Source: Kibdelosporangium persicum (GTDB lineage Bacteria > Actinomycetota > Actinomycetes > Mycobacteriales > Pseudonocardiaceae). Taken from it: a stretch of DNA of 64,000 nt. This document shows positions 1-64,000 of this stretch, in pieces. Made by a program: the position numbers and the translations under genes. Location of the stretch: contig NZ_JAAATY010000018.1 in assembly GCF_013280595.1 (NCBI RefSeq), forward strand, positions 1 through 64,000, read 5' to 3'. How positions within the stretch are numbered: the stretch's first letter is position 1; each line of letters opens with the position of its first letter. The notes below the pieces were generated by a model. It worked only from the letters and a program-made list of their open reading frames with translations, searched no databases and was not told the origin of the DNA.

Positions 1-1055
1 GCGACCAAACGCGGCCGCACCCGGCCTGCTTCGGCCTTGGCCTTGATCTCACGGACCTTCTGCCGGTCAGCCTCCTCACGCAGAGCCTTCTCCCGAGCAG
101 CGTCACGCTCATCGGCCGCCTTCATACCGGTGTCGATGAACGCCTTCCAATCCGCCGGATTGGTACTGCGCAACGCGGCGTCCGCGGCGTTCTTCACCTC
201 GATGTGCCGCGGCTGCGCCAGCTCCGGCGTGGTCAGCAACTGACGGATGAAATTGTCGTCCGACAGCGTCAGCCAGCCTTCCGGCGCGATGATCCCCAGC
301 AGCGCGGCCGCGTTCTTCTTCGCCTGCTTGGCAGCCAGAATCCGCGCGGCCTCCTCGCTTTCCTGCTTGGCCTTCTCGATCGCGTCGCGCTGGTCCTCGA
401 TGTGCAGGGTGTAGATCGTGGTGGTGATGAACGTCTTCCACGCCACCGCGTCACCACCCCACGCGTCCACCGCGCCCTGCTTGACCTTCGGGCCGGTCGA
501 GCGGCGCCACACCTGGTAGACGAAGTTCTGGTCGTTGCCGTCCAGCATCGCCGCATCCGCCGGGATCTCCGCGAACGCCGCCGCGTTCTGCCGCGCCTCC
601 CGCGCCTGACGCGCCTCTTCCGTACGCCGGGCATACTCAATATGGTCACGATCGACAAAATCATGAATACCAGTACGGATGAACGCCGTCGCATCCGGCG
701 CATCCGGCGTATCCACCACAATCCGGTAAACCCGGTAAGCCTCAGCCTTCGTCAGCGGATACTTGTCCGGACTGATCCGGTCATACACCCGGAACACGAA
801 ATTCTTGTCCGACAACATCAACCACTCATCGGTCGCCTCACCGACCTCGATCGCGCGCACCGCACGGACCTTCTCCACCTCAGTGGACTCCGGCATCGCG
901 GTGGCCGCCGGGTCGTCGGCTATCACCGGGATGGCGGGCACGGCCGGAGCGACCGGCTCCGCGTGCGCGGCCTGCGGCACCAGCAGGCCGGTGATCATCG
1001 CGACCGACGTCACCCCGTAGACCAGTCGTCTACTTCGGACACGTGGTCTTCGCAT
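1..1055 (-). CDS. Secreted ALF-repeat-like protein (partial, runs off left edge)
   Basis: The reverse strand is open from an ATG at 1055 to the window edge (351 codons, no stop). The first 32 residues are a Sec signal peptide: an Arg-rich start, a hydrophobic core VTSVAMITGLL and an AHA cleavage site. The mature part is Ala/Glu-rich and helical, with at least three related segments (FIRTGIHDFVDRD, FITTTIYTLHIED, FIDTGMKAADERD). These resemble the short ALF repeats of secreted actinobacterial proteins. A GGGTGGGA ribosome site lies just upstream. An in-frame GTG at 1067 is possible but less well placed. Function is unknown and the family call is from memory. The C terminus lies outside the window. 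Confidence 0.7.
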   Translation of the reverse strand, partial: MRRPRVRSRRLVYGVTSVAMITGLLVPQAAHAEPVAPAVPAIPVIADDPAATAMPESTEVEKVRAVRAIEVGEATDEWLMLSDKNFVFRVYDRISPDKYPLTKAEAYRVYRIVVDTPDAPDATAFIRTGIHDFVDRDHIEYARRTEEARQAREARQNAAAFAEIPADAAMLDGNDQNFVYQVWRRSTGPKVKQGAVDAWGGDAVAWKTFITTTIYTLHIEDQRDAIEKAKQESEEAARILAAKQAKKNAAALLGIIAPEGWLTLSDDNFIRQLLTTPELAQPRHIEVKNAADAALRSTNPADWKAFIDTGMKAADERDAAREKALREEADRQKVREIKAKAEAGRVRPRLV

Positions 1056-1308
1056 ACTTGTTCCCACCCTTGTTGAAGGAAAAATGGGCAGACCGCACCC
1101 ACGAAAAGAAAAAGGGACCGTCACAAGACCGGCGGCGCGAACCGCCTAACGGCCTTGCCCCCGAATGGCCCCCAGCCGACTACTCCCCAGTCGCCAACGC
1201 GAGAAAACGTTCACATCAATCGCCCCCATGTGTGGCCGGCCCACCTCCGGCACGCGCGTAACAACGTATCCACCGGGACCACGACTGCGCAAGCGGTAGC
1301 CTCGCGAC

Positions 1309-2853
1309 GTGACCAGCACCGTTGAAGCACCGATCGTGGCCGTGACCGTGTACCCGGGGCAGGCCCGCGTCACCCGGCGGGCGACCGTCACGCTGGACCG
1401 GGGCGAGCAGCGGGTCGAAGTGGGCGGGTTGCCGCTGGGCCTGCAACGTGACTCCGTCCGGGTCAGCGGACGCGGGCAGGTCACTGTGCTGGGGGTCGAC
1501 GTCGTCATGCAGACCCGGCCGCGCTCCGAGGACGCCAAGGTCTCGGAGTTGCGGCGAAGGCTGCTCGAGATCAGCGGAGCGTTGCAGGAACTGGCGGACA
1601 ACGCCGCGGTGGAGGACAGCCGCGCCGAGCTGCTCGGCAAACTGAGCGACCGAGCCGGTGGCGCGTTCGCGAAAGCCTTGGCCAAGGGCGAGATCCAGCC
1701 CGACCGGATCGCCGACCTGACCAGCAGCCTGGGTGTTCAGCTGGCCCAAGTGCTTGGCCGCAAACGGGAACTGGCCGAGCAGCAGGTGCGCCTCCAGGAG
1801 GAGTTTGAAGCGGCCAACCGGGAACTCGCCGGTCTGAGCACGCAGCCACCCGACCGGCAGGCGGTCCTGATCGATCTCGACGTCACTGACGGCACTGTCG
1901 AGTTTGAACTGTCCTACGTGGTCAACGAGGCGTCGTGGAGTTCCGGCTACGACATCCGTTTGGACAACCAGGCTCTCACCCTCACGTGGTACGCCCAGAT
2001 CACGCAGTACACCGGCGAGGACTGGCCCGAGTGCGAGCTGGCGTTGTCCACCGCACGGCCCGCGGACACGGCGAAGCTCCCCGAACTCGCCCCTTGGTTC
2101 CTGGACCGTCAGCGGCCGGTTCCGCCGCCCGCGCCGATGGTCGTCGCCGAGCAGGCGGTCTATGGCGCACCGGGCGGCATGATGGACGCGGGGGCCCCTG
2201 TGGAGCGGATGGCCGTCGCCACAGTCGTGCACGGCGAAGCGGCGACGACGTACCGTCCGGCCAGGCAGGTCGCGGTGCCTTCGGACGGAACCGCGCACCG
2301 GACAACGGTCGCGGTGGTCGAACTGTCCGCGGCGATCGACCACGTCACCGCCCCGGTCCACGGCCTGGAGGCATACCTGCGCGCCACCGCGGTGAACACC
2401 TCGGAGCACACGCTGAGGCCGGGCAAGGCCTCGGTGTTCCACGACACCGAGTTCGTCGGCACGACCACCCTCGACACCTGGGCGCCGGGCGAGGAGGTCG
2501 AGCTGAACCTGGGCGTCGACGACCGGATCCGGGTCGAGCGTGAACTGGTCCGGCGCACCGCGGGCAAGGCTGTCATCGGCGGCACCAAGCGCCGCGAGGC
2601 GCAATACCTGATCACGGTGGGGAACTACGGCAGGCGAGCCACAAAAATCACCGTCCTTGACCAGATCCCGGTGTCCCGCGACGACGGGATCGCGGTGAAG
2701 GACGTCAGCTGCCGGCCGGAACCCGCGCGGCGAACCGAACTCGGTGAGCTGATCTGGGAGCTGCCCCTGGACCCCGGGCAGAACGCCGAGATCCGGGTGA
2801 GCTTCCGGGTGGACGTGGCACGCGGCGTCGACCTACTCGGCTGGCGCGAGTAG
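1309..2853 (+). CDS. DUF4139 domain protein (mucoidy inhibitor MuiA family)
   Basis: A 514-residue protein starting at GTG. The N terminus (AVTVYPGQARVTRRA, then a Leu-rich VEVGGLPLGLQRDSVRVSG) is the typical DUF4140 N-terminal domain of the MuiA family. Residues about 55-185 are coiled-coil-like, rich in Glu, Leu and Arg. The C-terminal two thirds carry the DUF4139 beta-rich domain (LSYVVNEASWSSGYDIRL, and RVSFRVDV near the end). No signal peptide is seen, so it is probably cytoplasmic. Biochemical function of the family is not established. It is transcribed convergently with the CBS gene, and a palindromic repeat separates their 3' ends. Confidence 0.85.
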   Translation: MTSTVEAPIVAVTVYPGQARVTRRATVTLDRGEQRVEVGGLPLGLQRDSVRVSGRGQVTVLGVDVVMQTRPRSEDAKVSELRRRLLEISGALQELADNAAVEDSRAELLGKLSDRAGGAFAKALAKGEIQPDRIADLTSSLGVQLAQVLGRKRELAEQQVRLQEEFEAANRELAGLSTQPPDRQAVLIDLDVTDGTVEFELSYVVNEASWSSGYDIRLDNQALTLTWYAQITQYTGEDWPECELALSTARPADTAKLPELAPWFLDRQRPVPPPAPMVVAEQAVYGAPGGMMDAGAPVERMAVATVVHGEAATTYRPARQVAVPSDGTAHRTTVAVVELSAAIDHVTAPVHGLEAYLRATAVNTSEHTLRPGKASVFHDTEFVGTTTLDTWAPGEEVELNLGVDDRIRVERELVRRTAGKAVIGGTKRREAQYLITVGNYGRRATKITVLDQIPVSRDDGIAVKDVSCRPEPARRTELGELIWELPLDPGQNAEIRVSFRVDVARGVDLLGWRE

Positions 2854-2861
2854 CCCCCACC

Positions 2862-2913
2862 CCCTCGTGAGTGTTTATCAGGGGTTAGAACACGGATAAA
2901 CACTCACGAAGGG
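2862..2913 (-). repeat. Dispersed palindromic repeat, copy 1
   Basis: Left arm CCTCGTGAGTGTTTATC and right arm GATAAACACTCACGA form a stem of about 15 bp around an asymmetric loop. Read on the reverse strand the loop is GTGTTCTAACCCC, nearly identical to copy 3 at 41001, so this copy is inverted relative to the other two. It fills the 60-bp gap between two convergent genes and probably acts as a bidirectional terminator. Confidence 0.85.
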
Positions 2914-3345
2914 TCAGCCCTGGGTGATGTAGGCCTCGAGCTGCTGCTGGTCTTCTTCGAGCTTCTTGATCCGGCTCTTGACCACGTCACCGATGCTGAC
3001 GATGCCCACGAGCCTGCCGCCCTCCACCACCGGCACGTGCCTGATCCGGCGCTCGGTCATCAGCACGCTGAGGCTGTCGACCGAGTCGTCAGGCCCGGTG
3101 GTGAACACCTCGGTGCTCATGATGTCGGCGACCGGCGAGTCGAGCAGCCCGGCTCCGTAGTCGTTCAGGCGGCGCACGACGTCGCGCTCCGAGACGATGC
3201 CCGCGACGCTGTCGTCGTCGGCGAGGACCACCATCGCACCGATGTTGTGCTCGGCCAGCGCGGCCAGCAGTTCTCTGACCGGCGTGCCCGGCTCGACCGT
3301 CGCCACGGTAGAGCCCTTGGTACGCAACACGTCCGCGATCCGCAT
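2914..3345 (-). CDS. CBS domain protein
   Basis: A protein of 143 residues built almost entirely of a tandem CBS pair, the usual adenosyl-nucleotide sensing module. Conserved turns are visible: GAMVVLADDDSVAGIVSERDVV in CBS1 and RHVPVVEGGRLVGIVSIGDVVK in CBS2. The start at 3345 is preferred because GGAGG lies 5 nt upstream; an in-frame ATG at 3357 would add four residues (MEAL). A short helical tail rich in Glu and Gln follows CBS2. It stands alone in its transcription unit, so its partner is not evident. Similar stand-alone CBS proteins are common in actinobacteria, and the ligand cannot be read from sequence. Confidence 0.9.
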   Translation of the reverse strand: MRIADVLRTKGSTVATVEPGTPVRELLAALAEHNIGAMVVLADDDSVAGIVSERDVVRRLNDYGAGLLDSPVADIMSTEVFTTGPDDSVDSLSVLMTERRIRHVPVVEGGRLVGIVSIGDVVKSRIKKLEEDQQQLEAYITQG

Positions 3346-3436
3346 CAGCGCCTCCATCCCCGCAACCGGTGTGACCCTGCTGACAAGGAGGTTAGGCCTT
3401 CCCCCGTGATCAGCAACAGATCACGGAATGTGTCCG

Positions 3437-3925
3437 TTATGTTTCGTTCTGTGCCGGTCGGCGCAGCACCACGCGTGCGCCCAGCTCGTCCAGCCCGGCC
3501 CGGCGCTCCTCCGCGACGAGTTCCGCCAGCTCAGGGCCGGGTTCGGCGAGGACCCCGAAGCCGAGCCGGGTGTACCAGGGAGCGTTCCACGGCACATCGG
3601 CGAAGGTCGTCAGCGTGACGCCGCGTGATCCCGCACGGTCGAACACGGCTTGCATCAGCGCGGTGCCGATCCCCTGTTTCGCCCACCGCGGATCCACCGC
3701 GATCTGGAACAGGTGGAGATGGTCGTCGACCTGCCCGACGTAGGCGAACGCGACCGGCGGATCGCCCACGACCAGCACGTCGGACGGGTCGGTGACGGTC
3801 TCGACGACGGTCGTGCCCGGCGGGAACACGATGCCGACGGACTCGAACACACCGTCAGCGGCGCGTTCGATGTCGCCCAGAGCGGGCAACTCGGCCGCGG
3901 TCGCGGTTCGGACGACTGGGACCAT
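3437..3925 (-). CDS. GNAT family N-acetyltransferase
   Basis: A protein of 162 residues with the GNAT fold. The acetyl-CoA binding loop is in AVDPRWAKQGIGTALMQAV (Q/R-x-x-G-x-G/A type), and the C-terminal NAPWYTRLGFGVL segment is the usual beta5-alpha4 signature. The frame stays open upstream to 4219, but that part has no domain content and overlaps the divergent gene, so the ATG at 3925 is chosen. That start codon overlaps by two bases an ATG on the opposite strand (3924), so the divergent promoters must be embedded in or very close to the coding starts. The acceptor substrate is unknown. Confidence 0.85.
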   Translation of the reverse strand: MVPVVRTATAAELPALGDIERAADGVFESVGIVFPPGTTVVETVTDPSDVLVVGDPPVAFAYVGQVDDHLHLFQIAVDPRWAKQGIGTALMQAVFDRAGSRGVTLTTFADVPWNAPWYTRLGFGVLAEPGPELAELVAEERRAGLDELGARVVLRRPAQNET

Positions 3926-3947
3926 GGCAGCGCACGCTACCGTCCCG

Positions 3948-5015
3948 ATGGAGCCACTGACGATGAATTTCGAGCCGCACACGAAGCTGGAACGCCGGGT
4001 GGCCGCCGCGGCCGAGCAGGAGCTCGCCGAGGCGAAGATCGTCACCCCGCTCGCGGTGTTCCGGCGGATGGGCTGGCTGCACAAGGTCGAGCGCTGGGAA
4101 CGCGAACAGGTCGAGACGCTGGAGTCGATCGCGGCGGTCAGCGCGGACAAGCTCACCGACGCGCGCGAGATCCTCAGCCGCTGGGCCGAGGCACGAGGCC
4201 TGACGCCCGGGGAAAGCACTTACGTGTCAACCAATCGCGGCCGTCGCCCGCTGAAGTTCACCGTGAGGCAGGACGAAGCGACCGAACGGGCGTACCGGAC
4301 GCACTGGACGTCACCGGACCTGTCCGACAAGCGGCGGGAACGGATCACCCAGAAGCAGAACACCGCGCCGGACCTCGTGGTCGTCATCCCGCTGACCGAC
4401 TGGACGTGCGTCTCCTGCCGGGACACCGGCCCGTACTTGATCATGGACAACAGCGGCCCGCTGTGCCTGACCTGCGCGGACATGGACCACCTGATCTTCC
4501 TGCCGGCCGGCAACGCCACGCTGACCCGGCGCGCGAAGCAGGCCAGCGGCCTGTCCGCGGTGGTGGTCCGGTTCGACGCCCGGCGCAAGCGCTACCAGCG
4601 GCAGGGCCTGCTGGTCGAGGAATCCGCCCTGGAGCAGGCCGAACAGTCCTGCCTGGCGGACGAGGAGGTACGGCTGCGGCGCCGCGAACGCGACCGGGAG
4701 CGCCGGGCGAACGAGGACGTCGTGCTGATCACGCGGATGACCGAACTGATCGGCACACTGTTCCCGCACTGCCCCACGGAACGGGCCGAGGCGATCGCCC
4801 GGCACACCGGGTTACGCGGCAGCGGGCGGGTCGGGCGTTCGGCGGCCGGCCGCGCGCTGGACGAGGAGGCGATCACCCGGGCGGTCGTGGCGTCGATTCG
4901 TCATGAGGACACCGAGTACGACGCGCTGTTGATGTCCGGAGTGGACCGTGACGAGGCCAGGGCCAGGATCCGGTCCAAGATCGACTCGGTTCTCGCATCC
5001 TGGCGGGACGGCTGA
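3948..5015 (+). CDS. DUF2293 domain-containing protein
   Basis: About 355 residues from the ATG at 3948; in-frame ATGs also occur at 3924 and 3963. The middle holds a probable zinc-ribbon-like CVSCRDTGPYL ... CLTCADMDHLIFLPAG segment. A very basic Arg/Glu-rich helix (RLRRRERDRERR) precedes the C-terminal DUF2293-type domain (LFPHCPTERAEAIARHTG ... AVVASIRHEDTEYDALL). No signal peptide or membrane segment is present. The family has no established function; paired Cys-x-x-Cys motifs and basic helices suggest nucleic-acid binding, which is inference. It lies 12 nt upstream of the peptidase gene and may be co-transcribed with it. Confidence 0.75.
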   Translation: MEPLTMNFEPHTKLERRVAAAAEQELAEAKIVTPLAVFRRMGWLHKVERWEREQVETLESIAAVSADKLTDAREILSRWAEARGLTPGESTYVSTNRGRRPLKFTVRQDEATERAYRTHWTSPDLSDKRRERITQKQNTAPDLVVVIPLTDWTCVSCRDTGPYLIMDNSGPLCLTCADMDHLIFLPAGNATLTRRAKQASGLSAVVVRFDARRKRYQRQGLLVEESALEQAEQSCLADEEVRLRRRERDRERRANEDVVLITRMTELIGTLFPHCPTERAEAIARHTGLRGSGRVGRSAAGRALDEEAITRAVVASIRHEDTEYDALLMSGVDRDEARARIRSKIDSVLASWRDG

Positions 5016-5027
5016 CACACTGGGCTC

Positions 5028-7043
5028 ATGAGTGAGCACGACGACCCCTACCTCTGGCTCGAAGAGGTGACCGCGGACGACGCGATGGCGTGGGTCCGCA
5101 AGCGTAACGCGGAGACGGTCGCCGAGCTGACCGGTAGCGCGCGTTTCGCCGAGCTGCGTGACGAGATCCGCGCGGTGTTCGACGCCGACGACCGGATTCC
5201 CTACGTCCGCCGCCGCGGCGAATACCTCTACAACTTCTGGCAGACGCCGGCCAACCCACGCGGGCTGTGGCGCCGTACCACCCTGGAGCAGTACCGCCTC
5301 GACGAGCCGGACTGGGAGGTCTTGCTCGACGTGGACGCGCTGGGCGAAGCCGAAGGCGAGAACTGGGTCTGGGACGGTGCCGCCATACTGCGGCCCGGCT
5401 ACCGGCTGGCGCTGGTGAACCTGTCGCGCGGCGGCGCCGACGCCGCCGTGGTCCGGGAGTTCGACCTGGCGAAGCGCGAGTTCGTGCCCGGCGGGTTCGA
5501 ACTGCCCGAGGCCAAGAGCTTCCTGCGCTGGATCGACGCCGACCGGGTGTACGTGGGCACCGACTTCGGGCCCGGGTCGATGACGTCGTCCGGATACCCC
5601 CGCGTGGTCAAGGAATGGCAGCGGGGCACGCCGTTGACCGAAGCGGTCACGGTGTTCGAGGGCAAACCCGAGGACGTGTCGGTCTACGCCACCCACGACC
5701 CGACACCGGGCTACGAACGCGACTTCGTCGGCCGCAACATCGACTTCTACCGCTCGGAACGCTTCCTGCGCACGGAATCCGGCGACCTGATCCGGATCGA
5801 CGTTCCGGACGACGCCGAGACCGACGTGGAACGCGAGTGGCTGCTGATCACGCTGCGCTCGCCGTGGACCGTCGGTGGGACGACGTATCCCGCCGGTGCG
5901 CTGCTGGCCACCAGGTTCGACGATTTCCTTGCCGGCGCACGCGAAATGGACGTCCTGTTCGAACCGGACCCGCACACGTCGCTGACGTACCACTCGTGGA
6001 CCAAAAACCACGTCCTCATCAACACGCTGCACGACGTGCAGAGCCGCATCGAGGTGCTCACGCCCGGCCCGGACGGCTGGCGGCGCGCGCCGCTGACCGG
6101 CGTGCCGACGGGCGCGCTGTCGGAGATCACCGACACCGATCCCGATGTCAGCGACGAGTACCTGATGAACTCCAGCGGGTACACCGAACCCGCGACGCTG
6201 CGGCGTGGTGTGGTCAACGGCGAGCCGGAGATCCTCAAGCAGGCGCCTGCCCGGTTCGACGCGACCGGGATCGAGGTGCGGCAGCACTTCGCGACTTCGG
6301 CCGACGGCACGAAGATCCCGTACTTCGTGGTCGGCAAGGACGACCCGATCGCCCGTCCCACCCTGCTTTCCGGGTACGGCGGCTTCGAGGTCTCGTTGAC
6401 GCCAGGCTACCTGGGCCACGTCGGCCGGGCATGGCTGGCACGCGGCGGCACGTACGTCGTGGCCAACCTGCGTGGCGGCGGTGAGTACGGGCCGAACTGG
6501 CATTCCCAGGCGGTGAAAGCGAATCGGCACCTGGTCTACGAGGATTTCGCGGCGGTGGCGCGGGATCTGATCGACCGCGGCATCACCACGCCGGACCGGC
6601 TGGGCATCCAGGGCGGCAGCAACGGCGGCCTGCTGATGGGTGTCATGCTGACCCACTACCCCGAACTGTTCGGCGCGATCGTGTGCCAGGTGCCGCTGCT
6701 GGACATGAAGCGCTATCACGAGTTGCTGGCCGGCGCGTCCTGGATGGCCGAGTACGGTGATCCGCGCAAGCCGGAGGAATGGGCCTTCATCGAGCCGTTC
6801 TCGCCGTACCACAACGTCCGTGCGGACGCGAAGTACCCGCCCGTGCTGTTCGCGACGTCCACAAGGGACGATCGGGTGCATCCGGCGCACGCCCGCAAGA
6901 TGGTCGCCCGAATGCGTGAGCACGGCCACGACGTGCGCTACTACGAGAACATCGAAGGCGGGCACGGCGCGGCCGCGGACAACGAACAGCTCGCGTTCAA
7001 GTGGGCACTGGTCTTCGAGTTCCTCTGGGAGAAACTCAGCTGA
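5028..7043 (+). CDS. Prolyl oligopeptidase family serine peptidase (S9)
   Basis: A 671-residue S9 family peptidase. The N-terminal DDPYLWLEEV is the classic start of prolyl oligopeptidases, followed by a beta-propeller region to about residue 430 and a C-terminal alpha/beta hydrolase domain. The triad is visible: Ser531 in GGSNGGLLMG, Asp614 or Asp615 in TRDDRVHPAHARK, and His646 in EGGHGAA. No signal peptide is seen, so it is probably a cytoplasmic enzyme cutting short peptides after proline or a related residue. It starts 12 nt after the DUF2293 gene and its last 8 nt overlap the 3' end of the convergent zinc peptidase gene. Confidence 0.92.
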   Translation: MSEHDDPYLWLEEVTADDAMAWVRKRNAETVAELTGSARFAELRDEIRAVFDADDRIPYVRRRGEYLYNFWQTPANPRGLWRRTTLEQYRLDEPDWEVLLDVDALGEAEGENWVWDGAAILRPGYRLALVNLSRGGADAAVVREFDLAKREFVPGGFELPEAKSFLRWIDADRVYVGTDFGPGSMTSSGYPRVVKEWQRGTPLTEAVTVFEGKPEDVSVYATHDPTPGYERDFVGRNIDFYRSERFLRTESGDLIRIDVPDDAETDVEREWLLITLRSPWTVGGTTYPAGALLATRFDDFLAGAREMDVLFEPDPHTSLTYHSWTKNHVLINTLHDVQSRIEVLTPGPDGWRRAPLTGVPTGALSEITDTDPDVSDEYLMNSSGYTEPATLRRGVVNGEPEILKQAPARFDATGIEVRQHFATSADGTKIPYFVVGKDDPIARPTLLSGYGGFEVSLTPGYLGHVGRAWLARGGTYVVANLRGGGEYGPNWHSQAVKANRHLVYEDFAAVARDLIDRGITTPDRLGIQGGSNGGLLMGVMLTHYPELFGAIVCQVPLLDMKRYHELLAGASWMAEYGDPRKPEEWAFIEPFSPYHNVRADAKYPPVLFATSTRDDRVHPAHARKMVARMREHGHDVRYYENIEGGHGAAADNEQLAFKWALVFEFLWEKLS

Positions 7044-8019
7044 CCTCGCCGGCCGGGGCCAGCCAGGTGTTGCAGGACGCGGTGTTGTTGTTCTTCACAC
7101 CGGCTGTGCCCCACTGGATCTGGTGCTTGACGCTGCCGTGTGTCTTGTCCGCGACCGAACTGCGGAACGCCGAGGACGCGGAGTTGCTCAGCGACTTGGT
7201 GATCGACCCGCGTCCCCCGGCGGCGCCGATGAACATGCCGGAGAAGCAGTCGGCCTGCAGTTCCATCCGGCGGGTCAGTTCGAGGTACTCCGGCGAGCCC
7301 TCGTCCATCCCGGCCATCTTCATGCCCATGCCCTGGTTGATGCGGCTCAACGCCTGCACGTGGTGGCCGTACTCGTGGGCCAGCACCATGACGTGGCCGC
7401 CCTGGTTGCTGCCCATGGACTCGTTGACCCGGCTGCGCGGCATGAAGATCCCCTTGTCCCGTGGGCAGTAGAAGGCGACCGCCTCCTCCCTGCTCGGGGT
7501 GCCGCAACTGCTCGTCGGGGCGTCGTCGACCGACAGCTTCGGCGATTCGAAGACGTGGTCGGCCTGTTCGAGCAACGGGCGCCACGCTTCGTCGAGACAC
7601 CCGATCATGGCCTGGTAGTAGGCCCGCAACTGGTCCGCGGACCGGCCGAACCCGGGCAGCTTGCACGTGATCTGCGGCAGCTGCAGGCCCGGCGTGAGCA
7701 GCGGGTTGGCCTCGGTCAGCTCCTGCCAGCGCGGCTTCGACGACCTGCTGGTCGTCGTCGGGGTGACGGTGTTCGGGGCCGCGGCGTTCGGTTTGTTCTC
7801 CACCGGAGGCGCGGCCAACGGGGTACCGGCCACCGCGGTGGTGAACTTGCCCGGCGCGCCCATGGCCAGCACGACGACGAGCACAAGACCGAGGACTGCG
7901 AAGATCGCCAGCGGTGAGTTGCGCCGCTGGCCGGCAACCTGGATCGTCTCCGGCCGAGGCAGTGACCGCCACCTCGGCTCCGGCGGTTCCGCGACCGGCG
8001 GGCCCTCGTCCTCGGCCAT
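7036..8019 (-). CDS. Neutral zinc metallopeptidase, membrane-anchored (YpfJ-like)
   Basis: A 327-residue protein with a cytoplasmic N terminus of about 35 residues, one membrane segment (LAIFAVLGLVLVVVLAMGA), a Pro/Thr-rich linker and a C-terminal peptidase domain. The zinc motif HEYGHH lies in MVLAHEYGHHVQ, and downstream LELQADCFSGMF supplies the third-ligand region typical of the putative neutral zinc metallopeptidase family (PF04228). Orientation implies an extracytoplasmic catalytic domain. The substrate is unknown. It is convergent with the prolyl oligopeptidase, overlapping 8 nt, and lies downstream of the YdcF-like gene on the same strand. Confidence 0.9.
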   Translation of the reverse strand: MAEDEGPPVAEPPEPRWRSLPRPETIQVAGQRRNSPLAIFAVLGLVLVVVLAMGAPGKFTTAVAGTPLAAPPVENKPNAAAPNTVTPTTTSRSSKPRWQELTEANPLLTPGLQLPQITCKLPGFGRSADQLRAYYQAMIGCLDEAWRPLLEQADHVFESPKLSVDDAPTSSCGTPSREEAVAFYCPRDKGIFMPRSRVNESMGSNQGGHVMVLAHEYGHHVQALSRINQGMGMKMAGMDEGSPEYLELTRRMELQADCFSGMFIGAAGGRGSITKSLSNSASSAFRSSVADKTHGSVKHQIQWGTAGVKNNNTASCNTWLAPAGEVS

Positions 8020-8052
8020 GTGTCCCCCTCTGGGTGCAGTGCGATCATGCCA

Positions 8053-8733
8053 TCAGCGGGTGCCCGTCCGCTGTGCCCCCACCAGATCACGCACGGCCGT
8101 GTCTGGTGTGGACAGTACGGCGGGCGCGCGGTTCCAGATGGCCTCAGGCACGGCCGCGACCGTGGCCAGCCACTCCCGCAGACGGTTGCGGGCAAGGCTG
8201 AACACGGAGCAGTCGCAGGCAGCGGCCACACCGTCGGCCTGCACCCCGAGACCGCGGCAGAGCGCGACGGCCCGCGGCAGATGATAGGGCTGCGTGACCA
8301 GCAACGCGCGGTCTATTCCGTAGACCTGGACGGCCCGTGCGCATGTGTCGTACGTATCCAGGCCGAACGGGTCCACCACGATCATCTTCGGATCGACACC
8401 CCTGGCGGTCAGGTACTCCGCCATCGCCTTCGTCTCGTTGCCCGAAGTACCGTTCGCGTCCCCCGACACGAGGACGACCTTCACCTTGCCCGCCCGCACC
8501 AGTTCCACGGTCGCGTCCAACCGGCCTGCCAGGAACGGCAGCGGCCGGTCATCCCGCACCTTCGCCCCGAACACGATCGCGACAGGCGCACTGGGCGCCC
8601 CGGCCACATCGAACCGATGGCCGGCGGAGGCGCCGTAGGACCACGTCAGGCTCCCGCCGACCGCGGCACCGGCGACGCCGACGGCGATCAGCCCGAACCG
8701 CAGAGTCAGGCGCCGCCAGCGCCGCTTGTCCAT
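8053..8733 (-). CDS. YdcF/SanA family protein (DUF218)
   Basis: A 226-residue protein with one N-terminal membrane anchor (residues about 10-30) followed by the DUF218 domain. Signature segments are VAIVFGAKV, VLVSGDANGTSGNETKAMAEYL, DTYDTCARAVQVYGI and LLVTQPYHLPRAVALCRGLG. SanA/YdcF relatives act in cell-envelope functions (vancomycin exclusion, ElyC) without a firmly defined reaction. It starts 33 nt upstream of the zinc peptidase gene on the same strand, so the two envelope genes may form an operon. A strong hairpin at 8753-8788 separates it from the surface-protein gene upstream. Confidence 0.88.
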   Translation of the reverse strand: MDKRRWRRLTLRFGLIAVGVAGAAVGGSLTWSYGASAGHRFDVAGAPSAPVAIVFGAKVRDDRPLPFLAGRLDATVELVRAGKVKVVLVSGDANGTSGNETKAMAEYLTARGVDPKMIVVDPFGLDTYDTCARAVQVYGIDRALLVTQPYHLPRAVALCRGLGVQADGVAAACDCSVFSLARNRLREWLATVAAVPEAIWNRAPAVLSTPDTAVRDLVGAQRTGTR

Positions 8734-8752
8734 ACGACAATGAAACCAGAAA

Positions 8753-8788
8753 CCCGCCTGGCAAGCCGGGAACGCCGTGCCAGGCGGG
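8753..8788 (-). terminator. Stem-loop downstream of the surface-protein gene
   Basis: CCCGCCTGGC (8753-8762) pairs perfectly with GCCAGGCGGG (8779-8788) around a 16-nt loop, 12 nt after the reverse-strand stop at 8800. No U-tract follows. It is likely a factor-assisted or weak intrinsic terminator for the surface-protein gene. Confidence 0.6.
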
Positions 8789-8799
8789 CGGACGGCCGG

Positions 8800-9570
8800 T
8801 CAGGTGCGGCGGCGTTTCCTGGTGAACAGCACGGCGCCGATTCCCAGCGCCAACACCGCGATTCCGCCGATGGTCAGGCCGATGACGTTGGCGCCGGTGG
8901 TGGCCAGTGTCTGGGTCTGGTCCGCGGAGACCTTCTTGGCCTGCACGACCGGGCCTCGCGGAGCCTCGACGGGTGCGGTGCCGGCTGGGCCGGGCACGAC
9001 CGGGATCGCCCAGCCGTCGCCGAAGCCGTCCGCGCTGACCACGACGAACTCGTTGAACTTCATCTTCCACGGGCCCTGGAAGACCGGGACGTACCAGCCA
9101 GCCGGGATGTTCTCGAACCGGTAGCCGCCGTCGGCGCCGGTCGTGGCGGACGCGATCTTCGTGCCGTCAAGGGGATCGGTCAGCGTGACGACGAGGCCTC
9201 TGACGTGCTCGCCTTCGTCGACCGCGTTGTCGTTGTCCTTGTCGTGGTAGAACAAGCCGCTGCCGGTGCCGTTCTTGCCGGGCACCTTGGCCAGGGTGAA
9301 GATCCGCGGGAAGCCTTCGACGTTCGGGTCACCCTTGCGGCCCACGTCGCAGTGGACGAACACGACGCCCTGGTCGATCGCACCTTCCGGCACGAGGCCG
9401 TCGACCGTGTACGTCCGGGTCTCCCCCGCCTTGACGGTCGTGCCCTGGCCGAGGACGGCCAGTTCGCCCCAGCGTTTGAAGTTCTGGCTGCCGAGCAGGT
9501 GCACCGGGTTGTCCGCGCGGTTGCAGGTCGCGACGACGCCGGTGATCTCGTCCGCGCCGCTGTTGGTCAA
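8800..9570 (-). CDS. Surface protein with LAxTG-like anchor, 3' part of a frameshifted gene
   Basis: 256 codons in a different frame from the upstream part, beginning formally at a TTG (9570) that is probably not a real start. It contains a SdrD-B-like calcium-type repeat (FYHDKDNDNAVDEGEHVRG, then GGYRFENIPAGWY) and a C-terminal sorting signal: LATTG, a hydrophobic stretch of about 20 residues and the charged tail TRKRRRT. LAxTG is the motif class used by class E sortases of actinobacteria. Joined to the upstream part it would form a secreted, wall-anchored protein of about 560 residues. Either the gene is broken in this strain or the assembly lacks one base near 9580. Confidence 0.75.
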   Translation of the reverse strand: MTNSGADEITGVVATCNRADNPVHLLGSQNFKRWGELAVLGQGTTVKAGETRTYTVDGLVPEGAIDQGVVFVHCDVGRKGDPNVEGFPRIFTLAKVPGKNGTGSGLFYHDKDNDNAVDEGEHVRGLVVTLTDPLDGTKIASATTGADGGYRFENIPAGWYVPVFQGPWKMKFNEFVVVSADGFGDGWAIPVVPGPAGTAPVEAPRGPVVQAKKVSADQTQTLATTGANVIGLTIGGIAVLALGIGAVLFTRKRRRT

Positions 9571-10484
9571 GGTGATCGCAGCGTGGCCTCGTCACCCGGC
9601 TTGTACGGGCCCTCGTTGAACTTCGCGGTCGCCTTGAGTTGCGCGGACAACGGGCGGACCGCCTGGATCAGGATGTTGTCGTTGGGCCTCTCGCCGTTGA
9701 CGACAACCGTGGCGGTCTGGGTCAGCCATCCGTCGGCCAACTGGCGGGGCGCGTTGACGGTGTACTGGCCCGCCGGCAGGTCCTTGGCCTCGAACCGGCC
9801 GTTCGCGTCCGTCCTGACCGTCAGGTCCTGCACGCGCGGGCCGTTGATCGTCACCGGGACGTCCGCGGCGCCTTCACCCGCGTCCGCGATGGTGTTGTTG
9901 TACTTGTCCAGGTAGACGGTTCCGGCGACCGAGCCCTTCGTGGCCGGCGGAACGACCGGGACGGACACGACCTTCTTGTTGTCCGCCAGGTCCGAGTCGT
10001 TCACGGTCGTGGTGGAGAACTCCAGTTGCGCGCCGGTCCCGGTCGCCTCCTTGAAGTGACCGGTCACGCGCAGTTCACGGGTCTCCTTGGGGGCCAGCGT
10101 CACCCCGGTCCCGAGGTCCCCCCACTGCGCGTCGTCGAACGTGAACTGCGCGCCGCTCACCGACCGGAAACCGGCCTTGACCTCCTTGGCCTCCCCCGGG
10201 CCCATGTTGGCGATGGTGAGCGTCACCCGCAGCGGTTCACCCTCGACGTATCCGCGTGACTCGAACTGCGGTTCCCGCAGCTCCACATCGGGCTGGAGCT
10301 CGGGCTGCCCCGGCTCGGCGGGCTGGCCCTTGGGGGCGATCTCAGGGACGGCCTCAGGCGCGTTCGACGACGTGGGGACCGCGGAGCCGGACGGCGCCGG
10401 ATCAGCGAAGGCCGGTGCGCCGCCGAGGGCGACGAACAACGCCGCGGACGCACAGGCCATGTGTCTGAGTCGACGCGTGTGCAA
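9567..10484 (-). CDS. Surface protein, 5' part of a frameshifted gene
   Basis: The N-terminal half of the same protein. TTG at 10484 is the best start: GGGGGTG lies 6 nt upstream and it gives the signal peptide HTRRLRHMACASAALFV...APAFA. The frame is open further up to an ATG at 10535. After a Pro/Glu-rich segment come CARDB/DUF11-like beta domains (LTIANMGPGEAKEVKAGF) and a first SdrD-B-like unit (VYLDKYNNTIADAGEGA). It ends abnormally at EATLRSP-stop. In the next frame the text continues naturally as ITLTNSGADEITGV, so a missing G in CTGGCG around 9580 would restore one continuous protein. Confidence 0.75.
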   Translation of the reverse strand: MHTRRLRHMACASAALFVALGGAPAFADPAPSGSAVPTSSNAPEAVPEIAPKGQPAEPGQPELQPDVELREPQFESRGYVEGEPLRVTLTIANMGPGEAKEVKAGFRSVSGAQFTFDDAQWGDLGTGVTLAPKETRELRVTGHFKEATGTGAQLEFSTTTVNDSDLADNKKVVSVPVVPPATKGSVAGTVYLDKYNNTIADAGEGAADVPVTINGPRVQDLTVRTDANGRFEAKDLPAGQYTVNAPRQLADGWLTQTATVVVNGERPNDNILIQAVRPLSAQLKATAKFNEGPYKPGDEATLRSP

Positions 10485-10560
10485 GGGACACCCCCGTGTC
10501 AGGCCACCCCCATGGCGTTCGCGACGCCCCGACACCGCACGTGAGGTCGCCAGAGTGTGA

Positions 10561-10594
10561 CGTACCGATGAACAACCGAAAACCTATCGGTACG
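10561..10594 (-). terminator. Stem-loop between P450 and surface-protein genes
   Basis: CGTACCGAT (10561-10569) and ATCGGTACG (10586-10594) form a perfect 9-bp stem with a 16-nt loop, 45 nt after the P450 stop and upstream of the surface-protein gene on the same strand. It could be a P450 terminator or an operator for the surface protein. No U-run is seen. Confidence 0.4.
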
Positions 10595-10638
10595 CGCCTG
10601 CCCTTGAACACCCTCGGCACCGAAACTGTTACCTGGCG

Positions 10639-11910
10639 CTACTTCAGCAGTACAGGCAGCGAATCGACGCCGTAGACGATGGAGACCTTGCGGAACTCGA
10701 GTTCGTCGGCCGACTTCGCCAGCCGCATCTTCGGGAAACGCCGCACCAGCGCGGGATACGCGGCCCGCAGCTCCATCCTGGCCAGCTCGGCGCCGATGCA
10801 GCGGTGCACGCCGTACCCGAAGGCCAGGTGCGAAGTCGGTGTCCTCGCCGGGTCCACCTTCTCCAGGTCGGTGCCGAGCGCGCCGTCCCGGTTGGCGCCG
10901 CTCAGTGACACGATGACCACGTCACCCTTGGCGATGCGCTCGCCTGCCACCTCGATGTCGTCACGGGCGAAGCGCGGGAACGCGACCTGCACGACCGTCA
11001 GGTAACGCAGGATCTCCTCGACGAAACCGCTGACCGCGTCGTCGTCGTCGTGGATCAGCTTGAACGTGTCCTCGTCCTGCAGCAACACCAGCGCGCCCAG
11101 GGCCAGCATGCTCGCCGTGGTCTCGAAACCACCGGTGAGCACACCGTCGGCCAGGCCCGCCAGCTCCATGTCCTCGACCTCGTCCCCGTGCTCCCGGATG
11201 ATCATGCCGAGCAGGCCGTCACCGGGGTTCTCCCGCTGCTGGCGGACCACGCCCAGCAGGTACTCCAGGGATTCGGAGATCGCGCCGAGCGAGGCGTCCG
11301 CGCCGCCGAACAGGTCGAAACGGGCCATGGCGAGGCGCTGGAAGTCGTCCCGGTCGTCGTACGGCACGCCGAGCAGCTCGCAGATCACCAGCGACGGGAT
11401 CGGTAACGCGAACTCCGCGACCAGGTCGACCGGGCCCGCGGCCTGGTCCATGGTGTCCAGGCAGCCCTCGATGATCCGCTTGATGCCGGGCGTGAGCCGG
11501 GCCAGCCGCCGCATGGTGAACTCCGGCGTGAGCAGCTTGCGCAGCCGGGTGTGCACCGGCGGGTCGGCGAACCCGAGGCCACCCGGGTTCTGCTGGACGC
11601 TCGTGGCCCCCGTGCCCATCAGGTGCGCGAAGTCGTTGCTGAACGCCTTGGTGTTGCTCAGCACCGCCTTCGCCTCTTCGTAGCCGCTGACCAGCCAGAG
11701 GTTGATGCCGAACGGGATCGGCAGCTTGTTGACCGGCGCGTCGGCGCGCATCTGCCCGAGATCGGGCACCGGATCCAGGCCGGTGCGCTTCAGCGGCATC
11801 AACGCGCTGTCAGGAATCGGCATCTTGCCGAGGTCGAACCCCTTTTTCCTGGCACGGGCCAGGTACCAGCGTGCGAACCAGGCTGTGACGCGCGAGCGGA
11901 GACTCCCCAC
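10639..11910 (-). CDS. Cytochrome P450
   Basis: A 423-residue soluble bacterial P450 starting at GTG. The heme-binding loop FGYGVHRCIGAELAR contains the proximal ligand Cys371. The I-helix reads GGFETTAS (the usual AGxxT with Gly for Ala), and the K-helix ExxR is in VEEILRYL. ADPPVHTRLRKLLTPEFT is the C-helix signature. No ferredoxin or reductase gene is adjacent, so electrons must come from elsewhere in the genome. The substrate cannot be deduced. It is divergent from the DUF2630 gene across 65 nt. Confidence 0.93.
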   Translation of the reverse strand: MGSLRSRVTAWFARWYLARARKKGFDLGKMPIPDSALMPLKRTGLDPVPDLGQMRADAPVNKLPIPFGINLWLVSGYEEAKAVLSNTKAFSNDFAHLMGTGATSVQQNPGGLGFADPPVHTRLRKLLTPEFTMRRLARLTPGIKRIIEGCLDTMDQAAGPVDLVAEFALPIPSLVICELLGVPYDDRDDFQRLAMARFDLFGGADASLGAISESLEYLLGVVRQQRENPGDGLLGMIIREHGDEVEDMELAGLADGVLTGGFETTASMLALGALVLLQDEDTFKLIHDDDDAVSGFVEEILRYLTVVQVAFPRFARDDIEVAGERIAKGDVVIVSLSGANRDGALGTDLEKVDPARTPTSHLAFGYGVHRCIGAELARMELRAAYPALVRRFPKMRLAKSADELEFRKVSIVYGVDSLPVLLK

Positions 11911-11975
11911 GGTGTTGAGGCTAGGACAACCTTGCTGAGAAGCGGGAGGCGGGTGACCTGGTTAATCTTCGAACT

Positions 11976-12221
11976 GTGAATGAACAAGAGATTCTCGACC
12001 AGATCCGGACCCTTGTCGATCAAGAACACGACCTGCGCACCCGGAGCGTCGCGGGCGAAATCGACTCCGCCGAGGAACAGGCCAGGTTGCGGTCCCTCGA
12101 GGAGTCGCTCGACCAGTGCTGGGACCTGCTGCGCCAGCGCCGCGCCCGGCGTGAGGTGGGCGACAATCCCGACAACGCCGAGGTGCGCCCAGCCCAGCAG
12201 GTCGAAGGCTACCTACAGTAA
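11976..12221 (+). CDS. DUF2630 family protein
   Basis: An 81-residue acidic, helical protein starting at GTG. The sequence NEQEILDQIRTLVDQEHDLRTRS followed by LRSLEESLDQCWDLLRQRRARRE is characteristic of the short DUF2630 family, common in actinobacteria. It probably folds as a helical hairpin. Function is unknown. It is a single-gene unit, divergent from the P450 gene and convergent with the YCII gene, with a palindromic repeat ending the unit. Confidence 0.88.
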   Translation: MNEQEILDQIRTLVDQEHDLRTRSVAGEIDSAEEQARLRSLEESLDQCWDLLRQRRARREVGDNPDNAEVRPAQQVEGYLQ

Positions 12222-12229
12222 CCACCCAG

Positions 12230-12280
12230 CCTCGTGAGTGTTTAGCCGGGTTCTAACCCTGATAACCACTCACGAGGGGT
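12230..12280 (+). repeat. Dispersed palindromic repeat, copy 2
   Basis: CCTCGTGAGTGTTTA ... GATAACCACTCACGAGG with loop GGTTCTAACCCT. It is in the same orientation as copy 3 and lies 8 nt after the DUF2630 stop. Its right arm reads through the end of the convergent YCII gene: on the reverse strand CCC TCG TGA within the repeat gives the last residues and stop of that protein. Confidence 0.85.
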
Positions 12281-12695
12281 TCTCGGCGCGGGCTCGCAGC
12301 GCGGCGTCCTTGGCCCGGGCCTCCTCGGTGAACTCGTCGCCGAAGTCGTCCGGCCCGAACACCGGCCGGATCTCGATCTCGCCGTGCACGCCCTCCGGGT
12401 TGGGCACCTGCTTGACCCACTCGATGGCCTCCTCCAGCGACGGCAGCTCCCAGATCCAGTAGCCCGCGATCAGCTCCTTCGTCTCGGCGAACGGGCCGTC
12501 GATCACGGTGGTCTTCTTGCCGTCGAACTTCACCCGCGCGCCCTTGGAGCTCGGGTGCAGGCCGTCGCCGCCGACCATGATCCCCGCGTTGACGAGCTTC
12601 TCGTTGAACTCGGTCATCTCGGTGAGCAGTTCCTCACTCGGCATGACCCCGTTCTCCATGTCCTCGGTCGCCCTGATCATGACCATGAACTTCAT
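12270..12695 (-). CDS. YCII-related (DGPF domain) protein
   Basis: A protein of 141 residues of the YCII/DGPF family, with TTVIDGPFAETKELIAGYWIWEL as the family signature and KFMVMIRATEDMENG at the N terminus. Members adopt a dimeric ferredoxin-like fold; function is poorly known, and many are encoded near sigma factors or regulators. The ATG at 12695 is chosen because homology begins there and GGTGGGAG lies upstream. The C-terminal residues Asn-Pro-Ser and the stop codon are encoded by the palindromic repeat, so the repeat has shaped the protein end. A second YCII gene lies at 56297. It is divergent from the TetR gene at 12810. Confidence 0.9.
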   Translation of the reverse strand: MKFMVMIRATEDMENGVMPSEELLTEMTEFNEKLVNAGIMVGGDGLHPSSKGARVKFDGKKTTVIDGPFAETKELIAGYWIWELPSLEEAIEWVKQVPNPEGVHGEIEIRPVFGPDDFGDEFTEEARAKDAALRARAENPS

Positions 12696-12809
12696 CGGAT
12701 TTGTGCTCCCACCAGTAAAGTGTTGCCTATGCGACGGTGACTGAGGCGTAAACTGTATCCATCGGACGCTGTGTAGGCCAGACACGGTTCTTCTACCGGA
12801 AGCAGGGCT

Positions 12810-13568
12810 GTGGAGAACGTCTTCGGTGATCATGCGGACGTCGTCGAACTGCTGTGGGGCCTGCGGGAGCCGCCGAGCCGGGGCCCGAAGCCCACGCTCA
12901 GCGTCGAGCGGATCGCCCGGGTCGCGATGGGCATCGCGGACACCGACGGGCTCGCGGCCGTCTCGATGCAGCGCGTCGCCGGCGAGCTCGATGTCACGAA
13001 GATGGCGCTGTACCGGTACGTCTCCGGCAAGCCGGAACTGCTCGCGGCGATGATCGAACTCGCCGCCGGAGACCCGCCGGACCTCAGCGGCGTGCCCGGT
13101 GGGTGGCGCGGCAAACTGGAGGAGTTCGTCCGCAGGCTGGCCATCGTGTGGCGGCAGCACCCCTGGCTGCCCTGGTCCACGCTCGGCGACCGCCCGATGG
13201 GGCCCCGGGAGCTGGGCTGGATCGAGTCGGCGATCAGCGCGCTGGCCGGCACCGGGCTGACCGGCGAGGAACAGCTGGACGCCGTGTTCATCCTCTTCGG
13301 ACTGATCCGGAACACGCAGTCGATGTCCACGGCGGGCACGCAGCCGTGGGACGCCGACAAGAATGTCAAACCCCTCATGCAGGAACTACTGCACCGCTAC
13401 GGCGACAGGTTTCCCGCGTTGACCGCTGCGACGACGGGAACCACATGTTCGTCACGGGACAACGGCCGCGAATTCGGTGTGCACAGATATCTCGACGGCC
13501 TGGAAGCCCTGATCAACCAGCGCGCATCCGACGGTACCCGCCCGGAGGCAGGCCGAAAGCCCGCTTGA
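12810..13568 (+). CDS. TetR/AcrR family transcriptional regulator
   Basis: A 252-residue regulator starting at GTG. The helix-turn-helix spans about residues 30-80 (VERIARVAMGIADTDGLAAVSMQRVAGELDVTKMALYRYVSGKPELLAAM). The remainder is the long ligand-binding domain of the TetR_C type (WLPWSTLGDRPMGPRELGWIES). It is divergent from the YCII gene with 114 nt between starts, so it may control that gene, though no clear operator palindrome was found there. Its last 56 nt overlap the 3' end of the convergent AraC-type gene. Confidence 0.88.
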   Translation: MENVFGDHADVVELLWGLREPPSRGPKPTLSVERIARVAMGIADTDGLAAVSMQRVAGELDVTKMALYRYVSGKPELLAAMIELAAGDPPDLSGVPGGWRGKLEEFVRRLAIVWRQHPWLPWSTLGDRPMGPRELGWIESAISALAGTGLTGEEQLDAVFILFGLIRNTQSMSTAGTQPWDADKNVKPLMQELLHRYGDRFPALTAATTGTTCSSRDNGREFGVHRYLDGLEALINQRASDGTRPEAGRKPA

Positions 13569-14325
13569 AGGCCTTGGCGAAGGCGAACTCGGAGCTGTAA
13601 CCCGCCCGGCCCGCCACCCCGCCGACGGGAAGGTCGGTGTCCCGCAACAGTTTCGCCGCCATGGTCATCCGCCACCACGTCAGGTACGCCAACGGCGGCC
13701 TGCCGACCAGGTCGGTGAACCGCCGCGCGAAGGCGGCACGGGAAAGCCCGGCCCGCGCGCCGAGCTCCTCGACTGTCCACGGGTGCTCGGGCGCGTCGTG
13801 GATGGCCCGTAACGCCGTACTGATCCCGGGGTCGTTCACAGCGCTCGCCCAGCCACCGATGTCCGCGTTCTGCTTGTACCAGGCGCGCAAGGCATAGAGG
13901 AGCAATGTGTCGAGCAGCGCCGGGACGATCGCGTCCGACCCGGCCTGTGGCTCCGCGAGCTCGGCGTCGAGCAGGTCGATCGGACCGGCCATGTCTGTCA
14001 GGTGGATGACGTCGGGCAGTTCGTCCAGCAACGGATGTGGCCGTGATCGGTCCAGGAAGTAAGCGCCACACAGCATTCGCGTGTCACCGAACCCGCTCAA
14101 CCGATACGCGGTCCGGCGCGGCAACACGCACACGACATCGCCCGCGGACAACGGCACCGGTTCGCCTGCCGGCGGGGTCAGCAGGCAGGAACCTTGCCGC
14201 ACAACGTGAAAACCGAACCCGGCGAACGGTTCCCCGACGAATTCCCAGGCACCGCTTTGGTGTGTGCGGGCGGCATGCGGTTTGCCCGCCCGGGTCGCGG
14301 TGATCACGTCGCTCAGCACATCCAC
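13513..14325 (-). CDS. AraC family transcriptional regulator (cupin_6 type)
   Basis: A 270-residue protein starting at GTG. The N-terminal half is a cupin-like sensor domain (FHVVRQGSCLLTPPAGEPVPLSAGDVVCVLPRRTAYRLSG is the strand and turn region). The C-terminal half has the two AraC helix-turn-helix motifs: HPWTVEELGARAGLSRAAFARRF and LPVGGVAGRAGYSSEFAFAKAFKRAFG, ending with PPGGYRRMRAG. It is divergent from an NAD(P)-binding reductase gene, 84 nt apart, with a perfect inverted repeat in between. The usual expectation, not proven here, is that it regulates that neighbour. Confidence 0.92.
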   Translation of the reverse strand: MDVLSDVITATRAGKPHAARTHQSGAWEFVGEPFAGFGFHVVRQGSCLLTPPAGEPVPLSAGDVVCVLPRRTAYRLSGFGDTRMLCGAYFLDRSRPHPLLDELPDVIHLTDMAGPIDLLDAELAEPQAGSDAIVPALLDTLLLYALRAWYKQNADIGGWASAVNDPGISTALRAIHDAPEHPWTVEELGARAGLSRAAFARRFTDLVGRPPLAYLTWWRMTMAAKLLRDTDLPVGGVAGRAGYSSEFAFAKAFKRAFGLPPGGYRRMRAG

Positions 14326-14350
14326 GGCACCCAGCCTAGAAGACGATCGG

Positions 14351-14370
14351 ACAAAGTCCGAAGACTTTGT
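14351..14370. promoter_or_regulatory. Inverted repeat in the AraC / reductase divergent promoter
   Basis: ACAAAGTC (14351-14358) and GACTTTGT (14363-14370) form a perfect 8-bp inverted repeat with a CGAA centre, in the 84-nt gap between the divergent starts at 14325 and 14410. It is a candidate regulator-binding site. AraC proteins usually prefer direct repeats, so the binder is uncertain. Confidence 0.5.
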
Positions 14371-14409
14371 GACATAGGGCCACGACGTGGTTCGTCATAG
14401 CGTGACGGC

Positions 14410-15378
14410 ATGACAATCGCCGTGTACGGAGCCACTGGCCACACCGGGAAACTGGTCCTCGCGGAACTGGCTCGCCGCGACCTCGACGCCGTGCTGGTCG
14501 GCCGGAACGCAGAACGTCTGCGAGCCGCCGGATCGCCGGTGCGCCAAGCGTCCCTCGACAACGAAGCCCAACTGGCCGACGCGTTCCGCGACTGTTCCGT
14601 CGTGATCAACTGTGTCGCGCCCTTCACCAGGTACGGCGCACCGGTGATCCGTGCGGCCATCGCCGCGGGCGTGCACTACCTCGACATCGCCGGGGAACAA
14701 ACGTACATCAAAAGCGTTTTCGACACGTTCGCCGCCGAAGCGACGGACGTGACAGTCATTCCCATGGTGAACGACGGCGGATTCCTCGCCGACCTGCTCG
14801 TCGGCATGCTTGCGTCGCCGGACGCTCAGGACGTGGTGGTGGTGCACCGGTTCTCCGACGTGGAGCTGTCGCGCGGCAGCGCCCGGACCGCGCTGGCCAA
14901 CCGGGATCTGTTCACCAGCGGTGGACTGACCTTTGTGGACGGACAATGGCGGTCCGGGGCACCGCAGAAGCACACGGAGATGACGTTCCCCGGCGAGGAA
15001 ACGCCGGTGCCGCTGGTCAAGTTCGCGATGCCCGAGATCGCCACCATCCCCCGGCACCTGCCCGCCCGGCACGTCGAAGGCCTCGCCGAGCAGGCACTCA
15101 GCACCGCGTTCACCGCACTGACCGAGGACATGATCGAGAGCTTCCCCGAGTCCCCTGGCCACGCCGGGACGTTCACGCTGCTCGCCGACGTCGACGGGCG
15201 ACGTGGAGTCGTCGACGGTGCCGACACGTACGGAATCACGGCCGTGACCGTCGTCGAGGCCGCTCACCGGCTCATCACGACCGGCGCCAAGCCGGGAGTG
15301 CTCGCTCCGGCACAGGCCTTCGACCCGGCGGACTTCCTCGATTCCCTTGCCTCGCGTGGAGTTCGCACTCAGGCGTGA
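14410..15378 (+). CDS. Saccharopine dehydrogenase-like NAD(P)-binding protein
   Basis: A 322-residue protein with an N-terminal Rossmann fold. The glycine motif is YGATGHTGK at residues 5-13, followed by VLVGRNAERL (cofactor selector region) and VVINCVAPFTRYGAPVIRAAIAAGVHYLDIAGE. That layout is typical of the saccharopine-dehydrogenase-like/trans-acting enoyl reductase family. It is probably a cytoplasmic oxidoreductase or reductase-like protein of unknown substrate. Divergence from an AraC-type regulator suggests inducible expression. It ends 1 nt from the convergent MBL-fold gene. Confidence 0.85.
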   Translation: MTIAVYGATGHTGKLVLAELARRDLDAVLVGRNAERLRAAGSPVRQASLDNEAQLADAFRDCSVVINCVAPFTRYGAPVIRAAIAAGVHYLDIAGEQTYIKSVFDTFAAEATDVTVIPMVNDGGFLADLLVGMLASPDAQDVVVVHRFSDVELSRGSARTALANRDLFTSGGLTFVDGQWRSGAPQKHTEMTFPGEETPVPLVKFAMPEIATIPRHLPARHVEGLAEQALSTAFTALTEDMIESFPESPGHAGTFTLLADVDGRRGVVDGADTYGITAVTVVEAAHRLITTGAKPGVLAPAQAFDPADFLDSLASRGVRTQA

Positions 15379-15379
15379 G

Positions 15380-16156
15380 TCAGCCGATCGTGATCTGCTC
15401 GCCGGGTCGCACGATGCGCGCGTGGACGCCGTGGACCTTCGCCGCGTGCAGGAGATCGGTCACCGGGTCGGCGACCTCCACGTACGCGGGTTGCCCCTCG
15501 ACGCCGTAGTGGATCGGGATCACTTCCCGCGCACCGAGGATCTTGCCGGCCACGATGGCCTGTTCCGGGGTGAGGACCGCGGGCAGCGGGCTGGGTGGCT
15601 GACGTTGCGGGAAGTTCACCGCGGCTCCGTTGATCGGCAGGAACGCCGCGTCGACCGGGCCGCAGCGGCCGGCGATCAGCCACCAGAAGCCGTGGAACAC
15701 GGTGTCGCCGCCATGGAAGATCCGGCCACCGTCGGCCGAGATCACCCAGCTGACCTGGGGATCACCGAGGCCGTCCACGGCCGGGACCGCGGTGATGCCG
15801 AACGGGCCGACGGTGACGGTCTGCCAGTCCGTCACCGTCCGCACGTCCAGGGATCGCGCGGCGAACCCCCGTTCCGCCAGCACGGTCCACAGGTTCTCGG
15901 CGGTGCTCCCGCCAAAAGCGGCCGGGCGCAGGACGATGCCGTCCGGCGCGAGGACATTCTCAATGGCCACGGGGTCCGCATGGTCGCTGTGCAGGTGGGT
16001 GCACAGCGCCGCGACCGCACCCTCACGCGCCGGTAACAGCGCGCCGTCCGGGAGTACCGAGGTCAGCAGCCCGGACTCCGTCACCAGATCCACGACCAAC
16101 GTCTGACCAGCCGATTCGACTTCCACACCGGCCCAGCCCAACCTGCGCACCCGCAT
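15380..16156 (-). CDS. MBL fold metallo-hydrolase (UlaG-like)
   Basis: A 258-residue beta-lactamase-fold hydrolase. The metal motif is THLHSDHADP (HxHxDH), with later metal or active-site residues in HGGDTVFH (residues about 145-153) and IPIHYG near the C terminus. It resembles the RomA/UlaG-like cytoplasmic hydrolases that lack a signal peptide. The substrate is unknown. A strong GGAGGGG ribosome site precedes the ATG. It is divergent from a TetR gene at 16242, and two similar 20-bp sites in the 85-nt gap suggest the TetR represses both genes. Confidence 0.88.
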   Translation of the reverse strand: MRVRRLGWAGVEVESAGQTLVVDLVTESGLLTSVLPDGALLPAREGAVAALCTHLHSDHADPVAIENVLAPDGIVLRPAAFGGSTAENLWTVLAERGFAARSLDVRTVTDWQTVTVGPFGITAVPAVDGLGDPQVSWVISADGGRIFHGGDTVFHGFWWLIAGRCGPVDAAFLPINGAAVNFPQRQPPSPLPAVLTPEQAIVAGKILGAREVIPIHYGVEGQPAYVEVADPVTDLLHAAKVHGVHARIVRPGEQITIG

Positions 16157-16171
16157 CGCGACCCCTCCATT

Positions 16172-16225
16172 TAGCGACCGATCGTTCGGACTCTATAGCA
16201 CGTTATAGCGACCTGTCGATCGCTA
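16172..16225. promoter_or_regulatory. Two candidate TetR operators
   Basis: TAGCGA-N8-TCGCTA at 16206-16225 is a perfect inverted repeat. A second copy with one good half, TAGCGA-N8-TCGGAC, sits at 16172-16191. Both lie in the short gap between the MBL gene (start 16156) and the TetR gene (start 16242), the right place for dual repression by the TetR protein. Confidence 0.6.
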
Positions 16226-16241
16226 AAGTAGAGTTTCCGGC

Positions 16242-16835
16242 ATGTCACCCCGGCGCACGGCCGTTGAAGCCCAGCACACCAAGGACTCGATCCTGACCAC
16301 CGCGTTGGACATCGCGTCGCTGGACGGCCTGGAAGGCGTGACCATCGGCAGGCTCGCGGCCGAGCTGACGATGAGCAAGTCCGGTGTGCTCAACCACTTC
16401 GGCACCAAACAGTCGTTGCAACTCGCCGCGGTGCACTGGGTGGTCAACGACTTCACCCATCGCGTCGTCGAACCGGCCACCCGGTCACGGCCAGGGCTGG
16501 ATCGGCTGCTGGCCTTGTGCGACAACTGGTTCGACTACCTCGCGGACACCGGCCTGCCGGGTGGCTGCCTGCTCACAGCCGCTGCCGCGGAATTCGACGG
16601 CCGGGACGGCGAAGTCCGCGACGCCGTCGTGGACTCGTGGCGAAGCTGGCAATCCCACCTGCGCGCCGAACTGGTCCGCGCCAATCTGGACGTCGACCCG
16701 GACCAGGCGGTCTTCGAGATCGTCGCTTTTGGACCCGCCCTGAACCAAGCGCTGCAACTGCACGGCGACCGCGAAGCCGTTCGGCACGCCAAACGCGCGG
16801 TACGCCGGACGCTGGGCCAACCGGATTCCGGGTGA
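16242..16835 (+). CDS. TetR family transcriptional regulator
   Basis: A 197-residue repressor. The DNA-binding domain is at residues 10-60 (AQHTKDSILTTALDIASLDGLEGVTIGRLAAELTMSKSGVLNHFGTKQSLQLAAVHW). A C-terminal ligand domain of the TetR_C_6-like type follows (GGCLLTAAAAEFDGRDGEVRDAVVDSWRSW). It is divergent from the MBL-fold hydrolase with two matching palindromic sites in between, so autoregulation plus control of the hydrolase is likely. The inducer is unknown, perhaps the hydrolase's substrate. Confidence 0.92.
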   Translation: MSPRRTAVEAQHTKDSILTTALDIASLDGLEGVTIGRLAAELTMSKSGVLNHFGTKQSLQLAAVHWVVNDFTHRVVEPATRSRPGLDRLLALCDNWFDYLADTGLPGGCLLTAAAAEFDGRDGEVRDAVVDSWRSWQSHLRAELVRANLDVDPDQAVFEIVAFGPALNQALQLHGDREAVRHAKRAVRRTLGQPDSG

Positions 16836-16896
16836 TCCCCTTGGCCGCTTGGCCGACCCCAGGGTGACACACCGGAACATCTGGGCCGCCTCCGCT

Positions 16897-17331
16897 TCAC
16901 ACGTGCACGACGACCACTCGCTGGTCCTTACGGCGGTCGGGCTCCTCGACAAGCCGGTTCAGATCGCCGGGATCGCTCGTCAGCAGGACAACCGGTCGAG
17001 CCATGACCAGTGCGGTGGCCGCCACTACTGAATCGACCGCGCACCTGTGTCCCGACAGCCCGGTGGCACCCAGCAGTGCACCCGCTGCGCGACCGAGTTC
17101 CGTGGTGACCGGAACCGTCACGATCCTGGACAGCACGCGATGCACTGCCGCATCCCGGGCGCCACCTCGCAGGACCTCAGCCAGCGTGATCGCACTGACG
17201 ACGACTCTGGCTCCCCGCACCCGTGCGGTCTCCAGGTACGCCCGCACCCGCGAATCCCCGGCAGCCAGCTTGGACAGCCCTTCGCAGTCCAGGACAAGCG
17301 TGCCCGCCGCGACTACTCGCCGTCCGGCCAT
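16897..17331 (-). CDS. PIN domain toxin (VapC-like)
   Basis: A 144-residue PIN-domain protein. All four acidic positions are visible: Asp in TLVLDCEGLSKL, Glu in ITLAEVLRG, Asp in HRCAVDSVVAAT and Asp in LLTSDPGDLNRL. VapC relatives are Mg-dependent RNases, often cutting tRNA or rRNA, held inactive by a partner antitoxin. The start overlaps the 3' end of the upstream antitoxin-like gene by 19 nt, so translation is probably coupled. The intact acidic set suggests an active enzyme. Confidence 0.88.
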   Translation of the reverse strand: MAGRRVVAAGTLVLDCEGLSKLAAGDSRVRAYLETARVRGARVVVSAITLAEVLRGGARDAAVHRVLSRIVTVPVTTELGRAAGALLGATGLSGHRCAVDSVVAATALVMARPVVLLTSDPGDLNRLVEEPDRRKDQRVVVVHV

Positions 17332-17666
17332 GCCGCCGCAGCCTCCGCCAGGTACTCCTCAGGGACGCGCCCGTGCTCGGCTTCGAGCGTCTCAGCCAGC
17401 TCCGCCAGCAGGTCCAGCTCCAACTGCCGGGCCACCGCACTGGCCACGTACTGGCTGAACTCGCCTTTGCCCACGCGCTCCTGCACAGCGGCGGTGAGCT
17501 CCTCGGGCAGGGACACGCTGACCTTACGCGCCTTCCCTAACGGCATTCCGGAGAACTCGACGGCCACCTTGCCTGGGTCGTGCAACTCCGCCAACCGCCA
17601 CACAAGGTCGATCGTGGCTCGGACGGGGACCTCGGTGTCGTCCTTCTCATGCGGCAATGCAGTCAT
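17313..17666 (-). CDS. Antitoxin-like ribbon-helix-helix protein (VapB-type partner)
   Basis: A 117-residue protein. Residues about 46-85 read KARKVSVSLPEELTAAVQERV followed by GEFSQYVASAVARQLELD, a CopG/ribbon-helix-helix DNA-binding pattern. The acidic C-terminal tail (EAEHGRVPEEYLAEAAAAWPDGE) would wrap the toxin. The first 45 residues form an extension that is longer than in most VapB-like antitoxins. The gene overlaps the PIN toxin by 19 nt and sits immediately upstream of it. A 17-bp palindrome 8 nt before its start is the likely autoregulatory operator. Confidence 0.82.
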   Translation of the reverse strand: MTALPHEKDDTEVPVRATIDLVWRLAELHDPGKVAVEFSGMPLGKARKVSVSLPEELTAAVQERVGKGEFSQYVASAVARQLELDLLAELAETLEAEHGRVPEEYLAEAAAAWPDGE

Positions 17667-17673
17667 ATCTTCA

Positions 17674-17690
17674 TGCTACCACCGGTAGCA
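17674..17690. promoter_or_regulatory. Palindromic operator of the toxin-antitoxin pair
   Basis: TGCTACC-ACC-GGTAGCA is a perfect 7-bp inverted repeat 8 nt upstream of the antitoxin ATG (17666). Reading toward the gene, TAGCAT could serve as a -10 element, which would make the transcript leaderless or nearly so. Ribbon-helix-helix antitoxins normally bind such sites to autoregulate. Confidence 0.5.
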
Positions 17691-17711
17691 ACATAGCTTG
17701 ACCTGCACAAA

Positions 17712-17754
17712 CAGTGCGACCCCAGGCAGAGCATGTCCGCCTGGGGTCGCACTG
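17712..17754 (-). terminator. Long stem-loop after nrdJ
   Basis: CAGTGCGACCCCAGGC (17712-17727) pairs perfectly over 16 bp with GCCTGGGGTCGCACTG (17739-17754) across an 11-nt loop. It lies 42 nt downstream of the nrdJ stop and isolates the nrdRJ unit from the toxin-antitoxin promoter. Confidence 0.8.
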
Positions 17755-17795
17755 TCGGAGTTCGCGCTGCCCGTCATGCCGGGCAGCGCCAGCGG

Positions 17796-20600
17796 TCAGC
17801 TGCAGCCGGAAGTGGAGCCGCAGCCCTCGCAGACGTAGCAGGAGCCGGCGGGACGCATCTTCGTGCCGCAGGTCATGCAGAGCGGGGCGTCGGCGACCGT
17901 GCCGAGTTGCAGTTCGAGCAGTTCGGTCGAGCTGTGGGCCTTCTCCAGCCCGGTCTTCGGGGCAGGCGGCGCGGTGGCGGACGAGGCCTCCACAGTGGAC
18001 CGCATGCCTTCCAGGTCGACGTCGGACGAGCCGTAGTCGTTGTTGACCTGGGCGGAGCGCTCGTCGGCCGTGTAGATGCCGAGCTGTGCGCGCTTCTCCA
18101 ACGGCAGGTAGTCCAGTGCCAGGCGGCGGAACAGGTAGTCCAGCACGCTGGTGGCGATCCGGACGTCCGGGTCGTCGGTCATGCCCGCCGGCTCGAAGCG
18201 CAGGTTCTGGAACTTCGAGACGTAGAACTCGAGCGGGATGCCGTACTGCAGGCCGACCGAGATGGACATCGAGAACGCGTCCATCACACCGGCCAGCGTC
18301 GACCCCTGCTTGCCGAGCTTGACGAAGATCTCGCCGAGGCCGTCGTCGGGGTACGAACCGGCGTGCAGGTAGCCCTCCGCACCACCGACGGTGAACGACA
18401 CCGTCTGCGACGGGCGCTTCTTCGGCAGGCGCTTGCGGACCGGCCGGTACTCGACGACCGTCTCCTTCTCCGCGCCCTTGTCCGCGCGGGCCGACTTGCC
18501 CGCCGACAGCGGCTGGCCGACCTTGCAGTTGTCGCGGTAGATCGCCAGCGCCTTCAGGCCCAGCTTCCAGCCCTGGAAGTAGATCTCCTCGACGTCCTCG
18601 ACGGTGGCCGCCTCGGGCATGTTCACCGTCTTGGAGATCGCACCCGAGATGAACGGCTGCACCGCGGCCATCATCCGGACGTGTCCCATCGGCGCGATGG
18701 AGCGCTCGCCCATGGCGCAGTCGAAGACCTCGTAGTGCTCACGGCGCAGGCCCGGCGCGTCGACGACGTGCCCGTGCTCGGAGACGTACTCGACGATCGC
18801 CTCGATCTGCTCTTCCTGGTAGCCCAGTGCCTTCAGCGCCCGCGGCACGGTCTGGTTGACGATCTGCATCGAGCCGCCGCCGACCAGCTTCTTGAACTTG
18901 ACCAGCGCCAGGTCCGGCTCGATGCCGGTGGTGTCGCAGTCCATCATCAGGCCGATGGTGCCGGTCGGCGCGAGCACCGACGCCTGCGCGTTGCGCCAGC
19001 CGTCCCGGACACCGATCTCCAGGCCACGCCGCCATTCCTCACCGGCGACACGCTGGATCGCGGTGTCGTCGTCGGCCAGCGTGCGGATCAGGTCGTTGGC
19101 CGCGGCGTGCTTACGGATCACGCGGATGTGCGGCTCGGCGTTGCGGGCGTAGCCCTCGTACGGGCCGACGACACCGGCGAGCTCAGCGGAGCGACGGTAC
19201 GCGACGGCGTTCATCAGCGAGGTGATCGACGCGGCGAGCGCGCGGCCGCCCTCGGAGTCGTACGCGTGCGCGGTCGCCATCAGCAGCGCGCCGAGGTTGG
19301 CGTAACCGATGCCCAGCTGACGGAACTTGCGCGTGGTGTCCGCGATCGGCTCGGTCGGGAAGTCCGCGAAGCAGATCGAGATGTCCATCGCGGTGATGAC
19401 GAACTCGACCGCCTTGACGAACGTCCGCGTGTCGAACGTGCCGTCCTCACGCAGGAACTTCATCAGGTTCAGCGACGCGAGGTTGCAGCTGGAGTTGTCC
19501 AGGTGCATGTACTCGCTGCACGGGTTCGACGCGGTGATCCGGCCGGACTCCGGGCAGGTGTGCCAGTCGTTGATCGTGCTGTCGTACTGGATGCCGGGGT
19601 CGGCACACTCCCACGCGGCCTGCGACAGCTTGCGGAACAGGCTCTTGGCCTCGACCTCTTCGATGACCTCGCCGGAGGTCCGCGAGCGCAGGCCGAACTT
19701 GCCGCCGTTCTCCACCGCGTGCATGAACTCGTCGGAGACGCGGATCGAGTTGTTGGCGTTCTGGTACTGGACCGAGGTGATGTCCTTGCCACCGAGGTCC
19801 ATGTCGAAGCCGGCGTCGCGCAGGACGCGGATCTTGCGCTCCTCCTTGGCCTTGGTCTCGATGAACTCCTCGACGTCCGGGTGGTCCACGTCGAGCACGA
19901 CCATCTTGGCCGCCCGCCGGGTCGCGCCACCGGACTTGATCGTCCCCGCGGACGCGTCGGCGCCGCGCATGAACGACACCGGGCCGGACGCGGTGCCGCC
20001 GGAGGACAGCAGCTCCTTGGACGAACGGATCCGGGAGAGGTTCAGGCCCGCGCCCGAACCGCCCTTGAAGATCAGGCCCTCTTCCTTGTACCAGTTGAGG
20101 ATCGACTCCATGGTGTCGTCCACCGCGAGGATGAAGCAGGCGCTGACCTGCTGCGGCGACGCGGTGCCGACGTTGAACCAGACCGGCGAGTTGAAGCTGA
20201 ACACCTGGTGCAGCAGCATGTAGGTGAGCTCGTGCTCGAAGATCTCGGCGTCCTTCGGCGTGGCGAAGTACGCGTGCTCCACACCGGCCGCGACGTACGT
20301 CTTGACCACGCGGTCGATCAGCTGGCGCAGGCTGCTTTCCCGGACCTGCGAGCCGACCGCGCCGCGGAAGTACTTGCTGGTGACGATGTTGACCGCGTTG
20401 ACCGACCAGAAGTCGGGGAACTCGACGCCGCGCTGTTCGAAGTTCACCGACCCGTCACGCCAGTTGGTCATCACCACGTCGCGGTGCTCCCACGTGACCG
20501 CGTCGTAGGGATGCACTCCCTCGGTCGTGTAGACCCGCTCCATCCGCAGGCCTTTGACCTGCTGATCACCCCCAGCGGGCACACCCACCGTTTCCGTCAT
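17796..20600 (-). CDS. nrdJ: Vitamin B12-dependent ribonucleotide reductase, class II
   Basis: About 934 residues from the ATG at 20600; the frame is open to 20714 but homology begins at the later start. It reduces ribonucleotides to deoxyribonucleotides using adenosylcobalamin, so no oxygen or NrdB subunit is needed. Visible signatures: NPCSEYMHLDNSSCNLASLNL around the active-site loop, FSFNSPVWFNVG, LAPTGTIGLMMDCDTTGIEPDLALVKFK, and a C-terminal tail with zinc or redox cysteines (CMTCGTKM ... CYVCEGCGSTSGC). It follows nrdR on the same strand with a 110-nt gap, the usual actinobacterial nrdRJ operon. No cobalamin riboswitch was recognised. Confidence 0.97.
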   Translation of the reverse strand: MTETVGVPAGGDQQVKGLRMERVYTTEGVHPYDAVTWEHRDVVMTNWRDGSVNFEQRGVEFPDFWSVNAVNIVTSKYFRGAVGSQVRESSLRQLIDRVVKTYVAAGVEHAYFATPKDAEIFEHELTYMLLHQVFSFNSPVWFNVGTASPQQVSACFILAVDDTMESILNWYKEEGLIFKGGSGAGLNLSRIRSSKELLSSGGTASGPVSFMRGADASAGTIKSGGATRRAAKMVVLDVDHPDVEEFIETKAKEERKIRVLRDAGFDMDLGGKDITSVQYQNANNSIRVSDEFMHAVENGGKFGLRSRTSGEVIEEVEAKSLFRKLSQAAWECADPGIQYDSTINDWHTCPESGRITASNPCSEYMHLDNSSCNLASLNLMKFLREDGTFDTRTFVKAVEFVITAMDISICFADFPTEPIADTTRKFRQLGIGYANLGALLMATAHAYDSEGGRALAASITSLMNAVAYRRSAELAGVVGPYEGYARNAEPHIRVIRKHAAANDLIRTLADDDTAIQRVAGEEWRRGLEIGVRDGWRNAQASVLAPTGTIGLMMDCDTTGIEPDLALVKFKKLVGGGSMQIVNQTVPRALKALGYQEEQIEAIVEYVSEHGHVVDAPGLRREHYEVFDCAMGERSIAPMGHVRMMAAVQPFISGAISKTVNMPEAATVEDVEEIYFQGWKLGLKALAIYRDNCKVGQPLSAGKSARADKGAEKETVVEYRPVRKRLPKKRPSQTVSFTVGGAEGYLHAGSYPDDGLGEIFVKLGKQGSTLAGVMDAFSMSISVGLQYGIPLEFYVSKFQNLRFEPAGMTDDPDVRIATSVLDYLFRRLALDYLPLEKRAQLGIYTADERSAQVNNDYGSSDVDLEGMRSTVEASSATAPPAPKTGLEKAHSSTELLELQLGTVADAPLCMTCGTKMRPAGSCYVCEGCGSTSGCS

Positions 20601-20710
20601 GACCAGTCCCTCTCCCTCAACACTCGCGTTAACTGGCGCGGCCACGTCCGGGGTCCCCGTCCGATCCGGTCCGTGCGAATTCCTTGTTGTCCGTGCGCGC
20701 GTCCGGCGGC

Positions 20711-21181
20711 TCACCGTTCCGCCTCCGCACGCTTGGCGATCGCCGCTTTCAGGTCCGCGATCTCCTTCTCGAAGTCCTCAACCGATGTGAACGAGCGGTA
20801 CACGCTGGCGAACCGCAGGTAGGCGACCTCGTCGAGCTCGCGCAGCGGGCCGAGAATGGCGAGCCCCACCTCATGGCTCGGGATCTCGGCGGCACCGCCC
20901 GAGCGGATCGACTCCTCGACCCGGTGGGCCAGTTTCTGCAGCGCGTCCTCGTCGACCGGCCTGCCCTGGCAGGCGCGTTGCACGCCGCGCACGACCTTGT
21001 CGCGGCTGAACGGCTCGGTCACGCCGGATCGTTTGACCACCGCCAGCACGGCCTCCTCGACGGTGGTGAACCTGCGGCCACAGCTCGAGCACGACCGCCT
21101 GCGCCGGATCACCTGGCCCTCGTCGACTTCCCGGGAGTCGACCACCCGAGAGTCGGAATGCCGGCAGAACGGACATCTCAT
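20711..21181 (-). CDS. nrdR: Transcriptional repressor NrdR
   Basis: 156 residues from the ATG at 21181, chosen because RCPFC is the invariant NrdR start and GAGGAAG lies 8 nt upstream. The N-terminal zinc ribbon has CPFC and CSSCGRRF. The ATP-cone domain follows ([24 protein letters not shown] ... [13 protein letters not shown]). NrdR senses the ATP/dATP state and represses ribonucleotide reductase genes by binding paired NrdR boxes. It heads the operon with nrdJ, and candidate boxes lie upstream at 21295-21342. The gene order nrdR-chiZ-lexA matches mycobacteria. Confidence 0.97.
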
Positions 21182-21294
21182 CGCAGGCTTCCTCACTCTC
21201 ACTCACGGTCATCCGGCAACACCCGTGCGTCACCGCAACAGCCTGGTTGGTGATCGACTTGTGGATGAAGGGTGGACAACTCGTCCGCCCCCAG

Positions 21295-21342
21295 CCCCAA
21301 CCTGTGGACTACTTACAGCGGTGTAACTACTAGATGTTGGGG
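21295..21342 (-). promoter_or_regulatory. Candidate paired NrdR boxes
   Basis: On the reverse strand the 16-mer CCCCAACATCTAGTAG (21342-21327) matches the NrdR box acaCwAtATaTwgtgt at about 10 of 16 positions, including the CwA-AT-TwGT core. A weaker 16-mer lies exactly 32 bp downstream (21310-21295, about 8 of 16). That spacing equals the three helical turns expected of tandem NrdR boxes. The site is about 115-160 nt upstream of nrdR and would allow autoregulation of nrdRJ. Confidence 0.4.
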
Positions 21343-21956
21343 TGACAGTATGCCCGAGGCCTACTCGACGCAAGTCGACACGGCGCGACTCGCCTGGTCA
21401 CGAACGCACTGTGGCGAGCGCCACACGGGGTGTCGATCCAGACCGGACCACGCCAACGCAATCAGCCGTTCGAGGGAACTCAGCACGATCGACTGCGCAC
21501 AGCGCGTACACCCGTTGAACGACCCGCTCGACGACCGACGAGCGCCCCGGAGATCCACACGGAGCCCTCATGCCGGGAACAACACGGTCCTCCAGCCGCG
21601 CGATCGGACCAACTGGATCACAGTTCCCACGACCGGGCGCGACCCACGACAAAGGCCGACACGGCAAAGGTCCCCGCGCGATCAAGGCAACGCGTGGTGT
21701 CATCCCGAGCGAGTCGCGGAAGTCGCGGCCTTGAGTTGATCAAATCGGCTGCCGTGGCCGCGGGATTCCGGTAAAGTTGATCTTATGCGGGACCGGGCAC
21801 CGTCCAGGGCGAACAGTCGCGGCGAGCGGTTTCCGTTACAGCGCGGCATGTCCCGCCGAAGCGCGAATTCGGCAGCCCGCAACCAGCACACGGTCGAACC
21901 TCACACCAGCACGGCAGATCGACCGGACACAAAGGACGTTCTGGCCCGCCGGACGA
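21343..21956. other. Gene-poor interval between nrdR promoter and chiZ
   Basis: About 610 nt with no convincing gene. The longest plausible frame (21430-21774, plus strand) uses third positions far less GC-biased than neighbouring genes, has no recognisable domain and is dominated by Arg, Ser and Pro. The interval is noticeably less GC-rich than the flanking genes. It could hold the nrdR 5' region, an untranslated RNA or decayed sequence. Confidence 0.5.
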
Positions 21957-22433
21957 TCAGGGCGCGGACGGGACCTGCAATGCCTGACCGGCGAGCACCC
22001 CGGCACCGGAGATCTCGTTGAGTTCATGGATCCGGGCGACCACTGCCTCCGGGTTGTACCCGGGCGCCGATCGTTCCGCCACGTCCCACAGGCTCTCGCC
22101 GGGCTGGACCCAGACGACCGCCGTCCGCTCGGGCACCACGTTCGACGTGAACACGTCCACCAGGCTGCCGACTCCGAACACCGTGAGGAACATGCCGAGC
22201 CCGACCAGGATGGACGCCGCCACTCGCCTGCGGCGCCGGATCGCCGGCGTGCAGGCGGCCACACGCCGGTGCGACGGCCGGCGCTTGCGCGGCGCCTTGG
22301 GTTCGGTGACCCGCGGTGCCGCCTTCTCCTCCCGGGGTTTTTCCTCGACCTCGGGCAGTGGCGGCACCAGCCGGAGCACCGGCCGGCCGGCCGGCTGCGA
22401 CAGGTCGATCTTCGTGCGTACCGGAGCCGCCAT
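21957..22433 (-). CDS. chiZ: SOS-linked LysM membrane protein, ChiZ/DivS-like
   Basis: 158 residues from the ATG at 22433 with an AGGAGGA ribosome site. Layout: a basic, Pro-rich cytoplasmic N terminus (1-70), one membrane helix (about 71-94) and an external LysM domain (about 105-155; TAVVWVQPGESLWDVAERSAPG, then VVARIHELNEI). Size, layout and position divergent from lexA and next to nrdR match M. tuberculosis Rv2719c (ChiZ) and are analogous to corynebacterial DivS, which halt division after DNA damage. A perfect LexA box lies 28 nt upstream of its start, supporting SOS induction. The gene name is by synteny and architecture. Confidence 0.85.
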   Translation of the reverse strand: MAAPVRTKIDLSQPAGRPVLRLVPPLPEVEEKPREEKAAPRVTEPKAPRKRRPSHRRVAACTPAIRRRRRVAASILVGLGMFLTVFGVGSLVDVFTSNVVPERTAVVWVQPGESLWDVAERSAPGYNPEAVVARIHELNEISGAGVLAGQALQVPSAP

Positions 22434-22460
22434 GTCGTATCCTCCTCGCGTGACCTGAGA

Positions 22461-22476
22461 TCGAACACCGGTTCGA
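22461..22476. promoter_or_regulatory. LexA (SOS) box upstream of chiZ
   Basis: TCGAAC-ACCG-GTTCGA is a perfect match to the actinobacterial SOS box TCGAAC-N4-GTTCGA. It lies 28 nt upstream of the chiZ start and 165 nt from the lexA start. The adjacent GTTCGATCGAAC (22471-22482) is a further overlapping palindrome. Confidence 0.9.
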
Positions 22477-22542
22477 TCGAACGTCCGTGCGAATGTGTAC
22501 CACCTACCACCGACAAAAATCGAGATCCGCTCGGCGTGTCCC

Positions 22543-22583
22543 TCGAACAGGTGTTTGATCTCCTGGTCGAAGCGGACTACGGT
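22543..22583 (+). promoter_or_regulatory. lexA promoter with overlapping LexA box
   Basis: TCGAAC-AGGT-GTTTGA (22543-22558) is a LexA box with one mismatch. It overlaps a -35 element TTGATC (22555-22560), which is followed by a 17-nt spacer and the -10 TACGGT (22578-22583). LexA bound here would block RNA polymerase, giving classic autoregulation. Transcription should begin near 22590, about 50 nt before the lexA GTG. Confidence 0.85.
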
Positions 22584-22640
22584 CGGTGAAGATGATCGAG
22601 CTCGCCCACAGGTGGGCGAGGATTTTTGGAGGCGGAAGCG

Positions 22641-23348
22641 GTGCCGCAGCGCAGCAAGACACCAGAGCAGGGCGACAACATCCGCCCCTTCCCCGAGCAG
22701 GCCGAAGACCTGGACTCGGGCACCCTGCCGCCGCGACAGCGCGCGGTGCTCGAGGTCATCAGGGCCTGGGTCGAACGGGTGGGGTATCCGCCCAGCGTGC
22801 GGGAGATAGGTGAGGCGGTCGGCCTGACATCGACCTCGTCGGTCGCCTACCAGCTGAAGGCCTTGGAGCGGAAGGGCTACCTGCGCAGGGACCACAACCG
22901 GCCGCGGGCGATCGGCGTGCTGCCGCCGGACGCCGACGCGGCCCAACTGGCCGGCGAGGACACCCCGGCGCCCACGCCGGCGTACGTCCCGGTGCTGGGC
23001 CGGATCGCCGCCGGTGGCCCGATCCTGGCCGAACAGGCCGTCGAGGACGTCTTCCCGTTGCCCAAGGAGATCGTCGGCGAGGGCTCGCTGTTCCTGCTCA
23101 AGGTCGCCGGCGACTCGATGATCGACGCGGCGATCGCGGACGACGACTGGGTCGTGGTGCGCCAGCAGTCGGTCGCCGACAACGGCGAGATCGTCGCGGC
23201 GATGATCGACGGCGAGGCCACGGTGAAGACGTACAAGCTGCGCGACGGCCACGTGTGGCTGTTGCCGCAGAACGAGGCGTACGAGCCGATCCCCGGTGAC
23301 GAGGCCACCATCCTCGGGAAGGTGGTCGCCGTCCTGCGCCGGCTCTGA
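22641..23348 (+). CDS. lexA: SOS repressor LexA
   Basis: 235 residues from the GTG at 22641, preferred over a TTG at 22626 because TGGAGG lies 8 nt upstream. The N-terminal winged helix covers residues about 27-92 ([34 protein letters not shown]). The C-terminal S24 peptidase domain carries the self-cleavage bond Ala124-Gly125 in RIAAGG, with Ser159 (GDSM) and Lys196 (ATVKTYK) as the catalytic dyad. RecA filaments trigger autocleavage and derepress SOS genes, here probably lexA, chiZ and recA. It is divergent from chiZ, as in mycobacteria. Confidence 0.97.
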
Positions 23349-23361
23349 CGGGTCACCGTCA

Positions 23362-23398
23362 CCTCCGGGCGGCCGTGTTCTCCGCCGCCGCTCGGAGG
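23362..23398 (+). terminator. Imperfect hairpin after lexA
   Basis: CCTCCGGGCGGC pairs with GCCGCCGCTCGGAGG, with a 3-nt bulge, 13 nt after the lexA stop. GC-rich and without a U-run; a probable lexA terminator. Confidence 0.45.
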
Positions 23399-23406
23399 GC
23401 GCACAG

Positions 23407-23599
23407 CTAGGCCGTGTTTCAAATGCCCGATCGCGATAGCCGGGCCGGATGCGGCCCCTGACGCCACCGCGGGACCGCCCAAAGACAACCAGTATTCGCG
23501 GCGATCCCGCGGCGACGCCAGGAACCGCCCCACCGAGCCGATTCCGGCCTCCGGCCGGGGCAGACTCTCATCGACCGGGACATTCGAAACACGACCTAG
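23407..23599. mobile_element. MITE-like element with terminal inverted repeats
   Basis: A 193-bp segment bounded by CTAG on both sides. The left end reads CTAGGCCGTGTTTCAAATG and the right end, on the reverse strand, reads CTAGGTCGTGTTTCGAATG. The inverted repeats extend for about 28 bp with only four differences. There is no coding frame of note, so the element is non-autonomous. CTAG fits the YTAR 4-bp target duplication of IS5-group transposases, but that assignment is inference. The right-hand CTAG provides the TAG stop of the neighbouring reverse-strand gene. No second copy occurs in this window. Confidence 0.65.
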
Positions 23600-24636
23600 C
23601 GGGTTTTGCCCTTGCGGGCCATGAACGCCAGTCCGCCGAGCACGACGACACCGCCGACCACGACCGCCAGCCAGGTCGGGAACCCGGAGTCCTCGGTGGC
23701 CGGAGCGGCGTTCGCGTCCCCTGCCGCGCCGCCGGGACTCGCGGGGTTGCCCCCGGCCTGCGGTTTGGGGGACACCAAGCCGGTCGCTCCCGCGACCGTC
23801 CGGATCGGCTGGCCGACTCCTTCCGAGCCGGTCAGCAGCGTGCCGTCCGGTTCGAAGGCGATCGTCTCGCCTTGCGGTTCGTTCGGCAGCGGGACACGGA
23901 CGGGGTCGCGGCCCAGTGCGGCCACGATGTCGCCGTCAGGTGCGCTGTAGAGGTACGCGTCGGTGTACGTGCGCAGCGCGACGACCTTTCCGTCGGCGCT
24001 GACCGCGCCGCCGGTCACCAGGATCGTGGCGATGGAGTGCGGAATCCGGGTCGGGCCGCCCGCGGTTTCGGTGGTCTTCAGGTCGACCGAGGCCACTTTG
24101 GTCAGTTTTGTCGGCCCGGGGCTCCGCAGTTCGCCGTCGGGCCGGTAGACCTCGGCCGGGCCGAACGGCTCCTTGGTGACCAGGTACGGCACGCCCTTCT
24201 GGTCCATCAGCAACGCTTCCGCGTCGTGCTGTCCGTCCGGATAGGACAACCGGTACAGCGTCGCCTTGCCGTCCGGGGACAGCGAGTGCAGCGCGACGGT
24301 CTCGCGTTTCTTGCCGTTGTCGCCGGTGTCGGCCAGCCAGATCGTGCCGTCCTTCGTCCGTGCCATGTCCTCGACGTCGAACGGGTCGGTCTTGTTGGTG
24401 ATCGTGCGCTCGACCTTGCAGTCCTTGTTGAGCACGCTGACGGTCAGCTTGGTGCCGCCGTCGTTGGTCGCGTACATCTTCGAGCCGTCCGACGCCAGGC
24501 CGGACAGCTCGCCGATGTTCCTCGCACTGATCTTGCAGCGCTCCACCGGATCGGCGTGAGCCGCCGTCACCGGTGCGAGCGCCCAAGCGAGAGCCAGGGC
24601 GCCTCCCCACGCCAAGACTCTCCTACCCTTGATCAC
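23596..24636 (-). CDS. Secreted, C-terminally anchored beta-propeller-like protein
   Basis: A 346-residue protein with a signal peptide (residues 1-28, cleavage near AHA-DP). Blade-like repeats follow (LSGLASDGSKMYATNDG, DVEDMARTKDGTIWLADTGDN, GETIAFEPDGTLLTGSEG), then a Gly/Pro/Ala linker and a C-terminal membrane helix (about residues 318-338) ending in the basic tail RKGKTR. It is therefore an extracytoplasmic propeller tethered to the membrane. Function is unknown; the gene corresponds by position to the membrane-protein gene after lexA in mycobacteria, but similarity was not tested. The stop codon lies in the end of the MITE-like element. Confidence 0.8.
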   Translation of the reverse strand: MIKGRRVLAWGGALALAWALAPVTAAHADPVERCKISARNIGELSGLASDGSKMYATNDGGTKLTVSVLNKDCKVERTITNKTDPFDVEDMARTKDGTIWLADTGDNGKKRETVALHSLSPDGKATLYRLSYPDGQHDAEALLMDQKGVPYLVTKEPFGPAEVYRPDGELRSPGPTKLTKVASVDLKTTETAGGPTRIPHSIATILVTGGAVSADGKVVALRTYTDAYLYSAPDGDIVAALGRDPVRVPLPNEPQGETIAFEPDGTLLTGSEGVGQPIRTVAGATGLVSPKPQAGGNPASPGGAAGDANAAPATEDSGFPTWLAVVVGGVVVLGGLAFMARKGKTR

Positions 24637-24650
24637 GACCAGTAGACGCG

Positions 24651-26072
24651 TCAGACCGGGGCGCCGTTGCTTGCGAACTGACCCAAAGCACCGGCCAGGT
24701 CACCGTTCACCCGTGCGTGCAACTGGGTGCCCTCGGCGGTGTGCCGCTCGGCGAGCACCTCACCCTCCCGGTGCACCCTGGCCACGAGCTCGCCACGGGC
24801 GTACGGCACCAGCACCTCCACCTCGACGTCCGGCCGCGGCAACGCCGTGGCCAGGTGCTCACGCAGCTCGTCGAGCCCGAGGCCCTTGTGCGCCGAGACG
24901 AACAACGCGCCGGGCAGCAGGTGGCGCAGACGCGCCAGTTGCAGCTCGTCCGCCGCGTCGATCTTGTTCACCACCAGGACCTCCGGCGGCATCGGGGTGT
25001 CGTTGCGCTCGGCGATCTCGCCCAGCACCTCGCGCACCGCGTTGACCTGCCACTCCGGGTTGGCTTCCGATCCGTCCACCACGTGCACCAGCAGGTCCGC
25101 GTCGGCCACCTCGTCCAAGGTGGACCGGAACGCCTCGATCAGCTGGTGCGGCAGGTGCCGCACGAACCCGACCGTGTCGGTCAGCGTGTACGTCCGCCCG
25201 TCCGGTGTCTGGGTACGGCGCGTGGTCGCGTCCAACGTGGCGAACAACGCGTCCTCGACCAGCACGCCCGCGCCGGTGATCGCGTTGAGCAGGCTGGACT
25301 TGCCCGCGTTGGTGTAACCCGCGATGGCCACGCTCGGCACCTCGTTGGCCACCCGGCGGCCACGCTTGGTCTCCCGGACGCCGGCCATCGCCGTGATCTC
25401 ACGCCGGAGCTTGGAGATCTTGGCGCGGATCCGCCGCCGGTCGGTTTCCAGCTTGGTCTCACCGGGGCCACGAAGACCCACACCGCCGTTGCCGCCACCG
25501 GCCCGGCCACCGGCCTGCCGGGACAGCGACTCACCCCAGCCGCGCAGGCGCGGCAGCAGGTACTGCAGCTGCGCCAGCTCGACCTGGGCCTTGCCCTCCT
25601 TGGACCGCGCGTGCTGCGCGAAGATGTCCAGGATCAGCGCGGTCCGGTCGATCACCTTGACCTTGAGGCGCGCCTCCAGCTGGCGGAGCTGACCGGGTGA
25701 GAGTTCACCGTCGCAGATCACCGTGTCCGCGCCGGTCGCCAGCACGGTCTGGAAGATCTCCTCCACCTTGCCGGAGCCGACGTACGTGGCCGGATCCGGC
25801 CGGTCACGCCGCTGGATGAGCCCTTCGAGGACCTCGGAACCGGCCGTCTCGGCCAGCCGCGCCAGCTCGGTGAGCGACGCGTCGGCCTGCTCGGCGGTGC
25901 CCTCGGTCCAGACGCCGACCAGAACCACCCGTTCCAGCCGGAGTTGGCGGTACTCGACCTCGGTGATGTCGGAAAGCTCGGTGGACAGCCCGGCCACTCG
26001 ACGTAGCGCGGACCGGTCCTCGAGTTCCAGCTCCCCAGTCGAGACCAGTTCTTCCGCGTAGTCTTCCGTCAT
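24651..26072 (-). CDS. hflX: Ribosome-associated GTPase HflX
   Basis: 473 residues from the ATG at 26072; the frame is open to 26195 without homology. The N-terminal HflX domain contains RRDRPDPATYVGSGKVEEI and RTALILDIFAQHARSKEGKAQVELAQL. A Gly-rich linker (RQAGGRAGGGNGGVGLRGPGE) follows, then the G domain: G1 GYTNAGKSSL, G3 DTVGFV and G4 VNKID. HflX splits stalled or stressed ribosomes and acts in antibiotic and heat tolerance. It sits in the conserved order with dapF and miaA and is divergent from the MFS gene. Confidence 0.96.
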   Translation of the reverse strand: MTEDYAEELVSTGELELEDRSALRRVAGLSTELSDITEVEYRQLRLERVVLVGVWTEGTAEQADASLTELARLAETAGSEVLEGLIQRRDRPDPATYVGSGKVEEIFQTVLATGADTVICDGELSPGQLRQLEARLKVKVIDRTALILDIFAQHARSKEGKAQVELAQLQYLLPRLRGWGESLSRQAGGRAGGGNGGVGLRGPGETKLETDRRRIRAKISKLRREITAMAGVRETKRGRRVANEVPSVAIAGYTNAGKSSLLNAITGAGVLVEDALFATLDATTRRTQTPDGRTYTLTDTVGFVRHLPHQLIEAFRSTLDEVADADLLVHVVDGSEANPEWQVNAVREVLGEIAERNDTPMPPEVLVVNKIDAADELQLARLRHLLPGALFVSAHKGLGLDELREHLATALPRPDVEVEVLVPYARGELVARVHREGEVLAERHTAEGTQLHARVNGDLAGALGQFASNGAPV

Positions 26073-26216
26073 CGAGTAAGCCCTGTCCTTACCTGTCGTT
26101 TCGATGTTGCCTGCCCATCGTCGCACGCTCGGCGGAATCCGCCGACTGGTTATCGCACCTCCTACAACGCTCCGGACCACCCAATTCGTTCCCATCCGGC
26201 CCGGCGTTCGGGCAAG

Positions 26217-27494
26217 GTGAGAGCCGTGTCCCTATTCCGCCACCACGGTTTCCGGATGTTGTGGGCCAGCGACACCCTCAGCCAGTTCGGCACGTACATC
26301 GGGCACACCGTGTTACCGCTGGTCGCGGTCACCGTGCTGGCCGCGACGCCGTTCGAGATGGGCCTGCTCACCGCCGCGGAGACAGCCGCGTTCCTGCTGA
26401 TCGGCCTGCCCGCCGGGGCCTGGGTGGACCGGATGCGGCGCAGGCAGCTCATGCTGCGCGCCGACCTCGCGCGGGCCGCGTTGCTGCTGAGCGTTCCGGT
26501 GGCGTGGTGGCTGGACGTCCTGACGTTGCCGCACATGATCGTCGTAGGGCTGCTGGTCGGCGTCTGCACGGTCTTCTTCGACGTGTCGTACCAGTCGTAC
26601 CTGCCGACGCTGGTCGGCCGTGACCAACTGCTGGAGGGCAACGCGAAGCTCCAGGCCAGCCAGTCGGTGGCGATGGTGTCCGGACCCGCCATGGGCGGTG
26701 GCCTGGCGGCGCTGGCCGGCGCCGCCAACGCGACCATCACGGTGGGACTGGGCTTCCTGGCGTCCTGGCTTTTCCTGTTCCGGATCAAGCAGGAGGAGCC
26801 ACGGCCGGTCCGCACCGAGCACCGCAAGCTGCGCGCCGAGGTCGCCGAGGGCCTGCGGTTCGTGTTCCACAACAGCATGCTGCGGGCGATCGCGCTGACC
26901 GGCACCACCGCGGGTTTCTTCTTCCAGATGGAGACCGCGGGCATGGTGCTGTTCCTGACCAAGGACCTGCTGCTCAGCGAGGCCCAGGTCGGCCTGGTGC
27001 TCGCGGTCGGCGGCGTGGGCGGGTTCCTCGCCGGGATGACGGCGAACTGGTGGTACCGCCGGATCGGCAACGTGCGGGCGATGTGGGTGTCGCTGGTGGC
27101 GATCGCGCCGTTCGAGCTGCTGATCCCGCTGGGCCAGCCGGGCTGGCTGGTCTGGCTGACCGTGCTGGGGCACGTCGGCGTCGGCTACGGCGTGATCGTG
27201 CACAACATCGCGCAGGTCAGCTTCCGTCAGTCGATCTGCCCGGACCGGTTGCTCGGCCGGATGAACGCGAGCATGCGGTTCATGATCTGGGGCGCGTTCC
27301 CGCTCGGCTCGCTGGCCGGCGGCGTGCTCGGCGAGGTCATCGGGGTGCGCGGCACGCTGTGGGTCGCGGCGAGCGGCCTCGCGGTGTCCTGGATCTGGAT
27401 GATGTTCTCGCCGATCCGCACGATGGTCAGGACACCGAGTCCCACCACCGCCGATCCAGCTGACCACGGGCGACCAGCACCGCAGGCCCCGTGA
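26217..27494 (+). CDS. MFS transporter
   Basis: A 425-residue integral membrane protein with about 12 predicted helices and the MFS loop motif AGAWVDRMRRRQLM between helices 2 and 3. The opening FRHHGFRMLWASDTLSQFG is typical of the enterobactin-exporter-like MFS_3 group of efflux proteins. It starts at GTG (26217), with a second in-frame GTG at 26226. The substrate is unknown. It is inserted between hflX and dapF, convergent with dapF, whose 3' end it overlaps by 68 nt. Confidence 0.88.
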   Translation: MRAVSLFRHHGFRMLWASDTLSQFGTYIGHTVLPLVAVTVLAATPFEMGLLTAAETAAFLLIGLPAGAWVDRMRRRQLMLRADLARAALLLSVPVAWWLDVLTLPHMIVVGLLVGVCTVFFDVSYQSYLPTLVGRDQLLEGNAKLQASQSVAMVSGPAMGGGLAALAGAANATITVGLGFLASWLFLFRIKQEEPRPVRTEHRKLRAEVAEGLRFVFHNSMLRAIALTGTTAGFFFQMETAGMVLFLTKDLLLSEAQVGLVLAVGGVGGFLAGMTANWWYRRIGNVRAMWVSLVAIAPFELLIPLGQPGWLVWLTVLGHVGVGYGVIVHNIAQVSFRQSICPDRLLGRMNASMRFMIWGAFPLGSLAGGVLGEVIGVRGTLWVAASGLAVSWIWMMFSPIRTMVRTPSPTTADPADHGRPAPQAP

Positions 27495-28263
27495 GCGTGC
27501 TGGCGTCCTCGCCGATCTCCACCCGGACCCGGCCGCCGGGGACGTCCACGTAGGACGAACCGGTGGGCTCGTCGGCCAGGTGCAGCAACGCGGCCACGGC
27601 CGCGACCGTGCCCGTCCCGCAGGACCGGGTCTCCCCCACGCCCCGCTCGTGCACACGCATCTGGATCGCGTCCGGCCCCTTGCGGCGGAACAGTTCCACG
27701 TTCACGCCGTGCGGGAAAAGCACCGGATCGTGCCCGGGAGGCAGAGAGAGGTCCAGGTCCGCCGGGTCGCTGTCGATCTGGCACGCCAGGTGCGGGTTGC
27801 CGACGTCGATCGCGATGCCGGGGAACGCCTCACCGGACACCGTGGCCTGGGAGCGGCCGAACACCCGGGCCGGTCCCATCTGGACGGTCACCGAGCCGTC
27901 CTCGTGCGTCTTCACCGGGCGCGGGCCCGCCCGCGTCCCGAGCACGAACTCGCCGGGTTCGGCCAGACCGGCCTCGACCAGGTAGGCGGCGAACACCCGG
28001 ACCCCGTTGCCGCACATCTCGGCGATCGAGCCGTCGGCGTTGCGGTAGTCCATGAACCAGCCGTCTGGGTCCACATCGGACGGCTTGTCCGGCACGGCCG
28101 CCCCTTTGACCACCCGCAGCACACCGTCCGCGCCGAGACCGCGACTGCGGTCGCAAAGCGCGCGGACCCGTGCCGCGGTCAGCTCCAGGGTGCCGTCCTG
28201 GTCGGGCAGCACCACGAAGTCGTTCTCCGTGCCGTGTCCCTTGACGAATTCGATGTCCCGCAC
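27427..28263 (-). CDS. dapF: Diaminopimelate epimerase
   Basis: 278 residues from the GTG at 28263 (AGAGG just upstream; the open frame extends to 28350 without homology). It interconverts LL- and meso-diaminopimelate for lysine and peptidoglycan synthesis, by a two-base mechanism using two cysteines. Both are visible: Cys in NADGSIAEMCGNGVRVFA and Cys in ETRSCGTGTVA. The N-terminal FVKGHGTENDFVVL is the family signature. It lies 10 nt downstream of miaA on the same strand, and its 3' end overlaps the MFS gene by 68 nt. Confidence 0.97.
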   Translation of the reverse strand: MRDIEFVKGHGTENDFVVLPDQDGTLELTAARVRALCDRSRGLGADGVLRVVKGAAVPDKPSDVDPDGWFMDYRNADGSIAEMCGNGVRVFAAYLVEAGLAEPGEFVLGTRAGPRPVKTHEDGSVTVQMGPARVFGRSQATVSGEAFPGIAIDVGNPHLACQIDSDPADLDLSLPPGHDPVLFPHGVNVELFRRKGPDAIQMRVHERGVGETRSCGTGTVAAVAALLHLADEPTGSSYVDVPGGRVRVEIGEDASTLTGPAVLVARGQLDRRWWDSVS

Positions 28264-28273
28264 ACCTCTGAGG

Positions 28274-29176
28274 TTACGGGGTGACGACCCGGAGCACCTC
28301 GTCGAGGAGGTCGTCGGCGCCCGCGTCCAGCCACGTGATCCGCTTGTCACGGCGGAACCACGAACGCTGCCTGCGCACGAACCGCCGGTGGCCCTGCGCG
28401 GTCAGCGCCGTCGCTTCGCCGAGGTCGTACTCGCCGTCGAAGTACGCGAGGACCTGCTGGTAGCCGAGGGCACGCGACGCGGTCAGCCCGTCACGCAGCC
28501 CGATCTTCTCCAGCTCACGGACCTCGTCGACGAACCCGGCGGCGAACATCCTGGCCACCCTGGCGTCGATCCGTGTGTCCAGTTCGGACGGCTCGCGGTC
28601 CAGTCCGATCAGGATCGTGCCGTAACGCGCGGGTCCCGGCTTGGGCATCGTCGCGGAGAACGGACGCCCGGTCAGCTCGATCACCTCCAGGGCCCGGACC
28701 ACGCGGCGGCCGTTGCTCGGCAGGATCGCGCCCGCCGCGACCGGGTCGAGCGTGGCCAGCCGCTCGTGCATCAGCTGAGCGCCCACAGTGGCCAGCTCCT
28801 GGTCGAGCCGCTCCCGGATCCGCGGGTCCGTGCCGGGGAACTCCAGGTCGTCCAGGACGGCCTGGACGTACAGGCCGGAACCGCCGACCAGGATCGGTAC
28901 CTTCCCGGCCGCCAGGACGTCCTCCACGACCCGGCGGGCGTGCCGTTGGTATGCGGCTACCGACGCGGTCTCGGTGACGTCCAGGACGTCCAGGAGGTGG
29001 TGCGGGACGGCCTCGCGTTCGGCCCGCGTGACCTTGGCCGTGCCGATGTCCATGCCCCGATAGAGCTGGGAGGCGTCGGCGTTGACGACCTCACCGCCGA
29101 GCTTCTCGGCCAGCGCGATGCCCAGGTCCGACTTGCCGGTCGCGGTGGGGCCGACGACTGCGATGGGGGTGGTCAC
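28274..29176 (-). CDS. miaA: tRNA dimethylallyltransferase
   Basis: 300 residues from the GTG at 29176. It transfers a dimethylallyl group to A37 of tRNAs reading UNN codons, the step before MiaB methylthiolation (miaB is at 38552). Seen: the P-loop GPTATGKSDL, DASQLYRGMDIGTAKV, HHLLDVLDVTETASVAAYQ and GGSGLYVQA, all MiaA hallmarks. The start codon overlaps the stop of the upstream dioxygenase-like gene in a GTGA arrangement, so translation is coupled. The chosen start avoids an upstream extension without homology. Confidence 0.97.
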   Translation of the reverse strand: MTTPIAVVGPTATGKSDLGIALAEKLGGEVVNADASQLYRGMDIGTAKVTRAEREAVPHHLLDVLDVTETASVAAYQRHARRVVEDVLAAGKVPILVGGSGLYVQAVLDDLEFPGTDPRIRERLDQELATVGAQLMHERLATLDPVAAGAILPSNGRRVVRALEVIELTGRPFSATMPKPGPARYGTILIGLDREPSELDTRIDARVARMFAAGFVDEVRELEKIGLRDGLTASRALGYQQVLAYFDGEYDLGEATALTAQGHRRFVRRQRSWFRRDKRITWLDAGADDLLDEVLRVVTP

Positions 29177-29874
29177 GACCGGCCATTTTCCCAAACGGCG
29201 ACGTGGTAGGCGACGCCGAAGGGCACCATGAGCTCGCTGCCGGCGCACCGCCAGTCGCCGCCGGTCCCGGCAAGCACCTGCCAGGGCGCCCGGCCCTGCG
29301 CGTCCAGCTCGCCCGCCAGGCCCTCGTCCAGCGCGAGCAGTGCCTCGGCATCGGCGTTCGACAGGGCTGTGTGGACGGCGTCGTCGAAGTCAGGGGCCCG
29401 CTCGTCCGGCCTGCCCGGAGCACGGTCACCGTGCTTGGGCGAGCCGTCCCCGAGCACGAGCAGGCCAACTGGACCGCTCGTCTCCCGGGCGAGGCGGGCG
29501 CCCAGCTCCTGGCATTGCTCCCTCGTCGCCTCGGGTGAGACCAAATGGACGCTCACCGACTGTGCGCCTGCTTGCTGTCGCAACCACCCGGCGATCAGGA
29601 CCGGTAAAGGCAGAGACGGATCAACGTCACCCTCCGTGTCGGCGGCCAGCCGGACCCGGACGTCCACCCCGAACCCCCGGAACGTGCCCACGGCACCGTC
29701 CGGGACCTCGCCGAATCCCGGCGCGACCGCGATCCACCTGCGGGAACCCGCTGCCAGGAACCGCGCCGCCGCCACGCACGCGCGCCGCACCGAGGACACC
29801 TCAGGCACGTCGGCGACGACCAGTTCCGGCACCAGAAGTGGTGGATAAGGCACTACAGCGGCACGAGCGATCAC
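29173..29874 (-). CDS. Class III extradiol dioxygenase subunit B-like protein
   Basis: A 233-residue protein with the fold signatures of class III extradiol dioxygenase B subunits and MEMO-like proteins (ARAAVVPYPPLLVPEL at the start; GLLVLGDGSPKHGDRAPG in the middle). The expected iron ligands are not all evident, so catalysis is doubtful. Homologues of about this size sit next to miaA across actinobacteria (Rv2728c position in M. tuberculosis), which hints at a tRNA- or envelope-related role, though none is proven. The stop overlaps the miaA start by 4 nt. Confidence 0.82.
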   Translation of the reverse strand: MIARAAVVPYPPLLVPELVVADVPEVSSVRRACVAAARFLAAGSRRWIAVAPGFGEVPDGAVGTFRGFGVDVRVRLAADTEGDVDPSLPLPVLIAGWLRQQAGAQSVSVHLVSPEATREQCQELGARLARETSGPVGLLVLGDGSPKHGDRAPGRPDERAPDFDDAVHTALSNADAEALLALDEGLAGELDAQGRAPWQVLAGTGGDWRCAGSELMVPFGVAYHVAVWENGRS

Positions 29875-30053
29875 GCTGAGGAACGTTACTAGGATGACCG
29901 GAGGTGAGCCTGGTGGTTCCGACGCGGGCCTTGACCTGTTTGAATGCGCGCGGAACCAGTCGCCTCAGGCGACCGGATTCCACGTTGCTGGGCCCCGGCG
30001 AACGACGGGGCGCCCGTGGGAGGCGCGGGCACGCAGGCGAGGAGGAGCCGGCG

Positions 30054-31415
30054 ATGACGGACAGGGAAACAACCCAGAGCACGGATGTGGCCGAGGTGGC
30101 GGAGGTGGTTGTGGCTGAGCCGGCTGCTCCGGCCGAATCCGCTGCTGTCGAAACCGCTCCGGCTGGAGAGCTCAAAGCACCCGCGCCGGTGCCGGTCGCG
30201 TCGACCGACCCGGGCAGGTGGGGCCGGGTGGACGAGTCGGGCACGGTTTTCGTGAAGACCGTGGACGGTGAACGAGCGGTCGGCTCGTGGCAGGCGGGCG
30301 AACCGACGGAAGGGCTGGCGCACTACGCGCGGCGGTTCGACGACATCCGCACCGAGGTCGAGCTGCTCGAGGCACGGATCGTCTCCGGGGCCGGCGATCC
30401 GAAGCAGTCGCTGACCAGCGCGAAGCACATCAAGGAGAGCCTGGTCGATGCGGCGGCGGTCGGCGATCTGGCCGCGCTGGAGGCCCGCGTGGAGTACGTG
30501 CTCGCGCACGCCAAGCAGGCGATCGAGGCGTCCAAGCAGGCCCGCGAGGCGGCACGGGCCGCGTCGGTGGCGCGCAAGCAGGAGCTGGCCGAGGAGGCCG
30601 AGCGGATCGCGGCGGAGTCGACCCAGTGGAAGGCCGCGGGTGACCGGCTGCGGACGATCCTGGACGAGTGGAAGACCATCCGCGGGGTCGACCGGAAGAC
30701 CGACGAGCAGCTGTGGCGCCGGTTCTCCAAGGCACGTGACACCTTCAACCGCAGGCGTGGCTCGCACTTCGCGGATCTGGACCGGCAGCGTTCCACGGCG
30801 AAGGCCCGCAAGCAGGAACTGGTCGAGGAGGCCGAGCAGCTGGCGGACTCGGACGACTGGGGCCCGACCGCGGGCCGCTACAAGGCGCTGATGACCGAGT
30901 GGAAGGCGGCCGGGCGCGCGCCGAAGGACTCGGACGACGCGCTGTGGCAGCGGTTCCGCGCGGCGCAGGACAAGTTCTTCGCCCGGCGGTCGGCGGCGTT
31001 CAGCGAGCGGGACGCGGAGTTCCACGACAACGCCCGCGCCAAGGAAGAACTGCTGGCCGAAGCCGAGAAGATCAACATCTCCGACCTGGACGCGGCGCGC
31101 TCGCAGCTGCACCGCATCCAGGAGCGCTGGGAGTCGATCGGCAAGGTGCCGCGCGAGCGGGTGCGGGAGCTGGAAGGCCGCCTGCGCGCGGTCGAGGAGA
31201 AGGTGCGCCAGGCCGCTGACCAGCAGTGGCGCCGTACCGACCCGGAGGCTCAGGCCCGTGCCGCGCAGTTCCGCGAGCGCGTGGAGGAGTTCGAGTCGAA
31301 GGCCGCCAAGGCCCGTGCGGCAGGCGACAACCGCCGCGCCGAGCAGGCCGAGGCGCAGGCCGCCCAGTGGCGTGAGTGGCTGGCCGCCGCCGAGCAGGCG
31401 GTCGCCACCCGATAG
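30054..31415 (+). CDS. DUF349 domain-containing coiled-coil protein
   Basis: 453 residues from the ATG at 30054 (GGAGGAG upstream; the frame opens earlier at 29904). After an acidic, Ala-rich N terminus, the protein has a globular segment (GRWGRVDESGTVFVKTVDGERAVGSW) and several DUF349 units recognisable by EWKTIRGVDRKTDEQLWRRF and EWKAAGRAPKDSDDALWQRF. A long Arg/Glu-rich coiled coil follows to the end. It corresponds to the DUF349 gene Rv2731 in the mycobacterial order. Function is not established; a structural or nucleoid-related role is speculation. A strong terminator follows. Confidence 0.9.
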   Translation: MTDRETTQSTDVAEVAEVVVAEPAAPAESAAVETAPAGELKAPAPVPVASTDPGRWGRVDESGTVFVKTVDGERAVGSWQAGEPTEGLAHYARRFDDIRTEVELLEARIVSGAGDPKQSLTSAKHIKESLVDAAAVGDLAALEARVEYVLAHAKQAIEASKQAREAARAASVARKQELAEEAERIAAESTQWKAAGDRLRTILDEWKTIRGVDRKTDEQLWRRFSKARDTFNRRRGSHFADLDRQRSTAKARKQELVEEAEQLADSDDWGPTAGRYKALMTEWKAAGRAPKDSDDALWQRFRAAQDKFFARRSAAFSERDAEFHDNARAKEELLAEAEKINISDLDAARSQLHRIQERWESIGKVPRERVRELEGRLRAVEEKVRQAADQQWRRTDPEAQARAAQFRERVEEFESKAAKARAAGDNRRAEQAEAQAAQWREWLAAAEQAVATR

Positions 31416-31429
31416 TCCGGTTCACTGTG

Positions 31430-31467
31430 GACTGCCCGGCCCGTTCGCGGGCCGGGCAGTCCTTTCT
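31430..31467 (+). terminator. Intrinsic terminator after the DUF349 gene
   Basis: GACTGCCCGGCCCG (31430-31443) and CGGGCCGGGCAGTC (31448-31461) form a perfect 14-bp stem closed by a stable UUCG tetraloop and followed by CTTTCTT. It is the best intrinsic terminator in the window. Confidence 0.93.
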
Positions 31468-31582
31468 TCGAAACTTCCTCGAAAGTTGTTGCCACGCCCG
31501 CACTTGCGGATCCATAGTGAGGCAGCGCGGTACCACGCCCACGGTCAACCGAAAGTTTCGAGTCACGTGGGAAGAGGAAGAC

Positions 31583-32479
31583 ATGCGAAGGATCGCTCCC
31601 GCACTGGTCGCTGCTGTCACCCTGTTGCTGACTTTGTCGCCCGCCAAGGCGTCCGCGGCCGCGCTGACCGAGGTCACGAACTTCGGCACGAACCCGACCA
31701 ACCTGCGGATGCACATCTACGTCCCGGACGGCATCACGAGCAGACCCGCTGTCCTGGTCGCGGTGCACTACTGCACCGGGTCCGGCCCGGCCTACCACTC
31801 GGGCACGGAGTTCGCCCGGCTGGCCGACCGTCACAAGTTCATCGTCGTCTATCCGTCCGCCACTCGCAGCGGCCAGTGTTTCGACGTGTCCTCGCCGCAG
31901 GCGTTGCGACGCAACGGCGGCAGCGATCCCGTCGGGATCATGTCGATGGTCCAGTACACCCTGCAGCGCCACAACGGCGACTCGAACCGGGTCTACGCCA
32001 CCGGCTCCTCCTCCGGTGCCATGATGACCAACGTCCTGCTCGGTGACTACCCGGACGTGTTCAAGGCGGGTGCGGCGTTCGCCGGTGTCCCTTTTGGATG
32101 CTTCGCCACCACCGACGGCTCCGGCTGGAACAGCACGTGCGCGCAAGGGAACCTGATCAGGACCCCGCAGCAGTGGGGTGATCTGGTCCGCGCCGCCTAC
32201 CCGGGCTATTCCGGCGCGAGGCCGAGGATGCAACTGTGGCACGGCACCGCGGACGACACCCTGAGGTACCCCAACTTCACCGAAGAGATCAAGCAGTGGA
32301 CCAACGTGTCCGGCCTGAGCCAGACGCCGACGAGCACCGACCGTCCACAGTCGACATGGACGCGGACCCGGTACGGCACCCAGGTCGAGGCCATCAGCAT
32401 CCAGAACGGCTCGCACAACATCCTGACCACCGGCATGGCCCAGTACGCGATCGACTTCTTCGGCCTGTCCCGCAGGTGA
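31583..32479 (+). CDS. Secreted PHB depolymerase-family esterase
   Basis: 298 residues from the ATG at 31583 (GAGGAAG upstream). A signal peptide (1-28, ending near ASA-A) precedes an alpha/beta hydrolase domain of the extracellular type 1 short-chain polyhydroxyalkanoate depolymerase / feruloyl esterase family. Seen: PAVLVAVHYCTGSG (oxyanion region), YATGSSSGAMMT (nucleophile Ser in GxSxG), ARPRMQLWHGTADDTL (Asp) and a C-terminal GSHNILTTG (His). No carbohydrate- or polymer-binding module is attached. The natural substrate could be a polyester or an acylated sugar polymer. It stands at the left edge of the accessory block. Confidence 0.88.
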   Translation: MRRIAPALVAAVTLLLTLSPAKASAAALTEVTNFGTNPTNLRMHIYVPDGITSRPAVLVAVHYCTGSGPAYHSGTEFARLADRHKFIVVYPSATRSGQCFDVSSPQALRRNGGSDPVGIMSMVQYTLQRHNGDSNRVYATGSSSGAMMTNVLLGDYPDVFKAGAAFAGVPFGCFATTDGSGWNSTCAQGNLIRTPQQWGDLVRAAYPGYSGARPRMQLWHGTADDTLRYPNFTEEIKQWTNVSGLSQTPTSTDRPQSTWTRTRYGTQVEAISIQNGSHNILTTGMAQYAIDFFGLSRR

Positions 32480-32480
32480 G

Positions 32481-32555
32481 GGTTTCCGGCATCTGGCGCT
32501 CAATCCGAAGAAGTCACGAGCGCTGATCGCCGAGGTCGGAAAGGAAGTCCAGTGA
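32481..32555 (+). pseudogene. C-terminal remnant of an XRE-type regulator
   Basis: In frame, 32481-32555 reads GFRHLALNPKKSRALI then AEVGKEVQ and a stop, which resembles the last residues of XRE/DUF5753 regulators that normally precede DUF397 genes. Its TGA overlaps the GTG start of the DUF397 gene as GTGA, the usual arrangement of intact pairs. The rest of the regulator is missing; upstream sequence is the esterase 3' end. The resemblance is from family knowledge, not a database search. Confidence 0.6.
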
Positions 32556-32746
32556 TCGACAACTGGCGTAAGGCGACGTACAGCGCCAACAACTCGGCGT
32601 GCGTGGAGACCGGCTGGGCGGACGGATTGGTCGGCTACCGGGACACCAAGCACGCGGCGTTATCCGACGACAACCGCCCCACGTTGCTGTTCAGCAAGGA
32701 CGCGGCCCGTACTTTCCTGACCATGATCAGATCGACGACCAACTGA
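32552..32746 (+). CDS. DUF397 domain-containing protein
   Basis: A 64-residue protein starting at GTG, with the full DUF397 pattern: NWRKATYSANNSACVET (the W-x-K-S/A-S-x-S pattern), VGYRDTKHAA and LLFSKDAARTFL. Such proteins are encoded directly downstream of XRE regulators in streptomycetes and Pseudonocardiaceae and are thought to act as their antagonists or partners in developmental or antibiotic control. Here the partner regulator appears to have been lost except for its last 25 codons, so this copy is an orphan and may be non-functional or may act on a regulator elsewhere. Confidence 0.9.
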   Translation: MIDNWRKATYSANNSACVETGWADGLVGYRDTKHAALSDDNRPTLLFSKDAARTFLTMIRSTTN

Positions 32747-32852
32747 TCAGCAGGAACCCCTCCACCGTCCCCAACGTCTCACGAACAGCCAGTGATCATG
32801 GAATCACTCTTGGTAAGCTGTCGCGGTTGGCAACCATCAAGGGGAGTGAGCG

Positions 32853-33305
32853 GTGGCCGAGGGATTTCAACCTGAGCAATCGGAGCCGGCAAGACAGCAG
32901 ATCGACACCGAAATCGCGGTGACACAGACCGGTCGCGCGATCGCGGCCATGTTCGGCGGTGAATACGCACACCAGTCCGGTGGCGGCGGCGCTGGTGGCT
33001 ACTACGAGTTCACCAGCCTCGCCGAGCTCGACGAAATCATCACCGAAATCAAAACCGTCGCCGACGGCATAATCGAGGACAGCCGCAAGCTCTACCATGC
33101 GCGAGGCCTGATGACGCCGCCCGCGAAAGACATCATGAGTGTTTTGCAGGCCAACGCTGCGGCCGCCTCGGTCGAAGCCGCATACGAGCACAACGGGCGA
33201 ATGTCGGCTGCTGCTGAAGCGGAGATCGTAAAGCTGGAGGCTGCCCGCCAAGCATATGCTCGGGTCGAGGATGTGAGCGCACAAAGCTTCCGGATGCGAG
33301 ACTGA
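32853..33305 (+). CDS. Small helical protein of an ESX-type cassette (unrecognised family)
   Basis: 150 residues starting at GTG with GGGGAG upstream. No signal peptide. After a Gln/Glu-rich start and a Gly-rich hinge (SGGGGAGGYYEF) it is predicted to form two long helices (LAELDEIITEIKTVADGIIEDSRKLY and AAAASVEAAYEHNGRMSAAAEAEI). Near the C terminus YARVE fits the YxxxD/E export motif of type VII secretion substrates. It precedes a DUF3558 lipoprotein, a PPE-like protein and EspG in one tight operon (3-nt gap to the next gene). It may be the PE/WXG partner of the PPE-like protein; this is inference. Codon use is less GC-biased than in neighbours. Confidence 0.7.
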   Translation: MAEGFQPEQSEPARQQIDTEIAVTQTGRAIAAMFGGEYAHQSGGGGAGGYYEFTSLAELDEIITEIKTVADGIIEDSRKLYHARGLMTPPAKDIMSVLQANAAAASVEAAYEHNGRMSAAAEAEIVKLEAARQAYARVEDVSAQSFRMRD

Positions 33306-33308
33306 TCA

Positions 33309-33911
33309 ATGCGATCATCGCTAGCCTTGACACTGCTAGCCGCCAGCGTAGTGATACTCGCGGCGACAGCGTGCACAAGTACTGAGGCAGGTACCCCCCG
33401 CCCAGCACCCGGCACCAATTCGGACAGCCCAGCCAACGACTATGAGGCACCCCGAGTGGCGACTCCACTCGACGGGACGCCGTTCCTCGCCAAACCGTGC
33501 GCTACGCTCACACCAGCCCAGCTGCAGGTTCTCAATCTTCCGCCAGGAAAGCCAGACACCGACAGCGCCGTAGCCAGATCGTCCGGTCCTGCATGTGACT
33601 GGATCAATAGCGACACCCGTGAGGGCGTCGGAGTCGGGTTTCTGTCCGGTAACAAGAACGGCCTGTCAGATACGTACCGTGGCAAGGATCGGTTCGACGG
33701 GTATTTCGAACCGATCGAGGTAGATGGATACCCAGCGGTGTTCAATGATTCGGGTGACTATCGGCCTCAAGGAACCTGTGGCATGACGGTCGGCATATCG
33801 GACACGCTGACGTTCACCGTGTTGGAGCAGGGCAGGCTCGGGGTGAAGTCGTGCGAACGCGCGAAACAAGTGGCGTCCATGGTGATCCAGACGATCAAGG
33901 CGGGGGGCTGA
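33309..33911 (+). CDS. DUF3558 domain lipoprotein
   Basis: A 200-residue protein with a lipoprotein signal peptide: hydrophobic core LALTLLAASVVILAATAC with the lipobox Cys at about residue 22. A Pro/Thr-rich spacer follows, then the DUF3558 domain (PFLAKPCATLTPAQLQVLNL, GPACDWINSD, GYPAVFN, CGMTVGISD), whose paired cysteines would form disulfides outside the cell. DUF3558 proteins recur beside ESX substrates in Pseudonocardiaceae, but their role is unknown. It lies 3 nt after the small helical gene and 2 nt before the PPE-like gene, so they share a transcript. Confidence 0.87.
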   Translation: MRSSLALTLLAASVVILAATACTSTEAGTPRPAPGTNSDSPANDYEAPRVATPLDGTPFLAKPCATLTPAQLQVLNLPPGKPDTDSAVARSSGPACDWINSDTREGVGVGFLSGNKNGLSDTYRGKDRFDGYFEPIEVDGYPAVFNDSGDYRPQGTCGMTVGISDTLTFTVLEQGRLGVKSCERAKQVASMVIQTIKAGG

Positions 33912-33913
33912 TC

Positions 33914-35101
33914 ATGTTCTTGTCCGGACAGGACATCTACGAGAACTTCACCAACGCGCGTGGCCCGGCGGACATGGCCAGCGGCGCGGATGTGGTCGCC
34001 GAGGTGGTCAAGACCTATAACGAGCGTGGCGACCAGATCAAGAAGCTTCTCAACAAGATGGACGCAGTCTGGAAAGGCGACGCCGCCGGTGCGGCACATC
34101 GTGGCGTCGGTCCGTTGGCCGTCGAGCACGCTCTGGCCGCCCCGGCGATGGACACCATGCGTGATCTGGTGAGCCGTCAGGCCGGGTCGTTCAACGACGC
34201 GAAGAACGCCGTGATGCCGGTGCCGCCCGCGCCGGAGAAGGTCGATCCGCTGGCCGCGTTCCTGGCGCCTGGCGAACTGGTCACCTACCAACAACAACTC
34301 GGCAGGCACCACGCTGCGGCGCAGCACAACGCCGATGTCATGCGGGGCTACGAGAACGCGTCAACCTACAACATGAATCTGCCCAGCACGTACGGGTCCA
34401 TAACTGCCGACCAGAGCGAGATCCGCATCGCACAGGCGCCGCCTCCCTCTCAACCCCCGCCGCCTGGTGACCGCCCGAGCCCTCCAAAGCCGAGAACAAC
34501 GGCGCCACCTCCACCGATCCGCGGCGGTGAGGGTCCTGGCGGTACGGGCAGCAACGTGACACGCGCTGGCGGTCCTGGTGACGGACCGGGCGGCAGTGGT
34601 GTCGTGGTGTCGCCGTCTCAGAGCACGGCGCCGCCTGGAACAACGCCTGGCGGATACACATCCCCGGCGCCAGGGCCTGGACTGGGCACAAGCGGTTCCG
34701 GTGTTCTGGTCGGCGCGAGCCCTGGACCAGGGGCAGGCGGCCCCGGGCTCGGGTTCTTCGGCCCAGGTGCCGTTCCGGGCGAAGGCGCGGGTTCTCCCGG
34801 GCACACAGGTGCCCCAGGTGCGGCGGGCGGTGGATCTGTCGCCGGAGGTCCCGGACCGGCCGGCCGAACAGGTGCGGGTCCAGTGAGTGGCCCCGGAGCG
34901 GCCGCGGAGGCAGCGGCCGCGCGGAACGTTCCAGCGGGACGGGGCACCCCGGGCGGTCTGCCCATGAGCGCTGTCCCTGGCGGCCGGAACCAGGGCAGTG
35001 AGGACGAGGAGCATCGGCGGGCGTCGTTCCTCGAGGAGCCGGACCCGGAAGCGGTCTTCGGGACCGACAAACCGACCGCTCCCCCGGTGATCGGCGGCTG
35101 A
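33914..35101 (+). CDS. PPE/WXG-like type VII secretion substrate with Gly/Pro-rich tail
   Basis: A 395-residue protein. The N-terminal 160 residues are helical, with a WxG-type turn (AVWKGDAAGAA, Trp53) as in WXG100/PPE proteins. Residues about 175-355 are a low-complexity Gly-Pro-Ser-Thr tail. The C terminus ends in a short conserved block (EHRRASFLEEPDPEAVFGTDKPTAPPVIGG in outline). There is no classical signal peptide, consistent with ESX export. The EspG chaperone gene follows 5 nt later. No ESX core component (EccB, C, D, E or mycosin) lies in the window, so secretion would use machinery encoded elsewhere. Confidence 0.85.
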   Translation: MFLSGQDIYENFTNARGPADMASGADVVAEVVKTYNERGDQIKKLLNKMDAVWKGDAAGAAHRGVGPLAVEHALAAPAMDTMRDLVSRQAGSFNDAKNAVMPVPPAPEKVDPLAAFLAPGELVTYQQQLGRHHAAAQHNADVMRGYENASTYNMNLPSTYGSITADQSEIRIAQAPPPSQPPPPGDRPSPPKPRTTAPPPPIRGGEGPGGTGSNVTRAGGPGDGPGGSGVVVSPSQSTAPPGTTPGGYTSPAPGPGLGTSGSGVLVGASPGPGAGGPGLGFFGPGAVPGEGAGSPGHTGAPGAAGGGSVAGGPGPAGRTGAGPVSGPGAAAEAAAARNVPAGRGTPGGLPMSAVPGGRNQGSEDEEHRRASFLEEPDPEAVFGTDKPTAPPVIGG

Positions 35102-35106
35102 TCGCG

Positions 35107-35874
35107 GTGCTGTGGCCACGGCCAGTCCAGGTGGCACTGGACTCGCTGGCACGCCTGGTCCGGATCGAGGACATCGGTACCGTGCCCGAGGTGCTGTTGC
35201 CGTCGGCCGGATGGCAGCCACGGCACGAGGATCACGCGCTGGACAGACAGGTACGGGACGAGTGCGCCCGGCTGAACTGGCTGGACCACCGCGGCCAGCT
35301 GGATGTCGACGTGGCCTCGGCGTTGCGGGTGGTCTGCCGGGCCACCACGGAGTTCTACGGATGGATCACCGCGGGCCAGACGACGACGGGTGTGCTGGCT
35401 GGGCGTCTCGGGCGGCAGGCACTTCTGGCTGTCCGGCGTGAGACATCGGTGTCACTCTGCTCGATCCGGTCGGACAACCTCGCGACGATGGTGGTCGCTC
35501 AGACCCCGGACGTTCCTGCTGGACAAGGAAAGCCGGCCCGGGTACAACGCTCGGACGCGCTCGCTTTCGACGGCGGTCGGCCACGCCCGCACGGCGGGCT
35601 GACCGTGAAGCCGGTCCCGCCGGACGTCCGGCGGCTGATCCAGGTCGCCATGCTGCCGCGAACCGGCGGAGGCGAGTTCCACGTCGCGGTGCGGGATTCC
35701 ATGGGCCGCCGAGTGTCCAGTGTGGACAATGTGTCTTATGTGGACACGGCGGCGGGCCGGTACGCCACCTTGACCAGCACCGTCGACGGCGACACCGAAC
35801 TGCTGCTCATTCCGACAGATCAGCGCGACCTGGTCGCCCGGCTGCACGAAACACACCACTCACTGACCAGATGA
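35107..35874 (+). CDS. ESX secretion-associated protein EspG
   Basis: 255 residues starting at GTG. It has the EspG family pattern: ARLNWLDHRGQLDVDVASALRVV near the N terminus, FYGWITA, GRQALLAVRRETSVSLCSIRSDN and a C-terminal RYATLTSTVDG...ELLLIPTDQRDLVARLHETH. EspG proteins are cytosolic chaperones that bind the tip of PPE proteins and keep the PE-PPE pair soluble for ESX secretion. Its place directly behind the PPE-like gene fits a dedicated chaperone. A perfect 16-bp hairpin ends the unit. Confidence 0.88.
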   Translation: MLWPRPVQVALDSLARLVRIEDIGTVPEVLLPSAGWQPRHEDHALDRQVRDECARLNWLDHRGQLDVDVASALRVVCRATTEFYGWITAGQTTTGVLAGRLGRQALLAVRRETSVSLCSIRSDNLATMVVAQTPDVPAGQGKPARVQRSDALAFDGGRPRPHGGLTVKPVPPDVRRLIQVAMLPRTGGGEFHVAVRDSMGRRVSSVDNVSYVDTAAGRYATLTSTVDGDTELLLIPTDQRDLVARLHETHHSLTR

Positions 35875-35897
35875 GTCCTGCATGTCCTGCCCGTTCT

Positions 35898-35940
35898 CGG
35901 TTCGTGATCGCCGCCCGCTTCGAACGGCGATCACGAACCG
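35898..35940. terminator. Bidirectional stem-loop between espG and the M6 protease gene
   Basis: CGGTTCGTGATCGCCG (35898-35913) pairs perfectly over 16 bp with CGGCGATCACGAACCG (35925-35940), with an 11-nt loop. It fills the gap between two convergent genes and so can serve both. Sequence is unlike the dispersed repeat at 2862, 12230 and 41000. Confidence 0.8.
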
Positions 35941-35946
35941 GATTTG

Positions 35947-38001
35947 TCAGTGCAGCGGTGGGATGGTGTTGGCAACCGACAGCTGGCACGTGGCCGTGCT
36001 CGTGGCGCTGGGGTTGCTCTCCGACTTCGCGGTCAACGTCACCGTCGCGTGCGGCATGCCGCCATGGGCACGAACCGCGTTGACGGGCACCTGAACGGTC
36101 GTCCCGGCCTTGGCGGTCACGATCTCCGAAGGCAACTGGACGCTCCAGCCGTTGCCGGACACCGAAGCCGACAGACGGTAGACGTCAGAGTCCACGTAGG
36201 CGCTGACGTCCTCCGGGTGGCCGTTGGTGAACGGACGCACCTGGCCGGTGTTGCGCAGCGGGAACTGGCAGGTCGCGACCTCGGCGGGGACGCGACCGAC
36301 CGGGTTGCCCCGGCCGACGGAGACGCCGCGGGTGTGCGGGCCCTGGCCGTCCAGCGACCGTACCGCCAGCTTGTAGCTCAGCACTCCCTTGGCGTCGCGG
36401 TTGACGTCGATGACGTAGAAGTGCAGGCGGTTGACCGAGTCGACGTACTCGTACTTCGTGCCCGATCCTGTTCCGGCGTGGAACAGGGCGTCCGACAGCT
36501 GCCGGTAGTCGCCGATCGTCATGTACTGCTTCGTCCCGTCAGGACGGACGAAGTCGACAGTCCGGATGTCCTCCGGGTGTGAGTCGACGACCCAGACGAA
36601 CGGCGTCGAGTCGGCGTTCTTGGTCTTCGACAGCATCACACCGGAGTCCGGGGTGAACGAGTCGTAGCCGATCCGGTCGACCACCTCGACGGTGTAGTTG
36701 TTGTAGTTCCCGCCGTCACACAACGGATCCTCTGCCGTTTTGCACGATCCAGTCGACTTGTCGCCGTTCATCGCGATGTTGGCGCCGGTCAGGCCGGTCC
36801 GCCCGGCCGGGCCCATGGGGATCGCGCGGGCGGTCACGTTCATCACCACGACACCCGACGTGGCAAGGGCTTCCCGCGACAGCCGCAGGATGTTGGCCTC
36901 GTCCACGATGTTCAGTTTCATCTTGTCGCGCAAGGTGTGCTGCACGCCTGCCGCGCCGCCTTGCGTGGCGGGGATGTGGTAGCGCGTGTGCGGGCCGCCT
37001 GGGCCGTTGAACGTGCCACGGTCGAGCATGCTCCACGGACCGGCACCGGCACGGCGTTGTGGTGTGCCGTAAGGGTTGTTGTAGTTGTCCGCGATGCCGA
37101 AGACGTGGCTCAGCTCGTGGGAGAACGTGCCCAGACCGGAGCTTTCGGCCTGGGTCGTGCTCTTGCCCGAGGCGTTGGGCCAGTGGTTCGCGGCGGCCTG
37201 CCACGTGGTCCACGGCACGTACCGCGTCTTGGCGCACCGGGGTTTCGTGGGGTCCGGGCCGCCGAACGCGGCGGGGATCGACTCGCAGTCGGCGAACTTC
37301 ATCTCGCCGAACTCCTGCCACGTCGACGATTCGTCGTTGCCCGCGGTCTGGTAGAAGATCACGTCGTACTTGCCGTCGATGTCCGAGCCCTGCTCGGCTC
37401 GCCACGCACCGCCCAGGTCGGTCCGCAGACTGCGGTTGCACTGGTCGCCTGCCGGGCAGCTGCCCGCGGCCTGATCCCATTCGTTGAAGCCGTATTCGTG
37501 CTTCTTGCCGGGCAGGCGGTACACGCCGAACGCGTCGAGCGTGACGCCGATGCGCCCGTTCGACACCTCCATCCAGTACCCGTGCATCGTCAGGCCGTGG
37601 TTGATCTCCTGCGGCTTGTTCAGGAAGTCCCGGTAGAAGTTCGCGACCTCTTTCGGGTCGAGTTTCAGGTCGGAACGCGGGTTGTTGTACACGTCGGTGT
37701 TGCGCGCCCGGGTGATCGCGAACTGCTCGTTGGGGTAGTCACCGAGGACGAGCGCCGCCTTGATCGTGCGCACCGAACCCTTGCGGTTCGGGTCGGACCA
37801 GTCGATGTCGGGGACCTCGCGCAGGTCCTGCCACGTCATCGCGTCCGGGTTCTCCCAGTTCTGCGGGTCGATCGGGGCGAGGACCTGCTCTTTGGTCGGC
37901 CACGGTCTGCCGGGTGCGGCGTACGCGGGAGCCGAGGCCAGCGCGAGTCCTAACCCGGTGACCACCATTAACGAAAGCAAACGACGGCCAGGTGGGGACA
38001 T
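35947..38001 (-). CDS. Secreted M6 family metalloprotease (immune inhibitor A-like)
   Basis: 684 residues with a signal peptide (1-28, cleavage near AYA-AP). The catalytic M6 domain carries the zinc motif HELSH at His295-Glu296-His299 in TFSHELSHVFGIADNYN, with GPWSMLDRGTFNGPGGPHTRYH downstream (Met-turn region). The C-terminal 200 residues look like beta-sandwich domains (DGQGPHTRGVSVGRGN; VTLTAKSESNPSA). Related enzymes degrade extracellular proteins. It is convergent with the EspG gene and separated from it by a hairpin, and upstream of it lies the conserved miaB block. Confidence 0.9.
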   Translation of the reverse strand: MSPPGRRLLSLMVVTGLGLALASAPAYAAPGRPWPTKEQVLAPIDPQNWENPDAMTWQDLREVPDIDWSDPNRKGSVRTIKAALVLGDYPNEQFAITRARNTDVYNNPRSDLKLDPKEVANFYRDFLNKPQEINHGLTMHGYWMEVSNGRIGVTLDAFGVYRLPGKKHEYGFNEWDQAAGSCPAGDQCNRSLRTDLGGAWRAEQGSDIDGKYDVIFYQTAGNDESSTWQEFGEMKFADCESIPAAFGGPDPTKPRCAKTRYVPWTTWQAAANHWPNASGKSTTQAESSGLGTFSHELSHVFGIADNYNNPYGTPQRRAGAGPWSMLDRGTFNGPGGPHTRYHIPATQGGAAGVQHTLRDKMKLNIVDEANILRLSREALATSGVVVMNVTARAIPMGPAGRTGLTGANIAMNGDKSTGSCKTAEDPLCDGGNYNNYTVEVVDRIGYDSFTPDSGVMLSKTKNADSTPFVWVVDSHPEDIRTVDFVRPDGTKQYMTIGDYRQLSDALFHAGTGSGTKYEYVDSVNRLHFYVIDVNRDAKGVLSYKLAVRSLDGQGPHTRGVSVGRGNPVGRVPAEVATCQFPLRNTGQVRPFTNGHPEDVSAYVDSDVYRLSASVSGNGWSVQLPSEIVTAKAGTTVQVPVNAVRAHGGMPHATVTLTAKSESNPSATSTATCQLSVANTIPPLH

Positions 38002-38069
38002 GACGTTCCTTCCGGAGGAAGCAGGGAGAAAGCCTGTCCCGCGAGCCTATGAGCGCCCGGCTATGTCGA

Positions 38070-38555
38070 TCAATCGGCCGAAAGTCGCTGATTGTTGTCG
38101 AGATCCGGCCGTGACCAGGCGGTACGGAACCAGCACGTCGCGATCACGACCATCGCGATCACGGCGATGACGAGGCCGATGCCGGGCGACGCCTCCGGCG
38201 TGGACTGCCGCGACCAGATCGCCAGCATGCCGTCGACCGAGGCGAACCAGCCGCCGATCGCGCACACCCACGTCAACGCCCAGAGCCGCGTCATCAACGC
38301 CAGCATCGAGGCCAGCACCCCGAACCCGGCCGCGGTCGCCGCGAACAACCGGGGCACCACGCCCGCCTTGCCCTCGACGTGCCCTAGCAGCACCTGCCAG
38401 CCGTTCGCCCCGTTCAGCCACGGCAGCAGCAGGCCCACCAGCAGCACCAGCACCGCCACCGAGATCACGATCGCCCTGGCGCCCAGGTCGACGGTGCGAA
38501 TGGCCTTGCGCTCCACCGCGTCGATCTGGTCACGCAGGTGGTCGACGTCCGTCAT
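38070..38555 (-). CDS. Rv2732c-like four-helix membrane protein
   Basis: 161 residues from the ATG at 38555, whose first bases overlap the miaB stop as ATGA, showing translational coupling; an ATG at 38567 is possible but less likely. A short amphipathic N terminus ([25 protein letters not shown]) is followed by about four membrane helices ([74 protein letters not shown]). Position directly after miaB matches Rv2732c of M. tuberculosis. Function is unknown. Confidence 0.85.
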
Positions 38556-40021
38556 CGGACCGCACATCCTTCGTCGCTCGTCTCGACCACGGGCGGCTTG
38601 CCGAATCCCGGCAGCCCGAGGCTGATCCCGTTGGTCTTCGGCCGCAGCCCGGCCTCGGAGTTGTCGCCCGCACGCGTCCGCCTGTGGCTCACCAACGGAC
38701 CGTCGGCGACGAGGTGGTGCGGCGCGCCGTACGTCACCGTCGCCTCGACCACGTCTCCGGGCCGTACGTTGGCGTCTCCCGGCGTGAAGTGCACCAGGCG
38801 ACCATCTCGTGCCCGGCCGCTCATCCGGCGCGTGTCAGCGTCCTTACGGCCCTCGCCCGCGGACACCAGGACCTCGAGGGTCCTGCCGACCAGGTCCTTG
38901 TTCAGCTCCCAGGAGATCTCCTCCTGCAACGCCACCAGCCGGTCGTAACGCTCCTGCACGACCTGCTTGGGCACCTGCTCGTCCATCCCGGCCGCCGGCG
39001 TGCCCGGGCGCTTGGAGTACTGGAACGTGAACGCGCCCATGAACCGGGCCTCGCGGACCACGTCCAGCGTGGCCTGGAAGTCCTCCTCGGTCTCCCCGGG
39101 GAAGCCGACGATGATGTCGGTGGTCAGCGCCGCGTCCGGCATGGCGGCCCGGACCTTCTCGATGATCCCGAGGTAGCGCTCGGAGCGGTACGAGCGGCGC
39201 ATCGCCTTGAGCACCCGGTCCGAGCCGGACTGCAGCGGCATGTGCAGCTGGTGGCAGACGTTCGGGGTCTCGGCCATCGCCGCGATCACGTCGTCGGTGA
39301 AGTCCTTCGGGTGCGGCGAGGTGAACCGGACCCGCTCGAGCCCGTCGATGTCGCCGCACGCCCGCAGCAGCTTGCCGAACGCCAGCCGGTCGCCGAACTC
39401 GACGCCGTAGGAGTTGACGTTCTGGCCGAGCAGCGTCACCTCGAGCACGCCCTCGTCCACGAGTGCCTGCACCTCGGCGAGAACCTCGCCGGGCCGACGG
39501 TCCTTCTCCTTGCCCCGCAACGACGGCACGATGCAGAACGTGCACGTGTTGTTGCAGCCGACCGAGATCGACACCCAGCCCGAGTAGGCCGAGTCGCGCC
39601 GGGCGGGCAGGCTGGACGGGAAGACCTCCAGCGCCTCGAGGATCTCGACCTGGGCCTCCTCGTTGTGCCGGGCACGCTCCAGCAACGTCGGCAACGAGCC
39701 GATGTTGTGCGTCCCGAACACCACGTCCACCCAGGGCGCACGCTTGACGATCTCGCCCTTGTCCTTCTGCGCCAGGCAGCCGCCGACGGCGATCTGCATG
39801 CCCGGATGGGCCTTCTTCGTCGGCAACAGGTGGCCGAGGTTGCCGTAGAGCTTGTTGTCCGCGTTCTCGCGGACCGCGCACGTGTTGAGCACCATCAGGT
39901 CAGGCGTCTCGTCGCCGGTCGCGGCCGTGTACCCGGCCTCTTCGAGCATGCCGGCCAGCCGTTCGGAGTCGTGCACGTTCATTTGGCAACCGAACGTACG
40001 GATGGCGTAACTGCGAGTCAC
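38552..40021 (-). CDS. miaB: tRNA-2-methylthio-N6-dimethylallyladenosine synthase
   Basis: A 489-residue radical SAM methylthiotransferase starting at GTG. Domains in order: UPF0004 ([17 protein letters not shown], with cysteines also in [11 protein letters not shown] and VGGCLAQ), the radical SAM domain with CNNTCTFC coordinating the second cluster, and a C-terminal TRAM domain ([13 protein letters not shown]...[12 protein letters not shown]). It completes ms2i6A37 in tRNA after MiaA. The C-terminal 40 residues beyond TRAM are extra and variable. It overlaps the downstream membrane-protein gene by 4 nt. Confidence 0.97.
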
Positions 40022-40082
40022 ACTGGCTCCTCAAACGATGGTGTCGCGCCCATCCAGGGTAGTTCCCACGTCTGGCACCATC

Positions 40083-40997
40083 GTGACCGTGTCTCGGAAG
40101 CTCGTCACACTGATTACCGTGCTGCTGGTCGTGGCCGGCTGTACGAGCGTCACCGAGGACCTCAGGCTGACGATCGCCACGGGGTTCCCGAGCGGCGTCT
40201 ACAACAAGCTCGGCAACGCACTGGCCACGGAGTGGTCCAAGCAGATGGGCATGCCGACGCCCACCGTGCTGGCCACCGAGGGCTCGCCGGACAACATCAA
40301 CCGGCTGGCGGCGGGCCAGGCCGACATCGCCTTCAGCGCCGCCGACGTGGCCAACGACCGGCGTAACGACAAGTTCAGCGCGCTCGCCCGGATCTACGAC
40401 GACTACCTGCACATCGTCGTGCGGGCGGACTCCCCGATCCGGGCGCTGGCGGATCTGACCGGCAAGCGGATCGGGATCGGCGCGGCCAACTCGGGCGTCA
40501 AGACGATCGCCGAGCGTGTGCTGAAGATTCTCAAGGTGGACGGCCAGCCGTTCGAGTACGGCCTGCCGCAGTCCACCGACGCGCTGCGCAAGGGCGAGAT
40601 CGACGCGTTCTTCTGGTCCGGTGGCCTGCCGACCGACGAGATCGTCCAGCTGTCGCGGGCCATGGACATCCGGCTGCTCGACATGAGCGAGCAGATGCGC
40701 ACGATCCGCAAGGACTACCGCTATTACGGCGCCGCGACGATCCCGCTGTCGGTGTACCAGGTCGCCAACACCGTCCCGGTGACCACGTTGACCGTGCCGA
40801 ACCTGCTGATGGTGACCGACCGGCTGTCCAACGACGCGGCCAAGGCGCTCGCCCAGGGCATCTTCGCGGCCCAGAAGCAGCTGGCCGACGTCACCGAGGC
40901 GGCCGACTCGATCGACATCCGCTCGGCCGTGGAAACCCACCCGATCCCGCTGCACCCCGGCGCCCGCGAGTTCTACCGCGACGAAAAACAGCTGTAA
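40083..40997 (+). CDS. TAXI family solute-binding lipoprotein
   Basis: About 304 residues starting at GTG (40083; another GTG at 40089). A lipoprotein signal (LVTLITVLLVVAGC) anchors it outside the membrane. The mature part is a TAXI receptor: LTIATGFPSGVYNKLGNALA, EGSPDNINRLAAGQADIAFSAADV, GIGAANSGVKTIAERVL, FWSGGLPTDEIVQLS. These proteins bind small acidic solutes for TRAP transporters, but no TRAP permease gene is near. It is convergent with a sensor kinase gene, suggesting a possible sensing rather than transport role (inference). Confidence 0.87.
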   Translation: MTVSRKLVTLITVLLVVAGCTSVTEDLRLTIATGFPSGVYNKLGNALATEWSKQMGMPTPTVLATEGSPDNINRLAAGQADIAFSAADVANDRRNDKFSALARIYDDYLHIVVRADSPIRALADLTGKRIGIGAANSGVKTIAERVLKILKVDGQPFEYGLPQSTDALRKGEIDAFFWSGGLPTDEIVQLSRAMDIRLLDMSEQMRTIRKDYRYYGAATIPLSVYQVANTVPVTTLTVPNLLMVTDRLSNDAAKALAQGIFAAQKQLADVTEAADSIDIRSAVETHPIPLHPGAREFYRDEKQL

Positions 40998-40999
40998 AA

Positions 41000-41050
41000 C
41001 CCTCGTGAGTGTTTATCCGTGTTCTAACCCTGATAAGTACTCACGAGGGG
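41000..41050 (+). repeat. Dispersed palindromic repeat, copy 3
   Basis: CCTCGTGAGTGTTTATC ... GATAAGTACTCACGAGG with loop GTGTTCTAACCCT. It lies 3 nt after the TAXI stop and runs through the end of the convergent kinase gene, whose last codons Pro-Ser-stop (CCC TCG TGA) are inside it. Same layout as copy 2. Confidence 0.85.
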
Positions 41051-42441
41051 TGAGCTGGGAGTTCGATGGTGACGCGGAGGCCGCCCGCGCCGTCGTCCGG
41101 CAGGTCGAGGCGGACGTCGCCGCCCGCCCGTTCCGCCAGGCGCCGGGTGATCGCCAGGCCGAGACCGGAGCCGCTGATGTTCTGGTGCGCCTGGCTGCGC
41201 CAGAACCGGTCGGTCGCCCGCTCCAGCTCATCCGGTTGCAGGCCGGGGCCGTGGTCACGGACCGAGACGAACACCCGCGACTCCTCGGCGCGCACGTCGA
41301 CCGCGACGACCGACCCCTCCGCGGTGAACTTCAAGGCGTTGTCCAGCAGCGCGTCCAGCATCGCCTCGACGCTGCGCGGCGGCGCGGTGGCGAAGATCCG
41401 GTCGGACGACGTGGTCAGCTCCAGCCGCACCTCACGGGAGTCCGCGACCGCCTCCCAGTCGGTCAGCCGCGTGCTCACGGTCGCCACCACGTCCACGGGC
41501 ACGAGTTCGCCACCCATGCCTTCGGCACGGGCCATCGCCAGCAGGTCGTCGACGATCTGGTTGAGCCGGTCGGTCTCGGCCATCGCGGCGATGTGGTGCT
41601 CGGCCTCCTCCTCGTCGACATGCCCCTCCAAATTGCTCAGCCGCAACCGCAGCGCGGTCAACGGGTTGCGCAACTGGTGGGACGCGTCGGCGACGAAGGC
41701 CCGTTGCGCGGCAAGGGTGTCGCTGACGCTCGCGGCCATCTGGTCGAACGAGCGGCTGAGGTGTCTCAGTTCCGCGGGACCGTGCCCGTCGTCGACCGCC
41801 GGGACCGTCCGGCCGCTCATCACCGCGGCCACCAGGGAACCGGTCGCCTGGTCGAGCCTGCGGACCGGACGCAGGGTCCATCCCACCAACGGCAACGCGA
41901 CCAGCACGGCCAGTCCGAGTGCCATGGCGCCGCCGATGAGGATCACGGCCCACCAGAACACCACGCGGCCACGTGCGGAGTTCGTCGGCGAGCGGGTGAT
42001 CACCGCGCCCTGCACCTCACCGTCGACCAGCACCGGTTCGGCGATCACCAGCGGGTCGGTGTCCCACGGCAACAGCAGCGACTCCGGCTCGGGATGTTTG
42101 CCGCTCAGCGCGTTGTCCAGTTCCTGCGCGACGTCCCCGGCCTGGAACGGCGGCTGCTGGGAGACGGCCGAACTGGCGACGGGCTCCCGGTCCCGGTTGA
42201 ACACCACGGCGTCGATGTCGTACGTGGCGTGGAAGCTGATCAGCTCGTCCTGGAGCGCTTCCTCCTCCTCGTCGAGCAACGGCCGCTGCGACAACGAGGC
42301 GTACCGGCTGGTGTCGGTGAGCCGGTCGAGGAACAGGTCCTGCTGCTCGCGCTGCGCGACGCTCAACGCCAGCGGCACGCCGAGGCCGACGACGAGCAAC
42401 GCGACCAGCGAGAGCACGATGCCGAGCAGCCGGACTCGCAT
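41041..42441 (-). CDS. Sensor histidine kinase
   Basis: 466 residues. Two membrane helices (about 7-29 and 161-188) flank an extracytoplasmic sensor of about 130 residues. A HAMP linker follows, then HisKA with the phosphoacceptor His255 in ADASHQLRNPLTAL and a HATPase domain (N-box LLDNALKF, G1 DHGPGL, G2 SGSGLGLAI). It lies 4 nt downstream of its response regulator on the same strand. The C-terminal Pro-Ser-stop is contributed by the palindromic repeat. The stimulus is unknown; the adjacent TAXI receptor is a candidate partner. Confidence 0.93.
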   Translation of the reverse strand: MRVRLLGIVLSLVALLVVGLGVPLALSVAQREQQDLFLDRLTDTSRYASLSQRPLLDEEEEALQDELISFHATYDIDAVVFNRDREPVASSAVSQQPPFQAGDVAQELDNALSGKHPEPESLLLPWDTDPLVIAEPVLVDGEVQGAVITRSPTNSARGRVVFWWAVILIGGAMALGLAVLVALPLVGWTLRPVRRLDQATGSLVAAVMSGRTVPAVDDGHGPAELRHLSRSFDQMAASVSDTLAAQRAFVADASHQLRNPLTALRLRLSNLEGHVDEEEAEHHIAAMAETDRLNQIVDDLLAMARAEGMGGELVPVDVVATVSTRLTDWEAVADSREVRLELTTSSDRIFATAPPRSVEAMLDALLDNALKFTAEGSVVAVDVRAEESRVFVSVRDHGPGLQPDELERATDRFWRSQAHQNISGSGLGLAITRRLAERAGGDVRLDLPDDGAGGLRVTIELPAHPS

Positions 42442-42445
42442 CGCG

Positions 42446-43144
42446 TCACTCCGGGCGGCCGGCGAGCCGGTATCCGACGCCGCGCACGGTCTCGATCAGC
42501 GCGGGCCGCTTGAGTTTCGTGCGCAGCGTCGCCACGTGCACGTCGAGCGAGCGGTTCTCCGCCGCGCCGCTGCGGCCCCACACCTCGGCCAGGATCTGGT
42601 CCCGCGGGCAGACCGCGCCGCGTGCGGACATCACCAGCGCCAGCACCTGGAATTCTTTCCTCGACAATCCGATCGGCTCGCCCGCGACGGTCACCTCGTG
42701 CCGCCCGATATCGACTCGGACATCGTCGAACATTATCGGTTCGGTATTCGATTGACCACGATCCGTGCTCCTTCGGCGAACCGCGTGCACCCGGGCCACC
42801 AACTCACCGACGTCATACGGTTTCACCAAGTAATCGTCGGCACCGGCCTGCAACGCCAGAATTCGATCGTCCACCTCACCGCGGGCGGAGACGACAATGA
42901 CCGAGACGTCACTCACCGCCCTGATCTGGCGACAAAGCGTCATCCCGTCGATGTCGGGCAGCCCCAGATCGAGCAGAATGACGTCGACCTCGCCGACCAG
43001 ATCGAGCACGCCCCGGCCGTGCGCCAGCCGCCTGACCGCCAGGCCGCGCTTGACCAGGGCAGGGGCCAGCGCCTGAGCGACCCGGTCGTCGTCCTCGACA
43101 AGGAGCACTCGCACGCGTGTCCCCTCCGCAGGTGTCATGACCAT
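42446..43144 (-). CDS. OmpR/PhoB family response regulator
   Basis: 232 residues. Receiver domain: acidic pair in VLLVEDDDRV, phosphoacceptor Asp59 in VILLDLGLPD, Thr/Ser switch in VIVVSARG and Lys in DDYLVKPYD. The C-terminal winged helix is of the Trans_reg_C type (FDDVRVDIGRHEVTVAG ... NRSLDVHVATLRTKLKRPALIETVRGVGYRL). An alternative ATG at 43138 would drop two residues. It is first in the operon with the kinase and divergent from gluABCD with 101 nt between starts, so it might also act on the glutamate transporter. Confidence 0.94.
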   Translation of the reverse strand: MVMTPAEGTRVRVLLVEDDDRVAQALAPALVKRGLAVRRLAHGRGVLDLVGEVDVILLDLGLPDIDGMTLCRQIRAVSDVSVIVVSARGEVDDRILALQAGADDYLVKPYDVGELVARVHAVRRRSTDRGQSNTEPIMFDDVRVDIGRHEVTVAGEPIGLSRKEFQVLALVMSARGAVCPRDQILAEVWGRSGAAENRSLDVHVATLRTKLKRPALIETVRGVGYRLAGRPE

Positions 43145-43245
43145 GTGACAGAGTTGAGACCCTAAGTGTTGCTCAAGGTCGCTGGACTGTGTGAGCCGAG
43201 GCCCCTAGGTTTCCGCCAACGCACGCTGCCCGTTTTGGAGGATTG

Positions 43246-44001
43246 ATGACCGAAGTTGCCGCCGCGCCTCCGATGATCCGGATGAAGGCGGTAGACAAGT
43301 TCTTCGGGCCGTTGCATGTCCTCAAGGACATCAACCTCGAGATTCCCAAGGGCGAGGTCGTCGTCGTGCTCGGCCCGTCGGGTTCGGGCAAGTCGACCCT
43401 GTGCCGGGCGATCAACCGGCTGGAGCCGATCAACGAAGGTGTGATCGAGGTCGACGGCAAGCCGCTGCCCGCCGAGGGCAAGGACCTGGCCAGGCTGCGT
43501 GCCGACGTGGGCATGGTGTTCCAGTCGTTCAACCTGTTCGCGCACAAGAGCATCGTCGACAACGTGACGCTGGCCCCGATCAAGGTCCGCAGGGTCGCGA
43601 AGGACGAGGCCCGCAAGCACGCGATGGAGTTGCTCGAGCGGGTCGGCATCGCCAACCAGGCCGACAAGTACCCGGCTCAGCTGTCCGGCGGGCAGCAGCA
43701 GCGTGCGGCCATCGCCCGGGCACTGGCGATGCGCCCCAAGGTGATGCTGTTCGACGAGCCGACGTCCGCGCTGGACCCGGAGATGGTCCAGGAGGTGCTG
43801 GACGTGATGACCAGCCTCGCCAAAGAGGGGATGACCATGCTGGTGGTCACCCACGAAATGGGTTTCGCCCGCAAAGCAGCCGATCGGGTGATTTTCATGT
43901 CCGACGGCGAGGTGGTGGAGGACTCCACTCCGGAGTCGTTCTTCACCGCGCCCAAATCCAACCGGGCGAAAGACTTCCTTGGCAAGATCCTGACCCATTG
44001 A
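43246..44001 (+). CDS. gluA: Glutamate ABC transporter ATP-binding protein
   Basis: 251 residues from the ATG at 43246 (GGAGG 5 nt upstream). A complete polar amino-acid uptake ATPase: Walker [11 protein letters not shown]-loop [11 protein letters not shown], signature [16 protein letters not shown], Walker [13 protein letters not shown] and H-loop VVTHEMGF. It powers uptake with the downstream binding protein and two permeases. The gluABCD order and proximity to recX-recA match corynebacteria, which supports the glutamate assignment; the substrate range is otherwise inferred. Confidence 0.93.
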
Positions 44002-44073
44002 CGATGGACAGCGGCGCCTCCTTTCGCAGGGACGGGGTGCCGTGTGGAACAGCAGAGCAGGAGAAAAAAGACG

Positions 44074-44967
44074 ATGAGGGTTCGTACCCTGGCAGTAGGC
44101 CTGATGGTCGGCGGCCTCGCGCTGACCGCGTGTGGCAAGGAAGGCACCCCGGGTGACGCCGGTGGCGCCACGCCGCCGCCCCAGGACGTCGCCACGAACG
44201 TCACCGTGGCCGGTTCGCCGACGTTCGACCAGATGAAGCAGCGCGGCAAGGTCATCATCGGCGTCAAGGAGGACCAGCCGGGACTGGGCTACAAGGACCC
44301 GACCACCGGCAAGTACTCCGGGTTCGACATCGAGATCGCCAACCTGGTCGCCGCCAAGCTGGGCTTCAAGCCCGACCAGATCGAGTACAAGGCCGTCGCG
44401 TCGGCCGGCCGTGAGGCCGCCATCGCCAACGGCAACGTCGACTACTACGTCGGCACGTACACCATCAACGCCAAGCGCAAGGAGCAGATCTCCTTCGCCG
44501 GCCCGTACTTCACCGCCGGCCAGGACCTGTTGGTGCGCAAGGACAACACCGACATCACCGGCAAGGACACGCTCAAGGGCAAGAAGGTCTGCTCGGTGAC
44601 CGGCTCGACCCCGATCCAGCGGGTCCGGGAGCAGAACCTGACCGAGCCGGGCAACATCGTCGAGCTGCAGAACTACTCGCAGTGCGTCACCCAGCTCGAC
44701 CAGAAGCAGGTCGACGCGGTGACCACCGACGACGCCATCCTGAAGGGCTACGCCGCCCAGGAGCAGAACAAGTTCAAGGTCGTCGGCAAGACGTTCTCCG
44801 AGGAGCCGTACGGCATCGGCCTGCCCAAGACCGACAAGGCGTTCAAGGACAAGGTGACCGAGGTCCTGCAGACCGCGCTGGACGACGGCACCTGGCAGAA
44901 GATCTACGACAGCACGCTGGGCAAGTCGGGCTCGCCGGCCACCAAGCCGGTTCTCGACAAGTCCTGA
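44074..44967 (+). CDS. gluB: Glutamate-binding lipoprotein
   Basis: 297 residues from the ATG at 44074 (AGGAG upstream). The lipobox is in VGGLALTAC. The mature protein is a type II periplasmic-binding fold of the amino-acid class: MKQRGKVIIGVKEDQPGLGYKDPTTGKYSGFDIEIANLVA, AGREAAIANGNVDYYVGTYTINAKRKEQISFAGPYFTAG and TVTEVLQ-like C-terminal helices. It delivers substrate to the GluCD permease. A 72-nt gap after gluA carries the ribosome site. Confidence 0.93.
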   Translation: MRVRTLAVGLMVGGLALTACGKEGTPGDAGGATPPPQDVATNVTVAGSPTFDQMKQRGKVIIGVKEDQPGLGYKDPTTGKYSGFDIEIANLVAAKLGFKPDQIEYKAVASAGREAAIANGNVDYYVGTYTINAKRKEQISFAGPYFTAGQDLLVRKDNTDITGKDTLKGKKVCSVTGSTPIQRVREQNLTEPGNIVELQNYSQCVTQLDQKQVDAVTTDDAILKGYAAQEQNKFKVVGKTFSEEPYGIGLPKTDKAFKDKVTEVLQTALDDGTWQKIYDSTLGKSGSPATKPVLDKS

Positions 44968-45040
44968 TCCGTAAGTCCGTACCCGGTCGGTGGTCGCACG
45001 GCGGCCACCGGCCGGTCCGCGTCAGAGCTGGCGGGAGCCG

Positions 45041-45697
45041 ATGAACGTCCTGTTGGAAAACGTCGACCTGTTCCTGAACGGGTTCGGCAACACCATCAAG
45101 CTCTTCCTGATCTCCGGGGTGCTGTGCCTGATCCTCGGCGTCATCCTGGCGATGATGCGGGTCAGCCCGGTGCCGGTGTTCCGGGCGTTCGGCACGGTGT
45201 ACGTCACGGTCGTCCGCAACACACCGCTGACGCTCGTGTTCTTCTTCTTCGCCTTCGCGTTCCCGCTGCTGGAGATCATCGACCGGAACGACTACGACTT
45301 CTTCATCGCGGCGGTCATCGCGCTGACGCTCTACACCGCGGCGTTCGTGTGCGAGGTCGTCCGGTCGGGCATCAACACCGTCGCGGTGGGACAGATCGAG
45401 GCGTCCCGGGCGCTCGGCCTGACCTTCGGCCAGTTGCTGTCCAGCGTGGTGCTCCCGCAGGCGACCCGCTCGGTGGTGCCGCCGATGGTCTCCACCATGG
45501 TGGCGCTGCTGAAGAACACCACGATCGCCGCGGGTTTCTCGGTCGCCGAGGCCGGCGCGATCCGTGACTCGCTGTCCGAGGACGGCTACAACGTGATGAC
45601 CGGCCTGCTGTGGGTCGCGTTCTTCTTCGTCGTCCTGGTGGTTCCGCTGACGCTGCTGCAGCGCAGCCTGGAGAAGCGTTGGAGTGTGGCCCGATGA
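45041..45697 (+). CDS. gluC: Glutamate ABC transporter permease
   Basis: 218 residues from the ATG at 45041 (GGGAG upstream). About five membrane helices and the HisM-type permease signature: GFGNTIKLFLISGVLCLILG at the start, VRNTPLTLVFFFF, and the coupling helix EASRALGLTFGQLLSSVVLPQA. It forms the translocation pore together with GluD and is energised by GluA. Its stop overlaps the gluD start (ATGA), so the two are made in equal amounts. Confidence 0.93.
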   Translation: MNVLLENVDLFLNGFGNTIKLFLISGVLCLILGVILAMMRVSPVPVFRAFGTVYVTVVRNTPLTLVFFFFAFAFPLLEIIDRNDYDFFIAAVIALTLYTAAFVCEVVRSGINTVAVGQIEASRALGLTFGQLLSSVVLPQATRSVVPPMVSTMVALLKNTTIAAGFSVAEAGAIRDSLSEDGYNVMTGLLWVAFFFVVLVVPLTLLQRSLEKRWSVAR

Positions 45698-46569
45698 GCG
45701 CATCCGCTCTGTTCGACCTCCCGGGGCCGAAAGCCCGGATGCGGTACCGGATCTACGCGGTGGTGGGCGCCGCGCTGATCGTCGGCGCCATCGCGTACGT
45801 GATCTACCGGTTCATCGACGCGGGCCAGTTCGACGCGCAGGTCTGGGAGTGGATCCAGTACGAGCAGATCCAGACCGACCTGCTGACCGCGTTGGGCCGG
45901 ACGCTGACCGCGTTCGCGGCCGCCGCGGTGCTCTCGCTGATCTTCGGCGCGATCTTCGCCGCGGGACGGCTGTCGGACCACGCGATCTTCCGCGTGCCGT
46001 CCATGGTGATCGTCGAGCTGTTCCGGGCGATCCCGGCCGTCATCCTGATGTTCATCTTCCACTACGGCATCCAGCTCGGTGACCCGTTCAACTCGGTGGT
46101 CGCCGCGCTGACGCTGTACAACGGATCGGTGCTCGCGGAGGTGTTCCGCGCGGGCATCCTTTCGTTGCCACGCGGGCAGAGCGAGGCCGCGTACGCGGTG
46201 GGCATGCGCAAGACCCAGGTGATGATGCTGGTGCTGCTGCCGCAGGCGCTGCGGGCGATGCTCCCGGCGATCATCAGCCAGCTCGTGGTCGTGCTGAAGG
46301 ACACCGCGCTCGGCTTCCTGATCACCTACGAGGAGCTGCTGTACTACGCACGTCTGCTCGGTGGTGTGGCGCAGTTCGGCCGTCCGCTGATCCCGCTGAC
46401 GATCGTGGTCGCGGCGATGTACATCGTCATGTGCCTGTTGCTCTCGTGGCTGGCGAACTACCTGAGCAAGCGGGAACGCAAGAGCAAGAAGCACATCGAA
46501 CCGGAGGGCAAGGGCCCGGTCGGCGAGGACACCACGTTCGCGGGCGCACCCGCGGGCGCGACCCTGTAG
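45694..46569 (+). CDS. gluD: Glutamate ABC transporter permease
   Basis: 291 residues from the ATG at 45694, overlapping the gluC stop by 4 nt. It is longer than GluC because of a cytoplasmic N terminus and a C-terminal charged tail (LSKRERKSKKHIEPEGKG). Signatures: LGRTLTAFAAAAVLSLIFGAIFA, VIVELFRAIPAVILMF, and the coupling loop SEAAYAVGMRKTQVMMLVLLPQALRAMLP. It is the second pore subunit and the last gene of the operon, followed by a 16-bp hairpin. Confidence 0.93.
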   Translation: MSASALFDLPGPKARMRYRIYAVVGAALIVGAIAYVIYRFIDAGQFDAQVWEWIQYEQIQTDLLTALGRTLTAFAAAAVLSLIFGAIFAAGRLSDHAIFRVPSMVIVELFRAIPAVILMFIFHYGIQLGDPFNSVVAALTLYNGSVLAEVFRAGILSLPRGQSEAAYAVGMRKTQVMMLVLLPQALRAMLPAIISQLVVVLKDTALGFLITYEELLYYARLLGGVAQFGRPLIPLTIVVAAMYIVMCLLLSWLANYLSKRERKSKKHIEPEGKGPVGEDTTFAGAPAGATL

Positions 46570-46594
46570 CTCACCCGGTAGGTAGCTCACCGAC

Positions 46595-46632
46595 GAAGGG
46601 CGCACCAGTGCGGAACCACTGGTGCGCCCTTC
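46595..46632. terminator. Bidirectional stem-loop after gluD / sdhB
   Basis: GAAGGGCGCACCAGTG (46595-46610) and CACTGGTGCGCCCTTC (46617-46632) form a perfect 16-bp stem with a 6-nt loop between the convergent gluABCD and sdh operons. It can end both transcripts. Confidence 0.9.
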
Positions 46633-46693
46633 TCGTCGACAGGGGTCGCCGCCCGCCCCCAGCGCCGTTGCTGGGAGCAGGCGACGGGGGTGA

Positions 46694-47455
46694 TCAGCTC
46701 TTTTTCGACGAGCGGCGGAACAGCTTGTTGCCCAGCCACACGACCGGGTCGTACCGCCTGCCGGCCACTCGTTCCTTCATCGGGATGAGCGCGTTGTCGG
46801 TGATCTTGATGTGTTCCGGGCAGACCTCGGTGCAGCACTTGGTGATGTTGCAGTATCCGAGGCCGTGCTCGTCCTGCGCGGCGTCGCGCCGGTCGGCGGT
46901 GTCGAGCGGGTGCATCTCCAGCTCGGCCACCCGCATCAGGAACCGCGGCCCGGAGAACGCTTCCTTGTTCTCCTCGTGGTCACGGATGACGTGACACGTG
47001 TTCTGGCACAGGAAGCACTCGATGCACTTGCGGAACTCCTGCGAGCGCTCGACGTCCACCTGCTGCATCCGGTACTCGCCCGGCTTGAGGTCCGGCGGCG
47101 GCGTGAACGACTGCACCTCGCGGGCCTTGGTGTAGTTGAACGACACGTCCGTCACGAGGTCACGGACGACCGGGAACGTCCGCATCGGCGTCACGGTGAT
47201 CACCTCGTCCTCGGTGAAGGTCGACATCCGCGTCATGCACATCAGCCGCGGCTTGCCGTTGATCTCCGCCGAACACGACCCGCACTTGCCGGCCTTGCAG
47301 TTCCAGCGGACCGCGAGATCGGGTGCCTGCGTGGCCTGCAGCCGGTGGATGATGTCGAGGACGACCTCGCCCTCGTTCACCTCGATGACGTAGTCCCGCA
47401 GCTCGCCGGACTCGTCGTCACCCCGCCAGACCCGGAATTGCGCTTTGTACCCCAT
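46694..47455 (-). CDS. sdhB: Succinate dehydrogenase iron-sulfur subunit (Sdh1 type)
   Basis: 253 residues from the ATG at 47455, one nt after the flavoprotein stop. It carries the three clusters that pass electrons from flavin to quinone: a [2Fe-2S] site in CKAGKCGSC plus a following Cys, and two C-terminal ferredoxin motifs, CIECFLCQNTC and CNITKCCTEVCPEHI. The N-terminal ferredoxin domain starts KAQFRVWRGDDESGEL. Sequence and gene order resemble mycobacterial Sdh1 (Rv0247c-0249c) rather than the classic sdhCDAB set. Confidence 0.93.
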   Translation of the reverse strand: MGYKAQFRVWRGDDESGELRDYVIEVNEGEVVLDIIHRLQATQAPDLAVRWNCKAGKCGSCSAEINGKPRLMCMTRMSTFTEDEVITVTPMRTFPVVRDLVTDVSFNYTKAREVQSFTPPPDLKPGEYRMQQVDVERSQEFRKCIECFLCQNTCHVIRDHEENKEAFSGPRFLMRVAELEMHPLDTADRRDAAQDEHGLGYCNITKCCTEVCPEHIKITDNALIPMKERVAGRRYDPVVWLGNKLFRRSSKKS

Positions 47456-47456
47456 G

Positions 47457-49355
47457 TCAGGCATTCCTTCCCGGGTGCGCGGCCAGCTCCTCGTCGGTGT
47501 AGTACTTCTCCAGCTCACCGATCTCGAAGAGCTCGAACAGCTCCTGGCGCATCGGGATCTGGGGCTGCTCCACCACTGACACGTCCGTACCGTCAGTCGA
47601 ACACACCAGCAGCTTGTTGCGCCAGGTCGCGTTCATCGACGGGTGGTCGTCGCGGGTGTGCCCGCCACGGCTCTCCTCGCGCAGCAGCGCGGCCTTCGCC
47701 ACGCACTCGCTGACCAGGATCATGTTGTACAGGTCGATCGCGAGGTGCCAGCCGGGGTTGAACTGGCGGTGGCCCTCCACCGCGATGTTCGGCACCCGGG
47801 ACTTGATCTCCTCGATCTTCTCCAGCGCCTGCCGGATCTCGTCGGCCTTGCGGATGATGCCGACCAGGTCGTTCATCGACTGCTGCAGCTCGGAGTGCAG
47901 CGTGTACGGGTTCTCCTCGACGCCGTCGCCCTGCGGGTCGAACGGCCGCACCGCCTTCTCCGCCGCGGCGTCCACATCGGACTGCGCGACGGCCGGGCGC
48001 TCGGCGAGCGAGTCGACGTAGTCGGCCGCGCCCATGCCGGCCCGGCGCCCGAACACCAGCAGGTCGGACAAGGAGTTGCCGCCCAGGCGGTTCGAGCCGT
48101 GCATGCCGCCGGCGACCTCACCGGCCGCGAACAGGCCCGGGACCTTCGCCGCGGCGGTGTCCGGGTCGACCTCGACGCCACCCATCACGTAGTGGCAGGT
48201 CGGCCCGACCTCCATCGGCTCGGCCGTGATGTCGACGTCCGCCAGTTCCTTGAACTGGTGGTGCATCGACGGCAGCCGCCGCCGGATCTCCTCGGCGGGC
48301 ATCCGGCTGGAGATGTCGAGGAACACGCCGCCGTGCGGCGATCCCCGGCCCGCCTTGACCTCCGAGTTGATCGCGCGGGCGACCTCGTCGCGCGGCAACA
48401 GGTCCGGCGTGCGCCGGTTGTTGTCCGGGTCGGTGTACCAGCGGTCGGCTTCTTCCTCGTTGTCCGCGTACTTGTCCTTGAAGACCTCGGGGATGTAGTC
48501 GAACATGAAGCGCTTGCCGTCGGAGTTGCGCAGCACGCCACCGTCACCGCGAACGCCTTCGGTGACAAGGATTCCCTTGACGCTCGGCGGCCAGACCATG
48601 CCGGTCGGGTGGAACTGGATGAACTCCATGTTGATCAGCGTCGCGCCCGCGCGCAGTGCCAGCGCGTGCCCGTCGCCGGTGTACTCCCACGAGTTCGACG
48701 TGACCTTGAAGGACTTGCCGATCCCGCCGGTGGCCAGCACCACGGCGGGCGCCTCGAACAGGATGAACCGGCCGGACTCACGCCAGTAGCCGAAGGCCCC
48801 GGCGATCCTGTCGCCGTCCTTCAGCAGATCGGTGACCGTGCACTCCTGGAAGACCTTGATCTTCGCCTCGTAGTCGCCGGTCTCCTTGTGGTCTTCCTGT
48901 TGCAGCGACACGATCTTCTGCTGCAGCGTGCGGATCAGCTCCAGGCCGGTCCGGTCGCCGACGTGCGCCAGCCGCGGGTACTCGTGCCCGCCGAAGTTGC
49001 GCTGCGAGATCCGGCCGTCCTTGGTGCGGTCGAACAGCGCGCCGTAGGTCTCCAGCTCCCACACGCGGTCCGGGGCCTCCCTGGCGTGCAGCTCGGCCAT
49101 CCGCCAGTTGTTCAGGAACTTCCCGCCACGCATGGTGTCGCGGAAGTGCACCTGCCAGTTGTCGTTGCTGTTGACGTTGCCCATGGAGGCGGCCACGCCA
49201 CCCTCGGCCATCACCGTGTGGGCCTTGCCGAACAGGGACTTGCAGACCACGGCGGTACGCAGACCGCGTTGCCGGGCCTCGATCGCGGCTCGCAGACCGG
49301 CACCGCCGGCCCCGATCACGACGACGTCGTACGTGTGCCGCTCGACCTGGGTCAT
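47457..49355 (-). CDS. sdhA: Succinate dehydrogenase flavoprotein subunit (Sdh1 type)
   Basis: 632 residues from the ATG at 49355 (AGAGGA upstream; the open frame runs to 49403). It oxidises succinate to fumarate at a covalently bound FAD. Seen: FAD motif VVVIGAGGAGLRAAIEA, HTVMAEGGVAASMGN (flavin attachment region), MEFIQFHPTGM and GGMHGSNRLGGNSLSDLLVFGRRAG. It is the middle gene of anchor-sdhA-sdhB. Sdh1 enzymes supply electrons to menaquinone in aerobic mycobacteria. Confidence 0.95.
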   Translation of the reverse strand: MTQVERHTYDVVVIGAGGAGLRAAIEARQRGLRTAVVCKSLFGKAHTVMAEGGVAASMGNVNSNDNWQVHFRDTMRGGKFLNNWRMAELHAREAPDRVWELETYGALFDRTKDGRISQRNFGGHEYPRLAHVGDRTGLELIRTLQQKIVSLQQEDHKETGDYEAKIKVFQECTVTDLLKDGDRIAGAFGYWRESGRFILFEAPAVVLATGGIGKSFKVTSNSWEYTGDGHALALRAGATLINMEFIQFHPTGMVWPPSVKGILVTEGVRGDGGVLRNSDGKRFMFDYIPEVFKDKYADNEEEADRWYTDPDNNRRTPDLLPRDEVARAINSEVKAGRGSPHGGVFLDISSRMPAEEIRRRLPSMHHQFKELADVDITAEPMEVGPTCHYVMGGVEVDPDTAAAKVPGLFAAGEVAGGMHGSNRLGGNSLSDLLVFGRRAGMGAADYVDSLAERPAVAQSDVDAAAEKAVRPFDPQGDGVEENPYTLHSELQQSMNDLVGIIRKADEIRQALEKIEEIKSRVPNIAVEGHRQFNPGWHLAIDLYNMILVSECVAKAALLREESRGGHTRDDHPSMNATWRNKLLVCSTDGTDVSVVEQPQIPMRQELFELFEIGELEKYYTDEELAAHPGRNA

Positions 49356-49371
49356 GAAGAAATCCTCTTTC

Positions 49372-50169
49372 TCAAACGAAACGCAGGTCGGAGATCGCAC
49401 CACTGGCCACGAGCATCACGTACAGGTCGGTGAGCATCAGCGTGCCGAGAGTGATCCATGCCAACTGCATGTGCCGGACGTTCAGCTTGGAGACGAAGGT
49501 CCAGAGTTTGTACCTGACCGGGTGGGCGGAGAAGTGCTTGAGCCTGCCGCCCGCGATGTGCCGGCACGAGTGGCAGGACAACGTGTACGCCCACAACATG
49601 ATCACGTTGATCAGCAGGATGACGTTGCCGAGTCCCATGCCGAAACCGCCGTCCGGCGAGTGGAACGCGACGATCGCGTCGTAGGTGTTGATGACCGCGA
49701 CGATGCCCGCGACGTAGAAGAAGTAGCGGTGCACGTTCTGCAGGATCAGCGGGAAGCGCGTCTCACCCGAGTACTTCGCGTGCGGCTCGGCCACCGCGCA
49801 CGCGGTCGGCGACTGCCAGACCGAGCGGTAGTAGGCCTTGCGGTAGTAGTAGCAGGTGAGCCGGAAGCCCAGCAGGAACGGCAGGGCCAGGAAACCCATC
49901 GGGATCCAGCCGGGCAGTTCGCCTATCCACTCGCCGAAATGCGCGGAGCCCGGCACGCACGACTCGCTGATGCACGGCGAGTAGAACGGCGTCAGGTAGT
50001 GGTAGTCGTCGACCCAGTACCACTCACCCATGAATGACCGGACGGTCGCGTAAATGACGAACGTCGCCAGGCCGAGGTTGGTGATCAGCGGCGGGAGCCA
50101 CCACCGGTCGGTGCGCAAACTGCGCACCGGGATCCGCGCCCGGCCCGGCGCGTTGATTCCAGCGGTCAT
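49372..50169 (-). CDS. sdhC: Succinate dehydrogenase membrane anchor (Sdh1 type)
   Basis: A 265-residue protein with about five membrane helices (WLPPLITNLGLATFVIYATV; IPMGFLALPFLLGFRLTCYYYRKAYYR; YFFYVAGIVAVINTYDAIVAF; VILLINVIMLWAYTLSCHSCRHI; MQLAWITLGTLMLTDLYVMLV). Histidines in HRYFFY and CHSCRHIAGG could bind haem. It serves as the single quinone-reducing anchor of the Sdh1 complex, like Rv0249c. It is first of the three sdh genes and 16 nt from sdhA. The gene letter is tentative, since a single anchor replaces SdhC and SdhD. Confidence 0.87.
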   Translation of the reverse strand: MTAGINAPGRARIPVRSLRTDRWWLPPLITNLGLATFVIYATVRSFMGEWYWVDDYHYLTPFYSPCISESCVPGSAHFGEWIGELPGWIPMGFLALPFLLGFRLTCYYYRKAYYRSVWQSPTACAVAEPHAKYSGETRFPLILQNVHRYFFYVAGIVAVINTYDAIVAFHSPDGGFGMGLGNVILLINVIMLWAYTLSCHSCRHIAGGRLKHFSAHPVRYKLWTFVSKLNVRHMQLAWITLGTLMLTDLYVMLVASGAISDLRFV

Positions 50170-50199
50170 CAGTCCTCAGTTCGGTTTTGACTTCTTTGT

Positions 50200-50484
50200 C
50201 TAGTCGTCGTGGCGGACGAACTCGTCGTCGGTCCCGCGCCACATCGCCGGGTCGTACGGGGTGTCCGGCACGACCACGACCTCGTGCTCGGAAACCTGGG
50301 GGCGGCGCGGCATGGGTGTCTCGGGCTCGCTGCGGAAGTCGCAGGTGTCGATATCCAGCCGCTCGACGTCGTTGACGAGCCTGCGCACAGCGGGGATGTC
50401 GCCGTACTTGGCGCGCAACTCGCCCACGGCCTGCTTGACCTGCCCGATAGCACGCTGCAGCTCCGTGATGTCGCTCATCGACAT
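50200..50484 (-). CDS. Small conserved protein upstream of Sdh1
   Basis: 94 residues (or 92 from the second ATG at 50478). An N-terminal amphipathic helix (SDITELQRAIGQVKQAVGELRAKYG) is followed by an acidic, Pro-rich C terminus (PRRPQVSEHEVVVVPDTPYDP). No membrane segment. It lies 30 nt upstream of the anchor gene on the same strand, the position of Rv0250c in M. tuberculosis, so it probably belongs to the Sdh1 operon. Function is unknown. Confidence 0.72.
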   Translation of the reverse strand: MSMSDITELQRAIGQVKQAVGELRAKYGDIPAVRRLVNDVERLDIDTCDFRSEPETPMPRRPQVSEHEVVVVPDTPYDPAMWRGTDDEFVRHDD

Positions 50485-50610
50485 GACCCGACTCCATTCA
50501 CCGTCTCGAACACACGTCAGCTACTTCAAGACGTCCTGGTCGGCCCTGTCGCCCTCGGGCCGGTTGGTGGTGGACGCCCTCTGCCGCCGACTGTGCCGCG
50601 CCGGTGACCT

Positions 50611-50746
50611 TGTGACAAGTACCACAGGACATGATCCGCTCTGTGACCGGATCAACACCCCTCCGCCTCGCCCTGGATCGATCCCTGTGTTCGACGTCAC
50701 CGAGCCCTTTCGCGACACGACGAACTTGCTTGTGACGACGGGCACA
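50611..50746. promoter_or_regulatory. Two Crp/GlxR-like sites upstream of the Sdh1 operon
   Basis: TGTGACAAGTACCACA (50611-50626) and TGTGACGACGGGCACA (50731-50746) each match TGTGA-N6-TCACA at all but one base of the conserved arms, and lie exactly 120 bp apart. The first is about 127 nt upstream of the small gene that opens the sdh operon. Crp/GlxR control of succinate dehydrogenase is known in mycobacteria and corynebacteria. Confidence 0.4.
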
Positions 50747-51050
50747 CTTCTTGCCCCCAAGCTGGGGACAAGCTCGGGCTTTGCCCACAGGGTGGAACGG
50801 TCAGCCATATGTTGAGAAGATCACAAGAGGGCCGCGAAGCCGCTGCGGAGACCGATAATCGGGGGTCTGACACCCCTCGCGGCGACGCCGGCCAACGTGT
50901 TCGCGCGACACCTTCCACGAGGCACTTTCCGAAGAGCGACACCGAACTGTTTGACTATCCGTAACTGGATCGATACCGAGCAGTCGCCCTGCAGATGGCC
51001 AACCGGCTCGGACCCACCCCAGACCTCACCCCGATTTTTCTTAATCGATT
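50747..51050. other. Gene-free part of the sdh / edd divergent region
   Basis: The 656-nt gap 50485-51140 holds no convincing gene; short open frames in it are Arg/Ser/Pro-rich with no domain. Apart from the two Crp-like sites and the edd promoter listed separately, this part shows only a moderately AT-rich patch near 51041-51056 that leads into the edd promoter. Confidence 0.5.
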
Positions 51051-51079
51051 TTGATCCGTGGCCGCCGGATGACTACGTT
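51051..51079 (+). promoter_or_regulatory. Probable edd promoter
   Basis: TTGATC (51051-51056), a 17-nt spacer and TACGTT (51074-51079) fit the actinobacterial sigma-70-type promoter. Transcription would start near 51086, leaving a 55-nt leader before the edd ATG at 51141. Confidence 0.55.
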
Positions 51080-51140
51080 GTGCCTTGTCACCACCGTGTG
51101 CGACGCCAGCGTTGCCGTCACCACCGAACGGGAGGCCGCA

Positions 51141-52964
51141 ATGCACACGAATCTCCACCGCGTCGTCGGCGACGTCACGCAACGTATTGCCGAGCGCAGT
51201 GCACGTACCCGTCAGGCTTATCTCGACCGGGTACGGGGCATGGCGACCGACGGCCCAGCACGGGCCGGGATGGCCTGCAGCAACCTCGCGCACGGCTTCG
51301 CCGCCTGCGACGGCCCGGACCGCCTCGCCGTGCGGGGACTGACCAAGCCGGGCGTGGCGATCGTGTCCTCGTACAACGACCTGCTTTCCGCTCACCAACC
51401 GCTGCACGAGTACCCGGACTGGCTGAAGGACTCGGTGCGCGAGGCAGGCGGAGTCGCTCAGTTCGCCGGTGGTGTGCCCGCGATGTGCGATGGCATCACG
51501 CAGGGCCGCGCGGGGATGGAACTGTCGCTGTTCAGCCGTGAGGTCATCGCGATGGCCACGGCGATCGCGTTGTCCCACGAGATGTTCGACGGTGCCCTGT
51601 TGCTGGGCGTGTGCGACAAGATCGTGCCGGGCCTGCTGATCGGCGCGCTGTCGTTCGGGCACCTGCCGTCGATCCTGGTGCCCGCCGGCCCGATGACCTC
51701 CGGCCTGCCGAACAAGGAGAAGGCCCGCGTCCGGCAGCTGTTCGCCGAAGGCCGGGCCACGCGCGACGAACTGCTTGCCGCCGAGTCGGCGTCCTACCAC
51801 GGCCCGGGGACGTGCACGTTCTACGGCACGGCCAACTCCAACCAGATGGTTGTCGAAGTGATGGGCCTGCACTTACCGGGCGCGAGCTTCGTGCACCCGC
51901 ACACGCCGCTGCGACGTGCGCTGACCGAGGAAGCGGGCCGTCAGATCGTGCGGCTGACGCAGACCCGTGGGCAGTACACGCCGATCTCGGAGATCGTGGA
52001 CGAGAAGTCGATCGTCAACGGCCTGGTCGCGCTGCTGGCCACCGGCGGCTCGACGAACCACACGCTGCACCTGCCCGCGATCGCCGCCGCCGCGGGAATC
52101 CAACTGACCTGGGACGACTTCGCGGACCTGTCCGCGGTCGTGCCGTTGCTGGCCCGCGTGTACCCCAACGGCAGCGCGGACATCAACCACTTCCACGCCG
52201 CCGGCGGCGTGCAGTTCCTGGTCAACACGCTGCTGGACGCCGGGATGCTGCACCGGGACGTCCACACGGTCGCGGGCGGCGGTCTCGACCTGTACCGCCA
52301 GGAACCCGTACTGGAGAACGGAAAGCTGATCTGGCGCGACGGCCCGACGGAGAGCCTGGACACCGATGTGCTGCGCGGTATGGACGACCCGTTCGAGCCG
52401 GACGGTGGGCTGCGGATGCTGTCGGGCAACCTCGGCCGCGCGGTGATCAAGGTGAGCGCGGTGCGGCACGAGAACTGGGTCGTGGAGGCGCCCGCACGCG
52501 TTTTCGAGAACCAGGAACAGCTTTCCGCGGCCTTCAAGGCGGGCGAGCTGGATCGTGATGTCGTTGTGGTGGTGCGCAATCAAGGCCCACAGGCGAACGG
52601 AATGCCTGAGCTGCACGGGTTGACGCCCGCGCTCGGCGCCCTGATGGACCGTGGCCACAAGGTCGCGTTGGTGACCGACGGGCGGATGTCCGGGGCGTCC
52701 GGCAAGATTCCCGCCGCCATTCAGGTCTCGCCGGAGTCGGTCGCGGGCGGTCCGCTGGCACGACTGCGGGACGGTGACGTGATCCGGCTGGACGCCGGAC
52801 ACGGCACGCTGGACATCCTGGCGGATCCGGCGGAGTTCGCTTCGCGGTCCATTGTGGAGACCCAGCGCCCGGCGTGGGAGGGTACCGGCAGGGAGTTGTT
52901 CGGTGCCTTGCGCAACGCTGTCGGCCCGGCCGAGCGCGGCGCCACCGTGTTCTCATCGATCTGA
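51141..52964 (+). CDS. edd: Phosphogluconate dehydratase
   Basis: 607 residues from the ATG at 51141 (GGGAGG upstream). An IlvD/Edd-family dehydratase that turns 6-phosphogluconate into KDPG, the first committed Entner-Doudoroff step. Seen: [20 protein letters not shown]-like [16 protein letters not shown], the Fe-S cysteines in [20 protein letters not shown] and [16 protein letters not shown], and [18 protein letters not shown] near the end. Length matches Edd (about 600) rather than IlvD. eda follows 9 nt later, so the pair forms one operon. Confidence 0.95.
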
Positions 52965-52973
52965 GGAGCTGGA

Positions 52974-53600
52974 TTGACCACCACTGCGGAACACCTGCTG
53001 GACCTGTCGCCGGTCATCCCGGTCGTGGTGATCGACGACGTGGAGCACGCCGTCCCGGTCGCCGAGGCGCTGCTGGCCGGTGGCGTCCCGCTGATCGAAC
53101 TGACCCTGCGCACGCCGGTCGCGATCGAGGGGATTCAGCGAATCCGCAAGGAAGTCCCGGACATCCTGGTCGGCGCGGGCACGGTGACCTCACCGGAGCT
53201 GGCCGCCCGAGCCGCCGACGCGGGCTCGTCCTTCCTGGTGACGCCAGGCTCGACGGACACGGTCGTCGACGCGTGCGCGGCAACGGGATTGCCGTTCCTG
53301 CCCGGCGTGAGCACGGTGACCGAGGCCATGCGGATGGCCGAGCGCGGCTTGACGGCGTTGAAGTTCTTCCCCGCTGAGGCGTCCGGTGGCGTCGAGTATC
53401 TGAAAGCGCTCGGCGGACCGTTGCCCGGACTGCGGTTCTGCCCGACCGGGGGAATCTCGGCCGGCACGGCGTCCACCTACCTGGCGCTGCCGAACGTCGG
53501 CTGCGTCGGCGGGTCGTGGCTCGTGCCGAAGTCCGCCTTGTCGGACAACGACTTCAACCGCGTGAAGGCCCTGGCCGAGGCGACTGCCGCGCTGCGCTGA
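52974..53600 (+). CDS. eda: KDPG aldolase
   Basis: 208 residues starting at TTG (GAGGAG upstream). A class I aldolase that splits KDPG into pyruvate and glyceraldehyde-3-phosphate. Seen: the active-site Glu in IELTLRTPVAIEGI, VGAGTVTSPELAARAADAG, the Schiff-base Lys in ALKFFPAEASGG and the phosphate-binding GLRFCPTGGIS. It is the second gene of edd-eda and ends 3 nt from the convergent recX. No zwf, pgl or sugar transporter is adjacent. Confidence 0.95.
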   Translation: MTTTAEHLLDLSPVIPVVVIDDVEHAVPVAEALLAGGVPLIELTLRTPVAIEGIQRIRKEVPDILVGAGTVTSPELAARAADAGSSFLVTPGSTDTVVDACAATGLPFLPGVSTVTEAMRMAERGLTALKFFPAEASGGVEYLKALGGPLPGLRFCPTGGISAGTASTYLALPNVGCVGGSWLVPKSALSDNDFNRVKALAEATAALR

Positions 53601-53603
53601 GGT

Positions 53604-54763
53604 TCACTCGAAGGTGTCGAGGAGGTCGGTCTCGTCGCCGGCGTTGGCCAGTTCGTCCTTGACGACCCGGTACGCCAGGCCCTGGGTGTAGCCCTTGCGG
53701 GCGAGCATGCCGACGAGGCGACGGATCTTGGTCTGCTGGTCGGCGGACCGCATCGAGGGCAGCTTCTTGCGGACGAGTTGGCGCGCGCGGTCCTCTTCGG
53801 CTTCTTCGTCGACAGCGGCGACGGCCTCGGCGGCGGTGTCGTTGTCCACGCCACGACGACGAAGCTCGACGCTGAGGGCCTTGCGTCCCATGCCCTGATA
53901 GGTGTGCCGGGACCGGACCCACATCTCGGCGAACGCCTTGTCGTCGATCAGGCCGACCTCGTCGAGCCTGCCCAGCACCCGCTCGGCCACCTCAGGCGCG
54001 ATTTCTTTCCGCAGCAGCGCCTTGTACAGCTCGGCGCGGGTTCGTGGCCGGGCAGTGAGCAGCGTCAGACAGACGTCCTTGGCGTGCGCTTCCGGGTCAC
54101 GGTCCATCTCGGCGGTTTTTCGCTGACGACGCTGCTCGCCGTCAGGTGTCGTCCGTGATCGCCGCGGCTTCTGGTCACCGCGCCGCCGCGATCGCCCGCG
54201 GCCTTCCGCGGCGGGCGAATCCTCGACGCCGGTCGACTGACCGCGCAGGTCGGCAGTCTCATCGTGCGAAGAGTCCGCCGCCGGCCGCCGCGCGGAACGT
54301 TTCGGCTCCCGGCGCCCGAGCTGGTCCTGCGCCGAAGCCTCGGCCAGCCGAGCGCGCAACTGGTCCAGTCGCGCATCCCGCGAAGCCGCTTGGGAGGCCT
54401 CGGTCATTCCGGCACCCGGCTGAACATCCCGCGAAGCCGGAGCAGCCTGAGGCTTGGGCCGGGCCTGCGAGGACTTCGCCATCTGGTCACGCAGGTCGGC
54501 CACCACCGCGTCCGCGCTCTGCGACGCATCCCCGAGCCCAGCCGAAGGCCCGGCGATGTCCGTCTTCTCACCGCCGGATTGGGCATCCCGCCCGGCCTTC
54601 GGGGCCACGTCTGGCCCCGAAGGCCGGTGAGCGGGATGTGTCGGCGTCGGCGGGGTCGGTTCTTCCCCGGCCCAAGGGTCGATACCCGGGTCCGCCGGTG
54701 CCTGGGCTCGCTGGTCCGTCACCCAGTTCTCGAGCCACGTCAGATCGCCAGAGCGTTCCGGCA

Positions 54764-54764
<1 letters not shown>
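53604..54764 (-). CDS. recX: Regulatory protein RecX with long disordered N terminus
   Basis: 386 residues, of which only the last 167 form the RecX core of three-helix repeats (HAKDVCLTLLTARPRTRAELYKALL; GLIDDKAFAEMWVRSRHTYQGMGRKALSVELRRRGV; LVGMLARKGYTQGLAYRVVKDEL). Most RecX proteins are 150-200 residues. The extra 219 residues are rich in Ala, Arg, Gln, Pro and Ser and look disordered, with a short helical LDQLRARLAEASAQ. The start is fixed by its overlap with the recA stop (TGATG). RecX limits RecA filaments; co-transcription keeps them balanced. Confidence 0.92.
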
Positions 54765-55807
<1,043 letters not shown>

Positions 55808-55905
55808 CTGAAGTCCACCTCGTTGGGTCGAGCGGTCTGTGTCGGAGGAGACGCTACGGGTGGGGACCGACAATTTCGGGGGACCGCCGATCCCGGTGCC
55901 CCGAC

Positions 55906-55927
55906 ATCGTAGCGAACACCTGTTCGA
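55906..55927 (-). promoter_or_regulatory. LexA box and -10 element of recA
   Basis: On the reverse strand TCGAAC-AGGT-GTTCGC (55927-55912) matches the SOS box at all but the last base and is followed directly by TACGAT (55911-55906), a good -10. The box would cover the -35 zone, so bound LexA would occlude the promoter. The leader to the ATG is about 90 nt. Confidence 0.82.
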
Positions 55928-55948
55928 GCCGCCGGGGCGACACGCCGG

Positions 55949-56143
55949 TCAGCGCCTCTCCCTGGGGACGCCGAAGTCGTCGCAGACCGCGCGCCAGATC
56001 TCCTTCGGCTCGACACCTGCCTCCAGGGCCTGGTCGACGGTACGCCCGCCGAGCGCGCCCAGCACGTGGTCACGAGCGAGCATCTCGGCCCGGACCGCGC
56101 CGAACTCGGTTGCCATCAGATTGCGGAAGACCGTGGTACGCAT
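55949..56143 (-). CDS. DUF3046 domain-containing protein
   Basis: A 64-residue protein of the DUF3046 family: FRNLMATEFGAVRAEMLARDHVLGALGGRTVDQALEAG followed by EIWRAVCDDFGVP. It lies directly upstream of recA, as Rv2738c does in M. tuberculosis, a position kept throughout actinobacteria. Function is unknown. It ends 22 nt before the recA LexA box, so some transcripts may run into recA. Confidence 0.92.
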   Translation of the reverse strand: MRTTVFRNLMATEFGAVRAEMLARDHVLGALGGRTVDQALEAGVEPKEIWRAVCDDFGVPRERR

Positions 56144-56163
56144 CAGCGACTAGGTTAGTGAGG

Positions 56164-56277
56164 GTGGAAGCCCCGAGCGGAATCGAGTCGGTGGGCCTGA
56201 CGGTCCTGTCGATCGCCAGCGTGGTCGCCGCGCTGGTGGTGCTCATCCTGTGGTACCGGAACCAACGCAGGCGCTGA
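56164..56277 (+). CDS. Possible 37-residue single-span membrane peptide
   Basis: A short frame starting at GTG (56164) encoding one membrane helix (GLTVLSIASVVAALVVLILW) and a basic tail YRNQRRR. The helix and positively charged tail are convincing as a peptide, and third positions are strongly GC-biased. The ribosome site (GTGAGG) is close to the start. It is divergent from the DUF3046 gene and 19 nt upstream of the YCII gene. Unrecognised family; could be fortuitous. Confidence 0.45.
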   Translation: MEAPSGIESVGLTVLSIASVVAALVVLILWYRNQRRR

Positions 56278-56296
56278 GACGGATCGGAGCGGACCG

Positions 56297-56725
56297 TTGC
56301 GCTACATGATCATCATCAAGTCCGACGAGGAGACCGAGGCCGGCCGGGTGCCGTCCGAGGACGAGTTCGCCGAAATGGCGCGGTTCAACCAGGAGATGGC
56401 GGACGCGGGCGTCCTGCTGGCCGCCGAGGGCCTGCTCGACAGCCACAAGGGTGCCCGGGTGCGGCTGTCCGGCGGCAACACCACGATCACCGACGGCCCG
56501 TTCACCGAGTCCAAGGAGCTCGTCGCGGGCTTCTGGATCATCCGGGCGGACTCGCTGGAAGAGGCCATCGACTGGGCGAGCCGGGTGCCCAGCCCGCCGG
56601 ACGTCGAGACCAACCTCGAGGTCCGCCAGGTCGCCGAGGCGTTCGAGGACTACGCCGAGACGTACACCGAGGAGCTCAAGCAAGGCGAGGACAAGCTCAG
56701 GGAGCAAATGGCCGAGAACCAGTGA
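56297..56725 (+). CDS. YCII-related (DGPF domain) protein
   Basis: 142 residues starting at TTG (GGAG upstream). YCII/DGPF family: RYMIIIKSDEETEAG at the start and TTITDGPFTESKELVAGFWII as the signature, then DSLEEAIDWASRVP. It is a homologue of the gene at 12270. These dimeric ferredoxin-fold proteins have no confirmed role here. Its 3' end overlaps the convergent membrane-protein gene by 29 nt. Confidence 0.9.
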   Translation: MRYMIIIKSDEETEAGRVPSEDEFAEMARFNQEMADAGVLLAAEGLLDSHKGARVRLSGGNTTITDGPFTESKELVAGFWIIRADSLEEAIDWASRVPSPPDVETNLEVRQVAEAFEDYAETYTEELKQGEDKLREQMAENQ

Positions 56726-57545
56726 GCTGACCGATCTCCGTGGTCGGCGGCACCGTGGTCACCGCCGACGACGGTCGGGGCGTCGTGGATGGCGTCGAAC
56801 CACCGGACAACGCCACGGTGGAGGCACCGCCCGCAGCGTTGTGCCGCACAGTCAGTTCCCCTGTCCGTTTGCCGGATTGGGCCGGTTTGAACTGCACTCG
56901 GACCCGGCAGCTCTTCCCCGGTTCCAGGCTGCCACCCGACTGCTTACACGTGCTACTCGTCCAGACGATCTTGAATTCCTTGGCGTGAGGTCCGCCGACG
57001 TCGTCGAATCCGGAGAGTTCGAGAGTCGCCAGGCCGGTGCTCCTGACGGTGATCTCGCCACACATACTCGCCACTCCGACTTTCGGCGACCCACAGGTGA
57101 CGGATTCCGCGATTCCGATGGCGGCTCCCTCGGCGACCGGCTGCGGCACAACCGGTTTCGGCTTCGGTGGATCGACCGCATCCTTGGTGAACGGAAAAGT
57201 ATTCTGTGTCTCTCCGGAAACGGACTTGCCCCTGATGTCGTCCAGCAGCTGGAACCCACCGAAGTTGACGATCAGCGCGCCACCGCCGAGCAGCAGCACC
57301 ATGACCGCTTTCGCGCCGGTCGCGGCTCCGGCCTCGCTGCCTGCCAGGCCGAACGCGGCGAGCAGGGTGACGACGACGGAACCGAACAGCGTCAGCCAGG
57401 GGCTGCCGCTGAGCAACGACGTGATCACGGTCCCGCTCATCGTGCCCGCGAGGGTGAGCAGGAATCCCAGGACAGTGAAATTCCGGGCGTTCCGCAGATC
57501 TTCCTTGACGGAGTGATGTGCCGCCGGCGTGTGCGCGTAAGACAT
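56697..57545 (-). CDS. Membrane protein with C-terminal Ig-like (ASPM/Hydin-type) domain
   Basis: A 282-residue protein. The first 110 residues contain about three membrane helices (FTVLGFLLTLAGTMSGTVITSLL; LTLFGSVVVTLLAAFGLAG; AVMVLLLGGGALIVNFGGF). The rest is external: a Pro-rich linker, then a choice-of-anchor/Ig-like fold seen in TGLATLELSGFDDVGG, CRVRVQFKPAQSGKRTGELTVRHNA and VALSGGS, ending in a Thr/Pro tail. Function unknown. It is on the same strand as the Hsp70-like gene, which ends 185 nt upstream of it. Confidence 0.75.
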   Translation of the reverse strand: MSYAHTPAAHHSVKEDLRNARNFTVLGFLLTLAGTMSGTVITSLLSGSPWLTLFGSVVVTLLAAFGLAGSEAGAATGAKAVMVLLLGGGALIVNFGGFQLLDDIRGKSVSGETQNTFPFTKDAVDPPKPKPVVPQPVAEGAAIGIAESVTCGSPKVGVASMCGEITVRSTGLATLELSGFDDVGGPHAKEFKIVWTSSTCKQSGGSLEPGKSCRVRVQFKPAQSGKRTGELTVRHNAAGGASTVALSGGSTPSTTPRPSSAVTTVPPTTEIGQLTGSRPFAP

Positions 57546-57729
57546 CCCGTCTCCCCCTCTGAGACAGATTTGTTCTCAGGCGAGAGTCCGCCGGCGAAGG
57601 AACCGCGTCAAGTCGATTCGCCCCATGGGGCAGCCGGAATGTCCTTCCGGGAATTCCCTGCGAAGTCATCGCGGAGCGTTTTCCCGGTGTGACGCTGCTG
57701 TGCTCGGTAAAGCCGTGGCCGTCATGCGG

Positions 57730-59562
57730 TCAGGTACCGGGCTGGACGTTCTTCTCCCAGTAGTTGGCGATGTCGTCGGGCGTTCCCGCGTCCCGCAACT
57801 GGACCTTGCTCAGCACGCCGAGCAGCGGCCGGTCCTTGACCGTGAAGACGAGTTTGCCGGTTCCGTTGCTGACCGCGGCCCGGTACTGCCCGGTCAGGCC
57901 GTTGCCCTTCCAGTCGGCCTGCACCATGTCGCCGCCGAGCGAGTTGATCACGGCGCGTGCCTGCTTGTCGGCCTCGTCGTTCGACGTGGCGTGCAGGTAC
58001 GAGACCTGGTAGTCGTCGCTGAGGGTGCAGGTCGCGGTCAGCCCGGCGCCCGCGTCGATCCCGCTGCTCTCCACGCCGGACTTGCACGTGTTGCCGTCCG
58101 GCACGCTGCCCGCCAGCTGTCGCAGGCAGGAGGTGAAGCCCTTGTCGTCCTTCTCCCCCACCGAGGCGCAGTCCTCCGCCGAGGGCGTGCCACCGCCGTC
58201 CGGGAGCAGGTAGAACCCGCCGACCGCGGCCAGGGCCACGACGACCAGCGCCGCCACCCCGATCAGCAGCTTGCGGTTCGGTTTCCTCTTCGACGCCGCC
58301 GGGGTCAGCGTCGGGAAGTTGCTGGGCAGCGGCGCGGGCTGGGGTGGCTGCTGCGCCGGAAAGCCGCCGCTCGGCGGGGTCGGCGGCCGGAAGTTCGGCC
58401 GCACCGGCGACAGGGTCGCGGTCGGCTGGTCCTCGGCCAGCGCGGCCGGAACGGGACTCTGCACGGTCTGCGTCTGGGTACGTGCGCTGATGCCCTCGCG
58501 TGGCACGTGGTGCGCGCCCAGCGCCACGGCGGTCTCCGGCTGGTCGAGGCTCGTGGGCACGACCCGTAACTGCTCCGCGATCAGCGTCGCCACCAGCGGC
58601 ATCCGGCTCGATCCACCGACCAGGTAGATCCCGAGCAGCCGGTCCGGAGTCATCCCGGTCGACCGGATCGTCCCGGCGAGCAGCTCCACGCTGCGCAGCA
58701 GGTTCGGCCGGACCAACGCCTCCAGCTCGGCCCGCGTGACGAGCACGTCGTCGAACGGCTCGGGCATCGGCACCTCGGTCTGCGGATGCCGGGACAACGC
58801 TTCCTTCGCGGCCTTCACGTCCTCACGCAGCGAGCGCTGCGCACGCCGGTCCGCCGTGGTCTCCGGGCGCAGCAACCGCTGCCAACGCGCGGGGTCGCGG
58901 TGCGAGACCTCGCGGCCGACGTGTTCGAGCAACGCCTGGTCGACGTCCAGACCACCCAGGTCGGGCAGGCCGTCCTCGGCCAGGACGGTGAAGCCGTTCT
59001 GGGTCGCGCCGACCACGGCGATGTCGAACGTGCCCGCACCGAGGTCGTACACCGCAAGCGCTTTCCCCGGCGCCAACGCCTGCCCTGGGAACGACGCGAA
59101 ATGCGCGGCCGCGGCCACGGGCTCCGGCACGAGAACCAAGTTGTTGCCCAGGCCGGCGAGCCGTGCCGCCGCCATCAGGACGTTGCGCCTCGTCGGCCCC
59201 CATTGGGCCGGGTGCGTCAGCCGGACCTCGTCCGGTTTCGCGCCACCGAGTTGACGCGAGGTCTCTTCGCCGACGCGGCTCAGCACCGCGGCGAGCGCGT
59301 CGGTCACGGGCACGATGTTGTCGCCGAGCAGCAGCGTGCCTTCGTCGACCCGGCGCTTGGGGTTGGGCTCGAACCGGGACGGGTCCAGCCGCGCACGGCG
59401 CTCGGCGTCCCGGCCGACCAGCAGGTTCCCGTCCTCGCCCGCGAACACCGCCGACGGCATGGTCGCCGATCCGTCGACCTCCACCACACGCGGCGGCCGC
59501 CCATGGGCGGACAGCACGGCCACGGTGTTCGACGTGCCGAGGTCAACTGACAGGACGCGCAC
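57730..59562 (-). CDS. Membrane-anchored Hsp70 family protein
   Basis: 610 residues starting at GTG (AAAGGGGAG upstream). Residues 1-375 are an actin/Hsp70 ATPase fold: phosphate-1 motif LSVDLGTSNTVAVL, PVAAAAHF, phosphate-2 YDLGAGTFDIAVV and adenosine motif LVGGSSRMPLV. The substrate-binding domain of DnaK is absent. Instead come a Pro-rich linker, one membrane helix (about 432-455) and an external domain of about 150 residues with cysteines. It is thus a transmembrane Hsp70-like protein, a type seen in actinobacteria but uncharacterised. It is divergent from the acid-sugar operon. Confidence 0.87.
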   Translation of the reverse strand: MRVLSVDLGTSNTVAVLSAHGRPPRVVEVDGSATMPSAVFAGEDGNLLVGRDAERRARLDPSRFEPNPKRRVDEGTLLLGDNIVPVTDALAAVLSRVGEETSRQLGGAKPDEVRLTHPAQWGPTRRNVLMAAARLAGLGNNLVLVPEPVAAAAHFASFPGQALAPGKALAVYDLGAGTFDIAVVGATQNGFTVLAEDGLPDLGGLDVDQALLEHVGREVSHRDPARWQRLLRPETTADRRAQRSLREDVKAAKEALSRHPQTEVPMPEPFDDVLVTRAELEALVRPNLLRSVELLAGTIRSTGMTPDRLLGIYLVGGSSRMPLVATLIAEQLRVVPTSLDQPETAVALGAHHVPREGISARTQTQTVQSPVPAALAEDQPTATLSPVRPNFRPPTPPSGGFPAQQPPQPAPLPSNFPTLTPAASKRKPNRKLLIGVAALVVVALAAVGGFYLLPDGGGTPSAEDCASVGEKDDKGFTSCLRQLAGSVPDGNTCKSGVESSGIDAGAGLTATCTLSDDYQVSYLHATSNDEADKQARAVINSLGGDMVQADWKGNGLTGQYRAAVSNGTGKLVFTVKDRPLLGVLSKVQLRDAGTPDDIANYWEKNVQPGT

Positions 59563-59634
59563 TGATCTCCCCTTTGATGCGACCGGATGGTCGGCCCAGA
59601 TGCTGCCATGCCGAGTGGTCCGGATGGGTCCGGG

Positions 59635-59679
59635 TTGACTTTATGCTCATTGTGAGCACGATGGTGCTCACAATGAGCA
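59635..59679 (+). promoter_or_regulatory. 36-bp palindromic operator and promoter of the acid-sugar operon
   Basis: TGCTCATTGTGAGCAC (59644-59659) and GTGCTCACAATGAGCA (59664-59679) are perfect 16-bp inverted arms around GATG. The right arm contains the ATG start of the kinase gene (59673). A -35 TTGACT (59635-59640) followed 16 nt later by CACGAT (59657-59662) would place the transcript start near that ATG, so the mRNA may be leaderless. The DeoR-type protein encoded third in the operon is the likely binder. Confidence 0.75.
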
Positions 59680-60860
59680 ATCTCCGCGTCCTCGTCATCG
59701 GCGACGACCTGACCGGCAGTAATGCGACCGGCGCGTTGTTCGCCCGGTTCGGGATGCACACCATGACTGTGCAGGGCACTACTGCCCTGCCGGACATCGA
59801 AGCGCTCATCGTCAACCTGGGGAACCGGCACGCGCCGCCGGACGAGGCCAGGGCCGCGGTCAAAGCGACCATCGCGGCCGCGGGCGACGTGCCGCTTGTC
59901 GTCAAACGCGTCGATACGACCCTGCGCGGCAACGTCGGTGCCGAGACCGATGCCGCCATCGAGGCGCTGCGTGTCCGGGCGCTTGTCGTGCCCGCGTTTC
60001 CCGACGCCGGACGGGTGACCGTCGGCGGGCTGCACCTCGTCGACGGCGTGCCGCTGGCTCAGACAGCGGCCGCACGAGATGCACTCAATCCGGTGAAGTC
60101 TTCGCGTGTGGCGACGATCCTGCGTGCCGGGACCACCCGATCGATCACCGAGATTCCGCTGGATGTCGTAGAGCAAGGTGCCGAGGCGATCGCCGGAGCG
60201 CTCCGGGCCGGCAGTGAGATCGTGGTGTGCGACGCGACCCGCAACGCACACCTTCGGGTGATCGCCGAAGCGGCGGCACAGGTGTCGAAACACTGGCTGT
60301 CGGTCGATTCCGGCCCGTTCGGCGTGCGTCTGGCCGCCGCGTTGGGCATCGCCCCCGGTGACCAGCCGCGGCCGCCGGTGTTCGCCGTGATCGGCAGCAT
60401 CACCGCGATCACCGCGGAACAGATCCACGAGACCGAGCAGACGCTCGGCGCCCGCTACGTCACGGTGACCGGAACGGAATCACCCGAAGAGGTGGTCGCC
60501 CAAGTCGGCGCCCTGCTCGACCAGGACTTGGAAGTGGTCGGCGTCCGCACCATGGCCGCGGCACTGGACCGGCGGCTCGCCGCGAAACTGCCGGAGACGC
60601 TCGCCGAGGTCACCAGACTGGTGCTCACCAGGCACCGGATCAGCGGCCTGTACGCGACCGGCGGCGACATCGCCACGGCGATCACCTCGGCACTGAACAC
60701 CGACGGATTCGTGATCGACGACGAGGTGGTACCACTCGCCGTGGTCGGCAGGCTCGCGGGCGGCCCGTTCAACGGGCTGCCGTTCGCCACCAAAGGCGGC
60801 CTGATCGGCGACCACACCGCGGCGGTGGCCTGTATCGAACGGCTGAGAGGAAGCACATGA
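59673..60860 (+). CDS. Four-carbon acid sugar kinase (DUF1537 family)
   Basis: 395 residues from the ATG at 59673; in-frame ATGs also occur at 59661 and 59643. N-terminal domain: VLVIGDDLTGSNATGALFA, then VVKRVDTTLRGNVGAETDAAIEAL, the acid-sugar binding signature. C-terminal nucleotide-binding domain: YATGGDIATAITSALN and GLPFATKGGLIGD. DUF1537 kinases phosphorylate tetronates such as D-threonate or D-erythronate at O4. A pdxA2-type dehydrogenase follows with ATGA overlap, the usual DtnK-PdxA2 pairing. Confidence 0.92.
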   Translation: MSNLRVLVIGDDLTGSNATGALFARFGMHTMTVQGTTALPDIEALIVNLGNRHAPPDEARAAVKATIAAAGDVPLVVKRVDTTLRGNVGAETDAAIEALRVRALVVPAFPDAGRVTVGGLHLVDGVPLAQTAAARDALNPVKSSRVATILRAGTTRSITEIPLDVVEQGAEAIAGALRAGSEIVVCDATRNAHLRVIAEAAAQVSKHWLSVDSGPFGVRLAAALGIAPGDQPRPPVFAVIGSITAITAEQIHETEQTLGARYVTVTGTESPEEVVAQVGALLDQDLEVVGVRTMAAALDRRLAAKLPETLAEVTRLVLTRHRISGLYATGGDIATAITSALNTDGFVIDDEVVPLAVVGRLAGGPFNGLPFATKGGLIGDHTAAVACIERLRGST

Positions 60861-61876
60861 CCAAGCCCCTGCTCGCGGTGACGCTCGGCGATCCGGCCGG
60901 GATCGGCCCGGAGATCACCGCGAAGACCCTGGCCGCGCCCGAGGCCACGGACACCGCCCGTCCCCTGGCGGTCGGGGACGCGCCCGTGCTGCGCCGCGCG
61001 ATCGACGTGCTGGGCCTGGATGCCAGGGTCAACGCGGTCTCCTCGGTCGCGGACGCGAAGTTCGAACCCGGCACGATCGACATCCTCGACCTGGGCATCG
61101 CACCCGGTGACCTGCCGTGGGGCGAGGTGAACGCGACCGCGGGCAAAGCGGCCGTCGCCGCGATCGAGGCGGCCACCGAGGCCGCGCTGCGCGGCGAAGT
61201 GGACGCCGTGGTGACGTCACCGATCAACAAGGAGTCGATCTGGGCGGCCGGGTCGAAGCACCTCGGCCACACCGAGATGCTCGGCGAGCTGACCGGGTCG
61301 GACCGGTTCAACACCATGTTCTGGGTCCGTGGCCTGCGGATCTTCTTCGCCACCCGGCATCTGTCGCTGCGCGAGGCGGTCGAGCAGATCACCCGGCCGA
61401 ACATCGAGCACGCGATCCGCGAGGCGTACACGGCGTTGCGCGTGTTCGGCAACGATTCGCCCAGGCTGGCGGTCGCCGCGCTGAATCCGCACGGTGGCGA
61501 GGGCGGCAAGTTCGGCGACGAGGAGATCGTCGCGATCGCGCCCGCGGTGCGGGCCGCGAAGGCCGACGGGCTGGACGTGCACGGCCCGATCCCGGCCGAT
61601 TCGGTGTTCCACCAAGGACTTGAGGGCCGCTACGACGGCGTTCTCTCGCTGTACCACGACCAGGGGCACATCGCGTCCAAGACGGTGGACTTCCACGGCA
61701 CGGTCTCGGTGACCGTCGGTCTGCCGATCCTGCGCACGTCCGTCGACCACGGCACAGCCTTCGACATCGCCGGGACGGGCCGCGCCGAGCACGGCACGAT
61801 GGTCGCCGCTTTCCGCGCGGCGGTCGATCTCGCTCCGTACGCACCACGTCTGCGTGAGGCCTATCCCGGCAAATGA
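60857..61876 (+). CDS. pdxA2: PdxA-family dehydrogenase, probably PdxA2
   Basis: A 339-residue metal- and NAD-dependent dehydrogenase: AVTLGDPAGIGPEI at the start, VTSPINKESIWAAG, metal ligands in HLGHTEML and SLYHDQGHIASK, and FHGTVSVTVGLPILRTSVDHGTAFDIAG. True PdxA makes pyridoxal phosphate. Here, coupling to a DUF1537 kinase indicates the PdxA2 role: oxidising and decarboxylating 4-phospho-threonate or -erythronate to dihydroxyacetone phosphate. It overlaps the kinase and the regulator by 4 nt each. Confidence 0.92.
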   Translation: MTKPLLAVTLGDPAGIGPEITAKTLAAPEATDTARPLAVGDAPVLRRAIDVLGLDARVNAVSSVADAKFEPGTIDILDLGIAPGDLPWGEVNATAGKAAVAAIEAATEAALRGEVDAVVTSPINKESIWAAGSKHLGHTEMLGELTGSDRFNTMFWVRGLRIFFATRHLSLREAVEQITRPNIEHAIREAYTALRVFGNDSPRLAVAALNPHGGEGGKFGDEEIVAIAPAVRAAKADGLDVHGPIPADSVFHQGLEGRYDGVLSLYHDQGHIASKTVDFHGTVSVTVGLPILRTSVDHGTAFDIAGTGRAEHGTMVAAFRAAVDLAPYAPRLREAYPGK

Positions 61877-62556
61877 ACGCGCGAGAACGCCGGGCGCGGC
61901 TGCTCAACGAGGTTCGCGGCGGGTCGGGTCACATCCACGAACTGGCCGACCAGTTCCGGGTCTCCCCGTCCACGATCCGCCGCGATCTCACCGCGCTCGA
62001 ACGCGACGGGCATGTCGTTCGGACATACGGCGGCGCGGTGGAACGCGGCGTGCGGGAGAAAGACGCGCGAAACTCCGCCGAAAAGGAGGAAATCGCCAGG
62101 AACGCCGCGGCGGTGATCGAGGACGGCGAGATCGTCGTGCTCGACGCGGGCACCACCACCGGCAGGCTGGCGGCGCACCTCACGCACCGCAGGCTGACCG
62201 TCGTCACCAACGGCCTCACCGCCATCCTCGCGCTGGCCGAGAGCCCGACCGTGGAGTTGATCATCCTCGGTGGACGGTTGCGGCAGCCGAACGCGGCGAT
62301 CATCGGCGCCACGGTGAGCGAGCAGCTGCGGCACATCGGAGCCGATCGGGTGTTCCTCGGCACCGATGGGCTGCATCCGCAAAAAGGTCTGTGTTCACCG
62401 AGTCTCGAACAGGCGCACCTGAAGCACACGATGCTGCATAGCGCACGACACGCATACGTGCTGGCTGATCATTCCAAGATGGGCCAGGAACCGTTCTCCT
62501 ACTGGACTCCCCTTGACAGGCCGTACACCGTGCTGACGAACCAGCCCGTGATCTGA
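61873..62556 (+). CDS. DeoR/GlpR family repressor
   Basis: A 227-residue regulator. The DeoR helix-turn-helix is at about residues 5-57 (RRARLLNEVRGGSGHIHELADQFRVSPSTIRRDLTALERDG), with the typical VVRTYGGAV turn after it. The effector domain follows (GEIVVLDAGTTTGRLAAHL, LTVVTNGLTAILAL, LIILGGRLR, ADRVFLGTDGLHPQKGLCS). DeoR proteins bind phosphorylated sugars. Being the last gene of the kinase-pdxA2 operon, it probably binds the perfect palindrome at 59644 and responds to a tetronate phosphate. Confidence 0.93.
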   Translation: MNARERRARLLNEVRGGSGHIHELADQFRVSPSTIRRDLTALERDGHVVRTYGGAVERGVREKDARNSAEKEEIARNAAAVIEDGEIVVLDAGTTTGRLAAHLTHRRLTVVTNGLTAILALAESPTVELIILGGRLRQPNAAIIGATVSEQLRHIGADRVFLGTDGLHPQKGLCSPSLEQAHLKHTMLHSARHAYVLADHSKMGQEPFSYWTPLDRPYTVLTNQPVI

Positions 62557-62632
62557 CCGAGACATCCCCTGAACCGGACGCACACGATTGCCCGTATGAA
62601 CGGTGCAGCCGCCAAGAGACGGGAGTGATCGC

Positions 62633-63802
62633 GTGCGACACGGCCACAGTGTGGACACCAGCTTGTTCCAGCGTGCGGCGCACAGCCCGTCATACTTCGA
62701 GCTGATCCGGGGGATGGGCGACGGCGGCAGGCAGATCGCGGACTTCTGCATCCCGTGCAACCCGTACTTCCCGACGCCGGAGATGTTCGGTGAGCTGGCC
62801 AAGAACCTCGAGATGGTGCTGAAGTTCTACCCGAGCGACGCGGGCACCATCGCGGGCAGGCTCGCCCGGATCCTCGGGCTCAACCCGGCGACCGTCGCCA
62901 TGTCGAACGGCTCCACCGAGCTGATCACGTGGATGGACCACCTGTGGTTCAAGGAAAGCGTGGCGGTGCCGATCCCGACCTTCGGGCGGTGGACCGACCA
63001 GCCGCTGGAGACCGGCAAACGCGTCGACATGTACCCGTTGCAGGAAAGCAGCGACTTCAACCTGAGCATCGACGACTACGTCAAGTTCATCCGGAAGCGT
63101 AAATCCCGGGTCGCGGTGCTGTGCAACCCGAACAATCCCGACGGCGGCTACCTGCCGCGCCGCGAGATCGTCCGGTTCATGGACGAGCTGGCCGACCTCG
63201 ACCTCGTGGTGATCGACGAGTCGTTCATCGACTTCGTCGAGGTGGAACGGCATCCCTCGGTGGCGACGGACGCGACGATCCGCCCGAACGTGGTGGTGCT
63301 CAAGAGCCTCGGGAAGAACTTCGGCCTGCACGGCATCCGGTTCGGCTACCTCGTGGCCAACCCCGCGCTCGCGGGCAGGATGGCCAAGACCTTGCCCAAG
63401 TGGAACCTGAACTCGCTGGCCGAAACGGTCGTGTTCATGCTGGAGGAGCACGCCGCCGACTACGCGGAAAGCCTGCAGCTACTGGCCCGCGACCGTTACC
63501 GGATGGGCATGGAACTGGCCAGGAACCCGGATCTGACGGTCTACTCGTCGCAGGCGAACTTCCTGCTCGTCAAGCTGGCGGCGACCATCGACGGGCTGGC
63601 GCTGCGGGACTTCCTGTTGCAGCGCCACCAGGTCTTCATCCGCGAATGCGGCAACAAACTGGGAATGAGCAGCCAGTTCGTCCGCCTGGTGGTGCGTCCG
63701 GAACAGGACGTTCAGCGTCTGGTCGAAGGACTGCGTGCGTTCACCAAGACCCGATGGGAGCACGACCATGCCACCCCTGCCCTCGTCCACAGCGTGTCCT
63801 GA
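62633..63802 (+). CDS. PLP-dependent class I/II aminotransferase (histidinol-phosphate type)
   Basis: 389 residues starting at GTG (GGGAG upstream). A fold type I enzyme resembling histidinol-phosphate aminotransferase and CobC/CobD: LNPATVAMSNGSTELITWM, VLCNPNNPDGGYLPRREI, VVIDESFIDF and the PLP lysine Lys228 in SLGKNFGLHGIRFGYLV. It starts 76 nt after the DeoR stop on the same strand, so it might share or extend the acid-sugar unit, though a separate promoter is as likely. The substrate is unknown. Its 3' end overlaps a 29-residue frame. Confidence 0.88.
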   Translation: MRHGHSVDTSLFQRAAHSPSYFELIRGMGDGGRQIADFCIPCNPYFPTPEMFGELAKNLEMVLKFYPSDAGTIAGRLARILGLNPATVAMSNGSTELITWMDHLWFKESVAVPIPTFGRWTDQPLETGKRVDMYPLQESSDFNLSIDDYVKFIRKRKSRVAVLCNPNNPDGGYLPRREIVRFMDELADLDLVVIDESFIDFVEVERHPSVATDATIRPNVVVLKSLGKNFGLHGIRFGYLVANPALAGRMAKTLPKWNLNSLAETVVFMLEEHAADYAESLQLLARDRYRMGMELARNPDLTVYSSQANFLLVKLAATIDGLALRDFLLQRHQVFIRECGNKLGMSSQFVRLVVRPEQDVQRLVEGLRAFTKTRWEHDHATPALVHSVS

Positions 63803-63857
63803 CGACTGGACCGAACTGGTCGACTACATCGAGGTCTTCCGGCGCACACGGCGTTGA
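63768..63857 (+). CDS. Possible 29-residue peptide overlapping the aminotransferase 3' end
   Basis: A short frame from ATG at 63768, begun inside the aminotransferase gene in another frame and running 55 nt past its stop. It encodes PPLPSSTACPDDWTELVDYI followed by EVFRRTRR. The acidic-aromatic middle looks protein-like, but no family is recognised and no ribosome site is obvious. It could be translationally coupled, a remnant, or chance. Confidence 0.3.
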   Translation: MPPLPSSTACPDDWTELVDYIEVFRRTRR

Positions 63858-63871
63858 CGCCGCACAGGTTT

Positions 63872-63909
63872 CTCGGGTGCCGCTGGTTCGGCGGCCGGCG
63901 GCACCCGAG
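63872..63909. terminator. Stem-loop between the aminotransferase and the edge gene
   Basis: CTCGGGTGCCGC (63872-63883) pairs over 12 bp with GCGGCACCCGAG (63898-63909), loop 14 nt, between convergent 3' ends. A probable bidirectional terminator. Confidence 0.7.
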
Positions 63910-63914
63910 CCCCG

Positions 63915-64000
63915 TCACACCGGACGGCGGGTGCGGCGCCACGCGATCACGATCAGCGCGACCAGGCCGAACAGCGGGATCGTGCTGATCGCCCAGCTCA
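63915..64000 (-). CDS. C terminus of a membrane protein (partial, runs off right edge)
   Basis: The reverse strand is open from the window edge to a TGA at 63915. It encodes 27 residues: a membrane helix (SWAISTIPLFGLVALIVIAW) and the basic tail RRTRRPV. This looks like the C-terminal anchor of a membrane or surface protein. The rest lies outside the window, so the family is unknown. It is convergent with the aminotransferase gene. Confidence 0.6.
   Translation of the reverse strand, partial: SWAISTIPLFGLVALIVIAWRRTRRPV

Follow-up and report, generated by a model that had tools for sequence, protein, structure and literature searches.

Three repeat copies in the window

The window (the whole stretch of 64,000 nucleotides that was analyzed) contains three copies of a palindromic repeat, at positions 2864..2910, 12231..12276 and 41002..41047, all of which lie in convergent gaps according to an independent gene prediction. 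Copy 1 is on the minus strand, opposite in direction to the plus-strand copies 2 and 3, and is a 47-bp variant with an extra base beside its center and an altered last arm base, while the other two copies measure 46 bp. These copies and their orientations had been noted in a preliminary description of the sequence, and both proved real. A predicted plus-strand gene (1309..2853) runs with its 3′ end into copy 1, its stop lying 10 bp ahead of the repeat, and a predicted minus-strand gene (2914..3357) converges on it with a stop 3 bp past the repeat. Copy 2 lies between a short plus-strand gene predicted with a weak score (18.3; 11976..12221) and a converging minus-strand open reading frame (12270..13160, for which the gene prediction is shorter, 12270-12695), and copy 3 between a predicted plus-strand gene (40083..40997, in an open reading frame spanning 40038-40997) and a minus-strand gene (41041..42441). 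The right-hand gene at copy 2, like the one at copy 3, has its TGA stop codon within the repeat itself.

All three copies fold on both strands, at -25.0 to -32.1 kcal/mol: the values for the two strands are -29.2 / -32.1 for copy 1 (z -5.8 / -6.8), -27.5 / -28.4 for copy 2 and -28.1 / -25.0 for copy 3. Searching the window with the repeat pattern at up to 3 mismatches recovered copies 2 and 3, with 0 matches in 100 shuffles; copy 1 was missed because of its extra base. Rfam gave no match at the gathering score across the window, and only 3 matches, far under the cut-off, at copy 3.

Architecture and pairing of the unit

The unit is 46 bp long, with near-invariant 10-bp inverted ends (CTCGTGAGTG and CACTCACGAG), a center that is frequently TTCTAA, and an interior that differs by lineage yet is self-complementary. 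The asymmetry of the center, first remarked in the window copies, is real: once oriented by CT, all 42 exact-arm copies in the window and in 800 kb of contig C1 of the same genome (G000) carry GTTCTAAC. Since the flanks are weakly conserved out to ~13 bp past the unit ends, the true unit may exceed 46 bp.

Among 40 copies of a related genome, G064, positions 2-10 are paired in 39-40 copies and the central positions 20-22 in 37-39, while positions 11-17 are paired in only 12-35. A comparison of 33 distinct sequences (34 genomes) shows that 8.70 of 10 mid pairs are kept, versus 4.20 after shuffling (sd 0.31), with up to four pair types at each mid-stem position. In G064, pairs 11-36, 12-35 and 13-34 covary (each z > 10), and at an orthologous place G182 has a 46-mer in which both arms are altered in compensatory fashion. 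Judging from these comparisons, stem pairing is under selection. Mismatched interiors in G064 had prompted the idea that half-repeats assort freely, which was mostly rejected for this genome, as partner positions covary. Exactly complementary 10-nt halves make up 22 of 100 among the matches listed for G064, versus 4.4 expected; the G000 figure (3/53 versus 2.4 expected) is no higher than under free assortment, with pair 11-36 still covarying.

Copy number and distribution

A genome-wide search of G000 returned 307 exact-arm copies and none in the control, which bears out the proposal of a dispersed REP-like family. The 800 kb of C1 hold 53 full copies and two that are broken by an insertion sequence (IS), with 0 in a reversed-sequence control; a 54th arm match (4 mismatches) was left out, as it lies deep inside a predicted gene, lacks the family center and looks like chance. 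Among the intergenic palindromes in this stretch, 49 of 87 belong to the repeat, and no other palindrome family with at least three members was found there. Of 297 genomes of the bacterial family, 71 contain exact arms, with very uneven copy number (307, 301, 89, 84, 54, 12, 4 and 2 within one genus; these per-genome counts are complete), and related lineages have their own versions of the repeat in a common outer frame. With arms fixed across genera, conservation goes beyond what a terminator needs, as had been suggested from the window alone. Plasmids gave no match to one consensus 46-mer, and one viral contig carries the repeat, which lies 29 bases into the sequence stretch. No description of the 46-bp palindrome was recognized among the openly licensed papers that literature searches listed.

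Placement relative to genes

The 53 copies in C1 comprise 26 in convergent, 18 in tandem and 9 in divergent gaps, counts that carry some error because the gene prediction was home-made (from codon statistics), with the divergent cases possibly including missed genes. The initial claim that the repeat occurs only between convergent genes is contradicted by the 27 copies found elsewhere. Convergent gaps are nonetheless in roughly threefold excess (26/53 versus an expected share of 0.157, p 1.4e-8), and such an excess is also seen in G064 (19/40) and G060 (9/13). A gene 3′ end runs into the repeat on 62 of 106 sides, with two such ends in 21 copies, one in 20 and none in 12, and in tandem gaps 16 of 18 copies are no more than 25 bp away from the stop codon of the upstream gene. 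Copies are concentrated at gene 3′ ends and in convergent gaps. The way the loop points does not clearly follow transcription: G000 has 7 loops with it and 11 against it in tandem gaps, compared with 12 and 4 in G064.

In 15 of the 62 cases, the entering gene ends exactly at a TCG-TGA within the unit, which is what an intrusion of copies into gene ends would produce. This favors a purely selfish palindrome that is spread by some enzyme, is merely tolerated behind stop codons and whose hairpin has no host use, a possibility that we take seriously while considering it unlikely. The fall from 307 copies to 2 in one genus, the nine copies between divergent genes and the lack of U enrichment in G064 (see below) point in the same direction; the preference for convergent gaps above their share of intergenic DNA argues against it, as does stem pairing kept across genomes with compensatory change at an orthologous place, although pairing could serve mobility instead.

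The same preference for convergent gaps would suit a DNA-level binding site, for gyrase, a nucleoid protein or a roadblock protein, where transcription-driven supercoils collide. Invariant 10-bp arms at fixed spacing around a variable interior do resemble a protein site, and E. coli REPs are reported in the available part of PMC1525189 to bind gyrase, Pol I and IHF. We nevertheless consider this explanation improbable, as a chromosome-wide site should not drop from 307 to 2 exact-arm copies within one genus and would not need the pairing of the interior.

Hairpin and possible termination

Streptomyces intrinsic terminators have median energies of -23.6 to -25.95 kcal/mol, with 3-4 U among their first 10 nt (PMC12207403, available part), and the repeat is like them in forming a long, very stable hairpin with a weak U-tract behind genes. 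That part of the source does not describe them as a single repeated sequence family, whereas the 46-bp repeat has invariant ends and weak or absent U enrichment. The mean number of T in the first 10 bases past the hairpin is 2.44 in G000 (background 1.59), 1.71 in G060 (background 1.58) and 1.46 in G064 (background 1.47), and a simple terminator scan made 0 calls at copy 3. The repeat has the stable hairpin behind a stop codon that marks an intrinsic terminator (12 of 53 copies being without an entering gene end) and lacks the U-tract. For the role of bidirectional terminator that was first proposed, the repeat is a candidate only, with a strong hairpin on both strands but weak or absent U enrichment. 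At gene ends, the hairpin probably terminates or protects mRNAs.

An ordinary terminator as the sole explanation was rejected, given arms, length and loop common to several genera. It also seems very improbable that ordinary bidirectional intrinsic terminators came to share one sequence through selection, with no spreading involved. The position behind stop codons and a stability similar to that of Streptomyces terminators (PMC12207403, available part) agree with such convergence, as does a plain hairpin that takes the place of the repeat in two orthologous gaps of G001; but fixed arms, a 46-bp length and a loop conserved across genera would not be required, G001 has no palindrome family of at least three members in 400 kb, and the U count in G064 is at background.

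Relation to known repeat families

REP/PU elements with RAYT, grouped in GTAG- and CGTC-tagged superfamilies (PMC3733652, available part), share much with the repeat: they are short, high-copy extragenic palindromes downstream of coding regions, favor convergent and tandem gaps, form lineage-specific families and are targets of IS elements (same source). Unlike them, the repeat has a 46-bp unit whose two ends each comprise ten near-invariant bases. In the 8 nt adjoining the unit, the 106 flanks of the 53 copies contain GTAG once, CTAC three times, CGTC twice and GACG never (expected: 0.9, 0.9, 5.2 and 5.2), and neither tag occurs inside the 46 bp of any of the 53 copies. Instead of the paired clusters of REPs (BIME), the 53 copies in C1 are single, the closest pair being 1,060 bp apart; G064 has two repeat pairs ~0.46 kb apart. 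The REP Y1 transposase domain (PF01797) was found in 4 of 21 genomes (G001, G002, G005 and G007) and is missing from G000, G003, G004, G060, G064 and G286; all but one of the copy-rich genomes tested lack it. Membership of the RAYT-type REPs was therefore rejected, as the tag is missing and most copy-rich genomes lack the Y1 transposase.

The terminal inverted repeats with near-invariant 10-bp ends are reminiscent of MITEs, from which the repeat differs in having no direct target duplication as a rule: such duplication beside the unit was at chance level (flanks of 2-12 bp, 53 copies), with longer direct repeats at two single sites. Outside the two IS-broken copies, the 800 kb of C1 showed no unpaired exact arm that could belong to an autonomous partner with these ends. 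In Neisseria and Haemophilus, uptake signal sequences are 10-mers that occur in inverted pairs at gene ends. By contrast, the exact 10-mer arm of the repeat is found unpaired in 800 kb only at the two IS-broken copies.

An insertion sequence that lands in the repeat

The center of the repeat is the target of an IS1380-like element at 8 of 8 right ends and 7 of 8 left ends. The end piece of its transposase (48 residues) matches PF13701 (DDE_Tnp_1_4), which we take to be the IS1380 family, with an E value of 4e-5 and 22.5 bits, under the cut-off of 34.7; the front piece (101 residues) gave no match at E 0.01. IS elements that target REPs include IS1397, IS621, ISKpn1, ISPsy8 and ISPpu9, among others, and like the IS1380-like element they have all or nearly all copies within the repeat, at one fixed point (PMC1525189, available part). 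The families given there are IS3, IS110, IS4, IS256 and IS5, from which this IS1380-like element would differ.

Proposed spread and retention at gene ends

On balance, we lean modestly towards a new REP-like family that is spread by some enzyme, kept at gene ends and parasitized by an IS. An enzyme recognizing the fixed ends, perhaps on a folded strand, would spread the copies, so that the interior found in each lineage would come from master copies that were recently active there. Copies would persist mainly behind stop codons, where a transcribed hairpin may be harmless or useful, in the latter case by terminating transcription or shielding the 3′ end of the mRNA; in a convergent gap, a single palindrome could serve both messages. 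By landing in the loop, the IS would exploit the family without damage to genes. That no mobilizing enzyme was found counts against this reading, as do the missing PF01797 in G000 and five other genomes, the lack of short target duplications beside the unit, the weakly conserved flanks, the U counts at or near background in G064 and G060, the absence of a terminator call at copy 3, the complementarity of the halves in G000 at the level of free assortment, the small number of sites shared by G000 and G004, and the 12 copies that no gene end enters. The repeat is a candidate 3′-end punctuation in an actinobacterial family that doubles as an IS landing pad. Its fixed ends and private pairing interior provide a handle for finding the spreading enzyme, and could help to show if a selfish repeat was co-opted as a two-way gene terminator.

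Turnover at orthologous sites

In gaps orthologous to those filled in G000, the repeat is present in 0 of 6 cases in G001 and 3 of 5 in G004. At both shared sites whose letters were read, G004 has an interior of its own with the orientation kept; sites shared by G000 and G004 are few. More speculatively, and in our estimate doubtful, the repeat could represent a system of mobile palindromes that resembles neither REP/RAYT nor MITEs and whose enzyme reads a folded single-stranded skeleton (the two 10-bp ends of the 46-bp unit and, in many lineages, the TTCTAA center) and places copies of it within or beside stop codons, while the interior drifts but keeps pairing. If this were true, copies would overwrite older copies in place, which is what the genome-private interiors at the two G000/G004 orthologous sites would then mean.

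For one G060 copy (site H), G230 was considered as an empty site and rejected; it looks like a deletion, with ~10 bp that are kept in two other species lost as well. A 12-bp direct repeat is present at G060 C3:163158 and is single in five relatives by the coordinates of the matches listed, G182 having been read directly, and a 22-bp direct repeat is present at G000 C1:267,446.

A dispersed palindromic repeat with a fixed skeleton

All 3 palindrome copies that the preliminary description had claimed are present in the window. Copy 1 (2864-2910) has one extra base beside its centre and a changed last base; in copies 2 (12231-12276) and 3 (41002-41047), the TGA stop codon of the right-hand gene lies inside the repeat, and the pattern common to these two had no match in 100 shuffles. 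All 3 are flanked by convergent genes according to our own codon-based gene prediction, and each gives a strong predicted fold on either strand (z -4.5 to -6.8).

The kind of element proposed, a dispersed REP-like family, was well called: the 10.35-Mb genome to which the window belongs (G000) contains 307 copies with perfect 10-bp arms (exact-arm copies), against 0 for a reversed-pattern control. A weight matrix applied to 800 kb of contig C1 retrieved 53 full and 2 broken copies, and none in the reversed sequence. When intergenic palindromes were surveyed in the same 800 kb (18-bp arms, up to 3 mismatches), 49 of 87 were this 46-bp repeat, and no second palindrome family with three members was found among the 87. 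The copy count, the skeleton and the uneven spread favor a dispersed REP-like family over ordinary terminators. The two most telling features, namely a fixed skeleton around a private interior that pairs, and an insertion sequence (IS) landing in the repeat's centre, were invisible to the preliminary description.

The repeat varies little in length (46 bp) or in its ends, CTCGTGAGTG and CACTCACGAG, and the centre is GTTCTAAC in G000 and in the comparison genomes G003, G004, G060 and G064, with some exceptions. The interior bases between ends and centre vary by lineage, reading TTTATCCGT in G000, TTTTGGCCG in G004, GTAAGGACG in G060 and G286, ATTTGGGTC in G282 and AGAAACAGT in G277. Pairing was assessed on the first 46-bp copy per genome, chosen blind to pairing, in the 34 genomes with copies listed (33 distinct sequences). 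Across these 33, the interior paired at 8.70 of 10 positions, versus 4.20 with the right halves shuffled; up to four Watson-Crick types occurred at one interior position, and TTCTAA was the exact centre in 14. The interior is looser in G064, with positions 2-10 paired in 39-40 of 40 copies and positions 11-17 in 12-35, and pairs 11-36, 12-35 and 13-34 covary strongly there (100 copies, among the matches listed). Weak flank conservation in G000 (e.g., CCAGCTCACC) reaches about 13 bp beyond the ends, and GGTCACC/GGTGACC adjoin part of the G064 copies; we estimate that the full unit may span about 72 bp.

Placement at gene ends and possible function

The palindrome had been described as lying only between convergent genes. 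The excess there is clear, since convergent gaps make up just 0.157 of intergenic DNA and hold 26 of the 53 C1 copies (p = 1.4e-8), but the exclusivity did not survive, as tandem gaps account for 18 copies and divergent ones for 9. In terms of occupancy, the repeat is present in 26 of 131 gaps between convergent genes, 18 of 442 between tandem genes and 9 of 131 between divergent genes. The arms also matched at a 54th place, well inside a predicted gene; this match was set aside as a chance hit. Convergent gaps are likewise favored in G064 (19/40) and G060 (9/13). In 16 of the 18 tandem gaps, the upstream stop is overlapped by the copy or lies within 25 bp of it, and the downstream start lies that close in 5. 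A gene 3' end runs into the repeat on 62 of 106 sides, the commonest position of the stop being within the arm (15 cases, in CTCG TGA), and 12 of the 53 copies have no incoming 3' end on either side.

Because the interior pairs and the repeat sits behind stop codons, these sequence patterns point to a folded strand, most likely a hairpin formed in RNA at the 3' end of one message or of both, and transcription may terminate there. Mean hairpin stability in G000 (-28.5 kcal/mol) matches that reported for Streptomyces terminators (PMC12207403), but the repeat's U enrichment after the hairpin is slight in G000; none was seen in G064. No mobilizing enzyme was found: G000, G003, G004, G006, G027, G060, G064 and G286 all lack the REP transposase domain PF01797, which G005 (84 exact-arm copies) and three copy-poor genomes have.

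An insertion sequence in the repeat centre

A 48-residue transposase end piece in G000 matches PF13701 (DDE_Tnp_1_4; E 4e-5, below the curated cut-off), and a Pfam search with the 101-residue front piece gave nothing at E 0.01; the element appears to be IS1380-like. All 8 right ends found, each of which was read, sit at the centre of a repeat copy (C1:295, C1:91996, two on C69, and one each on C53, C40, C31 and C22). By pattern, the same junction occurs in 7 of the 8 contigs that extend to a left end (C3, C23, C27, C36, C37, C40 and C43; 4 of them read); in the eighth, C31, the junction pattern had no exact counterpart, and one further left end lies at a contig edge. Contigs break inside the IS, so that the two ends of one insertion cannot be joined. 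Where ends were read, the host side carries TTCTAA or TTAGAA, which suggests a target duplication of 6-8 bp, as judged from left and right ends of unjoined insertions. GGG adjoins the IS at 8 of 8 right ends, whereas 12 of 42 copies of the repeat have G at their position 19; it is therefore probably part of the IS. The IS-repeat junction was not found in the 31 other genomes tried. REP-targeting IS elements are described for five other families (PMC1525189); the IS in G000 resembles these in sitting in a repeat.

Distribution and turnover

Of the 297 genomes sampled in the family, 71 have exact arms (14 of 46 genera, 1 to 307 copies each), as do 3 of 318 genomes from the order's other families. 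Counts within the genus are 307, 301, 89, 84, 54, 12, 4 and 2. These underrate decayed copies, as seen in G182 (count 2), where one orthologous site holds a 46-mer whose two arms carry compensatory changes and another an apparent copy split by other DNA. The skeleton also lies near the start of a stretch from one viral contig of IMG/VR (L110:29-74), perhaps in host flank.

Among gaps filled in G000, G001 has the repeat at 0 of 6 orthologous gaps (two of these hold an ordinary hairpin, and at others the gap is no longer than 12 bp) and G004 at 3 of 5. At the two convergent sites common to G000 and G004, orientation is kept and the interior is G004's own; a Fisher test of this sharing gave p = 9e-4, but its four gene ends come from just two places. 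Between G000 and G003, no orthologous gene end carries the repeat in both; 7 ends carry it in one genome alone and 7 in the other alone.

At G000 C1:267,431-267,520, the 46-bp repeat is flanked on each side by a 22-bp stretch of an operon junction, the two stretches forming nearly identical direct repeats; the counterpart genes overlap by 1 bp in G001 and 4 bp in G004, with one such stretch seen. At G060 C3:163,158, a 12-bp direct repeat, made of the stretch where two convergent genes overlap at their ends, flanks the 46-bp repeat plus about 50 further bases; it is single in five relatives (coordinates of matches listed; one read).

Other dispersed hairpins at gene ends replace or interrupt the repeat at orthologous sites in the G060 group. 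One family in G060 (stretches L161-L180), with ends about GTACATGAAGGCCCCCTTCC, has 6 members in 400 kb and dozens in relatives (L181-L200) among the matches listed; a second, CGTGAAGGCCTCCTTGAGGG, has 3 in 400 kb. A second small palindrome family in G064 (L141-L160), with ends about CATGAACGACCCGTTACTGGC, likewise has 3 members in 400 kb. Finally, a tandem 22-bp unit, about GGTGCCGGAATGGTGGACACGG, lies at L036:18038-18140 (G000 C1, about 398,040-398,140), and this stretch has dozens of counterparts in relatives among the matches listed, chiefly in G003 and G005.
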